A stretch of DNA of 64,000 nt from Symbiodinium sp. CCMP2592. Its lineage: Eukaryota; Sar; Dinophyceae; Suessiales; Symbiodiniaceae. The stretch is from positions 228,501 to 292,500 of the forward strand of contig CAJNDT010006007.1 of assembly GCA_905221615.1 (NCBI GenBank), read 5' to 3'. The position numbers were made by a program, and so were the translations under genes. The number at the start of each line of letters is the position of its first letter. The stretch's first letter is position 1. Under the pieces are notes generated by a model. The model made no database searches and was not told where the DNA came from. It was given only the letters and a program-made list of their open reading frames with translations. Of this stretch, positions 1 to 64,000 are shown in pieces.

Positions 1-28
1 ATATATATATATATATATTATATATATA
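1..28. repeat. (TA)n microsatellite
   Basis: Alternating TA at the window edge; it may continue to the left. No gene seen from here to about 300. Confidence 0.9.
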
Positions 29-306
29 TGGAAATGTGCCTGGCCAAGAACTGGCCACTCGTCCTTGGCATTCCTGCCTCTCAAGTTATGAAGGGTGGAA
101 CGCCTCACATCGTCCTCATTGTACCAGCGGAAACACCAGCTGCGGAAAATGGCGTTATTGCAAGAAGCTTCACTGACTTCACAATAATAGAGCTGCGAAT
201 GAGGACAGAGTCACAGGTGACTGACTGGTCTCTGATCAGCCATGGCACATCTTAAAATCTTCCTGAAGACTTGGCTTTTTTTACACACACGCACATTCTT
301 CTCGTG

Positions 307-370
307 TTTGGGTCGTTGCTTGCTTGCTCTTTCGCAAGACAGCGTCGAAGCAAGCAAGCAACGTCCCAAA
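307..370. repeat. Hairpin element H1
   Basis: Core CTTTCGCAAGACAGCGTCGA at 329-348. The arm CGTTGCTTGCTTGCT (314-328) is perfectly complementary to 349-363. After one T/T mismatch the stem continues with TTTGGG (307-312) against CCCAAA (365-370). It is the longest stem of the family in this window. Confidence 0.93.
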
Positions 371-371
371 G

Positions 372-1148
372 ACCGGCATCGGAGAGGCGGCCTGAGGAGG
401 TGCCGGGAGAGGTCATCCCAGGGATTACGGTGGTCCGGAGCCTCGTGAAAATGGCTGATTGTAGTTGCAAAGGTTCGTCGGGAGCCCCGAGCCTCCATAG
501 CACGCATTATACCAAGCCAGGGTATAGGGGTATAGTATCATGGAAGAAGAAACATAGCGGCAGCTGACAAACATCCCCAAACGGAAGCCGCAACACTGGT
601 CTCTGAAAGGAGTCGGGAATTAGGGTTTCGCTCTTCATCTCAAACCACAACAGGCCAGCGTATGTTACTTAGCCGATTCAACAGACTCCAGGGGAACGCC
701 AGGGGCTTATGGGTCCTTAGGCCTAGTAGTAGGACTAATGCAGGGATCATGGTGGTCCAGAGCCTCCTCCAGAAAGATTGATTCTAGCTGCAGACATTCA
801 TCGAGAGCCCCAGGCTTCGGTGACACCCTGTGTATCAACCCAAGGTATACTATCTCAGAAGAAGAAACCCGGCGGCATCTGGCAAACATTCCCAAGCGGC
901 AGTCACAACACGGGTCTCTCAAAGGATGATTGGGGATTTAAGATCTATCCTATACCACAAACGGGTCCACCTCGCTGAGCTGCTGCGCGATCCGTGGCGC
1001 CGGGATTCCAGCAGCGAAAGGCAGTGCAGTCATTAGGGATTTGGAAAGACACCGTTCCGAAGTGAAACACCTTACTTCACCAGGAAACCCGCCAGATGCC
1101 GCAAAGTATTTAACGTGCCACGCAATCGAGGAGCTCCTGCGTCTCGAT
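372..1148. repeat. Direct duplication, copy 1 (about 0.78 kb)
   Basis: This segment recurs at 1653-2420, offset about 1271 bases and roughly 95 % identical by eye. Inside each copy a unit of about 170 bases occurs twice in diverged form (near 428-600 and 750-930 here), recognisable by GGTGGTCC, GAGCCCC, a CAAGG or CCAGGGTATA block and GAAGAAGAAAC. The short reading frames across it are copied along with it and show no conserved-protein features, so I call no gene. Confidence 0.85.
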
Positions 1149-1417
1149 GAGCCTTTGTCTGCTCACAGGACGTCGCGGCCAGGAGGAGAACACCGAGGCA
1201 TTGGGAATCACTACGCTTCCGCCGCACCAATGTACCAATGCGAGCACTTGAAGTTGCCGTTGACGGTTCGCCCATCATAGTTCTCGCTCGGCAGCCTTCG
1301 ATTGTCAATCGGCCTGAGACGCCCACGGTACCTCACAACTTCATGGTGCACTCCTGCTCCGTTGACGGATCCATGTGCTTCATAAATGCACGCTTCGTGC
1401 AATGCGTTGTCTCTTTA

Positions 1418-1458
1418 GCACACAAACACACACACACACACACATACACACATACAAC
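1418..1458. repeat. (CA)n microsatellite
   Basis: Run of CA dinucleotides with a few T interruptions, in the spacer between the two copies of the 0.78-kb duplication. Nothing else recognisable between 1149 and 1652. Confidence 0.85.
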
Positions 1459-1652
1459 TGGTTCGTGGGAGTTCGCAAGATCAAGTGAGACCACAGAAGC
1501 CTGCGATTTGACTTCGATCTATGCAGAACAACAGACCTTACACTGCATCACGAAGCATTTCGGAGTCGGGTTGGGGGTGGAGAGCCAGCGCGGGAGGAAC
1601 CTGGACCTAGACCGGATTACTCTTCCCAGGCGACCCTCCCCGGCCTTCGTCG

Positions 1653-2420
1653 TCAGCATCGGAGAGGTGGCCTGGTGAGGTGCTGGGAGAGGTCATACAC
1701 GAGTTACGGCGGTCCGGAGCCTTGTGAAAATGGCTGGTTGTAGTTGCAAAGGTTCATCGGGAGCCCCGAGCCTCCATAGCACGCACTGTACCAACCCAGG
1801 GTATAGTATCATGGAAGAAGAAACATAGCGGCAGCTGACAAACATCCCCAAACGGAAGTCGCAACACTGGTCTCTGAAAGGAGTCGGGAATTAGGGTTTC
1901 GCTCTTCATCTCAAACCACAACAGGCCAGCGTATGTTACTTAGCCGATTCAACAGACTCCAGGGGAACGCCAGGGGCTCATGGGTCCTTAGGCCTAGTAG
2001 TAGGACTAATGCAGGGATCATGGTGGTCCAGAGCCTCCTCCAGAAAGATTGATTCTAGCTGCAGACATTCATCGAGAGCCCCAGGCTTCGGTGACACCCT
2101 GTGTATCAACCCAAGGTATACTATCTCAGAAGAAGAAACCCGGCGGCATCTGGCAAACATTCCCAAGCGGCAGTCACAACACGGGTCTCTCAAAGGATGA
2201 TTGGGGATTTAAGATCTATCCTATACCACAAACGGGTCCACCTCGCTGAGCTGCTGCGCGATCCGTGGCGCCGGGATTCCAGCAGCGAAAGGCAGTGCAG
2301 TCATTCGGGATTTGGTAAAAACACCGTTCCGAAGTGAAACACCCTACTTCACTAGGAAACCCGCCAGATGCCGCAAAGTATTTAACGCGCCAAGCAATCG
2401 AGGAGCTCCCGCGTCTCGAC
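1653..2420. repeat. Direct duplication, copy 2 (about 0.77 kb)
   Basis: Second copy of 372-1148, with single-base differences and a few small indels scattered along it. It ends where the sequence turns into GGTGGCCAATCCCTGTGGAG, which resembles the palindromic motif of the satellite at 22.67-23.99 kb. Confidence 0.85.
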
Positions 2421-3163
2421 GGTGGCCAATCCCTGTGGAGACTTGCAGACGGTGCCACCCCTTGTGCTAGCGGCGCTCCACAGGAACCATCATCCGCGCC
2501 ATCGCGGCTGTCATCATGCTGATACCACCAGAGCAGGTCCAAGCCTCCAAGCGGCCACATTCTGTGGCGAGGCAGCCAAGATGACTGCAGGGCAGAACGT
2601 CAAGAGCCAGCTTCTCGTTTGGCCAGCACGACGGACTCGCGGGTTGGACAAGCCGCGCATTTGGAGTAGTGCTGCCTAGGCGAACACAACGGACTCGCAG
2701 GTTGCTTGCACAGGCCGCAGGCACCGTCCCGCCAAGACAAGCCGCGCATTTGGAGTGGTGCTGGCTAAGCTCGTCTGAAGGGTTGCAAAGTGTGCCATCT
2801 CAATGGCGACTTCTCAAGAGGAAGAACGGATCATTCAAGAATCCAAACAGTAGCAGTGGGCAACGAAGCTAAACCGGGACACCGGGTTGAGCAGAACCCC
2901 GAAGACCTTTCGGCCACACAACGGAAATTCTGAACTTGAACCAACCAAGCCCAGCAGTCCGCAGTGGGAAACTCAGGAAATGAAGAGGTTTCTGTTAGAC
3001 CGACCTTCCCAGCCTCGACGAATCCAAAGCGACCGGGCAGTGCAGGCAACCTCAGGAGCAGGGTTGCCCCGCCCAAGCAGCCGCACTTTCGCAAGACAGC
3101 GTCATTCTGCCACGAGCAGAAGAAACAACAAACAAGCGATTTTCTTCTCGTGGCGGCGTCGTT
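2421..3163. other. No gene recognised; short internal repeat
   Basis: About 740 bases without a convincing gene. A block of about 27 bases beginning ACAAGCCGCGCATTTGG occurs twice, near 2648 and 2731. Reading frames here are short and shared between strands. Confidence 0.4.
3077..3110. repeat. Hairpin element H2 (decayed)
   Basis: Eighteen bases of the hairpin core are intact (3086-3103) but the last two differ. The arms pair only through GCAG (3077-3080) and CTGC (3107-3110). It appears to be a degraded member of the family, 75 bases from H3. Confidence 0.7.
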
Positions 3164-3212
3164 GTTGCTTGCTTGCTCTTTCGCAAGACAGCGTCGAAGC
3201 AAGCAAGCAACG
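3163..3212. repeat. Hairpin element H3
   Basis: Core at 3178-3197. The arm GTTGCTTGCTTGCT (3164-3177) is perfectly complementary to 3198-3211, with one further T/G pair outside. It lies 43 bases beyond the stop of the minus-strand RCC1-like gene. Confidence 0.93.
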
Positions 3213-3253
3213 GTGGAAGCTAGCCAGAGCAAAGAATTCACAGCCCGCACGGC

Positions 3254-4561
3254 TCACCGTGGAGTCAAGGGCCGCGCCACCCAGTCGCCCCAGCTCACGA
3301 CTTGGTCGTTGTCAAGAACGGCAGCAAAACCAAGAGCGGAGGCTGCGATACCCCGCACATTCTTGAGCTGATCTCGCACGGCACTGCTGTCGCCACCGCG
3401 CTCTGGGAAGCCCCATGATACAACCGTGCCGTCGGCCTTAATGGCAGCGAAAGCATTGAAGTTGCTTGCGATCTGCTCCACATCTGTCAACTGATGTTGC
3501 ACTTTGCTGCTGTTGCCACCATGAAGGCCACAGCCCCAGGTTACGACGGAGCCATCGCGTAGAAGCGCTGCAAAGGCTCCGCGGTTACTTTGGATTTCTC
3601 TAACGTCCTTCAGCCGTTTCTGCACTTCACTGCTGTCCGCACCAGAATATCGACCCCCACCCCATGTAACCACGGAACCATCTGTGCGGATCGCTGCAAA
3701 CGCATGCGTCGTCGATTGGATGGCCGATACATTGCACAACTGTTCCTGCACCGCGCTAGAGTCGCCTCCGCTGAAGTCTTCACCCCATGTAAAAACGGAT
3801 CCGTCGGTCAGAATGGCTGCAAAAGCCCTCGATGAGGATTGGATGGCGGTGACGTTTTGCACAGGCACAGAACTGCATTTGCCCCAAGTAACGACAGATC
3901 CATCGTCGAGCAGCGCCGCAAAGGCTTCTAGTGACGCTTGAATCTGCCGCACGCCTTTGAGTTGCTTCTGCACTCCACTGGAGTCGCCTCCGTGTACACA
4001 TCTTCCCCACGTCACGACAGAGCCATCTGTGCATGTTGCCGCAAAAGCATCGCCGGTGGTCTGGATGGCCTGCACGTTCATTAAAAACTCCTGCACTCTC
4101 AGGCTGTCCCCACCGCCAGTTCGGGAGCCCCAGGTAACAACAGAACCATCGGCCTTGATAGCAGCAAAAGAAGATCGACCCGCTTGAATCTGCCGCACGT
4201 TCTTCAGCTGATTTTGCATAGCGGGCTCGATGCCGCCTCCGTAGTCTTGCGCGCCCCATGTAACAACGGATCCATCATCAAGAATCGCCGCAAAGGCGGC
4301 CCCTTCCTGAGACGATGCAACGGCCTGCACGTTTTTCAAACGGTCCTGAACAGATTTGCTGTCACCACCAGTCATAGCATTCCCATAGGACGCGACCGAA
4401 CCATCGCGGCGGAGCAACGCACAAGAGAACGCGCTCGAGCTCAAAGCCGCTTCGAGGAAGAGGTAGAGATTGCCCGAATCAAGGCGACCCCTACCTCTTG
4501 CTCGCGCCTCCTCCAATGAAACCTGTTCTCCACTCAGGAGATGTACAGTGACACGTTTCAT
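3254..4561 (-). CDS. RCC1-like repeat (beta-propeller) protein
   Basis: A single uninterrupted frame of 435 residues with an ATG at 4561. The N-terminal 25 residues (beginning MKRVTVHLLSGEQV) look like the start of a ubiquitin-like segment. The rest is ten repeats of about 40 residues built on FAAIxxDGSVVTWG followed by GGDSxxVQxxLKNVxxIQ. This is the RCC1/HERC pattern, in which each repeat forms a propeller blade; ten is more than the usual seven, so the fold may be two incomplete propellers. No catalytic domain such as HECT is attached, so the role is probably binding or scaffolding, and a partner cannot be named. There is no intron, unlike the plus-strand genes of this window. Hairpin elements lie 43 bases past the stop (H3) and about 200 bases before the start (H4). 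Confidence 0.85.
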   Translation of the reverse strand: MKRVTVHLLSGEQVSLEEARARGRGRLDSGNLYLFLEAALSSSAFSCALLRRDGSVASYGNAMTGGDSKSVQDRLKNVQAVASSQEGAAFAAILDDGSVVTWGAQDYGGGIEPAMQNQLKNVRQIQAGRSSFAAIKADGSVVTWGSRTGGGDSLRVQEFLMNVQAIQTTGDAFAATCTDGSVVTWGRCVHGGDSSGVQKQLKGVRQIQASLEAFAALLDDGSVVTWGKCSSVPVQNVTAIQSSSRAFAAILTDGSVFTWGEDFSGGDSSAVQEQLCNVSAIQSTTHAFAAIRTDGSVVTWGGGRYSGADSSEVQKRLKDVREIQSNRGAFAALLRDGSVVTWGCGLHGGNSSKVQHQLTDVEQIASNFNAFAAIKADGTVVSWGFPERGGDSSAVRDQLKNVRGIAASALGFAAVLDNDQVVSWGDWVARPLTPR

Positions 4562-4760
4562 GCCGGTCGCGAGCTACAGCAAGCTATCAGATGGATGCTT
4601 AGAACAAGCATAACATTGAGTCAGTATGTAGACAAAAGCCATAGTTGGAAGCAAACCAAGTTCCATAATCCTGGCAAGATGGCATCCAACCATTTAAGCA
4701 GGCATGACATCGTTCTCAGGAAACACTAACATCATAGAAACCATGCCATGTTCATTCTGT

Positions 4761-4809
4761 TGTGCTCAGCCGAACTTTCGCAAGACAGCGTCGATTCGGC
4801 TTCAGCACA
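4761..4809. repeat. Hairpin element H4
   Basis: Core at 4775-4794. The arm AGCCGAA (4768-4774) pairs with 4795-4801, and TGTGCT with AGCACA extends the stem beyond a small bulge. It sits between the 3' end of the ankyrin-like pseudogene and the 5' end of the RCC1-like gene, both on the minus strand. Confidence 0.92.
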
Positions 4810-4839
4810 GGGTGAGCAACTTCGCCCACTCGCAAAGAG

Positions 4840-5060
4840 CAAGCTTGAGAAAAAGCCAAATGCTGCAACAAGTCTTTCATCTGCCGATCGGAGTTTGTCA
4901 CCCATTCAATCGCGGGCGTTCTTTCTTGGAGAGCGGCAGTGCACATCGAAGTTAGGAGGCCGGCGTAGCACTGCGTGCACCGCACACAGCCAGCGTTCGC
5001 CGCGCACAGAAACTTGTACTCCAGACGATTGCTTGCCACGACGGACCTGGGCAGCCAAAC
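4840..5060 (-). pseudogene. Broken paralogue of the ankyrin-like tail gene
   Basis: On the minus strand the frame reads LEYKFLCAANAGCVRC and so on, matching LEYKFLYAASAGCVQC of the 281-aa gene at 19487-20332. The match then shifts frame and resumes with LTSMCTAALQERTPAIEW against FDVHCSSSGKNARGWAQ. It keeps only about the last 70 codons of its paralogue, with at least one frameshift and the normal stop lost. It is probably a duplicated and decayed 3' end of that gene. The hairpin H4 lies about 50 bases past the position of the old stop, the same arrangement as in the intact paralogue. Confidence 0.7.
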
Positions 5061-5180
5061 CAATGCCCAGACAAGTGAAGCATCCAAATCCGGCAGCCTA
5101 GGGAAACCGCATGCAATCTGCTTTCCAATGCAATTCCACTGCGGGTTAAGGTTCTTAGGGACCTATGCGGTGACGATCGT

Positions 5181-5215
5181 TTTGCTCGATCGTTCGCAAG
5201 ACGGCGTCCGAGCAA
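5181..5215. repeat. Hairpin element H5 (variant core)
   Basis: The loop region 5189-5208 contains GTTCGCAAGACGGCGTC, a variant of the family core. The arm TTGCTCG (5182-5188) pairs with CGAGCAA (5209-5215). H5 and H6 lie in a local direct duplication of about 80 bases. Confidence 0.85.
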
Positions 5216-5260
5216 GCAAAGAAACGAGACAGAAACGGTCGACATCTCATTCGTCCAAGC

Positions 5261-5290
5261 GCGCTCATTCGCAAGACGGCGTCCGAGCAA
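5261..5290. repeat. Hairpin element H6 (variant core)
   Basis: Same variant core as H5, with shorter arms GCTC (5263-5266) and GAGC (5285-5288). It begins 33 bases past the stop of the minus-strand 235-aa gene. Confidence 0.8.
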
Positions 5291-5322
5291 GCAAGGAAAC
5301 GAGACAGCAACGGTCGACATCT

Positions 5323-6030
5323 TCATTTGCTCAGCATCCGCGTGTACCACCATCGGCTGATTAAACGACGCAAGAACTTGCGCTCAGCTGCATCCTTGAA
5401 GTCCGCGGCCCGAGCACGAAGCACGATGTCGCGAACAGGCGCGTTTGTAACCAGTCTGGTATAGCTGCTTCCCTGCCTCTCGCTGAGACACGCAGCCATC
5501 CTCGCCGAAAGACCTTTGCGCAACTGCACCTTCTCCAAGTGCGCTGCGTGCACACACATGAAAATCGAAGAGGTCCGATCGAAGACATCGAGGTAAAACT
5601 CCGGCATTCCCAACCGCCAAGTGCGCCGGAGCGTCGCGGCGACCGCAGAAGCCCAGCTCCGGGACACGGCGGTCATCGCCTGTCGTCGTCGCACTCCCAC
5701 CTGCTCCAGCCTGATCATGACCACGTCCCCTCTGACCCTGGCAGTCACACTCGGAATGAACCGCCGCCACTGTTCCGCGCGGTGGAGAACCGTTTGCTGG
5801 CAGACGCCATCTCGACGACAATGAAAGTAGCCCTCGACATCGTGATGGCAGGTCACGACGTTGTGTCCGTTCCTCCAATGAACCTGCACACTCACGTGAA
5901 CCCACATTGCATCGCACAGCAGCCTTTCCAGCAACGGCGCCGGCAAGCAAGAAGCCTTCGCCATCGCTGGTACTGCCGCCATATCAGCAGCTTTTCTTGC
6001 ACCAGACGAGACGTCGTCACGTGTTTCCAT
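5323..6030 (-). CDS. Hypothetical protein, 235 aa
   Basis: An open minus-strand frame. I take the ATG at 6030 (METRDDVSSGARK); the frame stays open to about 6129, but that extension only crosses the hairpin repeats. The protein has no signal peptide or clear membrane segment. It is rich in Arg and Ala, with a His/Cys-containing stretch near residues 60-75 (GHNVVTCHHDVEGYFHC). I recognise no family. Codon use looks protein-like, with few stops in this frame only. It is intronless, and its two ends are bounded by hairpins: H6 just past the stop, and H7 and H8 just before the start. It appears to belong to a row of minus-strand genes separated by those elements. Confidence 0.6.
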   Translation of the reverse strand: METRDDVSSGARKAADMAAVPAMAKASCLPAPLLERLLCDAMWVHVSVQVHWRNGHNVVTCHHDVEGYFHCRRDGVCQQTVLHRAEQWRRFIPSVTARVRGDVVMIRLEQVGVRRRQAMTAVSRSWASAVAATLRRTWRLGMPEFYLDVFDRTSSIFMCVHAAHLEKVQLRKGLSARMAACLSERQGSSYTRLVTNAPVRDIVLRARAADFKDAAERKFLRRLISRWWYTRMLSK

Positions 6031-6060
6031 GGCTAACGCCGGTGAACTTCTAGGGAGGCA

Positions 6061-6090
6061 CCGAGCTTTCGCAAGACAGCGTCGACTCGG
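6061..6090. repeat. Hairpin element H7
   Basis: Core at 6066-6085 between CCGAG (6061-6065) and CTCGG (6086-6090). It is 31 bases upstream of the ATG of the 235-aa gene. H8 is a tandem copy. Confidence 0.9.
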
Positions 6091-6115
6091 CAATGAATGA
6101 ACTTCTAGGGAGGTA

Positions 6116-6145
6116 CCGAGCTTTCGCAAGACAGCGTCGACTCGG
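6116..6145. repeat. Hairpin element H8
   Basis: Core at 6121-6140, arms CCGAG and CTCGG. The H7-H8 pair with its flank GAACTTCTAGGGAGG is repeated as H11-H12 at 17167-17270, the left edge of the second copy of the duplicated unit. Confidence 0.9.
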
Positions 6146-6176
6146 CAATCAAAAGGGTATGAACAGCAATGGAGCC

Positions 6177-6368
6177 AAGAACATTTTCTGCTTGCAGACT
6201 TTTCTTTCTTTTAAAAACCTGACAGGCAGCAGAGCTGCCGTGTTTTGCATGTGAGTTTTGAAGAACATTTCTTGCATGGGAACTTTCATTGTCTTTGAAT
6301 AAGCAGATCGGATACCTTTGGCTTTCCCGCGAGTCTGCTCAAAGAGAGAGGCAAGAAATTTTTCTTTC
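6177..6368 (+). repeat. Split direct repeat A1
   Basis: Identical to 14573-14764 except for one base (near 6279). It begins with the AA crossover dinucleotide. It holds an inverted repeat GGCAGC-AGA-GCTGCC at 6225-6239, about 54 bases from the crossover, and a second copy of the end motif AAGAACATTT at 6261. Confidence 0.95.
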
Positions 6369-6466
6369 AGGCCTCTAGAGTCCCGTATTGTGCAAGCTAG
6401 AAGTCTCCAGGTGCTAATCTCAAGGCTTTAGCTGAGTGCACGGCGCCCCCCCGTTGGGGGTGCTAG

Positions 6467-8776
6467 ATGGACGGGACGCTTCCGGCGCCTCAGCAGGTGC
6501 CAGTGCTTTGCCCTGTGACAGGACAACTCTTGCAACAGGTCTCCACTCCGGTTGAGCCGGCACCTTTCCCGCCTGAGCCTCCTTTGTCGCTGGGGGACCT
6601 GCCTTCAGCCAGTCCCGAGTCTCTGCCAAGGGGTGTTAGGGGACTTCGGGACTTCAGGGGGTCGGTTGGGGATCTGCCTAGCCAATCCGTTGAGATTAGT
6701 GACGAAGACCAGGACCTCGATCAGGGCTGCTCGGGCTCCCCTTGGAACCTGCTACGTGCGAGGGAACAGGAGGGCAACAGCCCTCGGGAGTCCAGATTCT
6801 CTGAGGAGAGGGGCTTTTCAGAGTTTGATTTTGGGAGTCTCGCCACCCATCCTTCGTTGGACAGGGAACCTTCTGATTTAGCTTACGAACCCTCCCTTGC
6901 TGAGGAAAGGGAATGGTACTCGCAGGTAGGAGAGACAGACTCCCTTAATCCTCCGATAGAACTTCGTGGAGCTCTTCCTCCTGACATTGTTCAGGGGGGG
7001 GAGACGGCTTCTTGGTTGTGTGGTGCTGCTGCTGATGATGATGCGAGACAGGCCGCCACGGTGGCCTTCTGCAAGAAGAGACGACTCGACCTGCCCTCGC
7101 TGCCTTGGAGCCAGCCCAAGACATTTCTTCAGAAGTCCTACGATAACATTTTCAATTTTGTGCCTGCAGTGGGAGTGAGGGAAGCCATTATGGGAGCAGC
7201 GTCTTCATCGGAGCCTGCACCGGAAGCAGCAAGTGAAATTCCATGGACTGTGGTGCGTCGCCTGACGCGTGTTCGCTTGACCAAAAGTGACGATGACATT
7301 CGAGATGCGGCCTTGAAGCGTTTCAAGGTCTTGATACTGCTAGACCCGGAAGCGACTCGCCTTGGGGCAAGCCTGCTGAAACAAGGATTGGGTCTGGAGC
7401 CTGACGAGGTGATTGCAACTAGTCTGGCGGATGCCTTTAGAGCCAAGGCCTCCACAACAATTCAGAAACGAGCTCTCTCGCTGCAATCCTTGGCTATCAT
7501 GGCTTATGACCTAGGCTTTGAGTCGCCCTGGCGCTTGACCGAGCCCCAGGCCTATGAGATCTTCAGCAAGCTTCGCAGCTCGGAGGCCAAGGCCTCGACT
7601 GCCTCCCACTTCGTGGAAGCTCTGGGATTTCTGCACGGGGTGGCTGTGTTCAACTTCATGGCCTTGGACATCATTTTATCTTCAAGGGTGCGGGGCATTG
7701 CAAGAGACATGAAGCTTCACAAAGAACCGCTCAAGCAGCGAGATCCTTTATCTTATGCGAGGGTCAGAGCCTTGGAGGGGCTGATGACCAAGACTTCAAC
7801 TTGGGTACAATGCGTGCTCGGCTTCATGCTCTTCTGCCTGCACTCTTGTTGCCGCTGGGCGGATGGCCAGCGAGTCAAGGGACTCGAGCTGGTGGGAGAA
7901 GGCCGTGGGCAACTTTTGATTGCGTCAGGTCTGGGGTCTAAGACGTCATTGACGGCTGACGCCCAAACGAAATTTCTGCCGTACGTATGCGTGGCTGAGG
8001 GGGCGAGCGGCCAGCCTTGGGCAAAGTTGTGGCTGCTTGCCCGTACTGCTGAAGGCCTTGACTTCTCGGCGGGGTGCCTTCCGTCGTGGTCTCAGCGTGC
8101 CAACTGCTGGGCAACGGTGCCTATGAGTTCGGAGGAGGGATCGGACCTCCTTGAGGAGTTCCTCCTTACCATTGACATGGGGGCCTCCCGTGACGAATCG
8201 ATTGGTACCCACAGCTTGAAGGCTACCCTGCTTTCATGGGTGGGGTGGAGCTCCACAGTCCATTTTAGTGCCAAGGAGAAGTTGCTACTTGGGCATCACT
8301 TCAAACGGGGAGGTTCATCTAACCTCATCTATTCCCGCCAGTACTACATCTCCCTTGCAGGTAAGCTCCTTGCACTTTTCGAGAGCATTAGGGCTGGAGA
8401 TTTTGATCCCGACATGTCAACCTCTGACAGAGTTGCAGCTGTTGCGTCGAGACACTTCAGCCGCCCGGAGCCAGACGCCCCGGTACCCCCGAACGAGGAT
8501 CCCGACGAGCTGGAGTCGCTGGCTTCTAGGTCTGCCGAGTCCGAGGCGGAGTTCTTCGGGCATCCAACGGCGGCTACTGGATCAAGGCTCCCCTTTACGG
8601 AATGCACAGTTGACCAGTTGATGATCCACTCCCTGTCAAACATCGTGCACAAACTGAGGGATGCTTCAAGCTTCTTTTGCGGGAGGCCGGTCACCTCTAG
8701 GTACAGAGTCTTCACCACTGAAGACGAGGAGGAGCCCGAGCCGTGTATTCAGTGTCGTCGGGCATCGGAGTTTTGA
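6467..8776 (+). CDS. Tyrosine recombinase of the DIRS-like element
   Basis: A 769-residue frame from an ATG 98 bases after A1; a GC-rich hairpin (CCCCC against GGGGG) lies just before the start. The C-terminal third carries the tyrosine-recombinase catalytic set: Arg463 in CCRWADGQR, a candidate Lys492 in GLGSKTSL, His582 and Lys585 in THSLKATLLSW (Lys where HxxR is usual), His610 in LLGHHF, and nucleophile candidate Tyr622 in IYSRQYY. The enzyme would insert a circular DNA copy by strand exchange in the nucleus. The N-terminal 200 residues are acidic, Pro/Ser-rich and probably disordered. The HSxKATLLSW and LLGHH blocks are typical of recombinases I associate with dinoflagellate genomes. Having this ORF first, before Gag and Pol, is unlike most DIRS-order elements. 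Confidence 0.88.
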   Translation: MDGTLPAPQQVPVLCPVTGQLLQQVSTPVEPAPFPPEPPLSLGDLPSASPESLPRGVRGLRDFRGSVGDLPSQSVEISDEDQDLDQGCSGSPWNLLRAREQEGNSPRESRFSEERGFSEFDFGSLATHPSLDREPSDLAYEPSLAEEREWYSQVGETDSLNPPIELRGALPPDIVQGGETASWLCGAAADDDARQAATVAFCKKRRLDLPSLPWSQPKTFLQKSYDNIFNFVPAVGVREAIMGAASSSEPAPEAASEIPWTVVRRLTRVRLTKSDDDIRDAALKRFKVLILLDPEATRLGASLLKQGLGLEPDEVIATSLADAFRAKASTTIQKRALSLQSLAIMAYDLGFESPWRLTEPQAYEIFSKLRSSEAKASTASHFVEALGFLHGVAVFNFMALDIILSSRVRGIARDMKLHKEPLKQRDPLSYARVRALEGLMTKTSTWVQCVLGFMLFCLHSCCRWADGQRVKGLELVGEGRGQLLIASGLGSKTSLTADAQTKFLPYVCVAEGASGQPWAKLWLLARTAEGLDFSAGCLPSWSQRANCWATVPMSSEEGSDLLEEFLLTIDMGASRDESIGTHSLKATLLSWVGWSSTVHFSAKEKLLLGHHFKRGGSSNLIYSRQYYISLAGKLLALFESIRAGDFDPDMSTSDRVAAVASRHFSRPEPDAPVPPNEDPDELESLASRSAESEAEFFGHPTAATGSRLPFTECTVDQLMIHSLSNIVHKLRDASSFFCGRPVTSRYRVFTTEDEEEPEPCIQCRRASEF

Positions 8777-9350
8777 ACAGGTCTGAAACGCCGCAGACAA
8801 AAGCCGTATGGAGCGAGTGGTTGCAACATTCACAAATTGGGATGCCAGGACCTGTCGAAGCTTCGTAAGTCTTGAAACAGTCCATGCTGATCGGCCGGCT
8901 TTTGTGCCCGTGGCCTCTGTCGTGTAGTTATGGCGCTACGATGGCATAGGGCTGATACGCCAGGTTGGGCATACCCCTTTGTGTTTTGGGTCGGTGAGTT
9001 TCTCACCCGAGACCCGAGTGATATATCTGACGACAGAACTTGTCGGTTTGACCCATGACGGCTTGAGAGAGAAGCGCTGGGATTGATTAACGCGGTGATG
9101 ACTGTAAGTCCGAGTCACCACATGCAAATGTCAGCCGGTATCTCGCGATGCCCGGGGCTGGCCTTGTGATCGTGTATCGCCTTGTGCCGGCCAGGGTTGG
9201 CCCGTGGCACGGGTGGATGATTGAGCTGCCCTTATTGCGGCCGTGGCTCACAGCGGATGACCATGATGGTTGCTGGCACGAGAGCATCACCTGTCAAACG
9301 TTGATCCAAGATCACCGAACTCGGGGGTTTAATCGTGATCGCTTGCAGCC
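8777..9350 (+). other. Spacer between recombinase and Gag ORFs
   Basis: About 570 bases with stops in all plus frames. It is expected to hold the leader or promoter for the Gag-Pol message. I recognise no specific element. Confidence 0.5.
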
Positions 9351-10562
9351 ATGACGTCGGCCACCTTAGACTCGGAGGCTGCTTTTCAAGAAAGGTGTCT
9401 CCGAATCGGCATGACGCCGGAGCTGTATGGCAAGCTCAAAGATAAGGGCTATGACACCTTCGGGAAGATCGCCTTTGCTGCTGCGAGCTCCCCGCAGGCC
9501 CTTACCGATGAGGCCATCGATGTGTGGTTGGCCACGGTCGTAGATCCAAGGCCTTCAGCGTTCCAGGTTTCGGTGATCAGGCGGCTCCTATTTGAAAGCC
9601 AGTCGCTCAACATCGCTGACTTGCGGACCCGTGTGGAAGGCCAGCCTGAAAACACAATCAAGAAACTTCCCACTGCTGAACGAATAGCCAGACAAGAAGC
9701 TCAGCAGGCTCGCTTGAAGGGAGTCGTCTTCACGGTGTCGAACCAGCCATCCCATGCGAGCATCGATCAGGTCACCGACATGTTGGAAAACAATTCCTTG
9801 CGGTACCTGCCGATGAACAGGTGGACCTCCCGGTCACAGGAGCTGAGCTTGGCAAAGAAGGACTCATCGATCCAAATCGACGCGGAGGGAAACCTCAAGC
9901 TAGGCACTAAGGTCCCGGATCCTGTTTGCGACACAAATGGTGCTTATGCGCTTCGGCAAGCCTTCTTTCGCCGCTCGCTGGCTCTGGACCTAGGGAACCT
10001 CTGCACCTTTGAGGTGATGGAGGAGTGGGTCAACACCATCTTCGAACTGACCCAGCGGCAGGTTCCCACCGGGTACACCAAGGTCTCCTTGTCCCAGATT
10101 GTAGCAGCAGATAAGGAACTCTTCATCAGGGCAGCGAACAACCTTGAAGGAAAGCTCCAGAAACCAGTGGGAGCTACCAAGCCGTTGGATGCAGAGCTGA
10201 AGCGTTTGTCTGTGTCGCATGACATCACGCAGTTCTTGTCACCCTTGCTCACCCCGCCTCCGCCGGCCCATCCTACCAAGAGGCCCCAGGATGGTGACGA
10301 CGATGCACCGCCCAAGAAGACGAAAGGCAAAGGTGACAAAGGCAACAAAGGCGGGGGCAAGGGCAAGACACCGAGGATCGAGATACCTGAAGGTTGTTCC
10401 GCACGTGATTCGCAGAACCGACCGAATTGTTTTGGGTTTAACTTAGGCACCTGTAAGGCCAAGGTGGTGAAAGGTAGGTGTCCGAAAGGATTTCACCAGT
10501 GTTGGAAAATAGGCTGCAACAAGAATCACCCGTACAGTGAATGTACGCATGGCATGCAGTGA
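9351..10562 (+). CDS. Gag-like protein of the DIRS-like element
   Basis: 403 residues from ATG at 9351 (MTSATLDSEAAFQERC). The N-terminal 300 residues are mostly helical-looking and match no family I can name. Residues about 310-343 form a Lys/Gly-rich basic stretch suited to nucleic-acid binding or nuclear entry. The last 56 residues hold seven cysteines and three histidines in a zinc-finger-like arrangement (PNCFGFNLGTC, RCPKGFHQC, IGCNKNH, ECTH), probably binding element RNA. Its position directly before Pol, in the same frame, supports a Gag role. The stop is TGA followed by C, a context known to be leaky in eukaryotes, so a fraction of ribosomes may continue into Pol. No conventional LTR-element capsid motif is visible. 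Confidence 0.8.
   Translation: MTSATLDSEAAFQERCLRIGMTPELYGKLKDKGYDTFGKIAFAAASSPQALTDEAIDVWLATVVDPRPSAFQVSVIRRLLFESQSLNIADLRTRVEGQPENTIKKLPTAERIARQEAQQARLKGVVFTVSNQPSHASIDQVTDMLENNSLRYLPMNRWTSRSQELSLAKKDSSIQIDAEGNLKLGTKVPDPVCDTNGAYALRQAFFRRSLALDLGNLCTFEVMEEWVNTIFELTQRQVPTGYTKVSLSQIVAADKELFIRAANNLEGKLQKPVGATKPLDAELKRLSVSHDITQFLSPLLTPPPPAHPTKRPQDGDDDAPPKKTKGKGDKGNKGGGKGKTPRIEIPEGCSARDSQNRPNCFGFNLGTCKAKVVKGRCPKGFHQCWKIGCNKNHPYSECTHGMQ
10560..10562 (+). promoter_or_regulatory. Candidate readthrough stop codon between Gag and Pol
   Basis: TGA followed by CCC. Gag and Pol share a frame, and no other stop interrupts it from 9351 to 14246. The first in-frame ATG after the stop falls about 117 codons into Pol, inside the oxygenase-like domain. 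Stop-codon readthrough is therefore the simplest way to make full Pol. Confidence 0.7.
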
Positions 10563-13500
10563 CCCAGCCAATCGGGAGGTGGGCCAGCTCCTGAGGCAGC
10601 TCCCTTGGCCCACGGTGCAAGCCGAGCTACATGCTCAGAGTCTTTCGCGAAGACTCTTAATTCAGTCAATGTGCCGCCGTCCCGTCTTGACTTGCAAAAG
10701 TTGCATGAACATCTTGTTGCGGATGGCTTGCTACGTCCTGACGCCAGAACTCAGCAACCGAATTTTGGGGTTGGGGCTTTTTCCCAGGGAGGGCTTCAAG
10801 GTCTGCGTGGTGAGTGTAAGAACTTCCCACAAACGACCAAAGCTATTACAGCTTTCGTGCGAGCTCAACTCCCGGATCTTTTCTTTACGACTGTTTTCCT
10901 GTTTTGCAATTCCATGACATCCATGCATGTAGATTCCAAGAATCATAAGTCCCCCACTGGTGTCATACCGATCGGAGCGTTCACAGGAGGCCACATCTGG
11001 GCCCAGTGTGACCATGGTTCGGTTATGCGCCCCATCAACGGTACACCGACCGCTGGTGAATTGCTTGATGTGTCTGCTGGACCCATCACCTTCGAGGCTT
11101 ACTCCAGAGCCCATTGTACCGAACCGTGGCATGGCAACAGACTGATCGCTGTGGCATTTTGTGTCTCTGATTTGTCCAAACTTCCTGTTGCCGATGCAAA
11201 TTCCCTTTTGTCCCTTGGGTTTAGGCCCCCGACCTCCTTGGGTTTCCCACTTCAGATCGCCGAGCAGGCGCAGCCCCCGCGACCTGATGACACGTGGATC
11301 TTCGAGATCTTTTCGGGCACTGGGGGTTTCGCTCGAGCTTGCCTCCGGAAAGGCTTCAAGGTTCTAGCCTTTGATGCAAAATTAGCCGGGGCCATGGTCC
11401 CTACTGCAAATCTTGACTTCTCCACAGACGCAGGTCGCGAGGTCTTTATGTCAATGTTGAAGCAGTGCAAACCTTTTCACGTCCACCTAGGGGTGCCGGC
11501 AGGTTCTGCGTCAGCCTCCCAGCGGGCCGCGAAACCCGATAGCCGATCACAGGGCGCCCGTTTGAGCACGCTTCGGACGCCGACACATTGCTTGGGTGTG
11601 CCCCAGATCGTGTGGTCTTCTGCCGAAGGCATCAAGCTTAGGAAGGAAAATGCCCTTTTCCGTTTCTGCTTCGATGTCATTTGCTTATGCCTCGACGCCA
11701 ACATTTCAGTCAGTGTCGAAAACCCGGCCAACTCTTTGCTGTGGCATGTCTTCCAACGCTTTGCTTCTCAGGCTGCCATCAGGTGGCCGCCTAGCCAACT
11801 TGAACAGGTTATCTTTGCCATGTGTGCGCATGGGGGTGACCGCCCCAAGCAGTGCAAGCTTCTGGCTTCCAAAGGCCTCTTTTCCCCTCTGGCAGCCAAG
11901 TGCAGCAAAGATCATGAGCATGCTCCATGGTGGTCGCACTCCCGCCTCAGTGCGTGCTATCCGCCTTTGCTCTGCACACGCATGGCGGACTGTGTCTCGT
12001 CTCTAGCATCACAGTCGGGCCGGGTCCTCACGGCGCCCGATGACTTCCATGCAAAGGCCATGGCTGCAGCAGCCAAGCAAAGCAAGCGGCATGCCCCGCT
12101 CATTCCGGAGTTTCACAAGGTCACCTGGGAAACTCCCCGCTTCAAGCCAGATAAGTCTTGCAAGATCCTCCTGACCCACGTTGAGGGGGATAGTGGGGGT
12201 CAGACTTCGGATCCAAAGAATTTGAAACCTGTCAAGGTAGGCCATTGGCTCAATATGGATCAGCATGTATCGAAAGCCCGAACGTTGCAGCATCCTGTGG
12301 ACAAGACGATTGCAGTTGACCCACCTGTGTGGGAAGCCGTCAACTTTTGCATGGCGCATGAGTCTGCCAAAGCTAATCAGCTTAGAAAGCTTGAGCTCCT
12401 TAAGGTGAAGCTCCTTGCCAAATCCCTTGAAGAGGAAGAGACAAAACTTCATGCCTCCTTCCCGCCTTGGTTCGAGAAGGTGGTCAAAGGAAAAAGGATT
12501 TGCTTGTGGGAGTCTCTCTTGAAAAATCATGGCTTTGACGACATGGGGGTAGTGGATCTGATGAAGAAAGGGGTGCCTTTGGTAGGAACTTCGGAAAAAC
12601 CTGAATGCTTTAAGACCAAGGTGGCCATGGCTTCCATGTCCGAATCAGAACTCAGGGCCACTGCCTCTTTGCGCCGTCGTGCTACCTTGTCAAAACCGAA
12701 CCGTGCGACCCCTGAAGAGATTTCGCTTCTTCAGGAGGCCTCTAACTCCGAGGTTACCGATAACTTCATAGAGGGACCCTACACCGAGGCCCAGGTCACT
12801 GAAATTTTCGGCCATTCGGATTGGGGCATCATTCCCAGGTTCGTTCTTGAGCAAGGCCTTGAGAAGAAGATTCGACCCATAGTTGATGGGCATGCTTCGC
12901 AGGTCAATGAGGCTTTCACTTCCTTGATTAAGCTGGAACTTCAAGGGGCCGACTTCGTTGCGGGTCTGGCCCTGCTGATCTCCCAGGCCGAAAAGGAACG
13001 TTCAGAGCGCCTAGGTGTCGCTGCTAGGAAGTGGGTGGGTCGGACCCTAGACCTCTCAAAAGCTTACAAACAACTAGGGGTGCTCCCGCAACACCGTGAC
13101 ATCGCCGTCATCTGCCATCCCAATGAAAATGGTGAACCGCAATTCTTTATTGCGAACGCACTGATGTTCGGCTTGACATCGTCGGTGTATGGATTTGTAA
13201 GAGTAGCTAGAAGCTTGCATTTCCTTCTGGCCAAAGTGCTGAAGATCCCTTCAGCCAACTACTTCGACGATTACCCTCTCTTCACGTTGAGAGATGGGGC
13301 CCACGAGCTTGATGGTTTAACTTCCGAATTCCTAGAATTGCTGGGGTGGCGCTTCGCCCAGACCGGGGTAAAGGGTCAACCGTACGAGGAGGCCTTCACA
13401 GTCCTCGGAATGCAGCTGGACATCAGTCGTTTGCATGAAGGTGCTGCCGTGCTGGCAAACAAGGAAGGCCGTGTCAAGCGCATTTCCGAAATGCTGGGCA

Positions 13501-14246
13501 GCATTTTTGACAAGGGAGCCCTGGGCAGGCATGAGGCGCAAGTTCTCCTTGGACTCTTGAACTATGCCTCAGGTTTCTTTGCAGGCCGATCCTTGAAGCC
13601 AGCGTGCCACTTCCTGCTCTCCTTGGTAAGGGGAAAGCGCCAAACGGCTGCCGAAATAAAGCGCTTCTGCAAAACTACACAGGCTGTCTTGAGCACCACT
13701 CTATCTAGAGTCCTTCGCATCTTTGACCCTCGACCGCCCATTCATGTTTGGACGGATGGAGCTTGGGAAGATCCTTGGGCGGGAATAGGTGCGGTTGTTC
13801 TTGACACGCTAGATGATAGTGCCAGGGTTTTTGCCGGTTGTGTACCTGCTAAGCTTTTGGAACGCTGGAAGCTGGATGTGGGATCGCAACTCATATGCGA
13901 GATCGAGCTCTACGCTTTGGTTACTCTGCGTCGCATGCTCCAAAATAGCTTGTGCAACAGGAGAGTCATCTTTTGGCTTGACAACGAGGCCGCACGCACC
14001 TCAGCCATCAAAGGTTTGAGCCAGAGCGAGTCGATGTATCGCCTCGCCCATTATCTTGCAGTGATCGAAGCTGAGGCGCCTTGTATCGCTTGGTACGAGA
14101 GAGTGCCTTCCTTTTCCAACATAGCCGATCCCCCTTCACGAGGTGAGGGGCACAGCATCCTCAGCTTGGTAGGCGCCAAGGTCGTGGAAGCTTTCATCCA
14201 TGATGAAAGCTCAAACCAGAGATTCCTTCATCAGGGGTTCGCGTGA
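10563..14246 (+). CDS. Pol polyprotein: oxygenase-like, methyltransferase-like, RT, RNase H
   Basis: 1227 codons counted from the codon after the Gag stop. Residues about 95-205 resemble a 2-oxoglutarate/Fe(II) oxygenase: HVDSKN (His122, Asp124), GGHIW, then His184 and Arg193 in AHCTEPWHGNRLIAVAF. Residues about 245-450 resemble a C5-type methyltransferase: FSGTGGFARACL (SAM loop, 250-261), VPAGSAS (311-317) where PC is expected, and SVENPANSLLW (384-394). Reverse transcriptase follows: LDLSKAYKQL with Asp830, and YFDDY at 900-904. RNase H has Asp1065 (WTDGAW), Glu1113, Asp1140 (LDNEAA) and Asp1189 (ADPPSRG). RT and RNase H look active; the methyltransferase may not be, as its cysteine is Ala. 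The oxygenase assignment rests on motif spacing alone. There is no DDE integrase, in keeping with the recombinase ORF. Confidence 0.85.
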   Translation, partial: PSQSGGGPAPEAAPLAHGASRATCSESFAKTLNSVNVPPSRLDLQKLHEHLVADGLLRPDARTQQPNFGVGAFSQGGLQGLRGECKNFPQTTKAITAFVRAQLPDLFFTTVFLFCNSMTSMHVDSKNHKSPTGVIPIGAFTGGHIWAQCDHGSVMRPINGTPTAGELLDVSAGPITFEAYSRAHCTEPWHGNRLIAVAFCVSDLSKLPVADANSLLSLGFRPPTSLGFPLQIAEQAQPPRPDDTWIFEIFSGTGGFARACLRKGFKVLAFDAKLAGAMVPTANLDFSTDAGREVFMSMLKQCKPFHVHLGVPAGSASASQRAAKPDSRSQGARLSTLRTPTHCLGVPQIVWSSAEGIKLRKENALFRFCFDVICLCLDANISVSVENPANSLLWHVFQRFASQAAIRWPPSQLEQVIFAMCAHGGDRPKQCKLLASKGLFSPLAAKCSKDHEHAPWWSHSRLSACYPPLLCTRMADCVSSLASQSGRVLTAPDDFHAKAMAAAAKQSKRHAPLIPEFHKVTWETPRFKPDKSCKILLTHVEGDSGGQTSDPKNLKPVKVGHWLNMDQHVSKARTLQHPVDKTIAVDPPVWEAVNFCMAHESAKANQLRKLELLKVKLLAKSLEEEETKLHASFPPWFEKVVKGKRICLWESLLKNHGFDDMGVVDLMKKGVPLVGTSEKPECFKTKVAMASMSESELRATASLRRRATLSKPNRATPEEISLLQEASNSEVTDNFIEGPYTEAQVTEIFGHSDWGIIPRFVLEQGLEKKIRPIVDGHASQVNEAFTSLIKLELQGADFVAGLALLISQAEKERSERLGVAARKWVGRTLDLSKAYKQLGVLPQHRDIAVICHPNENGEPQFFIANALMFGLTSSVYGFVRVARSLHFLLAKVLKIPSANYFDDYPLFTLRDGAHELDGLTSEFLELLGWRFAQTGVKGQPYEEAFTVLGMQLDISRLHEGAAVLANKEGRVKRISEMLGSIFDKGALGRHEAQVLLGLLNYASGFFAGRSLKPACHFLLSLVRGKRQTAAEIKRFCKTTQAVLSTTLSRVLRIFDPRPPIHVWTDGAWEDPWAGIGAVVLDTLDDSARVFAGCVPAKLLERWKLDVGSQLICEIELYALVTLRRMLQNSLCNRRVIFWLDNEAARTSAIKGLSQSESMYRLAHYLAVIEAEAPCIAWYERVPSFSNIADPPSRGEGHSILSLVGAKVVEAFIHDESSNQRFLHQGFA

Positions 14247-14250
14247 TGTC

Positions 14251-14572
14251 GGGGGCATTCAGGACGCTGCTCCCTTGATCTTGGAAATCTCAGCTTGCCA
14301 AACCCGAGATGCTTGATCATCGGTTTGGCCGGAGCTGTGGGGGCTCCTGAATCAGAATTCACCCTTGATCACCGTGCGAATAAAAAGAGTGTGGCGCGAG
14401 AGTTCTGTGAATCCTCATTTAACTTACATTGTGAGGATCTCTGATACAATATATCTTTTACTGATTGATCTTGCCATATTCCGAGATGGATTGATTTTTA
14501 TATGATTGGCATCGCTTTGATACGTGATATCTGATATCACTCGACCTTTGCGAAACATCAGGTTTTTGAAAG
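14251..14572 (+). repeat. Split direct repeat B1
   Basis: Begins four bases after the Pol stop and ends at the AA junction with A2. It carries a near-terminal palindrome GTGATATC-T-GATATCAC at 14524-14540, about 41 bases from the crossover, which may be a recombinase binding site. Confidence 0.95.
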
Positions 14573-14764
14573 AAGAACATTTTCTGCTTGCAGACTTTTC
14601 TTTCTTTTAAAAACCTGACAGGCAGCAGAGCTGCCGTGTTTTGCATGTGAGTTTTGAAGAACATTTCTTGCATGAGAACTTTCATTGTCTTTGAATAAGC
14701 AGATCGGATACCTTTGGCTTTCCCGCGAGTCTGCTCAAAGAGAGAGGCAAGAAATTTTTCTTTC
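14573..14764 (+). repeat. Split direct repeat A2
   Basis: Matches A1 over 192 bases with one difference. The B1-A2 junction is the same as the junction expected in the circular DNA form of the element. A 25-base C- and G-rich linker separates A2 from B2. Confidence 0.95.
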
Positions 14765-14789
14765 CCACCCTCCCACCCAATACGGACGG

Positions 14790-15112
14790 GGGGGCATTCA
14801 GGACGCTGCTCCCTTGATCTTGGAAATCTCAGCTTGCCAAACCCGAGATGCTTGATCATCGGTTTGGCCGGAGCTGTGGGGGCTCCTGAATCAGAATTCA
14901 CCCTTGATCACCGTGCGAATAAAAAGAGTGTGGCGCGAGAGTTCTGTGAATCCTCATTTAACTTACATTGTGAGGATCTCTGATACAATATATCTTTTAC
15001 TGATTGATCTTGCCATATTCCGAGATGGATTGATTTTTTATATGATTGGCATCGCTTTGATACGTGATATCTGATATCACTCGACCTTTGCGAAACATCA
15101 GGTTTTTGAAAG
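14790..15112 (+). repeat. Split direct repeat B2
   Basis: Matches B1 with one extra T. It carries the same palindrome at 15064-15080 and ends at the AA (15113-15114) shared with the target. Confidence 0.95.
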
Positions 15113-16428
15113 AAAGCTTCGTCGCAGAGCGGCACGGGTTTTCGCTATTGATGTAACCAAGTACACAGAGACCCCTTTTCCCGGGCACCTGGCGCCATGG
15201 CAATGACGCGACTCGGCAAAGGCCTGGGCAGCCAGACCAATGCCCAAACCACCGAAGAATCCAAATCCGAACATGAAGGCCCGACTCACGAATCGAGGGT
15301 CGGGTTAGTGTGTGGAAGCTTGACAGGCTTACCATCTACAAAAGAGCATGATGTTGGGTGTATTTGATGGGGTGCAACCTACCCGGGACCTATGTTCTGC
15401 TCGTCGACTATATGGTCTATGAACATACATACAGACCGAGCAGGCGAACACCGATCATCATGGTTCCGACACTTCGAGGGCAAGGGCAACTCGCATTCAT
15501 CGGAGGGCTTTCGCATTAGCTCAAAGTACGAAAGGTATAGACCAGAGCATGATGCGGGGTTTATTCACTGGGGTGCAACTTACCGCGACACCGAGGGTTT
15601 GGCTAGGACCTACATTCTCCTCGTCGGACAACGATCATCATGGCTTCGTTGCTTGGAGGGCGAGGACAACTTACATTCATGGGAAGGCTTTGGAATCAGG
15701 TCAAAGTACGGAGCCAGCAGTAGCTGCAAATCCTGGCTTGGGGCCTCCAGAGGCGTCATGGTGACGAGAGTCGAGAAGGGACTCAGATGGAAGAACGAGC
15801 ACGCAGGCAAACGGCAGCCTAGGGAAACCACGTGTGAATTGTTTTCACATGCGATTCCACTGCGGGTTAAGGTTCTTAGGGACCTAAACCCAACTGCGAT
15901 GAGGGTGCGGCAGCATCTGTGCACCTCGGCCAGCGCTAGGGCGAACACTGGCCGCACGAGGACGAGCGCCCAAAACGCGTTTGCGAAACACCTCTATAAT
16001 TAAGACGCAGCACTAGTAGGGAGCAGTGATTCCAGCAGCAATGTAATGAAGCAACAAGAGGAAGAACGAGTCTTGAGCTTCAGGTCGACGCGCTCATGGT
16101 CTTTCTCCGTGAGTAGGAGGAGAGGCGTGGAAGGATTGGCCCGTGGGTACGTGGGCAACGACTAGACTGGTTGGAGCGACACCTGGCACTCCGGTCGATG
16201 CGTCTTGCGCCTCGGCGGAGGTCGCTGCGTCTTCCCAGTCAAGATCGGCATCGTGGTAGAAGAAGTCGCGAAGATGCCACTTCAGATTCAACGTCCTTTC
16301 GTCATGGCCAGATCTCCGCGATATTCTCAACCATGATCGTCACTTGACGTCCACATCTTCCATATCTTGTCGGCCATAATGTTGCGCATGCCCCGCTTAA
16401 TGGCCTTCTCTCTGTCTGAGTTGTCGGA

Positions 16429-16719
16429 TCACAAGACCAGCCAAACCTGTTCCGGCACTCCGTCTCCGAGCAAGCCGACTCCGCGCTCCATCGCTTTGTC
16501 TGGTAGGGTAAATGAGTCTGAACACCCGTCCGAATTAAAGGCCTCATTTAGGTAAGTTATAGTCCGATCAGTCTTACCAGCCACTATAAGCTGCTTCGAT
16601 TCTTGCAAAGCCTTGCTTGCTGCGTCTGCAGGGATTCTCTGCACGGGCCCAATAGATTCGCTTATAGACATAGAAGACCGCCAAAATGATCGAATCCAGA
16701 ACAGAAGTATCCCAAACAC
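16429..16719 (-). CDS. Uncharacterised ORF, copy 1
   Basis: A 96-residue minus-strand frame starting MFGILLFWIRSFWRSSM, with a short hydrophobic start and a soluble remainder (GPVQRIPADAASKALQES). A second copy lies at 18631-18870, with a few residue changes (for example K to T and N to S) and a different C-terminus. No family recognised. It may be one exon or the start of a small duplicated gene, or not a gene at all. Confidence 0.3.
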   Translation of the reverse strand: MFGILLFWIRSFWRSSMSISESIGPVQRIPADAASKALQESKQLIVAGKTDRTITYLNEAFNSDGCSDSFTLPDKAMERGVGLLGDGVPEQVWLVL

Positions 16720-16852
16720 ATCCCCAGAAGTCCCTGCTCCTTAGGGTCTGGCCGTGTCCTTGCAGGATGGCTGCTACAAGCAGGCGAAAGGCGATGTTGA
16801 TGAGGCGCACACGTCCGAGCGAATAACATACCTTGTCACGTCCACTCGGCTG

Positions 16853-16856
<4 letters not shown>

Positions 16857-16930
<74 letters not shown>
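16857..16930. repeat. (GA)n microsatellite, copy 1
   Basis: About 36 GA units at the same relative position in both duplicated units; the copy at 19009-19109 is longer. Confidence 0.97.
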
Positions 16931-16931
<1 letters not shown>

Positions 16932-16990
16932 AAATCGCGTCATTTTTCTTCCCGGTGCTTTCCATGTCGCACGAGGTGCGGAAATGTCAC

Positions 16991-17046
16991 GGCACCCATG
17001 CAACCGAACTTTCGCAAGACAGCGTCGATTCGGCTGCACGCGGTGA
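16991..17046. repeat. Hairpin element H9
   Basis: Core at 17009-17028, inner arms CCGAA and TTCGG. The stem extends imperfectly through TGCA/TGCA to CACC/GGTG. It lies in a tandem unit of about 117 bases shared with H10. Confidence 0.9.
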
Positions 17047-17107
17047 GCAACTTCCCGTACTTCCCCGGGGCTTTGTGTGTAGCACGAGGCGCGTAATTAA
17101 ATGTCAC

Positions 17108-17163
17108 GGCACCCATGCAACCGAACTTTCGCAAGACAGCGTCGATTCGGCTGCACGCGGTGA
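17108..17163. repeat. Hairpin element H10
   Basis: Core at 17126-17145, with the same arms as H9. It ends at the boundary between the two copies of the duplicated unit. Confidence 0.9.
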
Positions 17164-17185
17164 GCGTTGAACTTCTAGGGAGGCA

Positions 17186-17215
17186 CCGAGCTTTCGCAAG
17201 ACAGCGTCGACTCGG
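17186..17215. repeat. Hairpin element H11
   Basis: Core at 17191-17210 between CCGAG and CTCGG. It is the counterpart of H7. Confidence 0.9.
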
Positions 17216-17240
17216 TAATGAATGAAGTTCTAGGGAGGCA

Positions 17241-17270
17241 CCGAGCTTTCGCAAGACAGCGTCGACTCGG
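17241..17270. repeat. Hairpin element H12
   Basis: Core at 17246-17265 between CCGAG and CTCGG. It is the counterpart of H8 and lies about 30 bases left of the empty target site. Confidence 0.9.
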
Positions 17271-17295
17271 CAATCAAAAGGGTATGAACAGCAAT

Positions 17296-17312
17296 GCAGC
17301 CAAAGCTTCGTC
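17296..17312. other. Empty target site of the retrotransposon
   Basis: Here GCAGCC-AA-AGCTTCG is continuous. At the occupied site the left part ends GGAGCC-AA at 6178 and the right part resumes AA-AGCTTCG at 15113. The AA is the only sequence shared by both junctions. Confidence 0.9.
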
Positions 17313-18630
17313 GCAGAGCGGCACGGGTTTTCGCTATTGATGTAACCAAGTACACAGAGACCCCTTTTCCCGGGCACCTGGCGCCATGGCAATGACGCGA
17401 CTCGGCAAAGGCCTGGGCAGCCAGACCAATGCCCAAACCACCGAAGAATCCAAATCCGAACATGAAGGCCCGACTCACGAATCGAGGGTCGGGTTAGTGT
17501 GTGGAAGCTTGACAGGCTTACCATCTACAAAAGAGCATGATGTTGGGTGTATTTGATGGGGTGCAACCTACCCGGGACCTATGTTCTGCTCGTCGACTAT
17601 ATGGTCTATGAACATACATACAGACCGAGCAGGCGAACACCGATCATCATGGTTCCGACACTTCGAGGGCAAGGGCAACTCGCATTCATCGGAGGGCTTT
17701 CGCATTAGCTCAAAGTACGGAAGGTATAGACCAGAGCATGATGCGGGGTTTATTCACTGGGGTGCACCTTACCGCGACACCGAGGGTTTGGCTAGGACCT
17801 ACATTCTCCTCGTCGGACAACGATCATCATGGCTTCGTTGCTTGGAGGGCGAGGACAACTTACATTCATGGGAAGGCTTTGGAATCAGGTCAAAGTACGG
17901 AGCCAGCAGTAGCTGCAAATCCTGGCTTGGAACCTCCAGAGGCGTCATGGTCACGAGAGTCGAGAAGGGACTCAGATGGAAGAACGAGCACGCAGGCAAA
18001 CGGCAGCCTAGGGAAACCACGTGTGAATTGTTTTCACATGCGATTCCACTGCGGGTTAAGGTTCTTAGGGACCTAAACCCAACTGCGATGAGGGTGCGGC
18101 AGCATCTGTGCACCTGGGCCGCACGAGGACCAGCGCCAAAAACGTGTTTGCGCAAACCCTCTACAATTAAGACGCAGCACTAGTAGGGAGCAGTGATTCC
18201 AGCAGCAATGCAATGAAGCAACAAAGGGAGGAAGAGGAAGAACAGGCCTTGAGCTTCAGGTCGAAAGGATTGGCCCGTGGGGCGCCGGTCGTTGCGTCTT
18301 GCGCCTCGATTGGCCCGCGTGGTGCGCCGGTCGTTGCGTCTCGTGCGCCTCGGCGGATGTCGCGTCGTACCAGTCAAGATCGGCATCGTCGTAGAAGAAG
18401 CGCCGTGGAAGAAATGCTGAAGACGGCCCTTCAAGGTCAAGTCAACGTCCCATGGCCAGATCTCCACATCTTCGCTGACATCAGGTCGCGCATGCTCCGC
18501 CGCATGGCCTTTGCAAGCTGACTCGAAGTCGTGGATAGGATAGGTCTTGTCTTGGGTCTTCGAAGTAGTCACGACTGCACTGGGTCGGGGGCCTTTTAAC
18601 CAAGTCTAGTCACTCATAGTTGCGGGGGTT

Positions 18631-18870
18631 TTACTTCCCATTCGCTTTGTCTGGTAGGGTAAATGAGTCTGAACACCCGTCCGAATTAAAGGCCTCACTT
18701 AGGTAACTTATAGTCCGGTCAGTCTTACCAGCCACTATAAGCTGCGTTGATTCTTGCAAAGCCTTGCTTGCTGCGTCTGCAGGGATTCTCTGCACGGGCC
18801 CAATAGATTCGCTTATAGACATAGAAGACCGCCAAAATGATCGAATCCAGAACAGAAGTATCCCAAACAC
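18631..18870 (-). CDS. Uncharacterised ORF, copy 2
   Basis: A 79-residue counterpart of the minus-strand frame at 16429-16719, ending early (DKANGK) because the unit diverges there. Same hydrophobic start. Low confidence as a gene. Confidence 0.25.
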   Translation of the reverse strand: MFGILLFWIRSFWRSSMSISESIGPVQRIPADAASKALQESTQLIVAGKTDRTISYLSEAFNSDGCSDSFTLPDKANGK

Positions 18871-19003
18871 ATCCCCAGAAGTCCCTGCTCCTTAGGGTCT
18901 GGCCGTGTCCTTGCAGGATGGCTGCTACAAGCAGGCGAAAGGCGATGTTGATGAGGCGCACACGTCCGAGCGAATAACATACCTTGTCACGTCCACTCGG
19001 CTG

Positions 19004-19111
<108 letters not shown>

Positions 19112-19171
19112 TAAATCGCGTCATTTTTCTTCCCGGTGCTTTCCATGTCGCACGAGGTGCGGAAATGTCAC

Positions 19172-19227
19172 GGCACCCATGCAACCGAACTTTCGCAAGA
19201 CAGCGTCGATTCGGCTGCACGCGGTGA
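19172..19227. repeat. Hairpin element H13
   Basis: Core at 19190-19209, arms CCGAA and TTCGG, first of three tandem copies spaced 117 and 113 bases. Confidence 0.9.
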
Positions 19228-19288
19228 GCAACTTCCCGTACTTCCCCGGGGCTTTGTGTGTAGCACGAGGCGCGTAATTAAATGTCAC

Positions 19289-19344
19289 GGCACCCATGCA
19301 ACCGAACTTTCGCAAGACAGCGTCGATTCGGCTGCACGCGGTGA
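19289..19344. repeat. Hairpin element H14
   Basis: Core at 19307-19326, arms CCGAA and TTCGG. Confidence 0.9.
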
Positions 19345-19401
19345 GCAACTTCCCGTGCTTCCCCGGGGCTTTGTGTGTAGCACGACGCGCGTAAATGTCA
19401 C

Positions 19402-19457
19402 GGCACCCATGCAACCGAACTTTCGCAAGACAGCGTCGATTCGGCTGCACGCGGCGA
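19402..19457. repeat. Hairpin element H15
   Basis: Core at 19420-19439, arms CCGAA and TTCGG. The inner stem ends 43 bases past the stop of the minus-strand 281-aa gene. Confidence 0.9.
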
Positions 19458-19486
19458 GCAACGTCGCCTACTTCTAAGAGCAAGCT

Positions 19487-20332
19487 TCAGAGCCCCAGAC
19501 GGCGTAAGAAGTCCTCCGTCTGCTGATCGGGGTCTTGCGCCCATCCGCGAGCGTTCTTCCCGGAAGAGGAGCAGTGCACATCGAAGTTAGGGAGGCTGGC
19601 GTAGTACTGCATGCACTGCACACAGCCAGCGCTGGCCGCATATAGAAATTTGTACTCCAGTTGACGATCTTCATCCAGATGTGCATGCCTTCGCCAGTTC
19701 CGGTAATGAGGCTGGTTTTCACAAGGTGTGTAATCCACCGATGTATCACTACTCTCACTAGACATGCTGCTTGACGACGAGGTATCCCGCGGAACTTCGC
19801 CTGTCTCTGCGGCCGTAGGGCTTGGTGACCTCGGAGCGGAGGAAGGGCCAGCACCTCCGGCCGCAGCGCTGGGTGTCCGCGAAGGGAAACTTGCCCATGC
19901 AACACCGCAGCCCGGTGTCTGTGAAGCAGAACTGGGACCACAGTCTTCGCTCGCAACGTCAGGCGGCGACGAGGGTGGCGGAGGGACATTTCTTGCCCAA
20001 TGAACTCGAAATGTCTGAGAGGGAATGGCAGCGCCAGCAGCAGCACAGCCTCCGCCCGCGGTGTTGGGTTGCCGCGGAAGGGCTTTAGGCCAAACATGCC
20101 GCGGAGAGGCACTTGGCCATGCTGAAAACGGTTTTTGCCGAATCTCACACCATCGCTCAAACCTTTCCATCTCAGTGGCGAGCCACGTCTGGAACCCTGC
20201 GTCTCCGGCTTTGTTTGGACGACCGTCTCTCCGTAGCATGCGATACTTGTTCCTCACAGTGTCCACGTCCATCCATTTAGCACTGTCAGGATCGAGCCGC
20301 AATTTGTTCAAAAAAACACCGAAATCCGCCAT
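19487..20332 (-). CDS. 281-aa protein with ankyrin-like C-terminal tail
   Basis: I take the ATG at 20332 (MADFGVFLNKLRLD); the frame opens slightly earlier, within hairpin H16. Residues 1-75 look like a compact helical domain (WMDVDTVRNKYRMLRRDG, WLATEMERFERWCEIRQK). Residues about 75-215 are Pro/Ser/Ala-rich and probably disordered, with a Ser-rich run. The last 65 residues (LEYKFLYAASAGCVQCMQYY, then NFDVHCSSSGKNARGWA) resemble one to two degenerate ankyrin repeats. No enzyme motif is seen and no function can be given. The gene is intronless. A frameshifted paralogue of its tail lies at about 4840-5060. Hairpins lie 8 bases before the start and 43 bases past the stop. Confidence 0.7.
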   Translation of the reverse strand: MADFGVFLNKLRLDPDSAKWMDVDTVRNKYRMLRRDGRPNKAGDAGFQTWLATEMERFERWCEIRQKPFSAWPSASPRHVWPKALPRQPNTAGGGCAAAGAAIPSQTFRVHWARNVPPPPSSPPDVASEDCGPSSASQTPGCGVAWASFPSRTPSAAAGGAGPSSAPRSPSPTAAETGEVPRDTSSSSSMSSESSDTSVDYTPCENQPHYRNWRRHAHLDEDRQLEYKFLYAASAGCVQCMQYYASLPNFDVHCSSSGKNARGWAQDPDQQTEDFLRRLGL

Positions 20333-20339
20333 CGAGCAA

Positions 20340-20369
20340 CTGAGCTTTCGCAAGACAGCGTCGACTCAG
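20340..20369. repeat. Hairpin element H16
   Basis: Core at 20345-20364. The arms are CTGAG (20340-20344) and CTCAG (20365-20369). Compared with CCGAG/CTCGG of H7 both arms changed together, so pairing is kept. Confidence 0.9.
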
Positions 20370-20399
20370 CGATTCCCCGGGAAACTATGAACGTCGACG

Positions 20400-22560
20400 G
20401 AGCCAAAAGCTTCGTTGAACAACCACCATGTCGCATGAGGCAAGTTTCAAACTGAGAACAGGGCTCGTGCACCAAAGCATACATGGACGTCTTTGTAGAG
20501 CGCGAGCAATCACCTGATGCAAGGCGGCTGCATAGAGTCTATAGAGGCAAATGTCAGGATATGCAACAAGTCCAAGCTGAAACTCGACCGAGGAGCAATC
20601 CTGAATCCGTTAAAGTGCCCTACAAAGCAAACCAGACAAGAGGTTTCCACGTCATCAGCCCCAGTCGACCGTCCCGGCCTGTGAACGGATCACTTTGCAC
20701 ATTCCGGGCACCTTCGCAAGTGCCGGGAGCAGTTCGACCACAAGCGATGATTTACTGGGCCTCGCGAACCTGGTGCATCCATTCTGTTTGTTAGCTGCAT
20801 AGCACTCACAAGGAGGTCTCCAGGCCAAGGTTTAAGGTGTTTAAGATGTACGCTTCATATGACCGCTCTGGTTGCGGTCACCCACAGCGAGTGATCCACG
20901 ATCAGGGGCCTACGCGGAGCCTCGCAAAGCCAGCGCATGATGGTTCTCTGCTAGCTGGATACGGCTTCGTACAAGATCTCCAGGCAGCAGCTGAAGAACC
21001 CAACAATGACTGCGGCGCTTAGCAGAAGCAATCCATGAAGACTATGACCAAAGTTGAAATCGGACAGGATGCGATACCCGAAGAACAAAACCACCGTGGC
21101 AGGCGACCACTGGGTCCACCGTCGTTCCGGGTGAAGTGTCAGCAGCTTCATGGCAGTAGCTTGACGAATGCTTCCAAGCTGGGGTCAGCTCCACTGCGCT
21201 CGGACCCGAGCAGAAACTCAGAAGAGAACTCTTCTGCCGGCACGTCCCGCTCCGAGTGTCTTCGCGGCTCGACGTTTAGGAGCTCTCACGAGCTCATCCC
21301 AATCTGCTTCGGGAGTTGTCCAGCTGCAAGAACTTGCAGGACGCATCGGGAGACACGTGTTACAGCACATTGCCAATCCAACCTGGAACCAGGCTCCCCG
21401 TGCTTGGTCAAGGCTGCGTAGGTGCTCGGACGTGTTTCATCACCTTCTTCGTGGTCATCGACAGAGAGATGAGAGCGACGGCTAAGGTTCGCCCATTCCA
21501 TGTGGTTTGGCCGCTCTCCAGTTCCAAAAGCCGACGAAGGAGCAGAATTCAGGAATTTTCTTAATTCTTAACTCGACCTTCCTCAAGGAGCATGATTCCC
21601 ACGATCTGAAATCATTCCAACTGGCTCGTTTTTCTTTCCCCCCGTCCTACTTCCAAAAGCGACAGGTCTAACGTCTCGACAAGAGAAGCGTGTTTTACAA
21701 CTCACAGAGCTTTGTGCTTCGGTCGACCGCCCCGGCCTACCAAGAAAAGCGATACTCGACTTGGACCGTCCCGAAGACGTCGGTACCTGCCACAACACAC
21801 ACGGGTGCGCTACGATGACAGCCCAAAGCGGCCACACACATGCTTCCACATGCCGGCAAGCGAATCGACAAGGATTTTCTGAGCAATAGCAAGCACAGCA
21901 AACCACAAAACCCCACACCTGACTTAAGCATCCCTTTCTGTAATGGCCTCCCCGGCGTCTTTGCAAAGACGAACGTGCTCTGACAGTCATGCGGACCGGA
22001 GACTTAGGCCACCCCCATTCGGCCGAGATATGGGGTCACCCCGCTCTGCCATGGGGATATCAGGCGAAGGCTCTCAACGACCACTAGCAGCTGCAAGCAT
22101 TTGCCCGCGCTATGCTTATGTCGCCCTCTGCTCGCAAAGAAGCAGGACGTCGTGGTCGTCGTGGTGCCATCCCAGAGTTCGCAGCGGATACTTCTGCCCC
22201 CGACATTGTGTACCTTCTGCTGGACTTGGCCAACAGCTTGGCGCAAGAGCCGAACGTCGGGTCGGCCATGGCAAGAGCGGTAGTCGAATTTAGTTCGACT
22301 GTGGCGCGGGTACGTGGCATCAAATGGTAGCTGCCAAAACTGGCGAGCGAGCGAAGAGCTGCCGTTTGTTAGAACACGATACATCAAACCCCATTCTGAA
22401 CATGACTATGCGCAAGCAACACCATTCTTCGGCCTCCCATGGAAGAGCTTGGGTCACCGAGGCTACGTCATTTTGGGGAGGGGCCACCTGGCACGTTAGC
22501 GCATGTGTCCAGATGTCATAGCCAGATGCCCGCTGGCCGTTGGCCCCAACCCCCCCCTAG
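20400..22560. other. No gene recognised
   Basis: The first 50 bases resemble the flank of the empty target site (GAACG...GGAGCCAAAAGCTTCGT). The remainder holds only short frames on both strands, none with recognisable domains. Undetected small exons are possible. Confidence 0.4.
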
Positions 22561-22569
22561 ACTACAGGT

Positions 22570-22645
22570 ATCTATTATCTATCTATCTATCTATCCATAT
22601 ATGGATAGATAGAAAGATAGATATATATATATATATATATGTGCG
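22570..22645. repeat. (TCTA)n and (TA)n microsatellite
   Basis: TCTA repeats, then their complement GATA, then TA; the two blocks form a large inverted repeat. Confidence 0.9.
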
Positions 22646-22669
22646 TATATTATCGATATATGCATCTGC

Positions 22670-23990
22670 CAATCCCTCTGAAGGGTTGCCAATTGCACCT
22701 CGCAGAGATGCAAGTTCCTGCAATCGACCACGCCACTCCCTGTGGAGAGTTGCACGGCGGAAAGGATACAAGTAGTAGTTTGCACACACGTTTCAACCCT
22801 GGACCACGCCAATCCATGCAGAGGGTTACACGCAGCGCCCAAAGACCATGCAACAGTACCTGCACACCTTCCGATTAGAACATTCGAGGAAGCTAATCCC
22901 TCTCAATGAAGGATTGCGCGGGGCACCGCAAAATGTGTAACTTTACCTTGCGTTCGACCACTCGACCACGCCAATCCCTGTGTGGGGTTGCAAAATTCAT
23001 TTCAATGCTCATCAAAAATTGCAACTTTACCTCGCGTTCGAACACTCCACCACGCCAATCCCTGTGAAGGGTTGCAAAATTCATCTCAATGCTCATCAAA
23101 AATTGCAACTTTACCTCGCGTTCAACCACTCGACCACGCCAATCCCTGTGAGGGGTTGCAAAATTCATCTCAATGCTCATCAAAAATTGCAACTTTACCT
23201 CGCGTTCGAACACTCCACCACGCCAATCCTTGTGAAGGGTTGCAAAATTCATTTCAATGCAAATCAAAAAATGCAACTTTACCTCGCGTTCGAACACCCG
23301 ACCACGCCAATCCTTGTGAAGGGTTGCAAAATTCATTTCAATGCAAATCAAAAAATGCAACTTTACCTCGCGTTCGAACACCCGACCACGCCAATCCCTG
23401 TGAAGGGTTGCAAAATGCAAATCCCTGTGAAGGGTTGCAAAAAAAATTGAACTGCACCCAAACCCTGTGAAGGGTTGCGCGGCGCCCGCAAGAAGTGTAA
23501 CTTTACCTCGCGTTTGAACGCCCGAGGAGGCGAATCCCTGTGAAGGGTTGCGCGGCGCCCGCAAGAAGTGTAACTTTACCTCGCGTTTGAACGCCCGAGG
23601 AGCGAATCCCTGGGAAGGGTTGCGCGGTGCGCCTAAAATGTGTCACTTTACCTCGCGTTTGAACGCCCGAGAGTTCCAATCCCTGTGAAGGGTTGCGCCG
23701 GGCGCCTAAAATGTGTAACTTTACCTCGCGTTTGAACGCCCGAGAGTTCCAATCCCTGGGAAGGGTTGCGCGGGCGCCTAAAATGTGTACTTTACCTAGC
23801 GTTTGAACGCCCGAGGCAGCGAATCCCTGGGAAGGGTTGCGCGGTGCGCCTAAAATGTGTCACTTTACCTAGCGTTTGAACGCCCGAGGCAGCGAATCCC
23901 TGGGAAGGGTTGCACGGTGCGCCTAAAATGTGTCACTTTACCTAGCGTTTGAACGCCCGAGGCAGCGAATCCCTGGGAAGGGTTGCATTC
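22670..23990. repeat. Satellite array with palindromic motif, about 19 units
   Basis: Units carry a motif close to CCAATCCCTGTGAAGGGTTG, whose CCCT and AGGG halves pair. Between 22971 and 23391 the period is exactly 84 bases, with conserved text between motifs (TTGCAACTTTACCTCGCG); later units are about 74 bases. Because 84 is divisible by three, long frames run through the array on both strands, including one of 223 codons on the minus strand at 22893-23564. I treat those as by-products of the repeat. Confidence 0.9.
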
Positions 23991-24039
23991 CCGATGGACC
24001 CCGACGGTGCCACCCCCGCCTTTAAAAGAAATATTAAGA

Positions 24040-24400
24040 TACCGAGATGTAGAGAGTAAGTCATAAGTCATAGTAAGTCATAGATGCATAGAGAGTCAGT
24101 CATAAGTAAGTAAGTATAGTAAGTATAAGTAAGCAAGTCAAGTAAGTAAGTAAGTAAGTATAGAGATAGCATAACATAGAGTCCAGTGTCAAGTGTCAAG
24201 TGTCAAGTAAGTTAGTAAGTAGATTGAAGTAAGTAAGTAAGTAAGTAAGTCGTAAGCATAACATAGAGTCAAGTATCAAGTGTAGAGTCAAGTATCATAG
24301 AGTCAAGTGTCAAGTGTAGAGAGTCAGTCATAAGGGTCAAGTAAGTAAGTAAGTATCAAGTGTAGAGTCAAGTATCAAGTGTAGAGTGTAGAGTAAAGTA
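24040..24400. repeat. Degenerate (AAGT)n tract
   Basis: GTAAGTAAGTAAG and related four-base runs interspersed with GTGTCAAGTGTC and CATAGAGTCAAGT blocks. No coding signal. Confidence 0.85.
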
Positions 24401-24479
24401 TGGAATCAAGTAAGTTGATTCTATGTCTGTCATCTATGTACTCAGCTGCGGCGTTCCACACGGAAGAACCCTTCGCGAT

Positions 24480-24745
24480 GCTTTCGGGAATTATATCGCA
24501 TCATAACATACTTTATCATATTATATCATATCATTTAACTTGTGATATATTATTTATTGTATTCTTCTATGTTATGTTATATCACATTCCCTTACAATAC
24601 AATAGGAAGTTATTTTATATTGTGTTACATTATTCCATTGTACCAGTATGATTTATATTTCATCATGTAGAATTATATTATGTTTGTTTCAATTTATAAC
24701 GAATCATAGTAAAGTATAGTACAGAAAGAACATTAACACAACGAC
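24480..24745. other. AT-rich patch
   Basis: About 260 bases of strongly AT-rich sequence full of TATCAT and TTATATT runs, unlike its GC-balanced surroundings. No gene seen. Confidence 0.6.
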
Positions 24746-24749
24746 CGCA

Positions 24750-24840
24750 ATGATAATGACAACAACAACAACAACAAGCAGCACGACAACCACAACAACC
24801 ACAACAACCACAACAACAACAACAACACCAACCACAACAC
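24750..24840. repeat. (CAA)n microsatellite
   Basis: CAACAACAA and CCACAACAA runs; the apparent threonine-rich frame is only the repeat. Confidence 0.9.
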
Positions 24841-25039
24841 GAGTAATGAAGACAATATCAGTGGCAACAACAGTCTTCTTGCCTTCCTTGGCTTCATGGC
24901 TTTTCGGCCTTTCGGCATCTGACCCTACATAAATGCCGAAATCTTCCAAATGAAAGCTTAAGTTCCAAATGAAAGCTTAAGCCCCCAGTGAACGGTTTTA
25001 CCAGATCCTGCTGTGTTTCTTGCGGTCACAAACCTCAGA

Positions 25040-25240
25040 ACATGAGACAGAATCCGTAGGAATATAGTGTTTTCCCGAGGAATTACCAAGCAAAACCGAA
25101 GGAAAGAACAAAGAATCCGTAGGAAACTAGTGTCTTTCCTAGGAAAAACACAGGATTCCGTCCAAAAATGTAGGGAAAGTAGTGTTTTCCCTTGTACAAC
25201 GCAGGAAAACAAGCGGCTTTCCTATGCTTTAGGCCAAGCA
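25040..25240. repeat. Short repeats with TAGGAAA / TTTCC motif
   Basis: At least three imperfect copies of a GTAGGAA..AGTGTTTTCC pattern. One (near 25120-25146) is a self-complementary TAGGAAA ... TTTCCTA. Confidence 0.5.
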
Positions 25241-25299
25241 TACAGCCAAAAAAATGTCCATCCTAGAGAATTGCCAAATTAATTCCAGGCCCGTTCAGA

Positions 25300-28200
25300 A
25301 TTCCAATTCCGGAAAATCTGTACTTCAAGTTTCGAAACTTGCTCCGCGAATCGGAAATTGGAGTCAAACATTCTCAAGCCAGAGTTGGACTTCTCCAGAA
25401 CACAAAAACGGAGAAGGCGAAATCAATGGAACCACAATGTCAGATTCAGGTTGTAGATGCATCAGTCAACCGTAGTGTGATCATGTGCATTGGCACATCT
25501 TCTAAGAGTTTTGCGGGGCCGTTAATGAACCCGCTCATGACATCCGAAACCTTGCACTTTCCACTTAGAGTTGCAGGTTGCACAAACAAGTTATCCTGCA
25601 GATGCAGATTATTGAAATCCCCCGGCGCCACCTCAAGCCTCCATCGATCAAGCTCTTTTTCAAACACCGTTTAAGCAGCAAGTATTAAGTCGATTTTGTA
25701 GATTTTTTTGATAGGAGCAGTTTTTGAAGCTTAAAAAAACGTGGATATGATATGTTCGTAAAGCTCTAAACTTATAGAAGAAGCTGAATGTTGCCGCTCA
25801 TGAAAAGCACGTCAGCAGTATTACTTTGACTGACATTTTTTGGTCGCAATGCCGTTTTGCCGAGCCCCATCACACCAGTTTTGTTGTTGGAAGACAGGAT
25901 GTGGAACGGCGCATTCGTTGATTAAATCCGACACGTGCAAGATTGGATTTTCTGCATCGCGGTTTTGAACCACGTTGCCCACTCGCTCGACTGCGACTGC
26001 TCGCAGCATGAAGGGTCTTGTCCAGTAAATGTGTTGTTGAATGCTTGAGTTGCAAGCAAACACGAATCTTACATCTAGAGGTCACAGATTGTGCCGAACC
26101 AGTGAACTTGTTTCGTAGTATAATGTGTGCACTCGAAAGACCCCCGTGCCCACGGTGTTGTCTCGACAATAGCCGCAGCTTCTCAGGTGAGAAAGCGTGA
26201 GATTCGGTTGCAAATACATATGTGTATATATATATATATAAACAGACACATGTACATGTTACTATTGCATCGTACTACTAAACTCCTGGCCTCCGAAGAC
26301 GTATGCGTCGTTGTGCGACTGTTTGCATCGGTGGTGCGATGAAGGCATTTTACAAAGATGGTATCCAATCCTATTTACGGATGATGCTTGCAACATGCAC
26401 CACTGCGTGCGTTGTGCCCCAGCCACACATCCAACGATGAGATGGCGCCATCGCATCTTGGCGCTGGTCACTTTGCTGCTTTGCTCGTCCCAGCCTTACA
26501 CACCTTCACTCTTGGATAATGTAATGAAACATGGGCATGCTCCCGACAAGCCGATGTCAAAGCATTCCAGCTTCATAAATGCTTCTGTTGCAATGCAAAT
26601 CAGTATCACATTGCGAGCCGTTGCTTTGTTTGGATATGCCGGTTTTGTGATTCAGGCCGTTTCGAGGTGATCGCTTCGCCTCTCCGGCGCATCGGACTCC
26701 CCGAGAGAAGGCAAGCGCATACTGGTGTCTGGAAGCGTCGGAAATCGTGCTGGGATCATCGCAGGCGGCCGTGCTTCGGTCCTCTTCCCGACGATCGCGC
26801 AGAGGATATCATTTCCGTGTTTGCATCCGCCCCGCTCATGACGATGTCAAGCAGAAGCAATTGACGTATGCTGTGATCCCTCTGCATGTGGAAGTTCGGA
26901 TTGGACGTCATACCAGGACCGATCAACGCCAAGGTTGGATGTGCCAAGCGGTGTTGAAAGAACAGGGACGCAGACGGTGGCGCATGTGTTAGAACTGCCA
27001 GGTGCAGCTGAATAACCTGGTGTCCAAGACTTTGAGACGGCCTCTCCTCGCAGGAGATGTTGCCCGCTAGCTGCGATTGGTCGAGCGCCGACTGCCCTTC
27101 AGCTTGTGTCACAACATTGCCCAGGTTTACGAAACACAAGCTATTGAGTCGGGCTTTCGAGCGACCGTTCGAGTACATGGCCTGGAGGAGGCACGTGTCA
27201 TCACAAACGTTTGATGCGTCAACATGCCTTGATTTTGCTGCTCGGTTCATGTCTGCCTGAATTGCAGTTGCGAGTTGCTCCAACTTTGAAATGCATGGGA
27301 GAGGCCTAGCCCCGGCCAGCCGGCTTGTTGAAGACATCACAAGCAGCATCACGACATGCCCAATTATCTCACAAGGACTACGCTGTCGCACATGTGCATG
27401 CTCGGCAATGTGTGACTCACAACAGTCCGGAGATGGCAAGCATAGAAATCCTCGCTTGAACGTATTCGCGATCTCATAGACAAGAGGTTGTAGAGAGTGC
27501 CGAAACAACACTACAGTGTGATAGCTGTTCTGCATGCAAAGTTCAGCTGCATGTTCCGTGAAGGATGGCGCACCACTGGAGTTTTCAGGCCAAGGGGCCT
27601 AGCAACTCAGCTGCGGGGCAGCAAACACGTTTCACTCGAAGCTGCATGTTCCGCCAGGCGTTGCCAACCTCGAGAATGCAGCGGAGCTTTCAGCAGAAGC
27701 CCTATTTGCCACAAGAGCAATTCTCTTGCTTTTCGAAGTCTCGCGACGTGGCTACCAGGCCGCAAAGGCCGCTGTGACGGCTCTGCCTCCGCCACCAAAC
27801 ATAGAGCCGCGATATCCAAAGCCAAAGGCGGGCTTGAGTGTGGTCGCAAGGTAGGAAGTAGGAGCTGACTTCGTTTCGAAGCTCTGCTCTGCTGACAGGA
27901 TGCCGCTGCCTGGGTCTCGGAGGAACTGATCGACAAACTGCAGGTCGAGTTGGTGTGCAGCTTACAGGATGCACCCATAGTGGCATGCATACAAAGTGCA
28001 GCATCAAGCTTGAGGACTCCACCATGGCGGATGTGTTGCCTACTCTGGCAATCTGGCAGCTTTTGAACTTTTCTTCTTGTCGAGGTTTGGATGCTGTGTG
28101 AGTGTGCCTCATCGTCAAACAGATACCGCTAAGGCATATTTGCAGGCGGACATGCAGGCAGCAGCGCCGTGCAGCTCAGTACAGTTCCGGAGCGGGGGAT

Positions 28201-29430
28201 GCCATCATTTTCAAGTCGATCCCCACTGCAATCTCATCAAAGGTCGTTCAGCATGAGGGAGGTGGCCCACCGGTCTTTTTTCCTCGACCGGAGCTGCCTT
28301 GGACATGGTGGGATGCCAGGAGGATACTTGCAGGGTGTCCATCCGAAAGTCTGCCGCTCAAAGGCAGTGGCTTCCGCAGGACTGATGCTTCCTTGCGTTT
28401 CGAGTTCAGTAAATCCGGTGGGGTCTAAGCTCAGAGCGTTGCAGGAGGTGAGATCTGTCCTGGTCAGCAGCAGAACTCACGGTTCAAAGCTGGCAGTTGC
28501 TCGGCTTGGCCAAGACCTTTTGCTGGAGCAGAGATCTGTTGCGAAGATGCGAGGCTGCTCTACGGGCCCGGCTGTTGGGTGAAGATGGGGGCGAAAGCTA
28601 CCGGTGCCTGGAGCTGAAGATGGCCGGTAAGAGTGCTGCTGGGCTGCAACACGCAGTGCATCACTTGTCTCAAAATTGCTGTTCCGCCTGCGAACCTCTT
28701 CTTGTGTGGCCGAGGCAACCAAGGAGGCAGCTATCGCCACCAAGATCCTTCAGAGGCAAACCCAGCACTTCGGGGGAGGACCTTCAGGAGGCAACGCCGT
28801 GCAAGGTTTTTGCCCAAAGAGCTCGAGATTAGTTCCTGCCTTGGTCGTTTCGATGCTCGATGCGAAGAAGATCCGTGTTTGGATGCTTCAGGCTTCAGGG
28901 CCCGCTTTGAAAAGTTCGAAGGCTACCGCGCACGAGGGCTCGTGCTGACCATCGAGACCGGAAGCCTTCCCGAGCAGGTCGGGAGTGAGTGCATCCGACA
29001 AGCTGGAGCTGACAAGCCTGCAGGCCGATCCAGAAGGTGATCCTTGAGCTCTTTGAGACCATGTCTGTTGAAGACGTCTGCAGCCGAACAGCCGGGTACT
29101 CAAAGGACCGTTCGGACGCTGCCGCAGTCAGCGCGTTGATGCCTTTACTTTTCTGGGTTGGTTTTGTCATCACTCCAGGAACTGCGACGGTTTCTGCTAC
29201 GGTGACATCGGAGCCGTGTTGTCTTGTTGGACCTCAGTTCGATCCGGCACCTGCTTTTCCACAGCTGTGCTAGCCGGGCTACTGCCAGTAGCTCTTTGGC
29301 GGGGCTTTGAGAAGAAGTGTAGCGCATGTGTAGCACCGTTATCTGATCTCTACCTTTTGTGGCCTGTCATCAGCTCTTGGTCCAAGCCGAAGAACGTAGC
29401 GACCTGGAGGCTGCAACTTGACGGGCCGTA
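25300..29430. other. No gene identified; possible scattered exons
   Basis: About 4 kb. Fragments such as WVSEELIDKLQVELV (near 27910) and KLAVARLGQDLLLEQRSVA (near 28480) on the plus strand look exon-like and may belong to a gene upstream of the aspartyl-tRNA synthetase, but I cannot join them. A short TA tract lies at 26226-26240. Confidence 0.35.
26756..27535 (-). CDS. Uncharacterised long ORF (doubtful)
   Basis: 259 codons open on the minus strand. The stretch CLLQAMYSNGRSKARLNSL, followed by NVVTQAEGQSALDQSQL, looks protein-like. No family recognised, and no start context supports it over chance. It could be a real intronless gene or the shadow of plus-strand sequence. Confidence 0.25.
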   Translation of the reverse strand: MQNSYHTVVLFRHSLQPLVYEIANTFKRGFLCLPSPDCCESHIAEHAHVRQRSPCEIIGHVVMLLVMSSTSRLAGARPLPCISKLEQLATAIQADMNRAAKSRHVDASNVCDDTCLLQAMYSNGRSKARLNSLCFVNLGNVVTQAEGQSALDQSQLAGNISCEERPSQSLGHQVIQLHLAVLTHAPPSASLFFQHRLAHPTLALIGPGMTSNPNFHMQRDHSIRQLLLLDIVMSGADANTEMISSARSSGRGPKHGRLR

Positions 29431-29431
29431 G

Positions 29432-30515
29432 ATGGCGCATGCCTTCCAAACGGGGCACCGCACCCATAGTTGTGGAGAGCTTCGGTGGCTTGGCATGTTT
29501 GGAGACTGGCTGCCAACCTGCCCCGGAAGAAGAGCTCCTGTGTTTATAACTCCGCCAGGAAGGAACATGTGGGCCAGTCGGTGACTGTCTGCGGCTGGGT
29601 GCAGATGTCCAGAGACATGAATCACTTTGCCTTCGTCGACCTGCGGGACCGCTATGGCATCACACAGGCCATGTTGAAAAAGTTGGGGTAGCGGGTGGGT
29701 GGAGATGAGCCATGCGCTTCCTCAGATACGCAAAAGCATGCACACAGTGCAGACTCAGTGTAGATATCACCGGATCTCAGCGGTACAGGGTTAGCCTGTT
29801 GACCGGAGTCAGCGGCACAGCCGCGGCATTGCCACGGTTCTTGCACTGTACGGGGCACCAGGCCCAGGTCCATGCATGCGGCTGGGGTTTCCAAACTCCA
29901 GATCCAACGTCTAGGCCAAGAAACATGGCCTGCAATTAGGGGTGAACATGCTGAGTTCAAAAGCTCGCAATGAAACTTCGTTCCGTGTTGTGGTGTAGCT
30001 GGGACGGGCCAGACACGACAGGTCTGGCGCACAAGTGTTTTGATTGAGTTTGACCCGGCCAGGTTGTGTTTCCCAAAGATGCTTGGCTTTGCATTCGTAG
30101 TTGGATGGGGGGCCCTTCAGAGCATGTCATGTTCGGTTCAGGAAGGAGCAGACGAAGCCGGCCTCCAGCGCTACGAGCAGGCACGAAACCTTGGCCGCGA
30201 GTTCGTCGTGAAGGCTGGGTTCTCACGATTATGAAGCACTGAAGCACCCGATGCTGATGTGCTGTCCCGCGCATTGTGCTAACCTGGAGGTGACCGGAAA
30301 GGCAGGGCACTCCTCCGCCGCGAGTTCAACCGCTGCTCTGGGCACGGACTCGCAGGTGGTGGAGCGCATCCAGAAGAACGCAAAGAGACCGCCCTCCCTT
30401 CAGCTGCCTTGCGTATTTGCATCCGTGACGCTGACTCTCGAATTACTTGTACGAGCAACCATGCACAAGGACAGGGGATATCGAGATTGTAGCAGACCAA
30501 CTTGAGGTCTTGCAT
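29432..30515 (+). other. AspRS exons: anticodon-binding OB-fold
   Basis: Exons at 29432-29484 (GT donor), 29559-29667 (GC donor), 30142-30213 (GC donor), 30356-30390 (GC donor) and 30470 to about 30515. Splicing 30390 to 30470 gives ...[16 protein letters not shown] with an intact frame. All four downstream exons begin with G after AG. Confidence 0.85.
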
Positions 30516-33500
30516 CTCGACTGCAAACCGAGGGCGACAGCAAGAGAGAGAAGGAAGAGTTGGAGAATCACTTGTTGCATGCGGTTGTCTGGGGACCAAC
30601 TCCGACAGCAGACCAAAGGCCAAATCTGGGGCACCGGAGCCGTTCCTTGTGAAAGGGCAGAAGGGTGGAGAATTGGCGCGGTGGAAGGGGGGGCAGGGGA
30701 GTTCCTAGGCTATTTTTCGTGGATGGACGGAGGGATGTGTGGATGGATGTATGTATGAAGAGATGTGCGCATGTATGTATGTATGTATGTATGTATGTCA
30801 ATGTATGTATGTAAGTATGCATGTTAGTTTGTTTGTTTGATTGTTTGCTTATTTTTTCCTTGTTTGCTTGTTTGGTTGTTTGTTGATTGTTTCATTGTGT
30901 GACTGTTTGATAGATTGTTTGATTGTTTGTTTGCATGCATGCATGTTTGTTTTTTGTTGGTCGGTCGGTGGGCAAGTCAGTCGGTTGGTCGGTTAGTTGG
31001 GTTGGTTGTTTGTAAGTCTTAAGTGTTGAACAACCGGTCATTAGCCATCGCTCCCTCCGTGCACTCAGGAACGCTAGCTCCACACCTCCTTTCAAAATCG
31101 AAGATGTGACCGATGCCAACGAGGAAGGGTCTGAATAATGTTTGAGGGTGCGATCAGCTTGATTGCCATTTCAAGGACACACGAATGCGGTATCGCTCCT
31201 TGCCCGGATTTGACGTCCTCGCTGGCGTGACTTTTGTTGATTACCGCCGCCTTTCGACGTTGTAGTGCGAAGCCACATGGCGCATGTGCTTGATGCGAGC
31301 ATCGCCAGGCAGTGCTTGTCCTTCTTGTCTATCGAAGAAGTAATGCCACCAGGATACTTGGACATTCGGCGGAACCCGATCAAGGACGCAATCCTACTCC
31401 GCAATAAGGTCACGCGTATGGTCCGAGAGTGACTTGTCCGCACAACCTAAGCTGGTGCATGGACTTTCGGGCTTGGATCTTTTGCCGCTCGATCCTTCGA
31501 GAAGCCGAGTTACCTGGGAGATCTTGAGTTTTGCGCTGCTCGGCTGCACAGCTCACGCCGAGAAGTAGCTGTCAAGTGGTGCTACCCAGGAAGTCGAGAC
31601 GCCGGTTCTCATCAAGTCAACACCCGAAGGTGCTCGTGACTTTGTGGTGCCTTCACGAATGAACCCTGGGCAACCCGGCATACGTCGACGAAGCTGCTTC
31701 AACGCGCACTCATGGTTTCGTGTGTTGAAGCTCCAATGTTTGCAGACAAAGGCAGTTCTATGCTCTGCCGCAGTCGCCGCAGACTTTCAAGCAGCTTCTA
31801 ATGGCGTTCCGCTCAGACTGATCTGCCAGTCTGCCTTTTGTTTCCCAACACGCGCGGATACCAGCAACTTCCTCTTAAGAACAGGTGGGCGGTCTCGATC
31901 GCTATTTCCAGATCGTGAAATGCTTTCGCGACGAGGACTCTGTGGCAGCAAGCATGTCTTCTGCAAGTTGAGTTGCATCAAGTCAAGACGTGCCAAGGAG
32001 CTTCGGGCGGACAGGCAGCCTGAATTTACTCAGATTGCCCCTGACTTAAAGGGTAGACTCTACTGCGCATAAGCACATGACATGGCGAAGCAGCGGCATG
32101 ACGTGGAGAACTGAGGATTGCGAAATGTCCTTCGTGCAGCAGGCTGTATCTGTTCATTTTGTTGCCCGCATGTATCGAATGCGTCATGGTGCAGAGTTGC
32201 AGAAGCTCTCTTCCAGGAGGATGTTCTGCGGATCTTCGAGGGCATGATTCGCCAAATCTTCAAGAGCTGCTTGCAGAGACCAGTGGTGTGGTTCGGTGTT
32301 GTCTTTGTGTGTGTGTGTGTGCGTTTAACTTTCTGTGGGTGAGTTTTTGCTTGGCAGCACAGCATCTGTGCTGTGAGAAGTGGCGTCACCCCATCACTTG
32401 CTGTGCTGGTTTGCTCGTTGAGGCTTGTGCGGCCAGGTCCCAAGTCCGCAGTCCCAAGCAGTACTTCTGGCCGCTGTCGGAAGCAGAGGGTGGCTGAGCG
32501 AGGTCACGAGTTCCCCCCGTTTCAGAGGATGGAATACAGTGAGGCCAACTACATGAAAGGAGAAGCAGGGCCAGCGCACCATCACTGCCACTCCCGCCTT
32601 TCTCCAGGCGATGGATCGGTTTGGTATCGACAAGCCTGACTTGCGCTACGACATGGAGCTCCTCGGACAGCAGGCAAATTCCCAAAGCATGCGACACATC
32701 ACCCGCATGCCAAGGCTGGTGGACTTGACAGAGGTTGCCTTGCCGCACTGTAGACTTGCTCGGCACAAAGCTGTTCATATCTGTGCCAGTCGAGGTGAGC
32801 AAAGGGAAAAACTTCAAGGCTGGAGAAGCATCTATCACACCATGCAGGATGTACTTCCTGCCTGCTCTGTGTGCCTGAGATGTTTGATGATGCGGAGCTC
32901 GTTGTGGGGATGTGCTGCAAGGTTCGGATGCAAGCTTGTTTCCTGTGATTGGCAGAAAACAGATGTTGCGAAAACCTAGCGGCTGTGAGGGCATTGGCTC
33001 ATGGTCTGGGAAGCCGCTTGCATGCAAGTTGTCTGTCGTCGACATTTGTTGCTACATAGTATCGCGTGCAAGGAAAGTGAAAGATCTCGAAAAGAAGGCC
33101 ACAGGACAGGAAGTAGGCCGGAGAGCCTGCGCAAGACAGATGTTTGCAACTGTTTGGATAGCCGCACCTCATATTTCCACTCCCTGCAAAGCGATTTCAA
33201 ATGGGATCTTCAAACACAGCTAGCTGTAGTGGCGTGGAACACCCACTGTCCCAAATCAAATCATCCGACTTTGCTTCCGAGCCAGAGGCTGTGAGCGGAG
33301 ATGCTCCCTTGAGCTGTAAGGAGTAGCTACGGCTCAGGCTGCTCGAACATTGGCTTGGGTTTTTTTTTGGCCCCTGTGCAGTTTTTTTTACGCCTTCACC
33401 CCGTCTGGACGGAGGGTTCCTCTGGGGTGGTGTGCACATGAGGAGTGGGTATGTCGAGATGTATTTTTATCGACCTTGTGTAGGCCTTTAAGCCTCCATG

Positions 33501-34602
33501 TAGCCCGAGCCGCCCGAGGTTCGTATTGGGGGGTATTCTGCAGGCCCTTCGCAGGCATGCAGGGCCCAAAACGAACCTAGCGCTGCAGAGGCACGGGTCC
33601 ACAATCCTCGCAACATCTTTGGCGGGTTTGAAAGCGATCTCGCAGGTCGAGGGAAGGTCCGAAAAAAACCTGCAAACATTTTTTTTGCGGGTGTGAAATC
33701 CACCTTGCTGGTCCGTGACCCCGGTTCGAAGGGCCAATTTTGCTCCCAGTGCGCATGCATGCAAGGTCTGCCAGCATCCCTCGAGTGATGCTCCCGTGCC
33801 CCGTGTTGGCCAGGGTTCGAAAGGCGCCCTCCACGGATTCAAAACATCCGTAACAGGCATGGAAAGGATTTTTCTGACCCCCGAATGGGCTGCTGCGGCT
33901 CCTTCTCGGGCATGTTCAGCCCCTGGCCACGGAGTGGCTGTACGGACTATCGTGCCATCGAGAACAGAGCCCGTATGAGCGCGTTCAGGACTCATCGTGC
34001 AGGCATTGCGTTTGCAAAGGGGGGAGCTGCCCAACCTCCCTGCATTGTTATCCGCGCAAGTGCAAGCATCACAGTTATATGATGAACCGGAATCGCCAAA
34101 TGGTGCTTAAGACATATGATGAGCCGGAATCGCAAATCAGAGTGCGTGTTATGTGTAGATATATGACGAACCGGAGTCGCCAGTAACGGGGCGTGTTGTG
34201 GATGAAAATGGAAGATCATTTATGAAGGGGGATGCTGTAAATATATGATGAACCGGATTCGTCAAATGAGGGGGCGTGTTGTGGATGTATGATGAACCAG
34301 AGGCGCCAGATGAAGGGGCATGTTTAAGATATATGATGATCCGGAATCGCCAAGTAAGAGGGTCGCCAAATGAGGGGCCGTGTTTAAGACATATGATGAA
34401 CTGGAAATGCCAAATGAGGGGGCGTGTTGTAGATACATGATGAACAGGAATCGCTAATGACGGGGCGTGTTGTGGATATATGATGAACCGGAATCGCCAA
34501 ACGAGGGGGCGTGTGTAGATACATGATGAACCGGTACGGTCAAATGAGGGGGTGTGTTTAATGTATATGTGTATTTATATATATGTACATATATATATAC
34601 AC

Positions 34603-34635
<33 letters not shown>

Positions 34636-35185
34636 CCGCCCCTTCTGGTCGGGGGTGGTGCCTTCAGTTTCAGGCACTGCCCCACACGCCAGGGGAATAC
34701 TGTTGGAGTTTGCGCAGCCAACCGGGGATCAGCTGAGCGTGCTTTTTCCCTTAGTCTTGCTGCCGGTGCGTGTGTGCGTGTTTGGTTCGGCCACCCCGCA
34801 CCCCAAGTCCTTTCTCCGAGCCAGTGCCCCCAGCTTAGTACCCGTGTGAGGGATCACATGGGGAAGAGCTATTGTTCCTGCGAAGTGGGCTGTCTTGCCA
34901 AGTGCCCAAATCCAACCCAAGCCGTGCAGCTTGGGGGGGCGGGCCCATGGAGGTTCGGGTGGCACTTTTCCCTGCTTGGACTGAGGGGCTCGGAGCGTCG
35001 AACTCTTGCCGGATCTCCCCGATGACGAAAACGGAGGGGGGAAGAGATGGCGGGAGGGAACGTTTCCGTTCGGCCGGAGTGCACCCCAGGCCATCACTCA
35101 CTCATTCATATATATATATATATATATATACATATATACATATATACATATATACATATATACATATACATATATACATATATCC

Positions 35186-35224
<39 letters not shown>

Positions 35225-35262
35225 CATATATATATATATACATATATATACATATATATATG

Positions 35263-35295
<33 letters not shown>

Positions 35296-38200
35296 TTAAG
35301 ATATACGATGACAGCGGCAGCGCTTATGATGGATGGGGCGCGTGTTCAAGACATCAAGACATGATACGCCGAATCGTCAAGTGAGGGGGGGTATTTAAAA
35401 TATTGAACCCTGAAGCTTGGCCAGGTGGCCACTAAATTTACCTGCTAAGTGACTCCAAACGTTGCGGAGTCGGAATGGGCCACATGTCGCTGTTTTTGGT
35501 GGTTGAAGTATGAAGAAACTAAAGGTTTTCCCTGGAAAGCATAGCGAAAATAGACGTTTTCTTATGGAAATACAGAGAACCCAGCCCCCCGCCACCAAAA
35601 AAGAATAAATACGAAACACCAAAAAAAACAAATTCCCAAGTTAGTTCTAGACCTTATTTCTTGCCTGACTGCGGAATTTTGGAAGGCTCAGTCGATTTTG
35701 GCAAAACAGATGTACTCAATTGTATTCAGGGTTCACCCCTCTGACCGGTGGACTGACAGTGCTTACAGGCAAAGTTACTGCCGGGAAACACACGTGCATA
35801 ACAGTCATCCTCACCTATAGCGATGCTGGTTGTTTTGGCACATTTCATTACGGAGCTTTAACGCTTAATTTGATATCGCCCACCATCGAATCCGAACCAG
35901 GTGCACAATGGTGATCAACGCCCGCATCCCCTCCATTGAAGTGAGTTGCCATTGTTGAGCAACACGTGTCACTGGATCCCTTGTCTGCTCTGCTTGTGAA
36001 CCAGAAACTTAACACTACCCCAAACGTACCGGCTACGCGGACCGCGGGGCTGCGGCCGGTTTGCATAGGTCCCGCGACCCGGAACACCCATCCAGAAGCC
36101 TTGACCAAGAGTAGTACCCGTAGTATGGTAGTAGTCGGGGTCGTGGCGGTGGTAGCTTAAGTGGGAATGGCAGTGAGCGTCCTAATCAGTGGTAGTAGCA
36201 CGAATAGTCCTGTCAGGGTCGGAAACAAAACTCCAACGGGTTTCCAGGGCCCGAACAAAACTGTTCCAGTGGGATTCCAGGGCCTGATAGAAACCGCAAC
36301 GCAGCCAGGGCATGAAAGCAGCCCATTCGGGGGGTTCGAAAAAAACCTCGGCCTCGAACATTCCAGCGCCAGCGCCTGTGCTCGCAAAGCCATGCCCAAC
36401 GACAACCCATTCAGGTCGACAAATACAGAGAACACTCTATGAACACTGCCGAGGCTTCAAGAGAGCTAGTCCGAAGTGGAGCATGAACCCTGGTCGTCTG
36501 ACTCCATTAAGCGGGTCAGAGATAGTCACAGGACAGAGACGCAGTTTTGAGTTGTGCGAAAGCAACCTGTTCTGATGCGGCCCCGTTCACAAACACCGGA
36601 GACTGTGGATTTCTAAAGTGCTAGAACATTCCAGAAGCTTGTGGCCGGCCATCGAAACCATGGGTTAGCTTCAATCTTCAACCCGTGCTAATGACTGGCA
36701 TCATCTTTCTTCAAGCAACCCTTGTGAGAAGACAGTCAAGGTCTGGGCCTGATTGTATTGGACAGGTGCAAGTGCATTGGTGTGGTTGAAGATCAACCCC
36801 GATGGGTCCTACGACTGCTCTGCGAAGAAGTTTTTCACTGACGAGGAATGACTGAATGGCTGTTTTTTTGAGTAGGAGCCACTAAGCATGCCCCGCTTCT
36901 GGCAGGACTACGTGAAGTGGGTTGAGAAACTTGCCGGCATTAACTTGACTGCAGACGCCATGCTGGAGCGTGTCAGAAATCCAAGGAAGGCGAATGCCAA
37001 GCCAGGAGGATGTGGTCCAGGGGACCTCCTGCTCATTATCGCAGGCACACGCAGCACCTACAATTCAGCCAAGACTGTAAACAACACAACATGTACGGAA
37101 ATTGAAGGACTTCACGTCTTGATAAGGTGGTTTGCCGTACAATGAAAAACTCGGCTTTGAGCCAGTATGTATTGCTTCACAAAGTGTTTGGATGTGTTTG
37201 GGAACGCAGATAAATCCCCTCATGACAGCTCGTCGCGGCGGAAGTCCAACATCCTGATAAACAAGATTGTGTCGTATCGTGTGTTGAAGCTTGTTTCGTG
37301 CATGTGCACATGCAGCAATGTAAAGGCTGTACACGCTTTAACCAGGTCCGAGCGGAAAGAAAGGGTAGACTGTGGTTCGGAGGACAGAAAAGCATGCAGT
37401 TTCCCCTCATACGAGGATGTAGTACGGTTGATCGAAAGTGTGGAGCAAAAGGGTATTCCAAACTTATTGGGCAACTCATGACCAAACGCATGACCATAGC
37501 TGAGCCATCTTGCTTAGCAACACAAAGTATCGAGGAAAGCTTCAATTGTGAACATATAATGTACGGCGACGAGCCGTGGTGCAGGTGCGCTCATCAGGGA
37601 AGTTGCTACGTGCAAAATACATGTTGCAATCACATCTCTTAACATGTGTTGAAATGTACGAAGGACTTGTGCTTGAGAAACAGATGCAACCAGTAGCAAC
37701 AGTAACAGCAGCCCTGGTTCGCAGGCAAGAAGCTGCAGACGCCCCCTTGCTGGAGTTGTCCCCATGCTTGGTCTCTGTGTGGTCTTGGTTTGATGCTGAG
37801 GCAAGAGTCCATGGGCAAGTTCCGGCACCTGATGGGAACAGAGCTAGGCTGGATAGCATACGCCAGAATGGAACGCTCATGGTGGTCGTTGGACACCAGG
37901 CTTGCGAAGCGAAGGCTTTCGGGCACTTTGGGTCGTGCCGGAGCCCCGCGCTTCTGCCCAGCGGCCGACCTGCTGACAAGCCTTTGTCCAGGAATTTTCC
38001 GATGTTGGAGTGGGACGAGGATGAGGCGTTCCCTTCCTTGCGCTTTGCGTTCCTGGCAGCTGCTCGAGACAGGGGCGGTTCACGGCAAAACACCACCCGT
38101 TCACTTCTCCCTGGACAGAGGTCCAAGCTTGGAAGCTGCATTTTCGCAGCACATATGAATCCTGAGCAACGCTTTCAGGACATCGAGAAGATGGTCAGTG

Positions 38201-39115
38201 TGGTCCCAAGTTCACTGCGTAATTTGGGGACCTGAATTGGCGGCCTTTCTGAGGCCTTGACCACAAGGATCCCAAACTGGCAGAGGCCTTTGTCCTCAAA
38301 ACCCCCCCCCTTGTAAGCCTCTTTTGAGCATCTACAGAGTGAGTGCAGAAGGTGAGAGCCAACGCTTATGACATGGTGATCAACGGCGTTGAGGCTGACA
38401 CGGTGCTGCAAGCTGCATCGGCACCGGCGCTCTGGTATGTCCCACATGGCCAGGTGGGTGGTGGGTCCGTCAGGATTCACGCGGCCCGGACTGGCAAGAC
38501 ACTGCTTCCAGTGGTTTTTTTGTGCTCCGAAAGACTTGAAAGCCCAGGAGCGGCCTTTGCAGGAGAAGGTCTTCAGTGTGCTTGGCTTCAGCAAGGAGGA
38601 GGCTTGTGCATTACTCCTGACCATGTCAATGTGGCGGCCACCGGCCACCAGTTTTACCGCCCCGTAGAGACCGTTCCAGGCATTGGCGCAGTTCGGCTTC
38701 TTGATGGGTGCTTTTGAGTATGGAGCCGCTGGCCATCGCTCTTAGACCTGGACTTGATGCCTTTTTTCACATTAGGAGCTCCGCCTCATGCTGGTCTTGC
38801 GTTCGGACTCGACAGACTTTGCACCATCATTGGTGGAAAGGCAGTTTCTGAAGCGAAGTCGTAGAACTGCAAGTTCCCCCTGTGCCTTTCGCTTCTCTAT
38901 GTCTAGGCGACGATCCGCGACTTCATTGCGTTCCCGAAGAACAACATGGGAACATGTCTCAGCATCTTGCGCCTCAATGCTGCCTCGGGGTTCTCCGAAT
39001 CGCTCGGCAAGGCAGAGATACCATGATCAACACGCCCGCTGCAATCACATCCGCTCAGCTTTTGACTCAGCAACATGCGGATGCATACGCGAATCATTCC
39101 AGCGAGTTCCTGTAG
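29432..39115 (+). CDS. Aspartyl-tRNA synthetase, bacterial/organellar type (multi-exon)
   Basis: Joins aspartate to tRNA-Asp (class II synthetase), probably in plastid and/or mitochondrion since the layout is bacterial: an N-terminal OB-fold, then a class II core interrupted by the GAD-type insertion, with no eukaryote-style C-terminal core alone. About 25 exons were rebuilt from family motifs and matching phases: [52 protein letters not shown] (motif 1), [26 protein letters not shown] (motif 2), [60 protein letters not shown] (motif 3), IRDFIAFPK. The ATG at 29432 gives [18 protein letters not shown]; an upstream transit-peptide exon is possible. Stop TAG at 39113-39115. Exons between 32735-36905 and 37077-37991 (GAD region) are not located. 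Most introns begin with GC. Confidence 0.93.
30531..31068 (+). other. AspRS intron with drifting four-base tract
   Basis: Intronic. From about 30722 to 31015 there is four-base periodicity whose unit changes from TGTA to TTGT to GGTC-like. Confidence 0.6.
31069..31668 (+). other. AspRS exons: entry to catalytic core and motif 1
   Basis: Exons 31069 to about 31123 ([16 protein letters not shown]), 31353 to about 31425 ([19 protein letters not shown]) and 31590 to about 31668 ([18 protein letters not shown] then VVPSRMNP). Short linking exons before 31353 and before 31590 are expected from the family but not found. Confidence 0.85.
31756..32265 (+). other. AspRS exons: QSPQ loop and motif 2
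   Basis: Exons 31756 to about 31805 ([17 protein letters not shown]), about 31885-31936 ([17 protein letters not shown]), 32001-32036 ([12 protein letters not shown]), 32116-32142 (DCEMSFVQQ) and 32217-32265 ([16 protein letters not shown]). The last three have GC donors at 32037, 32143 and 32266. The motif 2 arginine is in FRDED. Confidence 0.87.
32503..32734 (+). other. AspRS exons: before the insertion domain
   Basis: Exons 32503-32543 ([13 protein letters not shown]), 32608 to about 32660 ([18 protein letters not shown]) and probably about 32715-32734 (VDLTE). GC donor at 32544; the phases join EYSE to AMDRFG. Confidence 0.85.
32735..34079 (+). other. AspRS intron region, repeats unresolved
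   Basis: Expected to hold some missing GAD-domain exons, but I could not place them. The part from about 33480 to 33960 contains GGTTCGA-like boxes at 33718 and 33812 and several repeated-looking phrases; it may be an old SINE-like repeat. Confidence 0.35.
34080..34560. repeat. Intronic satellite, about 45-55-bp units
   Basis: About ten units built on ATATGATGAACCGGAATCGC followed by CAAATGAGGGGGCGTGTT and a variable GTAGATAC or TTTAAG segment. A degenerate unit reappears at 35293-35395, after the two TA tracts. Confidence 0.88.
34562..34636. repeat. (TA)n / TATACA tract, left
   Basis: TA-rich simple repeat ending the satellite block. Confidence 0.9.
34637..35104. other. Unique 0.47-kb segment between two TA tracts
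   Basis: GC-rich, non-repetitive here, starting CCGCCCCTTCTGGTCGGG and ending CACTCACTCATTC. It interrupts the satellite between TA tracts on both sides. It may be a mobile segment that inserted into a TA repeat. No ORF with recognisable content. Confidence 0.4.
35105..35292. repeat. (TA)n / TATACA tract, right
   Basis: TA-rich simple repeat ending in (TG)n before a last degenerate satellite unit. Confidence 0.9.
35396..36905 (+). other. AspRS intron, no exon recognised
   Basis: About 1.5 kb with short frames only. Near 36230-36300 a phrase around TCCAGGGCC repeats twice. Confidence 0.4.
36906..37076 (+). other. AspRS exon: end of GAD-type insertion domain
   Basis: Exactly 57 codons, beginning [13 protein letters not shown] and ending RSTYNSAKT, with the family signature [13 protein letters not shown] donor at 37077. 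The following 37077-37991 contains no exon I can identify. Confidence 0.82.
37992..39115 (+). other. AspRS exons: C-terminal half of catalytic core with motif 3
   Basis: Exons 37992-38025 ([11 protein letters not shown]), 38073-38120 ([16 protein letters not shown]), 38351-38395 ([15 protein letters not shown]), 38454-38480 (VGGGSVRIH), about 38533-38601 ([19 protein letters not shown]), 38692-38722 ([10 protein letters not shown]), 38776-38840 ([20 protein letters not shown]), 38907-38949 ([13 protein letters not shown]) and 39012-39115 ([16 protein letters not shown]). Donors are GC after 38025, 38395, 38480, 38601 and 38840, GT after 38120, and GA after 38722 and 38949. The motif 3 arginine is in GLDRL. 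Confidence 0.9.
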
Positions 39116-40247
39116 CAAGGTTGGCCGAGCTCAGCATCACAACAACTGTCGACGAGGCCGATTCCTCCTCACCTCTCGACTTGCTCTTGCGTTGACAGCG
39201 ATTTGCCCATAGGATGGAAAGCCGAAGGTTTCGATCTCAGGGTGTCAGCTCGTCGCGGGCACTGCGTGATTGTTGAGTTGCCACCCACCGTGTGCTCTTG
39301 CTGAGGCTTCGGGCTACCCTGCTTGAGGAAGAGAGCAAGCGTGAGAAACTGATCTGCCTGAGGGCATTGAACAATTTTCGATTGCGCTCTGCAGAGCCCC
39401 ACCGGCATCACCTGCGTTACTTCGCCCCTGAATGGGGTCGGCACAGCCTCGTGAAGGGCCCTTGAATTTTGGCCGTGACGTGTCTCTGCGTGGTCCAGAT
39501 AAGCTAGACGTGCAAGTGGAGCTGCCTGACTGCATCTCTGCTTTGGCTGCCTGTGGTCCGGCATGCGGCCAAGAGCAGCAGCTTATATTACCTGGCGGAA
39601 AGTCTGACCTCTCTGTCAAGGCCGAGCTGCAGTAGTAAAAGGAGTTGTGTCATGCCACTTTGCACTCTACTAAACCGCACGCTCTTTGCAAACATGTGCT
39701 CGGAGTCACATCTGAACGAAGCAAGAAGGTAGCGTCGGTTGAACTTCTTACAAACGGAAGACTCCTGCAGATGGGACGACAAACCCGCAGCCACATCGAC
39801 ATCGCTTTGTTTGCCAAGGTCTGCCGGAGTCGAGGACATGGAGAACGCCAGACTCCAGAGGCACGAGTATCCTGAACCCAGAACACTGACAAGCCACAGG
39901 GACTGGAAGTTGCCATCCCGAACGGGACAAGATATGCCTCGAACAGAGTTTTGTACTGCCAGATGGACATGTATTCATCTTTATATCATCGACTGAAAAC
40001 AGTACGACTGAGTGTCATGTCGCGGTGCTTTCAACGGTGCATGTGTGTGAAGACGGCTGAATGGCTTGCATGACATGTGTGTTTCGGGCTCAAATCTGTC
40101 GAGGAACATTTGTGCATGTTTGGACATTGCGGCTGCCACGATGTCGATTCCAGTCGGCAGACCTCGTGAATCTCTGGTGTTTGCCTCAGTCGCCTTTTGC
40201 ACTCTTCTTACTCTTCTTGACTGCGGTGTGGGTGCAGTTGTTTTCAG
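39116..40247. other. Intergenic region, possibly 5' exons of the dynein gene
   Basis: About 1.1 kb between two plus-strand genes. The first exon of the dynein light chain (with its ATG) should lie here or just inside the next feature; I could not fix it. Confidence 0.35.
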
Positions 40248-41718
40248 TGAGAGGAAAGATCCCAGTGATCAGGTCAAGTATGATCCGCCTCTGGAGCTGG
40301 GCCCGGCACCTTCGGATGCCGTCGGTCGCAAGGGCAACAAGCCGCCCAAGCCGAACTCTCTGAAGGCTCATGCTGCACTCGGTGACATTGCAAAATCAAA
40401 GACCTTCCGGCGAAAGACAGCTTGCTATTTTTTTCTCTTGCCCAGGCACAGCTTGCACGCAAGACGCAACTGCCACCAGCAGAATCGAAGCCCAACACAG
40501 ACGACGTCCTGCCACGCGCCTGCATTCACAGAACTACATCGGTCGGTATTTTCAATGTGTATGCCGGGGTCGCTGCAAGAGCATGACTCATGTCATTGAG
40601 CCGAAAGGCACGCGCTCCTTCCACCTCGTGCCTCGGCCAATCTGGCTTTTCACTGTGTGTATCCTTGGAGACACTTCCACTGGCTGCATTCAGGTGAGTG
40701 GATTGAGGACGGCAAGCATTATCAGCAGTACGCAGCTTGGCGCCATCACAGTCACAAGCCAGGGGGACGGGGTCGAGGGGCACTTGTGGTTGCAAGTTGG
40801 AAGGCCTTGAATGTCATCACCTGACACGACCACCACGTGGGTCTCTAGCGTCTGAAGGTCAGCAACCAACCGGCCACACGCCTGGATGTCATCCAGCTGC
40901 AGGAGGCATTGGACCAGCGTCTGATGGAGCGGCAGGCACCGGAATTGGTCTCATGTGTCACAATGTCGCGGATCCTCTTACAGAATATCACTCTGTTTGA
41001 TCGCCATCCGACCTGCAGGCTCGCGAGACTGGGATTTGCCCTGTTCGGGAAGAGCTCTACTCACAGTGTTTTGACGAGCTTATCCGTCAGGTGGGCGTCA
41101 ATCAAATGTCCTGGTGCTGACTCACCGTGCAAATGGGCAGGTCACGATCAACTGCCCCGAGCGTGGATTATTGCTGCTACGTGTCCGTGATGAGATTCGC
41201 ATGTCCATTGCGGCATATCAAACGTTGTACCAGAGCAGCCTGCACCTCAGACTCATGACAGGGTTTGCAGCAGGTATACGCAAAATTGGGAGCAATGACA
41301 AAGTCCAATGTCGGTGCAGGTGTTACCTTCGGTACACGAAAGCAGCTGCAGTCCGAGCAGGGCAAGGCAGAGACAGAGCAGATGATTGCCGAGCATGAGG
41401 AGCAGAAGAAGCAGAGAGAGGCCTGTACGAAGCGCGATGTTCCTCAGAATCCACAAAGCTGCAGAACCTGAAACATCAGGCGCGGGTCGTGGAACTCAAG
41501 AACAAGTGCGAAGCCATTGAACGCCGCGAAGCGGAACGTCGGGCGGTAGATGAACGCAAGCGGAAAGAAGAAATTGACTTCCTCAAGCCCCTGGCCTTTG
41601 ACAGTTGCGGTGAAGTTCTTTTTGCTTGGTTCTTTCTCTGGAAGATGCCTTGTGGACATCACTCAGGCATCAGCAGCAGCACTTGGAATCTTTCCTCAAG
41701 AGCCACGACTCGAAGTGA
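40248..41718 (+). CDS. Axonemal dynein light chain, p28 / DNALI1 family (multi-exon)
   Basis: An inner-arm dynein subunit of the flagellar axoneme that binds dynein heavy chains and actin. The exons join in phase: from 40248 (ERKDPSDQVKYDPPLEL), to 40515 (KPNTDDVLP), 40694-40734 (REWIEDGKHYQQYA), 40858-40935 (VSNQPATRLDVIQLQEALD), 41019-41090 (ARETGICPVREELYSQCFDE), 41141-41237 (VTINCPERGLLLLRVRDEIR), 41320-41420 (SVTFGTRKQLQSEQGKAE), 41459-41586 (coiled coil, CEAIERREAERRAVDERKR) and 41667-41718 (QQQHLESFLKSHDSK, stop). GICPVR, the RGLLLLRVRDEIRM block and the C-terminal coiled coil are family hallmarks. Donors are GC in six introns and GT in one. The start codon and the 3' end of the first exon are uncertain. 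A flagellar gene fits a swimming protist. Confidence 0.93.
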
Positions 41719-44700
41719 GGAGGGTGTAAGCTTTGCTTGGAGATGCTGCCAGATGTATTGTAAGTGCTCCTGGTAGCTGCTTGAATCTGCAAGTGGTCAC
41801 CAATGCATGCATTTCGTCCTCGCAGGGTCGAAACAGGCCTTCAAACCATGTGTCACCCGAACTGATGACAGTGTCGTTGCTCCGAACACAAAGAAGCAGT
41901 TCAGTGCGGCGCAGCGTTTTTGCAAGTGCAGGGTGCAGTTGTTGCTCTCGGCCTGTATTCAGCATTTAGGAATTTAGGAAGCCTATTACTCTTTGTTCTT
42001 GGGCAGAATGAGCACATTCGAACGCATTTCTTGTGAGGGTGCCTGAGATGGAGCAACGACGCGGTGGAGGGAGTGTCAGAGTTGCTCTGCAAGACTCCCG
42101 GGCGTCCTCGGAACTCACCTCTGACCTTGCCGTATACCGGCCCTTCGGCCTTCCAAAGACCTGTCCCCGCCGTTTACAAGCACTCATCGCAGAGAAGATG
42201 CCCCCGAAGTCTCGTGCGAGTTTGGCGCCTGCCAGGGCAGGCAACGCCCGGCAGCCGGCGAGGAGTACACGAAAGGACTGAAAGAGACTCTAAACCACAA
42301 AGCCGTATCTTTGACCAGAAGCCTTCAGCAAACTTGTCGACGGATGCCAGTGCCCTGCATCAGGACAAGCTCTGGGCCCCCTTCGGCAAACAGATCAAGA
42401 GCTCAGATGTCATAGCCTTACGACATAATTAAGAGACTCCGCGATTGACACTTCCTTCGGGAGCAAACACCATCATTGTGCTCGATTGCGTGATCAGTAT
42501 TTTATGCATCTTCGCGTGGAGCTGATTGCTGCGTGCATCGTGACAGCTAGGCACTTTCTGTGGAGACTCTCAAGCCATCGACGGTTTCTGACGGCCGAAT
42601 TCGAAATCACTGCTGATACTGTGTTTACAGCAATGTGTTGCAACACGGGTGTGCAGAAAAATCGCATTGCCCGCCTGCAGATCGTGTGAGGGTGGGCTTG
42701 TGTGCGTGGTGCACAGGGGCAGGGAAGGAGGAAGCGCTCGGAAAGGTCAGCAGGAGAAGAACGAAGCAGTGAGTGTCGTCGTGGTGGATAGAGACAGATA
42801 CATGGTGTTGAAGCCCGAGCACTGTTGTTGTCACGTTCAATGCAGACTGAGATCCTCTTCCCATGAGCATCCGCTGTCAAGGCACGCTCTTGGTTCTCAG
42901 CTGAGTCTCTCTCACGCATTCCCCCGACGACATGAATGAACCCCTCGTCGATCCTGTGTGTCGCAGCACAGTTGATCGCCGCTTCCAGGGGTGAGCCAAA
43001 TTTGCTCATTTTTAATCCATCACCAACTTCGCGCCCATGCCTACCGACAGGCTGATAAGCTCGCACTGAGCGCTCGCCAAGCACTTGGACGCCGGTCACG
43101 TGGATTGGAACTTCGGTCCGAAGCACCCACTCGACGTCCCTCCCCAACCATCTCCGGCTTACGGAGGCCACTCTGCCTCGCCTGCCCGCTCGATCCCCCT
43201 CCTAGCATCTCCATGACATTTAGGACTATGCGAGAATTATGAAAGTCATCAGCAGAGAGTACCCGACATGACTCGACTGTCCCCACAACTTTTCTGCTTG
43301 GCTCGCTGCGCGCAGACTCGACGAGCCGTTGCCCACCTTTTCAGCGCCCTCCGACCCCCCTGACTCTGGGTGCGTGGTTCGCCTGCGCTGCTCGGCAACC
43401 CGCCCGTGCATGCCGCGGAGATGGCTGTGGTGCGGGGTTGCTGCTGGCCTTTTCGCCCTTCGGGTCGGTAGTGTTTTTTCCGTTTCTTTTGCTACTGCAC
43501 GACTTGTAACCGGAGACATTTCAGGCCTGCCTCGGAAGAGTCGCTTCCGCGTAGGCGGATTATTCATGGACTCACGCGGCTGTCCCAGCATCACTCGGTG
43601 GCTTGGAACCTCCACGGTTCATGCCGCGCCGGCGCCGGCTGCGTTTCTTGGGTGGCATGGGCCTTGCAGTCGGGCATCGTTTAACAAGTCACGGCCAAAC
43701 GCGATCCCAAGACCCTGAAACCCTTAACCAGTCCTTAACCCTTGAACCTTTAGTCGACGGGGTTGCAGTGCTTTGACAACAGCCCTCACACGCAAACATG
43801 GAAACTGTTCCTACTCGCCTCGCGCATGTTACTGGCACGCCGCTCGCAAGGCAGGACAACGCTCCTCGTGCGGGCAGCATCGTGCCAACGAGGCGAGCGG
43901 AAACAGCTCCTCGCTGCCGCGCGGCCGAGGACACGATCTCCCGAGCCGCCTCCGACGGGGCGAAGGCACGGAGTTTACGTGGGATGCGTCTGCCCGAGAC
44001 ATCAGGGCTGAGCACTTGAAGCTGTTGCTATGTACGTCGTGTGTGGGGGGCGCAGCTACTGCAAAGACGGTAGCGTCGGCTCGGCAAGCTCGACAACTTC
44101 GCTCAGTCATCGCCATGTGGGGGGATCACGCGGAGGAGGCGGCGGAGGAGAGCGCGGGACCTGCTACCCTAGCGCCCAACAGCACCACGAGTCGCTGCCA
44201 CGAGGTGTACGGCGGCGTGCGACTTCTATAGCCGTGCTGTCGCGATCTCGGCTGCCCGGCTGCAGCCTCCCATCTCCACGCAAGGGCGACAGCACATGTC
44301 CCCACGCTTGGTGGCGCCATACAGAACGGTCGTCGGATGGGATCCCAGGCGCGGTGGTATGCAAAAGCTATTGCTGAGGCACAGGATTTGGAGGCGCTGG
44401 AATGGCTAACTGAAGCGGCCACGAACCTCGCGCAAGCCAATATCCCGGCATGTCGTTGTCGGCTTGGCCACAGCGCGCCTTACGGCTTTGCGCAAGCACG
44501 ATGGAGGGGTGCGAGGCACAGCCACAAGCGACGCTTTTCGCCGTCTCGTCGCGTTCCGCTGGCCAAGGAATGGGCGCAGGTTTCTGCTTGGGCGCCGTTG
44601 GACAGTGCGACGGATGCCGTCGGGACCCACTGGCGTAGTTTCCAAATTCGGCAAAACAAGGGGGGCGTTCGCCCTGGAAGTGAACTCGCCCGCCGCCCAG

Positions 44701-45239
44701 CAACTCCGACCTGGGAGCCGCGCTGTTGCGAGGGACAGCCACCGGCTGAGAGAAGGCTGGTTGTCCTCAGCACTCCAAGAAAAATCGGACACCCTGATTT
44801 CGTGCATGCGCGGGTGGCAGATCGCATGCAGGAAGAATGCACTAGCACGCGCTTTACCAGCAGCTACCCGAACTGCCGGACTTGCAGGTCAGCTCTCCAT
44901 GTCGTGCGTCCCCTCGGCGCGACCAATGCGCTCTGCTTGCTGCCCCAATTTGAGTTACAAAAGTATGTCCGTGTTTTCGCGCACGAAATGAGGACCCACT
45001 CGTAATCGCACCTGGAAGGGGTGTGGCGTGGTGTAGCTTTGCCTGCTACCATTTCCGGCGCCTATTTTGGGAGAGTGGGGATGGGGCCAGGAGAAATAGG
45101 CACGGGGAGTCCAGTTGGTGCAGTTATGTCGCTTGCGAAGAGCTGGAGATGCCTGTAAAGTCCCCCTACCCTCCACCCACGACACAGACGGCCCGGAAAT
45201 AGTACCGGTACTCATATCAGACCCCGCACCACGTGGCCC
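41719..45239. other. No gene recognised; GC-rich part may be old LINE sequence
   Basis: 41.7-43.0 kb has only short frames. From about 43.3 to 45.0 kb composition turns GC-rich with overlapping long frames on both strands, like the LINE-derived sequence that follows, but I recognise no conserved block there. Confidence 0.35.
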
Positions 45240-45850
45240 GTGTGGTTGGAAGATTTGGAAGGGGCTGGGAGATTGGCTGCATGGATGGCAGATGGGAGCG
45301 ACGCGAATCCTGAACACGCACTTCCGGGAGTGCACACTGCTGCCCGACATGCCGCCCAGTTCCCAAACGCTTTTGTGATCCCAGGCTTGGCCATAGGCGG
45401 GTGCTTGGCCCGCTGCATTCCCGACAGCCGGCAAGCACACTCCCACCGCCCGTTATGCACATCGCTTTGCGGCCTCGCCTTTGCGCAGCAACACCTGCGG
45501 GAAACCCCATGGCTGCGGTGGTGCAGTAGACCGCCTCTGTGATCATGCACTCGCGTGCCGACGCACTGGACTTTGTGACCACGCAGGCAAGACCGTGGAG
45601 CGAGCATGAGCGCGGGTCGCCCGGGAAGTGATGGGGCCACAAACGCTCATATGCTCAGCTCCGAGGTTGGCGGCCGCTGGAACGCCCAGGCCTGCCGCTT
45701 CGCGTGTCCGCACGGCAGCGACTGCGGTTTCGGCTGGGCGATGGTGGAGCATGCTTTCCGTCGCGGTGACGCAGGCAGTCGCCCGTACTGCTTTGAGTGG
45801 CCCGTTCCTGCAGCCAAGAAGCCAGCGCAAGGTTGCTGGTTGGCATCGTC
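45240..45850 (+). mobile_element. LINE 3'-end fragment (decayed)
   Basis: Frameshifted plus-strand remnants of the C-terminal region of a non-LTR retrotransposon ORF2 of a kind common in dinoflagellates: GDWLHGWQMGATRILNTHFR, then CGKPHGCGGAVDRLCDHALA, then SSEVGGRWNAQACRF, and last GRWWSMLSVAVTQAVARTAL. Stops and frame changes separate the blocks, and the part between REV and GGRW is missing. The RT palm is not in this fragment. Confidence 0.7.
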
Positions 45851-47715
45851 CACCATGCCGCCCCCACAGAAAGTGAGAAGAACTGCGACTTGGCAGGGAA
45901 GGAAACGCTCAAAAGAAGTGCTGTGCAAAGCCGAAGGATTACGAATTGTTTACTAGGTTGGGTAAAGAGGTGGAATGGTTTTTGGTTAAATCTTTCAGTG
46001 AGATGGCCCGAGCTTTGTGAAAGCTGTTGCGGGCAGGGACAGCAACGTCAAGTTTGGGATTGGTTTTCGAAGTCAGATGCTATGCAGAGGTTGGAGCCTG
46101 CGTGTGGCTGGTATGCAGGCGTTCTTATAGGAACCATCGGGCCGACCGCATGGGCCGCATGGGTGCTAGCTACTTGGTTCGGTTTGACGATGCGTGCATT
46201 CCGCTTTATGGGGTGGGTAACATTTAGCTTTTTGGGGCCTGTATCAGCCCACCATAATTTGCGCAACCGGTTACCTCTTTTTGGGCTAGGGTACTCAGCC
46301 CCGGAGTGCAGAGGATCTGGGTAACGCACGGGTCTGAATGGTTAGCGCCCCCCTTATGTTTTGAATAGAATGATGTATTCATATACCCACTCCCTTTTGT
46401 GATTGTTAATTTTGGTTATGAGCAGTGTTTGGGGAAGGAGCTCCAGTAACGATGCTACAATAAGAAAGGAGGATTTGGACTATTGATGTTGATTCTAGCA
46501 GAATGAGGAAAGTCGTTTAGAGGATCGTACGTACTCTCCATGGGCCTGTCGAGCCCCCAGGCCCACCAAACCCCAAATCAAAGTCCCCAAATCACACATC
46601 ATTCATCTGTCACGTTCCGACGTGAGCCATCGGTGATGGCGTGTCACCCCTCGCAGGGGCTATGCGTCCTGCACATCGCACGGTACACCTGCAGCTACGG
46701 ACTCAAGAGGGCGTTTTCGGCGTGGGTATGATGTCTTCACGACTAACCCGGAGACCCAACGAAATAGACATTGAACCTTGAAGTCATACTGCATAAACCT
46801 AAGGTCATAGGCTTTGCACTTTGCACTTTGCCCGTTCGAGTCAGAGACTACGGTCCTATAAGGACATGGGTGACACGTGGGAACAAAGCAAGGTACATCA
46901 TCTTTACAAAATTGGATATAGCGGTGTCGTAAAGAGTGCCATTTTGGCGAACCAGCGACATCATGCCAAGCCTCTGCTAAAGGAACAAAGGTCATAGGCT
47001 ATGACACGCTATCTTCATGCGGCTTTGTCGGTTGGCATCATAATACGAGGTTTTATCGTAGGGCTTGAATACGGTTTTGTCGGGTCAACCGTGATACTAA
47101 AGCCCACGTCGTTGGTCCACGTCTCCTATGGGTGTATGATTGGATGTGGAGGGATAGTTACCGTATCTCCGCTATCTGAAGGCTTCTGCTGTTCAGGGCA
47201 GCGAAGTACAGGACTTGGCTCCGGCCGCCGGTGAGAACGCGGGCGGTGAGCCGAACCGTGGTGGTGAGGAGCATGTGGGGGCACCGACTTGGTTGGCACA
47301 GTCCAAAGGCCCGCAAGGAATCGCTAAGCTCCCAGTCTCTGAAACACCGTTTGGGGTCCGATTGTCACCTGCGCAGCCACCCGAAGATACGTCTGCCACG
47401 TGAATTTCCGAGCCTTGAAAAGGTTGTCGACGTTGTCGACACACCACCCTTCCACCACAGGCTCTTCGAAAGGTGGGACACTTGTAGGGTTGAATTTGCG
47501 TTGCGACCAGACCCGGAACAGTTGTCCAAATAAACGCAGCTTTTGAAACCTGGCCGAGGCTTGTCCGAGGCCGCGGCTTGAGAATAAACCACTGAACAAC
47601 GAACACATCCAAACTCCGTCCGTGAAGAGGCCGGAGTTGAAGCCTTTCGAGTCTTGTCCGATCCTAGACCGACGTTTCGTTACGTTCAACACGTCATCTC
47701 CTAGGTTTCGAAGCC
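45851..47715. other. No gene recognised
   Basis: About 1.9 kb with short frames only. Nothing repeated or structured stood out apart from a TTTGCACTTTGCACTTTGC triplet near 46815. Confidence 0.4.
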
Positions 47716-48620
47716 ACGGTGGACTTGGACTTCGCAGCTCTGATTGCCGCTCAGGCCCTCTTACGCTCTTTGGATGGCCCTGGGCCTCACGCCATAGCCG
47801 CCTTGAAGAATGCCACCGCGTCCCTCCAGGCTGCAGGATCCCAGGCCCCCACGTGGGATGCTGTGCTCTTAGCGGTGCCCCTTGTGTCGCCTGAGGACGA
47901 CCCCGCCGGTCTTACACGTGGGTGGCCGCACCCCGCTTCACGCACAGCTGATGCATTCTGCCACCGTGCCATCCGCCGAGATCTTGATGCCCCAGGCCTT
48001 GCTTAGCTGGACTCACAGTCGGGCCTTCATGCCGCGAGTGTCTTCACCACCAGACCGGTCTCGCCTGAGCTGTCCCTGAGCCGCTCTTCCGTGTGTTGCT
48101 CCTCCGCCGGCTTCGCCTGCCCCTGCCCTTGATTTCGGCACGCTACCGCTGCCGGCAACTGCATGCCGGGAAGCCGGAGCCACTGTTGCCGTCAACGTCC
48201 GGCTTCGCGACCTCAACGTTGATGTCGCCAGGCAGGATGAGCGCCGCATCGACATTATTGCTAGTGGACGTTCGCTTTGGGGAGGCTCGCAGCTCGCAGT
48301 CGACACTACGCTCGTGTCCCCTTTAACCTGTGCTGGTGCCCTCCGCAAGGCTGCTGGTCGCACTGCCGGCGCTGCACTTGCACTCGTGAGCTCCGACAAG
48401 GCTCGTCGTTCTCGCCCTCGAGCTTGGTGGCCGATGGAGCACTGAAACGGCCGCCTTTGTCAAATTCCTTGCACGCTTTCGTGCGGGGGCCGTGCCTGCC
48501 TTCTTTCGTGGTCCCAGCATTGCTGCCTTGGCCTTTTGTTGGTCAGCCCTACTTTCCTTTGTGGCAGCCCGCGCCTTTGCAGCAAGCCCCTAGCCAATGT
48601 CGATGGCGAGCGACATGCTC
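47716..48620 (+). mobile_element. LINE 3'-end fragment, second subfamily
   Basis: Plus-strand frames, interrupted by shifts, read WDAVLLAVPLVSPEDDPAGL, then FTTRPVSPELSLS, REAGATVAVNVRLRDLNVDV, ARQDERRIDIIASG and LWGGSQLAVDTTLVSPLT, then ALALVSSDKARR. This is the same LINE C-terminal domain as the neighbouring fragments but of a different subfamily (REAGATVAVN against REAVGPKGQV). Confidence 0.72.
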
Positions 48621-49800
48621 GCAGACTCCACCCTTGTGCCGCCCTTTGCAAGCCGCATGCTCTAGACGCCGCAGCGCGGAGCCGGCCCAGACTTGGGTTT
48701 GCGCTGGGACTGCCAAGCTTGGAACGCTGGTACAAAAGGTGTGCTCGAGCTTGCTGTGCCTGCGAGCCCCAGTCGCCTGCCTGCCGTTGCGCCCGTAGCG
48801 GTCTTCGGCGCGTAAGAGTAGCTGCAGGTGGTACGCCTGTTCCGAAAAACGCTGCCCGAGCTTGGCGAATGGTGCCAAGGCTGGAAGCGACCCCGAGTTG
48901 CAGCCGGCCCTCGCGCCGCCCGCGCAGGCGCTGCTGCGTTTGCCACACGCTGCCGCTTGGCTCGGAACTGTCCCCAGCGAGGCCGGGACAACAATCCCGC
49001 CAGACCGCATGCTCATCGCCTTGCGGCGGCGGTTGCGCCTGCCGTTGCCTTTCGCACAGGGCAGATGCTGGACCCATGGACATGGCTGCGGCGCCACCGT
49101 CGACGTCTACGGCATCATTATGCCGCCTGTCCCCGTACGGGCCTGCTCGCCCGCCGAGCCAAACCACTCGAGCACGCTTGGATCAGGGTCGTGCGCGAAG
49201 CAGTTGGGCCGAAGGGCCAGGTCGTTCCCCAGCAGTGGCTCGCGCGGACGCCCGCCCCTGGCCCCGGTCTCGCACGCGAGCATGCAAAGCCGTTGCGGTC
49301 CTTGCCGGAGGAGCTCAGGGTAGGCAGCGATTGCGGCGTTCAGCAACGGCGAGGGCAGCACATCTCTGGTGGTAGTGGAGGGCTCTGGGCGCCCGTCGCG
49401 TGTGAGCGGCGACACCAGGGTCACGTCGCAGCACAGCGCTTCGCCGAGCTGCGTAGCTCCACAGGCGACAAAGTCGAGGCGCCGGGCGCTGGAATGGCGA
49501 GTCGCTCCTCCTCATCTCTCAGCTCGTTCGCCTGCACGCCCTACGAGCCCCCGCTACTCTTCGGGGAGCTGCCACCCAGGGCTGCATGGCGCAGGCGTTG
49601 GTAGGGCCTCTTGAGCGTGGCTGTGCAAAACGTGCTTGCGGCCACTCTGCTCGGGTCACCGCCCATCAAGGCCTCAATGCCTGGCGCGCAGGAGCCGCCT
49701 CTGCAGGACGTCCTGCACGACGCGTGCCCGCCTTTGCCCACTCGCCTGCCCACTCGCTGAGCCGCTGCGGCCGTAGTCTGCAGGTGCACTGGGGCCGCGC
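48621..49800 (+). mobile_element. LINE 3'-end fragment with internal inversion
   Basis: Plus strand: PELGEWCQGWK, LRRRLRLPLPFAQGRC, HHYAACPRTGLLARRAKPLE and HAWIRVVREAVGPKGQVVP up to about 49255, and again SQLVRLHALRAPATLRGAAT and GLLSVAVQNVLAATLLG from about 49505. The domain segment that belongs between them is present but on the minus strand. There are several frameshifts, so no working protein is left. Confidence 0.75.
49258..49500 (-). mobile_element. Inverted piece inside the LINE fragment
   Basis: Read on the minus strand it gives RRLDFVACGATQLGEALCCD, then VTLVSPLTRDGRPEPSTTT and AYPELLRQGPQRLCMLACE. These are exactly the blocks missing from the plus strand at this point, so about 240 bases were flipped in place. 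Confidence 0.75.
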
Positions 49801-51399
49801 TTGGATCGCTCGAAAAGTCCGTGGGGACAAAAAACGCTGTGGGACGGCACTCTGCAGACGGAAACGAGGTGTGTTAAACAAAAACATTCGAAACCCACTA
49901 CATCCCACCATCACCGCACTAGCGCTGACAGCCATTCTTTTGATGCAACGCTTCCACCAGGAGTTTGTGCTTTGCCTGGACGGACAACCGTCCAATACGT
50001 GCTTTCGTCGGCTTCCTCGAGGCGACAATAGAGCATTCCAAGAACATGGACCTTGCTATTTTTGACTGTTGTGTGCATGCCGGGTTTTCGTTGACGGCGT
50101 CGGAGATGCCATGTTCCTGAAAAGGAACCGGGAAGCTTTGGAACAAAAAAATCGTGAGAAGGGCGAGGCCTGCCACGAAATGTTTTTCGTATTCATGGTT
50201 TGTTCTGTTGAGAAGCATTCGTCGCAATTCTCGATTGTCGGCCCGTTGCAGTTCGACCAGTCAGGCTGGCAGCCAAGTGTCTGCGTGCCACACAAGCGGA
50301 GTTGACGCTCTTAAGGCTTGTGCTAGTGCTAGAAGCACAGGACAAGCTTCAGAGCCCCGTGGCACCGAACATGAATCGTGCTCGTCGTGCCCCGTCTGGG
50401 CGCCACTGCCGATGACGCGGCTTGGAAAGCAGTTCCTTGAAACAGCACCGGTTGCGTTTCCTGTTCCTTCTTGTTGTGCGGCCGATGATAATGACTGGGC
50501 CGAAAGAGCTGGGCCGGTAGGGGAGCAGAAGGCGGCGCAGACCCTAATTTGAAAGGAAAATATCTCCGCGATCGCAACTCATGCTTGCAATTTTTGTAAA
50601 GGCATGTTTGTTCAGGGATTTTGTTTCGGTGCCGAAAAGCTTCAAGAAATCGGTGCCCGATTATTGGGGCCCCCTTGGTTGTAGATGGTTGTAGCAGATT
50701 GCAATGGACAACATTTGCAGAAGCTCTTTCGTGCACGGGCTCTTGCTGCCCGTGCGCTCACGGTCCTGCTGACGGCCGATGCTTTCTCGATGTCGTAAAC
50801 CCAGACCTGTCCAAAACCATAAATTCCAAACAAACTTCAAACCCAAAATTCCAAACCTTCACGCCGCACCGTACCGTTTTTTCTCTTCCCAAACCCCACA
50901 CCTCGAACTCTCTTCATTCAACCCAGACCGGACTTTTTGATTCTAGACCCTAAACAGCCGGACCCTGGCAGTCGAACCAGCATTGGACAGTGCCATACAC
51001 CACGACCCCGTGGCGACCACGCCCGCGCCCTGTGTGCAACGAAGTTGGTGCTGCAATCGCTTTCAACGTGCTAATATGTGCTAATCGAAAAGCGTCGAAC
51101 ACCTTGTTCGAAAGAGAGAGAGAGAAAGATATGTCCGTTGACGACCATGAAACAGACTCAGAAGTGAAACCGTAATCATGGTCATTATTTCAGTACGCGA
51201 AGACACGCCAAAAAGGACAGCAAGAATGAACATACCAACACTGAACAAACAATGCATTTATGTGCAAACATCTTCCATGCCGTTTTCAGTCACAGTAACT
51301 GGATCCCAGTCACATCTTACACGCCGACGCATTACGGCAAATGGTGGCACACGACATCTCGCCAGATGTCGCATGCAGTATTCCTTCTTTGTCTATGCC
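49801..51399. other. No gene recognised
   Basis: About 1.6 kb. The stretch 50810-50960 is rich in AAACC and CCAAA words. No conserved protein seen. Confidence 0.4.
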
Positions 51400-52290
51400 A
51401 GTTGAGGTCATCGCCAATGGCCTGCCGCGACGCCCTGCCTGTTTTGTGTGCTCGTTGCCCCGATGCCGCAGCCGCAACCCCTGCCTTGCCGAGCTCTTTC
51501 AAGGTCCCGCTTCGGCCGCCGCGTGCCTCCGCGCTGCCGAAGAGGCCGGCCGCACGCTCGACCGTGCCAAGTGGGGCCGCCCGTTATGGAGCGACTTGCT
51601 CAACGACCTACGCCCCGCACAATGCGGTTTGCCTGAGCTTGGCGAGAGGTGCCAGGGCTGGCAGCATCACGGTTCACGCGCTTGCTCTACCTATTTGCGC
51701 GTGCCCGCTTCGCCAGCTCCTCAGCTTGGCTCAGCGCCACCCGGTGCGAGGCTGGCACCGTTCTGCCGCCCGCCTGCATGCTCACAAGTTTGCGGCGGGG
51801 GCTGCGTCTGTCACTGGCTGTCGCCCCACACAGATGCGGCGAACATGGCCACGGCTGCGGGGCAGTTGTAGATGCGTACGGAGACCACCATGCCGCCTGC
51901 CCCCGCTCCAACGTCGATCCGGCCGACCGCCGCCGCCTCGACTGTGTAGCGTGCGGGGCCACCCCGCTCAAGAGGCCTTGCGTTGCGATGTCACGCGCAT
52001 GTCCCCGCTGACACGAGATGGGCGCCCCCAGCCTTCTGCCGCATCGCGCAACGGTGCCGTGATCGCTGTCGCTGAGAGACGCAAGTGCGCAGCGCACCCC
52101 GATCTGTTGCGACCGGGGCCCCAGCGCCGCGCGACGCAGTCGCTCCCACCCAGAGCCGTCTGGGCCCGTCGCTTGCAGCTGCCTGGGACCCGGACTTTCT
52201 TGGGGAGTCGAAAAGGGTGCGCGGCAAAAAACAATATTATTCAGGTGCAACTGCTGCCGGCTCACTGTCATGGCTCCAGAGACTAAAGGG
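51400..52290 (+). mobile_element. LINE 3'-end fragment, third copy
   Basis: Plus-strand blocks LPELGERCQGWQ, LRRGLRLSLAVAPHRCGEHG, VVDAYGDHHAACPRS, DRRRLDCVACGAT, RMSPLTRDGRPQPSAASRN and AVAERRKCAAHPDLLRPGPQ, in two frames. ACPRS runs directly into DPADRRRLD, so the block LLARRAKPLE to QQWLAR seen in the neighbouring copy has been deleted. Confidence 0.72.
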
Positions 52291-52659
52291 GGCATTGGAA
52301 TGCGCAGGCCGCTACTTTTGTGCGTTTGCCGGCAAGATGCTGGGCGGGATCTGCGCCGCTACCCGCACATGCTGCCACTGGCACGGCCAATGCTGACGCG
52401 GAGTTGCCACCCTTGAGCGACATCCTCGCCGAACGTGCTCTGCGTGCGACTTCTTTGCCGTAGACTGTCGGCTTGGTCTTGGGCTTGTTTTACAGCCACC
52501 GCGCTGCTTCGGACATCTGTACAAGGGCCCGCAAAAGCCAGTTTCCGAAGTTCCGAAGTCCATCATGCCATCGCGGCCGAAACGTTCGTCATGGAAAATG
52601 CATGTTTGCATAACATCCTCTCGTGGAAGGTGCGTGACGAGCCCCAAGAGTGCCTCGAC

Positions 52660-52910
52660 AGCTTGCCCAGGCTACGTCGGTGGCGTCGGGAGCGAACTGG
52701 GCCCTAGGCTGGAGGGGCATGTGCATGAGGCCATTGGCCGCAACCTCGATGGCAACCTCGATGCGACGTGCATCCGCGATGGGAAAATCAATATTCATTT
52801 CGGCACACCGCACATGATGGCAAATGCGGCCCCTGGCTTCCCGATGCAAGCGGGCGATTGCGCGCTCGAGTGGCAGTGGTTGTTGTCGTGGGAGTGGTAG
52901 CTGTCGCGAT
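52660..52910 (-). mobile_element. LINE 3'-end fragment on the minus strand
   Basis: Minus-strand frame LERAIARLHREARGRICHHV, CAEMNIDFPIADARRIEV and AANGLMHMPLQPRAQFAPD resembles the C-terminal block of the same LINE type (REAG, DMN, DARRIEVVANGL). The left boundary with the plus-strand copy is not resolved. Confidence 0.65.
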
Positions 52911-52914
52911 GGTG

Positions 52915-53880
52915 GTAAAGGTATGGTTGTAGTTGTGGTTGGTAGCATTAGTAGTGGTGGTAGTGGTAGTGGTAGCAATAGCAGTTGTAGGAGTAGGAGG
53001 AGGAGAAGGAGGAGGAGTAGGGGGAGGAGAAGGAGTAGGAGGAGGAGGAGTCGGAGCATGGGAGCGGCAGCGGGAGCGGCAGGGGGAGTGGGAGTGGGGG
53101 TGGGGGTGGGAGTGGGGCTATAGGAGTAGGATCAGGAGGAGGAGCAGGAATAGGAGTATAGGAATAGTAGGCGAAGAAGGAGGGGGAGGAAGAGAAAGAG
53201 GAAGAGGGGAAGAGGGGAAGAGGGGAAGAGGAGGAGAAGAGGAGGAGAAGAGGAGAAGAGGAGACGAGGAGAAGAGGAGAAGGGGAGAAGAGGAGAAGAG
53301 GAGAAGAGGAGAAGAGGAGAAGAGAAGAGGAGAAGAGGAGAAGAGGAGAAGAGGAGAAGAGGAGAAGAGGAGAAGAGGAGAAGAGGAGAAGAGGAGAAGA
53401 GGAGAAGAGGAGAGGAGAAAAGGAGAAGAGGAGAAGACGAGAAGAGGAGAGGAGAAGAGGAGAAGAGGAGAAGAGAAGAGGAGAAGAGGGGAAGAGGGGA
53501 GGAGGGGAAGAGGGGAAGAGGGGAAGAGGGGAAGAGGGGAAGCGGGGAAGAGGGGAAGAGCGGAAGAGAGGAAGAGAGGAAGAGAGGAAGAGAGGAAGAG
53601 AGGAAGAGAGGAAGAGAGGAAGAGAGGAAGAGAGGAGTAGAGGAGTAGAGGAGTATAGAGGAGTAGAGAGGAGTATAGAGGAGTAGAGAGGAGTATAGAG
53701 GAGTAGAGAGGAGTATAGAGGAGTATAGAGGAGTATAGAGGAGTATAGAGGAGTAAGTACAGAGGAGTACAGAGGAGTATGAAGAGTATGGCGGAGTATT
53801 ATAGAAGTATCTAGGAGTATATAAGGGTATAGGAGTGTAGGAGTATAGGAGTACAGGAGTATAGGAGTACACGTAGGAGT
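52915..53880. repeat. Purine-rich tract: (GGT)n, then (GGAGAA)n and (GAGTATAGAG)n
   Basis: GTGGTGGTAG repeats pass into almost pure purine from about 53185 to 53645 (GAAGAGGAGAAGAGGAGAAG) and then into GAGGAGTATAGAG repeats. The 235-codon plus frame and 432-codon minus frame across it are low-complexity products of the repeat. Confidence 0.93.
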
Positions 53881-54499
53881 GGGAGTGGGAGTGGGGGGGG
53901 AGTCGGTGTGGTGGGAGACGGAATGGTGGGAGTGGGAGGGAAAAGTCAAAATGGTCGTGGTCGTTTTGTGTAGTTTCAGGAGCGTGGAGTTGCGAAGAAA
54001 CGTGTAATGCCGCCGTTTTTCAATCAAGCTTTGCATATTGAACTGCCAAAGAAGCATGTTTTGTGAATGCTGCGCATCGCCTCCCACGGGCGAAGAGTTG
54101 GACTCCGTCCATAAGGCCGCTCCCACCAGTTGCGAGTCGTGTTGCATGTTTGTGCAGATTAGCAGCTGGGGTTTCGAGGCCCAACATCTGACAGTCCTGC
54201 ATGATGCTGACGAACCAAGATATTGGCAAGGCAACTTGACATTCATTTGCGAAACCTCTTTCCCATGGTTCTTGGAGGCTTAGGTTGTCACTGCGGTTTC
54301 GTCAGCATTGCTCGCTGCCAGATGCAACTTACACGATCACATTGCCCAATGATGTGTCCACGGTGATTCCCGCATTGGACATGTCGGACCCTTCTTGCAT
54401 CATCATCCAGGTGCGCTTCACATACTTGTCCAACAATCCTTTCCGTGAAGGGAGCGTGTGTACCTTGCAGGAGATCAGTGGCGCTTTGCGTGAATGGAA

Positions 54500-57400
54500 T
54501 GCTGATGTGGACAATGCCCAAGCTCAAATTTATGACCGTTTGCTAGAAGTCAACGGAGATGCTTGCCAGCACGCATGTTACCCTGCCATGTGCCCATGGG
54601 TTGCTCGGTAGCTACAAGCTTCATACGGGCGGGATAAGGAGCCCTGTTCTAGAGCCTTGGCTTCAATCATCCCTTTTGTCCATGCCATACTTCAGAAAGC
54701 TTGTGCTACATGAAATGTTGATACTTTGTACTGCGGCATATGTTGACCTTGGATCCCGCGGCAAGGCACCATGTTACGCCACAAAATGGAAGAAGCTGGT
54801 TGTGACCAGCTGACCTTTACGCTTCAACGGCCTGAACAACGGCAAGTAATCCTCCCGAAAAGCGATCGCCTCGGCATAGACATCAGCTTTCGCAAGGGTG
54901 TGTCTGTCAGGCAAGGCCGCTGTTTCTTGCTGCAGTTCTGCTTAGTAACACGCCTTGATGTGATTTTCGTGCGACTGCCTGCAGTGCTGTTTGTCAGGCC
55001 TTGGATCACGGGTGTTCGAGGTGGTGCGATGGGACAGTGGAACCTGGAGAAGCCCCGCCTCAACGTGCACGCGCATGACAGGATTTTGTCCGTAAGTGGA
55101 GTCTCAGGCAATCGGAAGTCTTTAGTGCTGTCTTTAGTGCTGTGGTGAGCCAAAGATGTAATATAGTGTAAGTCCTGCTTACCCTCCTGGCACTTAGTTT
55201 GGCATCTTGACATGGCCAGGCGGTCCGCTCGAGATCGTGGACAAACTACGCCGGTCCGGAGACAGTCTCATAATAACATTCCTGCATTACCCGGACGATG
55301 TCCAGTCATAGTCTTTGACATCTGTCATGTTTCACCTCAAGAAGTTTCACGGGTAGTTGATCGGAGATCGCTTTCTTCGGCCAATCGCGGGTCCCGGAAA
55401 CCCGACAAGGTTGCGGTTTACATGTGCATGTGTGTGTAGGATTGATTGCTTTTGTGTGTGTGTGTGGGGGGCTCGCTCAATCGCCAGATGTCTGCATGTT
55501 TTAGGTTTGGATGGACAGCACGGTGGCTGGTTGCCACGTCCGCATTCCACAGGTGCTGCTATCTCCGATGCGTCAGAACAAGTGCTGTTTCTAGTTTTTC
55601 TAGCGTTTCTAGCAGGCAGCGGCGCCCTGTCTTCTGAAGTTCTGTGTATGTGTGTTGACGACATTTGGCTCCGATTTGGTATCAGTGTCTGCAGTTCTTC
55701 CGGAGCTGGCGGACCGCAGCACTTTGCAGAGGATGTTCTGTCATTGTTGCACTTCCGATGACAAGGACTCTGAGCGTCCGGGAATTGCTGGTGTCCGTGT
55801 GGTGACGAAAGCCGGTCTTGTGAGGAGAGCCAGCTTGAATTGGCTCCGGAGCTAAAGACGACATCGAAATCCTATGGCACGCTAGTGGACGAAGTGCAGG
55901 ATGCTTTGCAAGCAAGAGGCACCCATGTCTCCAGTCACACAGCTTACTGAAGGAGGAATCCAATCGTTTCGTCGCGCTGCTGAAGGGCGGAATGGGCTCA
56001 TTTGGCCTGTCCGTGGACAGGTCAAACTCGGCCTGTGTGATTGTCAGAGACACTGAGCTGCAAGTTAGGCTTCTGCACGGCATGGCCTATTCCATGCGGT
56101 GCGTGCGGCCTCGCCGCGATTTTTGGAGGATGTCACCGGCGGTGCCGCAGCGACCTGGAACGGCTCCAACCCCAAGCAGCAGATCAAGCCTTTCGTTTCC
56201 CAGTAGCACAAAGAAAGCAATGCACTGGGATATTGTGCACGTTCCCAGACTCATGTTCATGCCTTGTCGTTCCTTCCTTGTTTTCAGTTTTCTGTGTTTC
56301 GCTGGCTTCCTACCATTCCCGCATTTGCTCCGTTCTCTGGTCTTTTCTGCTCATCCATGCTACACACTACATGCTCCCATTGCTTCTCCCGCCCTCGGGT
56401 CTGCTCCCTGCTCGTCTCGCTCCTCACTCTCAGCTCTCCCTGCGCTCCCGGCCCTTCCCACTCCTGTCCTTTTGTCTCTGCCTGACTGTGTGTCTTGCAA
56501 GCGGCCCCTTCATGTAGGGGCAGCAAGCATTCCAAAGCCTGCGCCAAGGATCAAATCGTGGAGGTGAATGGCGAGCCTTGCACAGGAGAGGACATTTCCA
56601 GCAAGCTGGAGGACAAAGACGTCCAGGACGGCCGCCACTTCGATACCGATCGTGACACCTTTGCCTGTCTTCAGGACACACACTTGACACTGAAGCGCCC
56701 GGAAGAAAGAACGGTCGTTTTACAAAAGCCAGGTCGGACGTTTGCTTTGCCTGCTGCAGCAGACGCAGGCTAGCAGTTTGTCAAGGCGGCACTTTAGTCT
56801 GCTCAGGCCGCCTGGGTATTGACGTGAACTACCGCAAGACGTCGGCAAAGCCGTGGATTGATCCTCGTCCGTGAGTGTAAGTTGTAGTGTTTGGCAAAGT
56901 CGACTTTGAGTCTGTGATGCGCTGACTCTAAACCTCATCATGAACAATGGGAGATCGTTGAAAGATCTTAAGACAGTCTGAAGAGGAGCTTGAAAGCATG
57001 CCGTTATTGTGACTCGCAATCAGTCGTTTGTTCATGCATCGACGAAACCTCGTTGCGGGAGCTAGACTGCCCTGCTTCGCGACTAGGAGGCAAAAAATCA
57101 TGAATAATGTTGAACATTCAAAGCCACAAGATGTTGAAGCCCAAGATTTCCCGTAGCCCACAGGCAACGCACGAAACCGTGGTTACGTTCATGATGCTCG
57201 CTGCTGTAAACGTTTGCCTGTGTGGAATTAGGATATTGAGATTTCAGAGGTGCCGGGCTGCATGGTGTGGAGGGAGCCTCCCAGTTGCTGACATACGACA
57301 TAGGAGTATAAACTCCTCCGAGTTCTCGTGGTGCTGTCGTGTCGCAGCCGGCACCTGATCTGCCCCTGGCAGGATGCGGAACCGTAGAAATAGAACCCTG

Positions 57401-58240
57401 CTGGTCAAATCTTGGCAAGGCTCGCGCCTCTTGCCGGCACTCTCGTGTCCTTCATGCCACTCGTTTCCACCGCGTCTACAACCCAGCACGACGCCCCATC
57501 TCGACTCATCGCAACCTTTGAAATGAACCTGGGGATGAATGCTGGTGTGGTAGTTGCTTGTCTTAGTGGCACGGGAAACCAGGCGTTGGAGAATGCCTTG
57601 GCAGCAGGACCATATTGCAACTGCAAAACTGCACGCACAAGGGAGAAGCCCAGAGCAGTGCTGGACCATTTTTGGTCACGTCTTGAGCACTTGTCCTTCC
57701 CTGCTATCTGAAGTCGCAAGCCGGAGAAGTGGCGTGCCACTGCACGGGTCTCAGCTTTAGTCGAGCGCAGTCTCGGAACGTCGGACAACATGCTGTAAAC
57801 GTCTCAACAACCGAACCTCCCCAGTTGGGCTCGGCGCTGTGCAGCGGGTGGAAGTGTTGCCGGCTGGAGTCTAGAGCGAGAAACAGAGAAGTCGCCAAAT
57901 CGCCATCAAGAGGAAAGCACAGGCGTTTTGTCACCAGCAAAAAATGCCTTGGGCTTCCTGGAGCAGCTTGCCTTTGCCTCAGGCGTCCGTGGGCAGCGGT
58001 CTCGTGGCTGATTGGAACAGGAGCAGGCCCGACATGGCAATTGTAGCCAACGACCGTGTCGTGGCAGCAATCGCTAAGACAACAAACGTGGCTGGGAATT
58101 GAGCGCCTGCAAGCGACGTGCCATGCATAAGCCTGAGGCATCGTGACTGTGAATGGGCACTCTGGAGCTACCGATATTCTGTTGGAGAAGCTCCGAAGTG
58201 CAGATGACACGATGGTTTTGACCGTCATGCACTACGACAC
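54500..58240 (+). CDS. Protein with repeated PDZ-like modules (exons, boundaries unresolved)
   Basis: Exon-like plus-strand blocks recur in a fixed order. First set: IYDRLLEVNGDA (near 54530), DQLTFTLQRPEQRQVILPK (54800), DRLGIDISFRKGVSV (54865). Second set: DQIVEVNGEPCTGEDISSKL (56548), LTLKRPEERTVVLQK (56685), RLGIDVNYRKTS (56815). A partial third: VTVNGHSGATDILLEKLRSA (58142) then DDTMVLTV. LGID would be the carboxylate-binding loop and IVEVNG the middle strand of a PDZ fold, so the protein probably binds C-terminal peptides as a scaffold. No catalytic domain is seen. Splice sites, start and stop are not established, and stretches such as 55200-56500 and 56900-58100 would be introns or other exons. 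Confidence 0.55.
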
Positions 58241-58639
58241 ATAATGTTGCCCGTGACCGCCGGACTTGCGCCTGAGAAGATGTGATTATCCTATGATCTG
58301 AGGGTCGGCATACTTCCCTCCTCGGCGTTTGTGTAGCAACACTTTCACATGGGCAGTTTTCTGCCACTCACATAGCTACAAATCCATGGGGGAGCAATGG
58401 TTCCACCGTGCAGAGCTGGTCGTGCAGATCAGACTGTACGACGTAGCCGTTTAGCCTGACGCCCACGTGAGATATCGTCCTCGGTCCACATTGCTCCTCA
58501 CATGCTGTGGATGTTTGTGGTTTCGCTCTTTCCGAGGCCATTTCAAGCGAAGCTTGATATGGCCGTGCAGCATTCCTTGACAGACCGACCGCTAGATCTA
58601 CCACAAACCTTCGCATCGCGAGCAGGGAGCAGGGCTGTG

Positions 58640-59300
58640 GAACTGTCTCCTGATCCTGAGCCACATGGGGCCTGGCCGTTACCTGACAGAATTCTGCTCG
58701 AAGGATGGCAGAGGCTCAAGCTTTGGTTTCACCGGGTACAGTGCGTACCACATGGCAGCAGATGTCGCGAAGCTGCTCGGCCTGGAGTATCCGTACCCTT
58801 GCACGCATAATGCGTCAGACTTACACTCGTTGGACAGGGTTCGCGATTCGGAGTACACATGTTTTTCGAAGAGGGCCCGGCCTGGCATGACCTGGCTCCT
58901 TGCACAGGAGTATGCAGATGACGCCGGTGATTCGATGTTTAATTTGCAAGTGTTCGCAGCTACGGTGGTGTGATTTCGTTTTCATGTTGCTGTCCCAGGT
59001 TATGCGCCAGTTTGGACAAAATCTTCAAGACTTTTTCCACACAGGAGGTGCAACTGGATCCCAAGGTCCGCAGTGGACATGTACATCGCTGTCGGTCTGA
59101 ATTTGATTCTGCTCGATATTGTGTTTTTTGTGACTCAGACGGCACTGTGTCTCTGGATGCAAGGAGATGAAGAACTTTCGGGAGAGAGGCACTCTTCAGT
59201 ACATTGAGCAGAAGTTCCAGGCAATCGTTTTCGGGCCTACTGCATACAGTAGGAAGGCCAATGCTACCGCACTTTGGCTCCACGTCACAGGTGCAATGTT
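58640..59300 (+). CDS. Exons of an unidentified protein
   Basis: Plus-strand blocks that look coding: MGPGRYLTEFCSKDG, then FGFTGYSAYHMAADVAKLLG, RPGMTWLLAQEYADDAG (58665-58935), VMRQFGQNLQDFF (near 58998) and FRERGTLQYIEQKFQAIVFG (59172-59235). No family recognised. They may belong to the coiled-coil gene downstream or be a separate gene. Confidence 0.4.
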
Positions 59301-59499
59301 GACGGGGGCAGTTGTCTGTGCACAACATTGCAGCTTCATCTTAGCAGGCTGCAGCCCTGTGCCACAAAGCAGGCACATCTGCAAAGGGCACGAGCAGCTT
59401 TTCTTCAAGAGTTCCGGAACCATGCCGTGGTCGTCGAAACTGAGGCCAGAGCTGGTGATGCAAGAATAGCGATTCTTTGACCGTCCCGTTTTTCGATGT

Positions 59500-62260
59500 C
59501 GCAGGTTCGAAAAATCCGAGATGAGATGACAGAGAAAATGGAGGTGGCTGGGCAGCGGCACATCAGTGGATGCCAAGACATAGTAACACGGACCCGACGG
59601 CCTCCCTGCCGGTAGGACAAGTACGGAAAGATGTTGGGAGAGCTGCGGGAGAACGTGCTGGACACGGAGGACTGTACATCGAAGGCGAAGATTCGCAACC
59701 ACAATTGACCTGCGCAGGGCCTGGTCCAGGCGCAGAAGGCCGAGATCACACAGCTGAAAGGTGGCAACCCCAGCTCATGCTCACCCAAATCTGTTCTTCA
59801 CTCCTCAAAAGTCAGGCGTGGTGGCTTCGCAGGAATCCTACCTGACGGCGGCCAAGCACAAGGAAATTGATAGCAATGTTTGCATGCTGATCAGTGAAGA
59901 CAGGTTTCTTGAAAACAGGAGCACCTCGAGGAGCAAGTGAATTCGCTGCAGCAGCAATTGGAGCTTTCGCGAGGTTGCGACAGCTGTTGTGGGCGTTGCA
60001 CGTGACATGGAGCTATGCTGCGCGTAGTACGCTTAAGTAAAGGAAGGAACATTGGCTGAGCACCGTTTCGCTTCAGTCTGAAATGAGAGAAGTGCAATTG
60101 TAAAGTAAATCTGTGAAATATCAAACGGGTATGGTCCGGCCGTGCTGGAGGGGAGCCATTATGCTCCCAGCGGCGATGGCGCACATGATTTGGAGTTGAG
60201 CGCAGTGACATCTGACGTCAGGGTGCACCATCTATTGTGGAACAGTCCTGCAAGCTGGTTTCAGTACACTTAAGGTCGGTGACCTGTGCAAGTTCATGAT
60301 CAGTGTGGCGAGCGTTTAGTATATGTTCATGTTCCACCCCTCGACAAAAGCGCTTGCCTTTTGTTAGGTCAGTGCGAAGGTCTTGCTGTGACGTGTGGGG
60401 TTTCTGGCAGGTGAAGTTGCCCAGCTGAAGCATCAGCTCTCCTGCCCTCGCCTTGTTGCCTTCGAGTAGTTCTGCCCCCCTTCGTCTCGGCTCCGTGCCA
60501 GACGAGGCCGAGACGAGCTCGTGAAGCAGCTGGGCCGGGAAACCTCCAGCCTGGAAGCTGAACTGAAGCGTCAGGAACTGGCGGCTCAGGAGGCCCGGTC
60601 ACCCAGTGACCCAGTCCCAGTCTCGCCTGAGCCCTGAGTGCAAGACTGCTGGAGTGCTTGACCGCGAGTCGGCAGGAGAAGCGCGAGGCCGAAAGCCGGT
60701 GGCAAGGACTACACCGAGAAATGCAGCAGCAGCAGATCCTTGGCCTTGCCAGCGACACACCCTGAAGCTAGTGACTAGTGAGACAGACACGCTCGGAGAA
60801 GAAGCCGACAGGTGGCCAAGCCACACAGGACACAAAATCCAGGACCTATGCGAGCTTTCGCAGTTCACAATGAAGTACCGTGCGAAAGGATCAGCTTGCA
60901 ACTGTTATCTGGAAACATTACGTAAAGCAGCCTGGCAATTACTCAGATCTTCAGCAAACGTGAATGCCTCCATGCCTCATGGCATGTGCGGGTCTAATGC
61001 CATCCTGGAACATGTTGACACATAGGAGACGGCGACCCCGTGGTAGAGATGAAATTCACCGGAAGTTCGGTCAACTGATAAGCATTCGGAGACAGAGCCG
61101 CAATGCTTCATCGAAGCAGGAGTGGATTGATAGACAAGACTACACTTACAAAGCACTAAATGAGGCAGAACGCATCGAGATAGCCGGTTCTGGGCTGTAG
61201 GCGTCGCAGGCGAAGACAACCGGAGCCGCACCATGAATCGACGCGCACTTAGACTCGGAAACACACGGTCGTAGCTATAGGTATTAAGGTGAGAAGAAGC
61301 ACGGGAGTACATAAGCTTATCAAGAGAACGGAAATCAGAGCAGTTGTACATGCATGCATGCATGTTTGCTTGCTTGCATGCAAGGATGCCTGCATACGTG
61401 GCTGGCTGGACCTGGATGCACGTATGTGTATGTATATGCACACACAAACACACACATATACATACATATATATATATATATATAGTGTATGTAAGTAGCC
61501 AGGCAGGCAGCCAGGTAGTTACGTAGGTAGGTGGGTAGGTAGGTAGGTGTAAAGCATGTACATGTACGTATGTTTATGCGCAAGTATTTATATGGTTCTC
61601 GGTTTATGTGCATGCATTTCGTTGTACTGCAGTTGCAGTCAGCCGAGGGAACGCTTCGTGGATCACATGCATGCATACGCCCAGCAGTTTGAGCAGCGGC
61701 TTGGTTGCAAAGGCTTTGGGGCAATCTGTAGACCCCAAGAGCATGCCAGACCCACACGATCCTAGCATGTTCGACGCTGTGATCGGACGAGGTACAAAGA
61801 CAAGACCTCGGACCAACTTCAGGTCCTAGCAATTTTAAATCGCAGGCTGAAGGAGGCCGGACCTAGCACTCGGCACGGTGTCGCTTGTACGGAAACTGTG
61901 CGAAGGCGCTCCAACAGATGGAGGAAGAGCGGCAGAGGCATATCAAGGCGCGCACCAAGCCGACGCACCGAATCGGGGAGGAGCCATCAGAGGAGACGTG
62001 TGCGATGCATAAACGCTTGTTCTTGCTCTTCAACATTTCCAATAGCACCTCTTGTTGCCACTGAGACCAGGAGATTGCCGAAATGTTCCAGGACCAACAA
62101 CTTGAAGATCAGGTGTGACTTGATTTCCGCAGACTGACGAGCCAGCCTCCCTCGTTCTCCAGCACGGACTTCCGCGGAGTGGTTTCAGCTTGAAAGGACT
62201 ACGAGCCGTACATTCTGGATGAAGCCCCGTACAGGGTTGACGTCTCAAGCTCAGGATGTG
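59500..62260 (+). CDS. Exons of an unidentified coiled-coil protein
   Basis: A series of plus-strand exon-like blocks with charged heptad patterns: VRKIRDEMTEKMEVAGQ (59505), GLVQAQKAEITQLK (59720), QEHLEEQVNSLQQQLELSRG (59920), DELVKQLGRETSSLEAELKR (60508) followed by QELAAQEAR, SRQEKREAESRWQGLHREM (60668), RERFVDHMHAYAQQFEQRL (61645), ALQQMEEERQRHIKARTKP (61905) and QEIAEMFQDQQLEDQ (62072). Together they suggest a long coiled-coil, perhaps cytoskeletal or flagellar. Exon ends are not resolved and a gene symbol is not justified. Confidence 0.5.
61340..61600. repeat. Drifting four-base tract in an intron
   Basis: Four-base periodicity changes along the tract: GCAT, TTGC, GGCT, TATG, TA, GGCA, GGTA. 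It lies between two coiled-coil exon blocks. Confidence 0.8.
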
Positions 62261-64000
62261 GTCGCAGCTGGCAAAGTCGCAGAGTGCAAAATTTGAATCC
62301 GAGGAGATGGGCATGGACACCTCTTGGCGGGATTACAAGATCAGCAACTTCGAGTTACTCTTCGTGTTCACGGGTAGTGCTGCAGAGCTCTCATGGGATC
62401 CGGAAGCTGAGGTTGGCTCTACCTCAGAAGCCCATGGCGCCTCCCAAGTTCAAGGCCTGTGAGAGCATCGCTTCGGGCCTTGCCTTATGTGCTTTCCAAG
62501 ATTCAGGTGGAACGGGTCCGCCGCGTCCTCCCGGGCCCGACCGTCCCCACGGAGACTCCACGGATAAATCCTGCGAGACTTCTGCAGCTGCCGGCTGTGA
62601 ATCCAGCCATAGGCAGGCTCACTTTGGAGTTCGGACCGAGTGTCAGCTCCGCTGCCCATGTGCGCCCTGCGAGGACGAGTGCTCTCGCCACGTGCGTGAT
62701 GGCAGTGCCGCTGGGCCAAGGATTCTCCGCGCCAGGGGTATTCTGTGCTTGGAGGGTGCTTTGGCGAGGGGTGGCTGGCGGATGTGGCTGAGGTCTGTCA
62801 GTCAAGGGGGCGCCGAAAAGCAGGAAGCCCCATGACGAGGTTTGTTTCACTGTTTCACCGTCGTGCTAGGAACAACGCCGTGGGCTTGTGAAGCCGGGTA
62901 CGAAAAAGGAACCACTGGAGGAGGGCCTTGCCTATCTCTCGACTCGACGTGCTCTAGGGGATCGTCTAGTTTAGGGCCTGAGCGATCAACAGAAATCGAC
63001 CTCTTCGAGCTTTTTCTTTGCGCTTTTCTGGTTGCCTCAAGTCTGAGAGAGTGCATCTTCCCGTTTCACAGCTTCTAAACCAGGCTGGGACTGCCCGAAG
63101 GTTCCTTTGGTGTGAAGGTCTCGAAGAGCCTCTCTTGCATGTCGCACAGGTGATGAACGCTGTTCAGAATGACAGCAGCGGGCCAGCGACCAAGACATCG
63201 TAACTCGTGAAGGCGTGATGCAAGAGAGTGAGATTGCTAGCATTGACAAGAAAGTAGTCGAATGCACAGGCCCTGGCTCAGGTGCTGGGTTCTCCCTAGC
63301 TGCCCTAGATGGTTGGGATGTTCGCACATAAAATTCCAGTACAGAGTCTGAGGAAATTGTAGCATCGTTTGTTTCTTGTACCGCTGGGCTCGAGAGAAGT
63401 CGCTGTGGACAGCACGTGCAGAAGGCTTCGGCCTCGAGCGTGCACCGAGCGCCGAGCAATGCGTGGCCTAGCAGTGGCCTCCCGAGCTGCCCGTGGCTCT
63501 CAGAGGCTCCAGCTGCGCCCGGGAATGGCAATAGTAAAATATAATTAGAGTGTAAGAACTTTTTGTGCAGGCGCCTCATGGGGCTGCAAGCCGGTGGGCA
63601 GTCTGTATCGCTCGCATCCATGCCAGACAGGACAGGGCCCTAATCCCCCTAGTCTACCCCCGGGCAACTGTAGGGTTAGAGCAAGGCATGAGCTTTGGAT
63701 GCTTTTTGGAGGAGTGCCGCGAGCACTTTGTGGGATGCGACGGCGAGCACAAGGCGACCATCCGAGTGTCACAGTGGATCGTCCCATGGTGACTCAAAGT
63801 GATGCTTGAAGGCATGGCCCGATGACAAATGGCAGTGGGACTTTGTTCTACATCCCTGTAACACAGGTGGGGCCTGAGAGTTCCATGAAGTACCCGAGCT
63901 GCCATTGCCAGGGTGCCATGATGTACCAGGTTTCATGGAAAGCCTTCTATTGGGAGTGACCGACTTCTTGCCCAGTGTGGGGCTCGCATGTTTTGATTGC
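62261..64000. other. Right edge, possible further exons
   Basis: Blocks such as LPYVLSKIQVERVRRVLPG (62480), and MSFGCFLEECREHFVGCDGE followed by HKATIRVSQWIVPW (63688-63789), look exon-like on the plus strand but match no family I know. The window ends inside this region. Confidence 0.35.

Follow-up and report, generated by a model that had tools for sequence, protein, structure and literature searches.

A dispersed family of constant-tip hairpins with covarying arms in the genome of Symbiodinium sp. CCMP2592

Introduction

A stretch of 64,000 nucleotides on contig CAJNDT010006007.1 (hereafter, the window) holds sixteen sites with one short core in common, flanked by arms that differ from site to site and still tend to pair with each other. 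An initial annotation of the window proposed two causes for such a pattern, selection on structure or copying through a hairpin intermediate. The question raised by this locus is which of these, if either, fits the copies found here and across the 1.098-Gb assembly.

Sixteen sites in five homology groups

Searching the window for CTTTCGCAAGACAGCGTCGA with up to three mismatches gave fourteen matches, of which thirteen were exact and one (at 3086) had two mismatches; shuffled sequences gave none. Exact matches to TTCGCAAGACNGCGTC occur at sixteen sites, including two variants that start at 5191 and 5266, and three further matches each have three mismatches, against a chance expectation of 1.99 at that tolerance. 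A covariance model built from ten window sites and run with filters off recovered the same sixteen at E ≤ 1.3e-8, and over the 64 kb nothing else scored better than E = 1.1. The count in the initial annotation is therefore correct (thirteen exact cores, one with two changes, two variants). All sixteen cores are on the plus strand between 329 and 20364, spaced from 45 nt up to kilobases, with a single stem-loop per core. As a degenerate motif, the core is GACGC[TC]GTCTTGCGAA, flanked by paired arms.

The sixteen are not independent copies, since alignments that extend past the hairpin sort them into five homology groups: four that we named G1–G4, and 3086 alone. All of the corresponding hairpins are given on the minus strand. 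G1 consists of 304–373 (core 329–348), with 25-nt arms that are 92 per cent complementary, and 3164–3211 (core 3178–3197). G2 has six members: 4762–4808 (core 4775–4794), 16997–17040 (core 17009–17028, with a 12-pair run on the minus strand), 17114–17157 (core 17126–17145), 19178–19221 (core 19190–19209), 19295–19338 (core 19307–19326), and 19408–19451 (core 19420–19439). G3 has five: 6059–6092 (core 6066–6085), its 55-nt tandem copy at 6114–6147 (core 6121–6140), 17184–17217 (core 17191–17210), 17239–17272 (core 17246–17265), and 20339–20370 (core 20345–20364). The variant hairpins at 5184–5217 (core 5191–5210) and 5259–5292 (core 5266–5285) form G4. Arms were said to be complementary within each copy, which is true of most; the exceptions are 5191, which pairs only as an offset stem, and the ungrouped site at 3079–3112 (core 3086–3105), which is without a proper stem, although similar sites in loci L056 and L063 pair better.

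Arm covariation

The annotation had also suggested checking whether arms pair above shuffled controls genome-wide, and they do. Across 203 fetched sites with 53 distinct arm pairs, 5.83 of 7 positions pair, compared to 3.44 after shuffling (shuffle maximum 4.32, n = 5000). With one arm pair per flank cluster (n = 15, the clustering having been generous), the values are 5.87 and 3.42, and 0 of 20,000 shuffles were as high. Pair 1 is inflated in both of these tests because loci L041–L080 were drawn from a list of T-A innermost pairs and L081–L100 from a G-C list, which fixes that pair. A test of 121 sites from the window and L020–L039 is free of this selection and gave 5.85 of 7 over 47 arm pairs, versus 3.47 for shuffles (maximum 4.34, n = 2000). 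Sites near the end of a stretch, and those whose 16-nt core has two mismatches, are absent from the counts of arm pairs and flank clusters. The shuffles take no account of the tree of copies.

The window by itself gives the same picture. On the minus strand of eight representatives, including 3086, pairing extends to 49 of the 56 inner positions of the arms; the permutation mean is 35.25, and only 36 of 40,320 permutations reach 49. In ten window copies, six of eight outer-stem pairs have changed on both sides. The change from CCGAG/CTCGG to CTGAG/CTCAG at 20339–20370, reported earlier as a paired one, is real and separates homologous sites, as 17240–17311 aligns with 20339–20415.

Strand and structure

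At the 203 fetched sites, the minus-strand stems depart from Watson-Crick pairing at interior positions with eighteen G·U, two A·C, and fourteen others. This excess of G·U over A·C points to minus-strand RNA as the probable target of selection. Paired cells in the window copies amount to 92.7 per cent on the minus and 80.0 per cent on the plus strand. For the 47 arm classes, the folding z-score is better on the minus strand in thirty-five (Wilcoxon p = 3e-6), and the arm stem is retained in forty minus folds versus thirty-two plus folds. At eight loci in the window, free energy is lower on the minus strand in seven, and the z-score is better there in just four. Antisense arm pairing (4.87 of 7) is likewise above shuffles.

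Read as minus-strand RNA, the hairpin consists of a variable arm, a U.G or C-G closing pair, an internal loop of GA opposite AA, a CGC/GCG stem, and a hexaloop, [U/C]GUCUU, with a total length of about 32–70 nt. The constancy of the core is partly built in, as sites were found by their core. Judging from these sequence patterns, it is likely that the hairpin forms at the RNA level, from the minus strand of the window.

Genome-wide copies and alternative origins

The assembly contains 3151 places that match the core with up to two mismatches, compared to five for the reversed pattern. They are spread over many contigs, some longer than 2 Mb; two of the four inner-pair classes account for 345 (T-A) and 681 (G-C) sites. 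Visible amplification of the copies is by tandem and segmental duplication, and the best reading is that they multiply mainly as passengers of these longer duplications. Among the first 100 matches listed, neighbouring cores less than 10 kb apart are on the same strand in eighty-one pairs and on opposite strands in one, though co-orientation, like gene position, in part reflects shared ancestry.

These copies could instead be mobile DNA, with the core and short arms moving as a single-stranded fold-back known to a nuclease or transposase and its arms restored using either the opposite arm or the target. Besides the thousands of copies, one comparison favours such movement: G2 and G3 have about 32 nt in common (6060–6091 and 17003–17034, 93.75 per cent) amid unrelated flanks, so at least once a unit the size of the hairpin has come to lie in a different context. 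However, no homologous site that lacks the core was found for the 121 sites in twenty-one sequences (the window and L020–L039, all from one genome). DNA copying would not favour wobbles on one strand, eighteen to two, and the same-strand clustering and the amplification through longer duplications also argue against it. We consider mobile DNA unlikely, and copying through a hairpin intermediate, as first proposed, fits poorly with one stem per core, fetched paralogues that all retain the core, and growth by duplication.

A part of a non-autonomous retroelement, in which the hairpin would be an RNA structure recognised by reverse transcriptase, is quite improbable. A constant tip with free arms does fit a recognition element, thirty-two of the forty-two compared loci (thirty-one fetched loci and window site 329) belong to one dispersed-repeat group, and triple hairpins sit inside long dispersed segments. 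The copies near the RCC1-repeat gene, P0001, and P0002 nevertheless have unrelated flanks, and descent from one master would be expected to leave shared arms.

Ordinary decay of a single repeat, with arm complementarity kept by inter-arm gene conversion or passed down from a small number of palindromic ancestors, draws on the facts that many copies are recent duplicates and that only fifteen groups remain after the generous flank clustering. We regard it as very improbable. The innermost pair varies among the fifteen group representatives (eight G-C, three A-T, two T-A, and two C-G, some loci having been picked by T-A) and is Watson-Crick in every one. Copies with similar further arms (L084, L089) show GCAG/CTGC, GCGG/CTGC, and GCGG/CCGC, in which a G.U state bridges the A-U and G-C states. 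Least probable of all is a small-RNA precursor or target (a miRNA-like hairpin or siRNA source): the longest copies do have flush stems of 14–15 bp, but flush runs in the sixteen window copies (fourteen pairs in two, six to twelve in eleven, fewer than six in three) are short for Dicer, the constant part is the loop rather than an arm, and no window hairpin has an Rfam match at E ≤ 1.

Position relative to genes

Selection on a transcribed hairpin, the reading we prefer, also draws on where the copies lie. Three minus-strand genes in the window have a core shortly past the stop codon. The core at 3178 starts 56 nt past the TGA stop (3254–3256) of an RCC1-repeat protein gene (3254–4561; RCC1_2, E = 8e-32), the core at 5266 starts 37 nt past the stop of P0001 (5323–6030), and the core at 19420 starts 47 nt past that of P0002 (19487–20332). 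P0001 has no Pfam match and has a homologue, P0011, that is 83–84 per cent identical and ends in the same residue; P0002 itself has no Pfam match, and its C-terminal end is common to its homologues. At a locus elsewhere in the genome, a phosphatase gene with a DSPc match has a core 31 nt past its stop and the 7-nt arm 24 nt past it. The four proteins have no mutual match at E ≤ 0.01.

Six of twenty-five flank clusters have an ORF of at least 228 aa that ends 5–60 nt upstream of the hairpin, where the 95th percentile for random positions is 157 aa; the other nineteen have no such long ORF. Two of the six (228 and 255 aa, both at L038) have no Pfam match and are not counted as genes. Among the thirty-one fetched loci of the dispersed-repeat group, only at L064 does an ORF longer than 100 aa stop no more than about 120 nt upstream, and L064 was dropped as a fifth gene, the ORF being inside a high-copy repeat. 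Substitutions among paralogues show little codon-position bias, though this is a weak test.

Other hairpins precede start codons. The core at 20345 ends 12 nt ahead of the P0002 ATG and the core at 6066 ends 35 nt ahead of the candidate ATG of P0001, with 6121 also upstream of a start. These positions are unexplained by a pure 3′-end signal.

Searches and comparison with known systems

No hairpin in the window, or in five of the eighty-one loci L020–L100, was matched by an Rfam covariance model at E ≤ 1. The exact core has no match in IMG/VR, prokaryote genomes, or the papers searched. A 16-nt sub-core does match eleven IMG/VR stretches, which we treated as chance because each has at most three flush flanking pairs (counted by eye). 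No IMG/VR relatives of P0001 or P0002 were confirmed, and 319,628 bases held no spliced-leader relics at the tolerances used. SECIS elements, kink-turns, and hammerheads were considered and set aside on geometry.

The histone 3′ stem-loop and the iron-responsive element are small UTR hairpins with a conserved loop that is read by a protein. They serve as our working model, though they differ from the present hairpin in sequence, geometry, and copy number, which is in the thousands here. The mobile double-hairpin elements of fungal mitochondria have two hairpins per unit and lie in mitochondrial DNA. They too are short palindromic units with many dispersed copies; the hairpins described here come one per core on many contigs of a 1.098-Gb assembly, and the likeness drawn in the initial annotation is not supported: neither adjacent hairpin pairs nor a mitochondrial location was found.

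In bacterial REP sequences, the stem sequence is conserved. REPs are likewise palindromic repeats (20–40 nt) with high copy numbers and often in tandem (see PMC2817692, PMC3733652). The family described here is not bacterial, and its tip is constant while its stem is free (53 distinct 7-nt arm pairs at 203 sites). The introner elements of the dinoflagellate Amoebophrya (PMC7789003) are introns with direct repeats of 3–5 nt at exon edges; they are also dispersed and form a hairpin from complementary arms of 8–20 nt and variable sequence. The passages that describe them name no invariant loop, in contrast to the constant tip here, and the gene-associated copies in our data are outside the coding frame, past the stop or before the ATG, where a UTR intron is possible. 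Leishmania SIDER2 retroposons are dispersed, lie mainly in 3′UTRs, and affect mRNA turnover via RNA structure; they carry a 79-nt hallmark sequence (PMC5689007, PMC5509151), whereas ours is a short hairpin with free arms, predicted from DNA sequence. A literature search covering mostly papers open without subscription, and no preprints, found no described dinoflagellate hairpin family of this kind, and passages of two reviews (PMC12787238, PMC6027434) include no conserved UTR hairpin family.

Interpretation

Selection on structure, the first of the two causes originally proposed, is supported by covariation over many arm classes, the G.U/A.C asymmetry, minus-strand folding, orientation, and gene position. 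We think these copies probably belong to an undescribed family of short RNA hairpins that act in cis and lie in the untranslated or intergenic stretches of gene clusters with a common orientation. They resemble the UTR hairpin class in having a conserved tip (its constancy partly a product of the core-based search), a covarying stem, and one preferred strand. An RNA-binding factor would read the constant tip, the arms would act merely as a clamp that needs no fixed sequence, and binding would set the processing or fate of the message. Of the possible roles, 3′-end formation or stability seems the likeliest, though this is a more tentative proposal. Rather unlikely is a punctuation code in RNA that spans the genome, in which a single factor reads the tips of thousands of hairpins whose stems evolve freely. 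The hairpins would then delimit transcription or processing units along one-way clusters, replacing missing processing signals, and would spread between genes as a self-contained element of about 34 nt that has its arms rebuilt after relocation.

Dinoflagellates are said to regulate mainly post-transcriptionally (PMC12787238, abstract). Should the hairpin prove to mark the 3′ end or the fate of a message, a question about gene expression in these algae that is still open could be tested. With about 3000 copies, the constant-tip hairpin offers a ready bait for any factor that reads it, and the hairpin can be sought in existing RNA data. For the study of compensatory stem evolution in dispersed repeats, the family is a good example as well.

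Hairpin sites and their fold

The initial annotation had listed sixteen sites of a common core in the window, and TTCGCAAGACNGCGTC is indeed exact at 16 sites, all on one strand; the three further matches in a pattern search carry 3 mismatches each, against about two expected by chance. Searched by pattern at up to 3 mismatches, the core gave 14 sites (13 exact) and none in shuffles. A covariance model built from ten window sites recovered the same 16, with E-values from 4e-12 to 1.3e-8, and nothing else in the 64 kb scored better than E = 1.1. Because sites were located via the core, its constancy is partly built in. Alignments extending past the hairpin divide the sites into five groups, and several copies lie within tandem or segmental duplications. 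There is also a tandem duplication beside the hairpin at 329 (376-1147 and 1656-2419, about 1.27 kb apart, 95.6% identity over 773 columns).

On the minus strand the core reads UCGACGC-UGUCUU-GCGAAAG and folds into three CGC/GCG pairs around a hexaloop, plus an internal loop in which GA faces AA. The variants at 5191 and 5266 carry G-C or G-U beside GA/AA, which leaves GA/AA as the whole internal loop. When both strands of eight loci were folded, the minus strand was lower in free energy in seven and was favoured by z-score in only four; among 47 arm classes, the z-score was better on minus in thirty-five. Across the ten window copies, 92.7% of cells are paired on minus versus 80.0% on plus, and pairing drops to 45.5% or less once the partner is displaced by one, two or three columns. 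Six of eight outer-stem pairs changed on both sides. In these copies three measures exceeded every one of 500 shuffles: how many cells are paired, how many carry changes on both sides, and how strongly the columns covary by score. The count of pairs changed on both sides (81/500 as high) and the count of pair types (235/500) did not go beyond them.

Copies across the genome

The assembly (1,098,105,373 bases, 5383 contigs) contains the core at up to 2 mismatches 1606 times forward and 1545 times reverse, counts that are lower bounds for one genome; a reversed-pattern control gave four and one. An assembly of this size is consistent with a dinoflagellate source, as the initial annotation had supposed. 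By inner-pair class, 1026 places were counted (345 T-A, 681 G-C). We took twenty stretches of 8-10 kb around listed core places (L020-L039), one comparison stretch (L040), forty T-A-class stretches of 1.3 kb, and twenty short G-C-class ones; each search listed its first 100 places, which over-represents low-numbered contigs. Nine stretches (L020, L021, L023-L027, L036, L037) contain long segments, several kb in length, that are dispersed in both orientations over several contigs; each segment carries three hairpins at spacings of about 95 and 75 nt. One dispersed-repeat group joins 32 of the 42 compared loci.

That arms differ between copies yet stay complementary was broadly borne out. The window site at 3086 has no stem and looks like a decayed copy, since its counterparts in L056 and L063 are better paired. 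The 203 sites compared from the fetched DNA yield 53 distinct 7-nt arm pairs, with 5.83 of 7 positions paired in the minus sense, 4.87 in antisense, and a mean of 3.44 (maximum 4.32) in 5000 shuffles. Excluding loci chosen by inner pair left 121 sites and 47 arm pairs, with 5.85 versus 3.47 shuffled (maximum 4.34 in 2000). One representative per flank cluster (15 clusters, 172 sites) gave 5.87 versus 3.42, with 0 of 20,000 shuffles as high; these clusters were joined generously and both merge and split, and the shuffles are not tree-aware. Interior non-Watson-Crick positions among the 203 sites comprise 18 G·U, 2 A·C, and 14 others, a G·U excess (18/20, p = 4e-4) if arm classes are taken as independent, which is true only in part. 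An earlier subset without the later loci gave 11, 1, and 11, with fewer positions compared. Three copies with similar further arms (L084, L086, L089) carry GCAG/CTGC, GCGG/CTGC, and GCGG/CCGC, so that one pair appears as A-U, G·U, and G-C, in an unrooted comparison of copies matched by arms rather than flank homology. In L022 (minus strand, about 4949) and L048, a (CT)n microsatellite forms one arm and the core is intact.

Genes beside the hairpins

Three minus-strand genes lie in the first 22 kb of the window: an RCC1-repeat protein gene ending at 3254 (RCC1_2, E = 8e-32), P0001 (5323..6030), whose homologue P0011 ends at the same point, and P0002 (19487..20332), whose C-terminus is common to its homologues and which has KLxCSMADF near its start in common with P0004 and P0005. 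The core begins 56, 37, and 47 nt past their respective stops, and the hairpin, arms included, 41, 30, and 34 nt. A fourth gene, in L049, matches a dual-specificity phosphatase slightly under the Pfam cut-off (32.8 versus 33.5 bits); a 7-nt arm and the core begin 24 and 31 nt, respectively, past its stop. No match was found among the four genes' proteins. Hairpins also lie 12 nt before the P0002 ATG and 35 nt before a candidate ATG of P0001. The P0002 family (P0002, P0004-P0010) has a conserved C-terminal block around FLYAASAGC, and the N-termini of P0006 (E = 0.0033) and P0007 (E = 0.051) weakly resemble DnaJ; members scanned gave no Pfam match above cut-off.

In 6 of 25 flank clusters, an ORF of at least 228 aa ends 5-60 nt upstream (at random positions, the 95th and 99th percentiles are 157 and 325 aa); two of the six lack both a Pfam match and a known homologue. 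Many copies have no visible neighbouring gene. Among 31 fetched members of the dispersed-repeat group, only L064 has an ORF over 100 aa ending just upstream, and this was set aside as repetitive. Neighbouring copies within 10 kb share a strand in 81 of 82 pairs among the first 100 places listed.

Mobility and other elements

The initial annotation had proposed allelic presence or absence of the hairpin as a check. Within this one genome, across the window and L020-L039, none of 121 sites had a counterpart that retains both flanks without the core, and the four rows printed by this search were the palindrome matching its own reverse. Two homology groups within the window (4775, 17009, 17126, 19190, 19307, and 19420; 6066, 6121, 17191, 17246, and 20345) share about 32 nt, CCGAR-core-YTCGGY, within unrelated flanks, which argues that a hairpin-sized unit moved to another context at some time.

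The window also carries an 8.9-kb insertion (6178-15113, plus strand), missing from a paralogous array in L040 (C39), in which the two flanks adjoin directly. Split direct repeats typify DIRS/PAT-type elements, which it resembles in its terminal-repeat arrangement, B...A-B-A' (6177-6368; 14251-14574; 14573-14764; 14790-15114). It has an RVT_1 match below the Pfam cut-off (E = 0.0044) and no clear target duplication. Tandem arrays at 22930-23986 have units of 84 and 73 nt with AATCCCTGTGAAGGGTTGC or a close variant, and ORF translations suggest a similar satellite in L021.

Possible role

The hairpins combine a common tip, arms that are free but paired, wobble on one strand, and, at some loci, a position at the end of a gene. 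A factor may recognise the tip, and this recognition would act on the processing or fate of the message. Given that the core lies 31-56 nt past the stop in four unrelated genes, we tentatively favour a role in 3'-end formation or stability, but with some copies lying ahead of start codons, a more general role at the borders of units is also conceivable.
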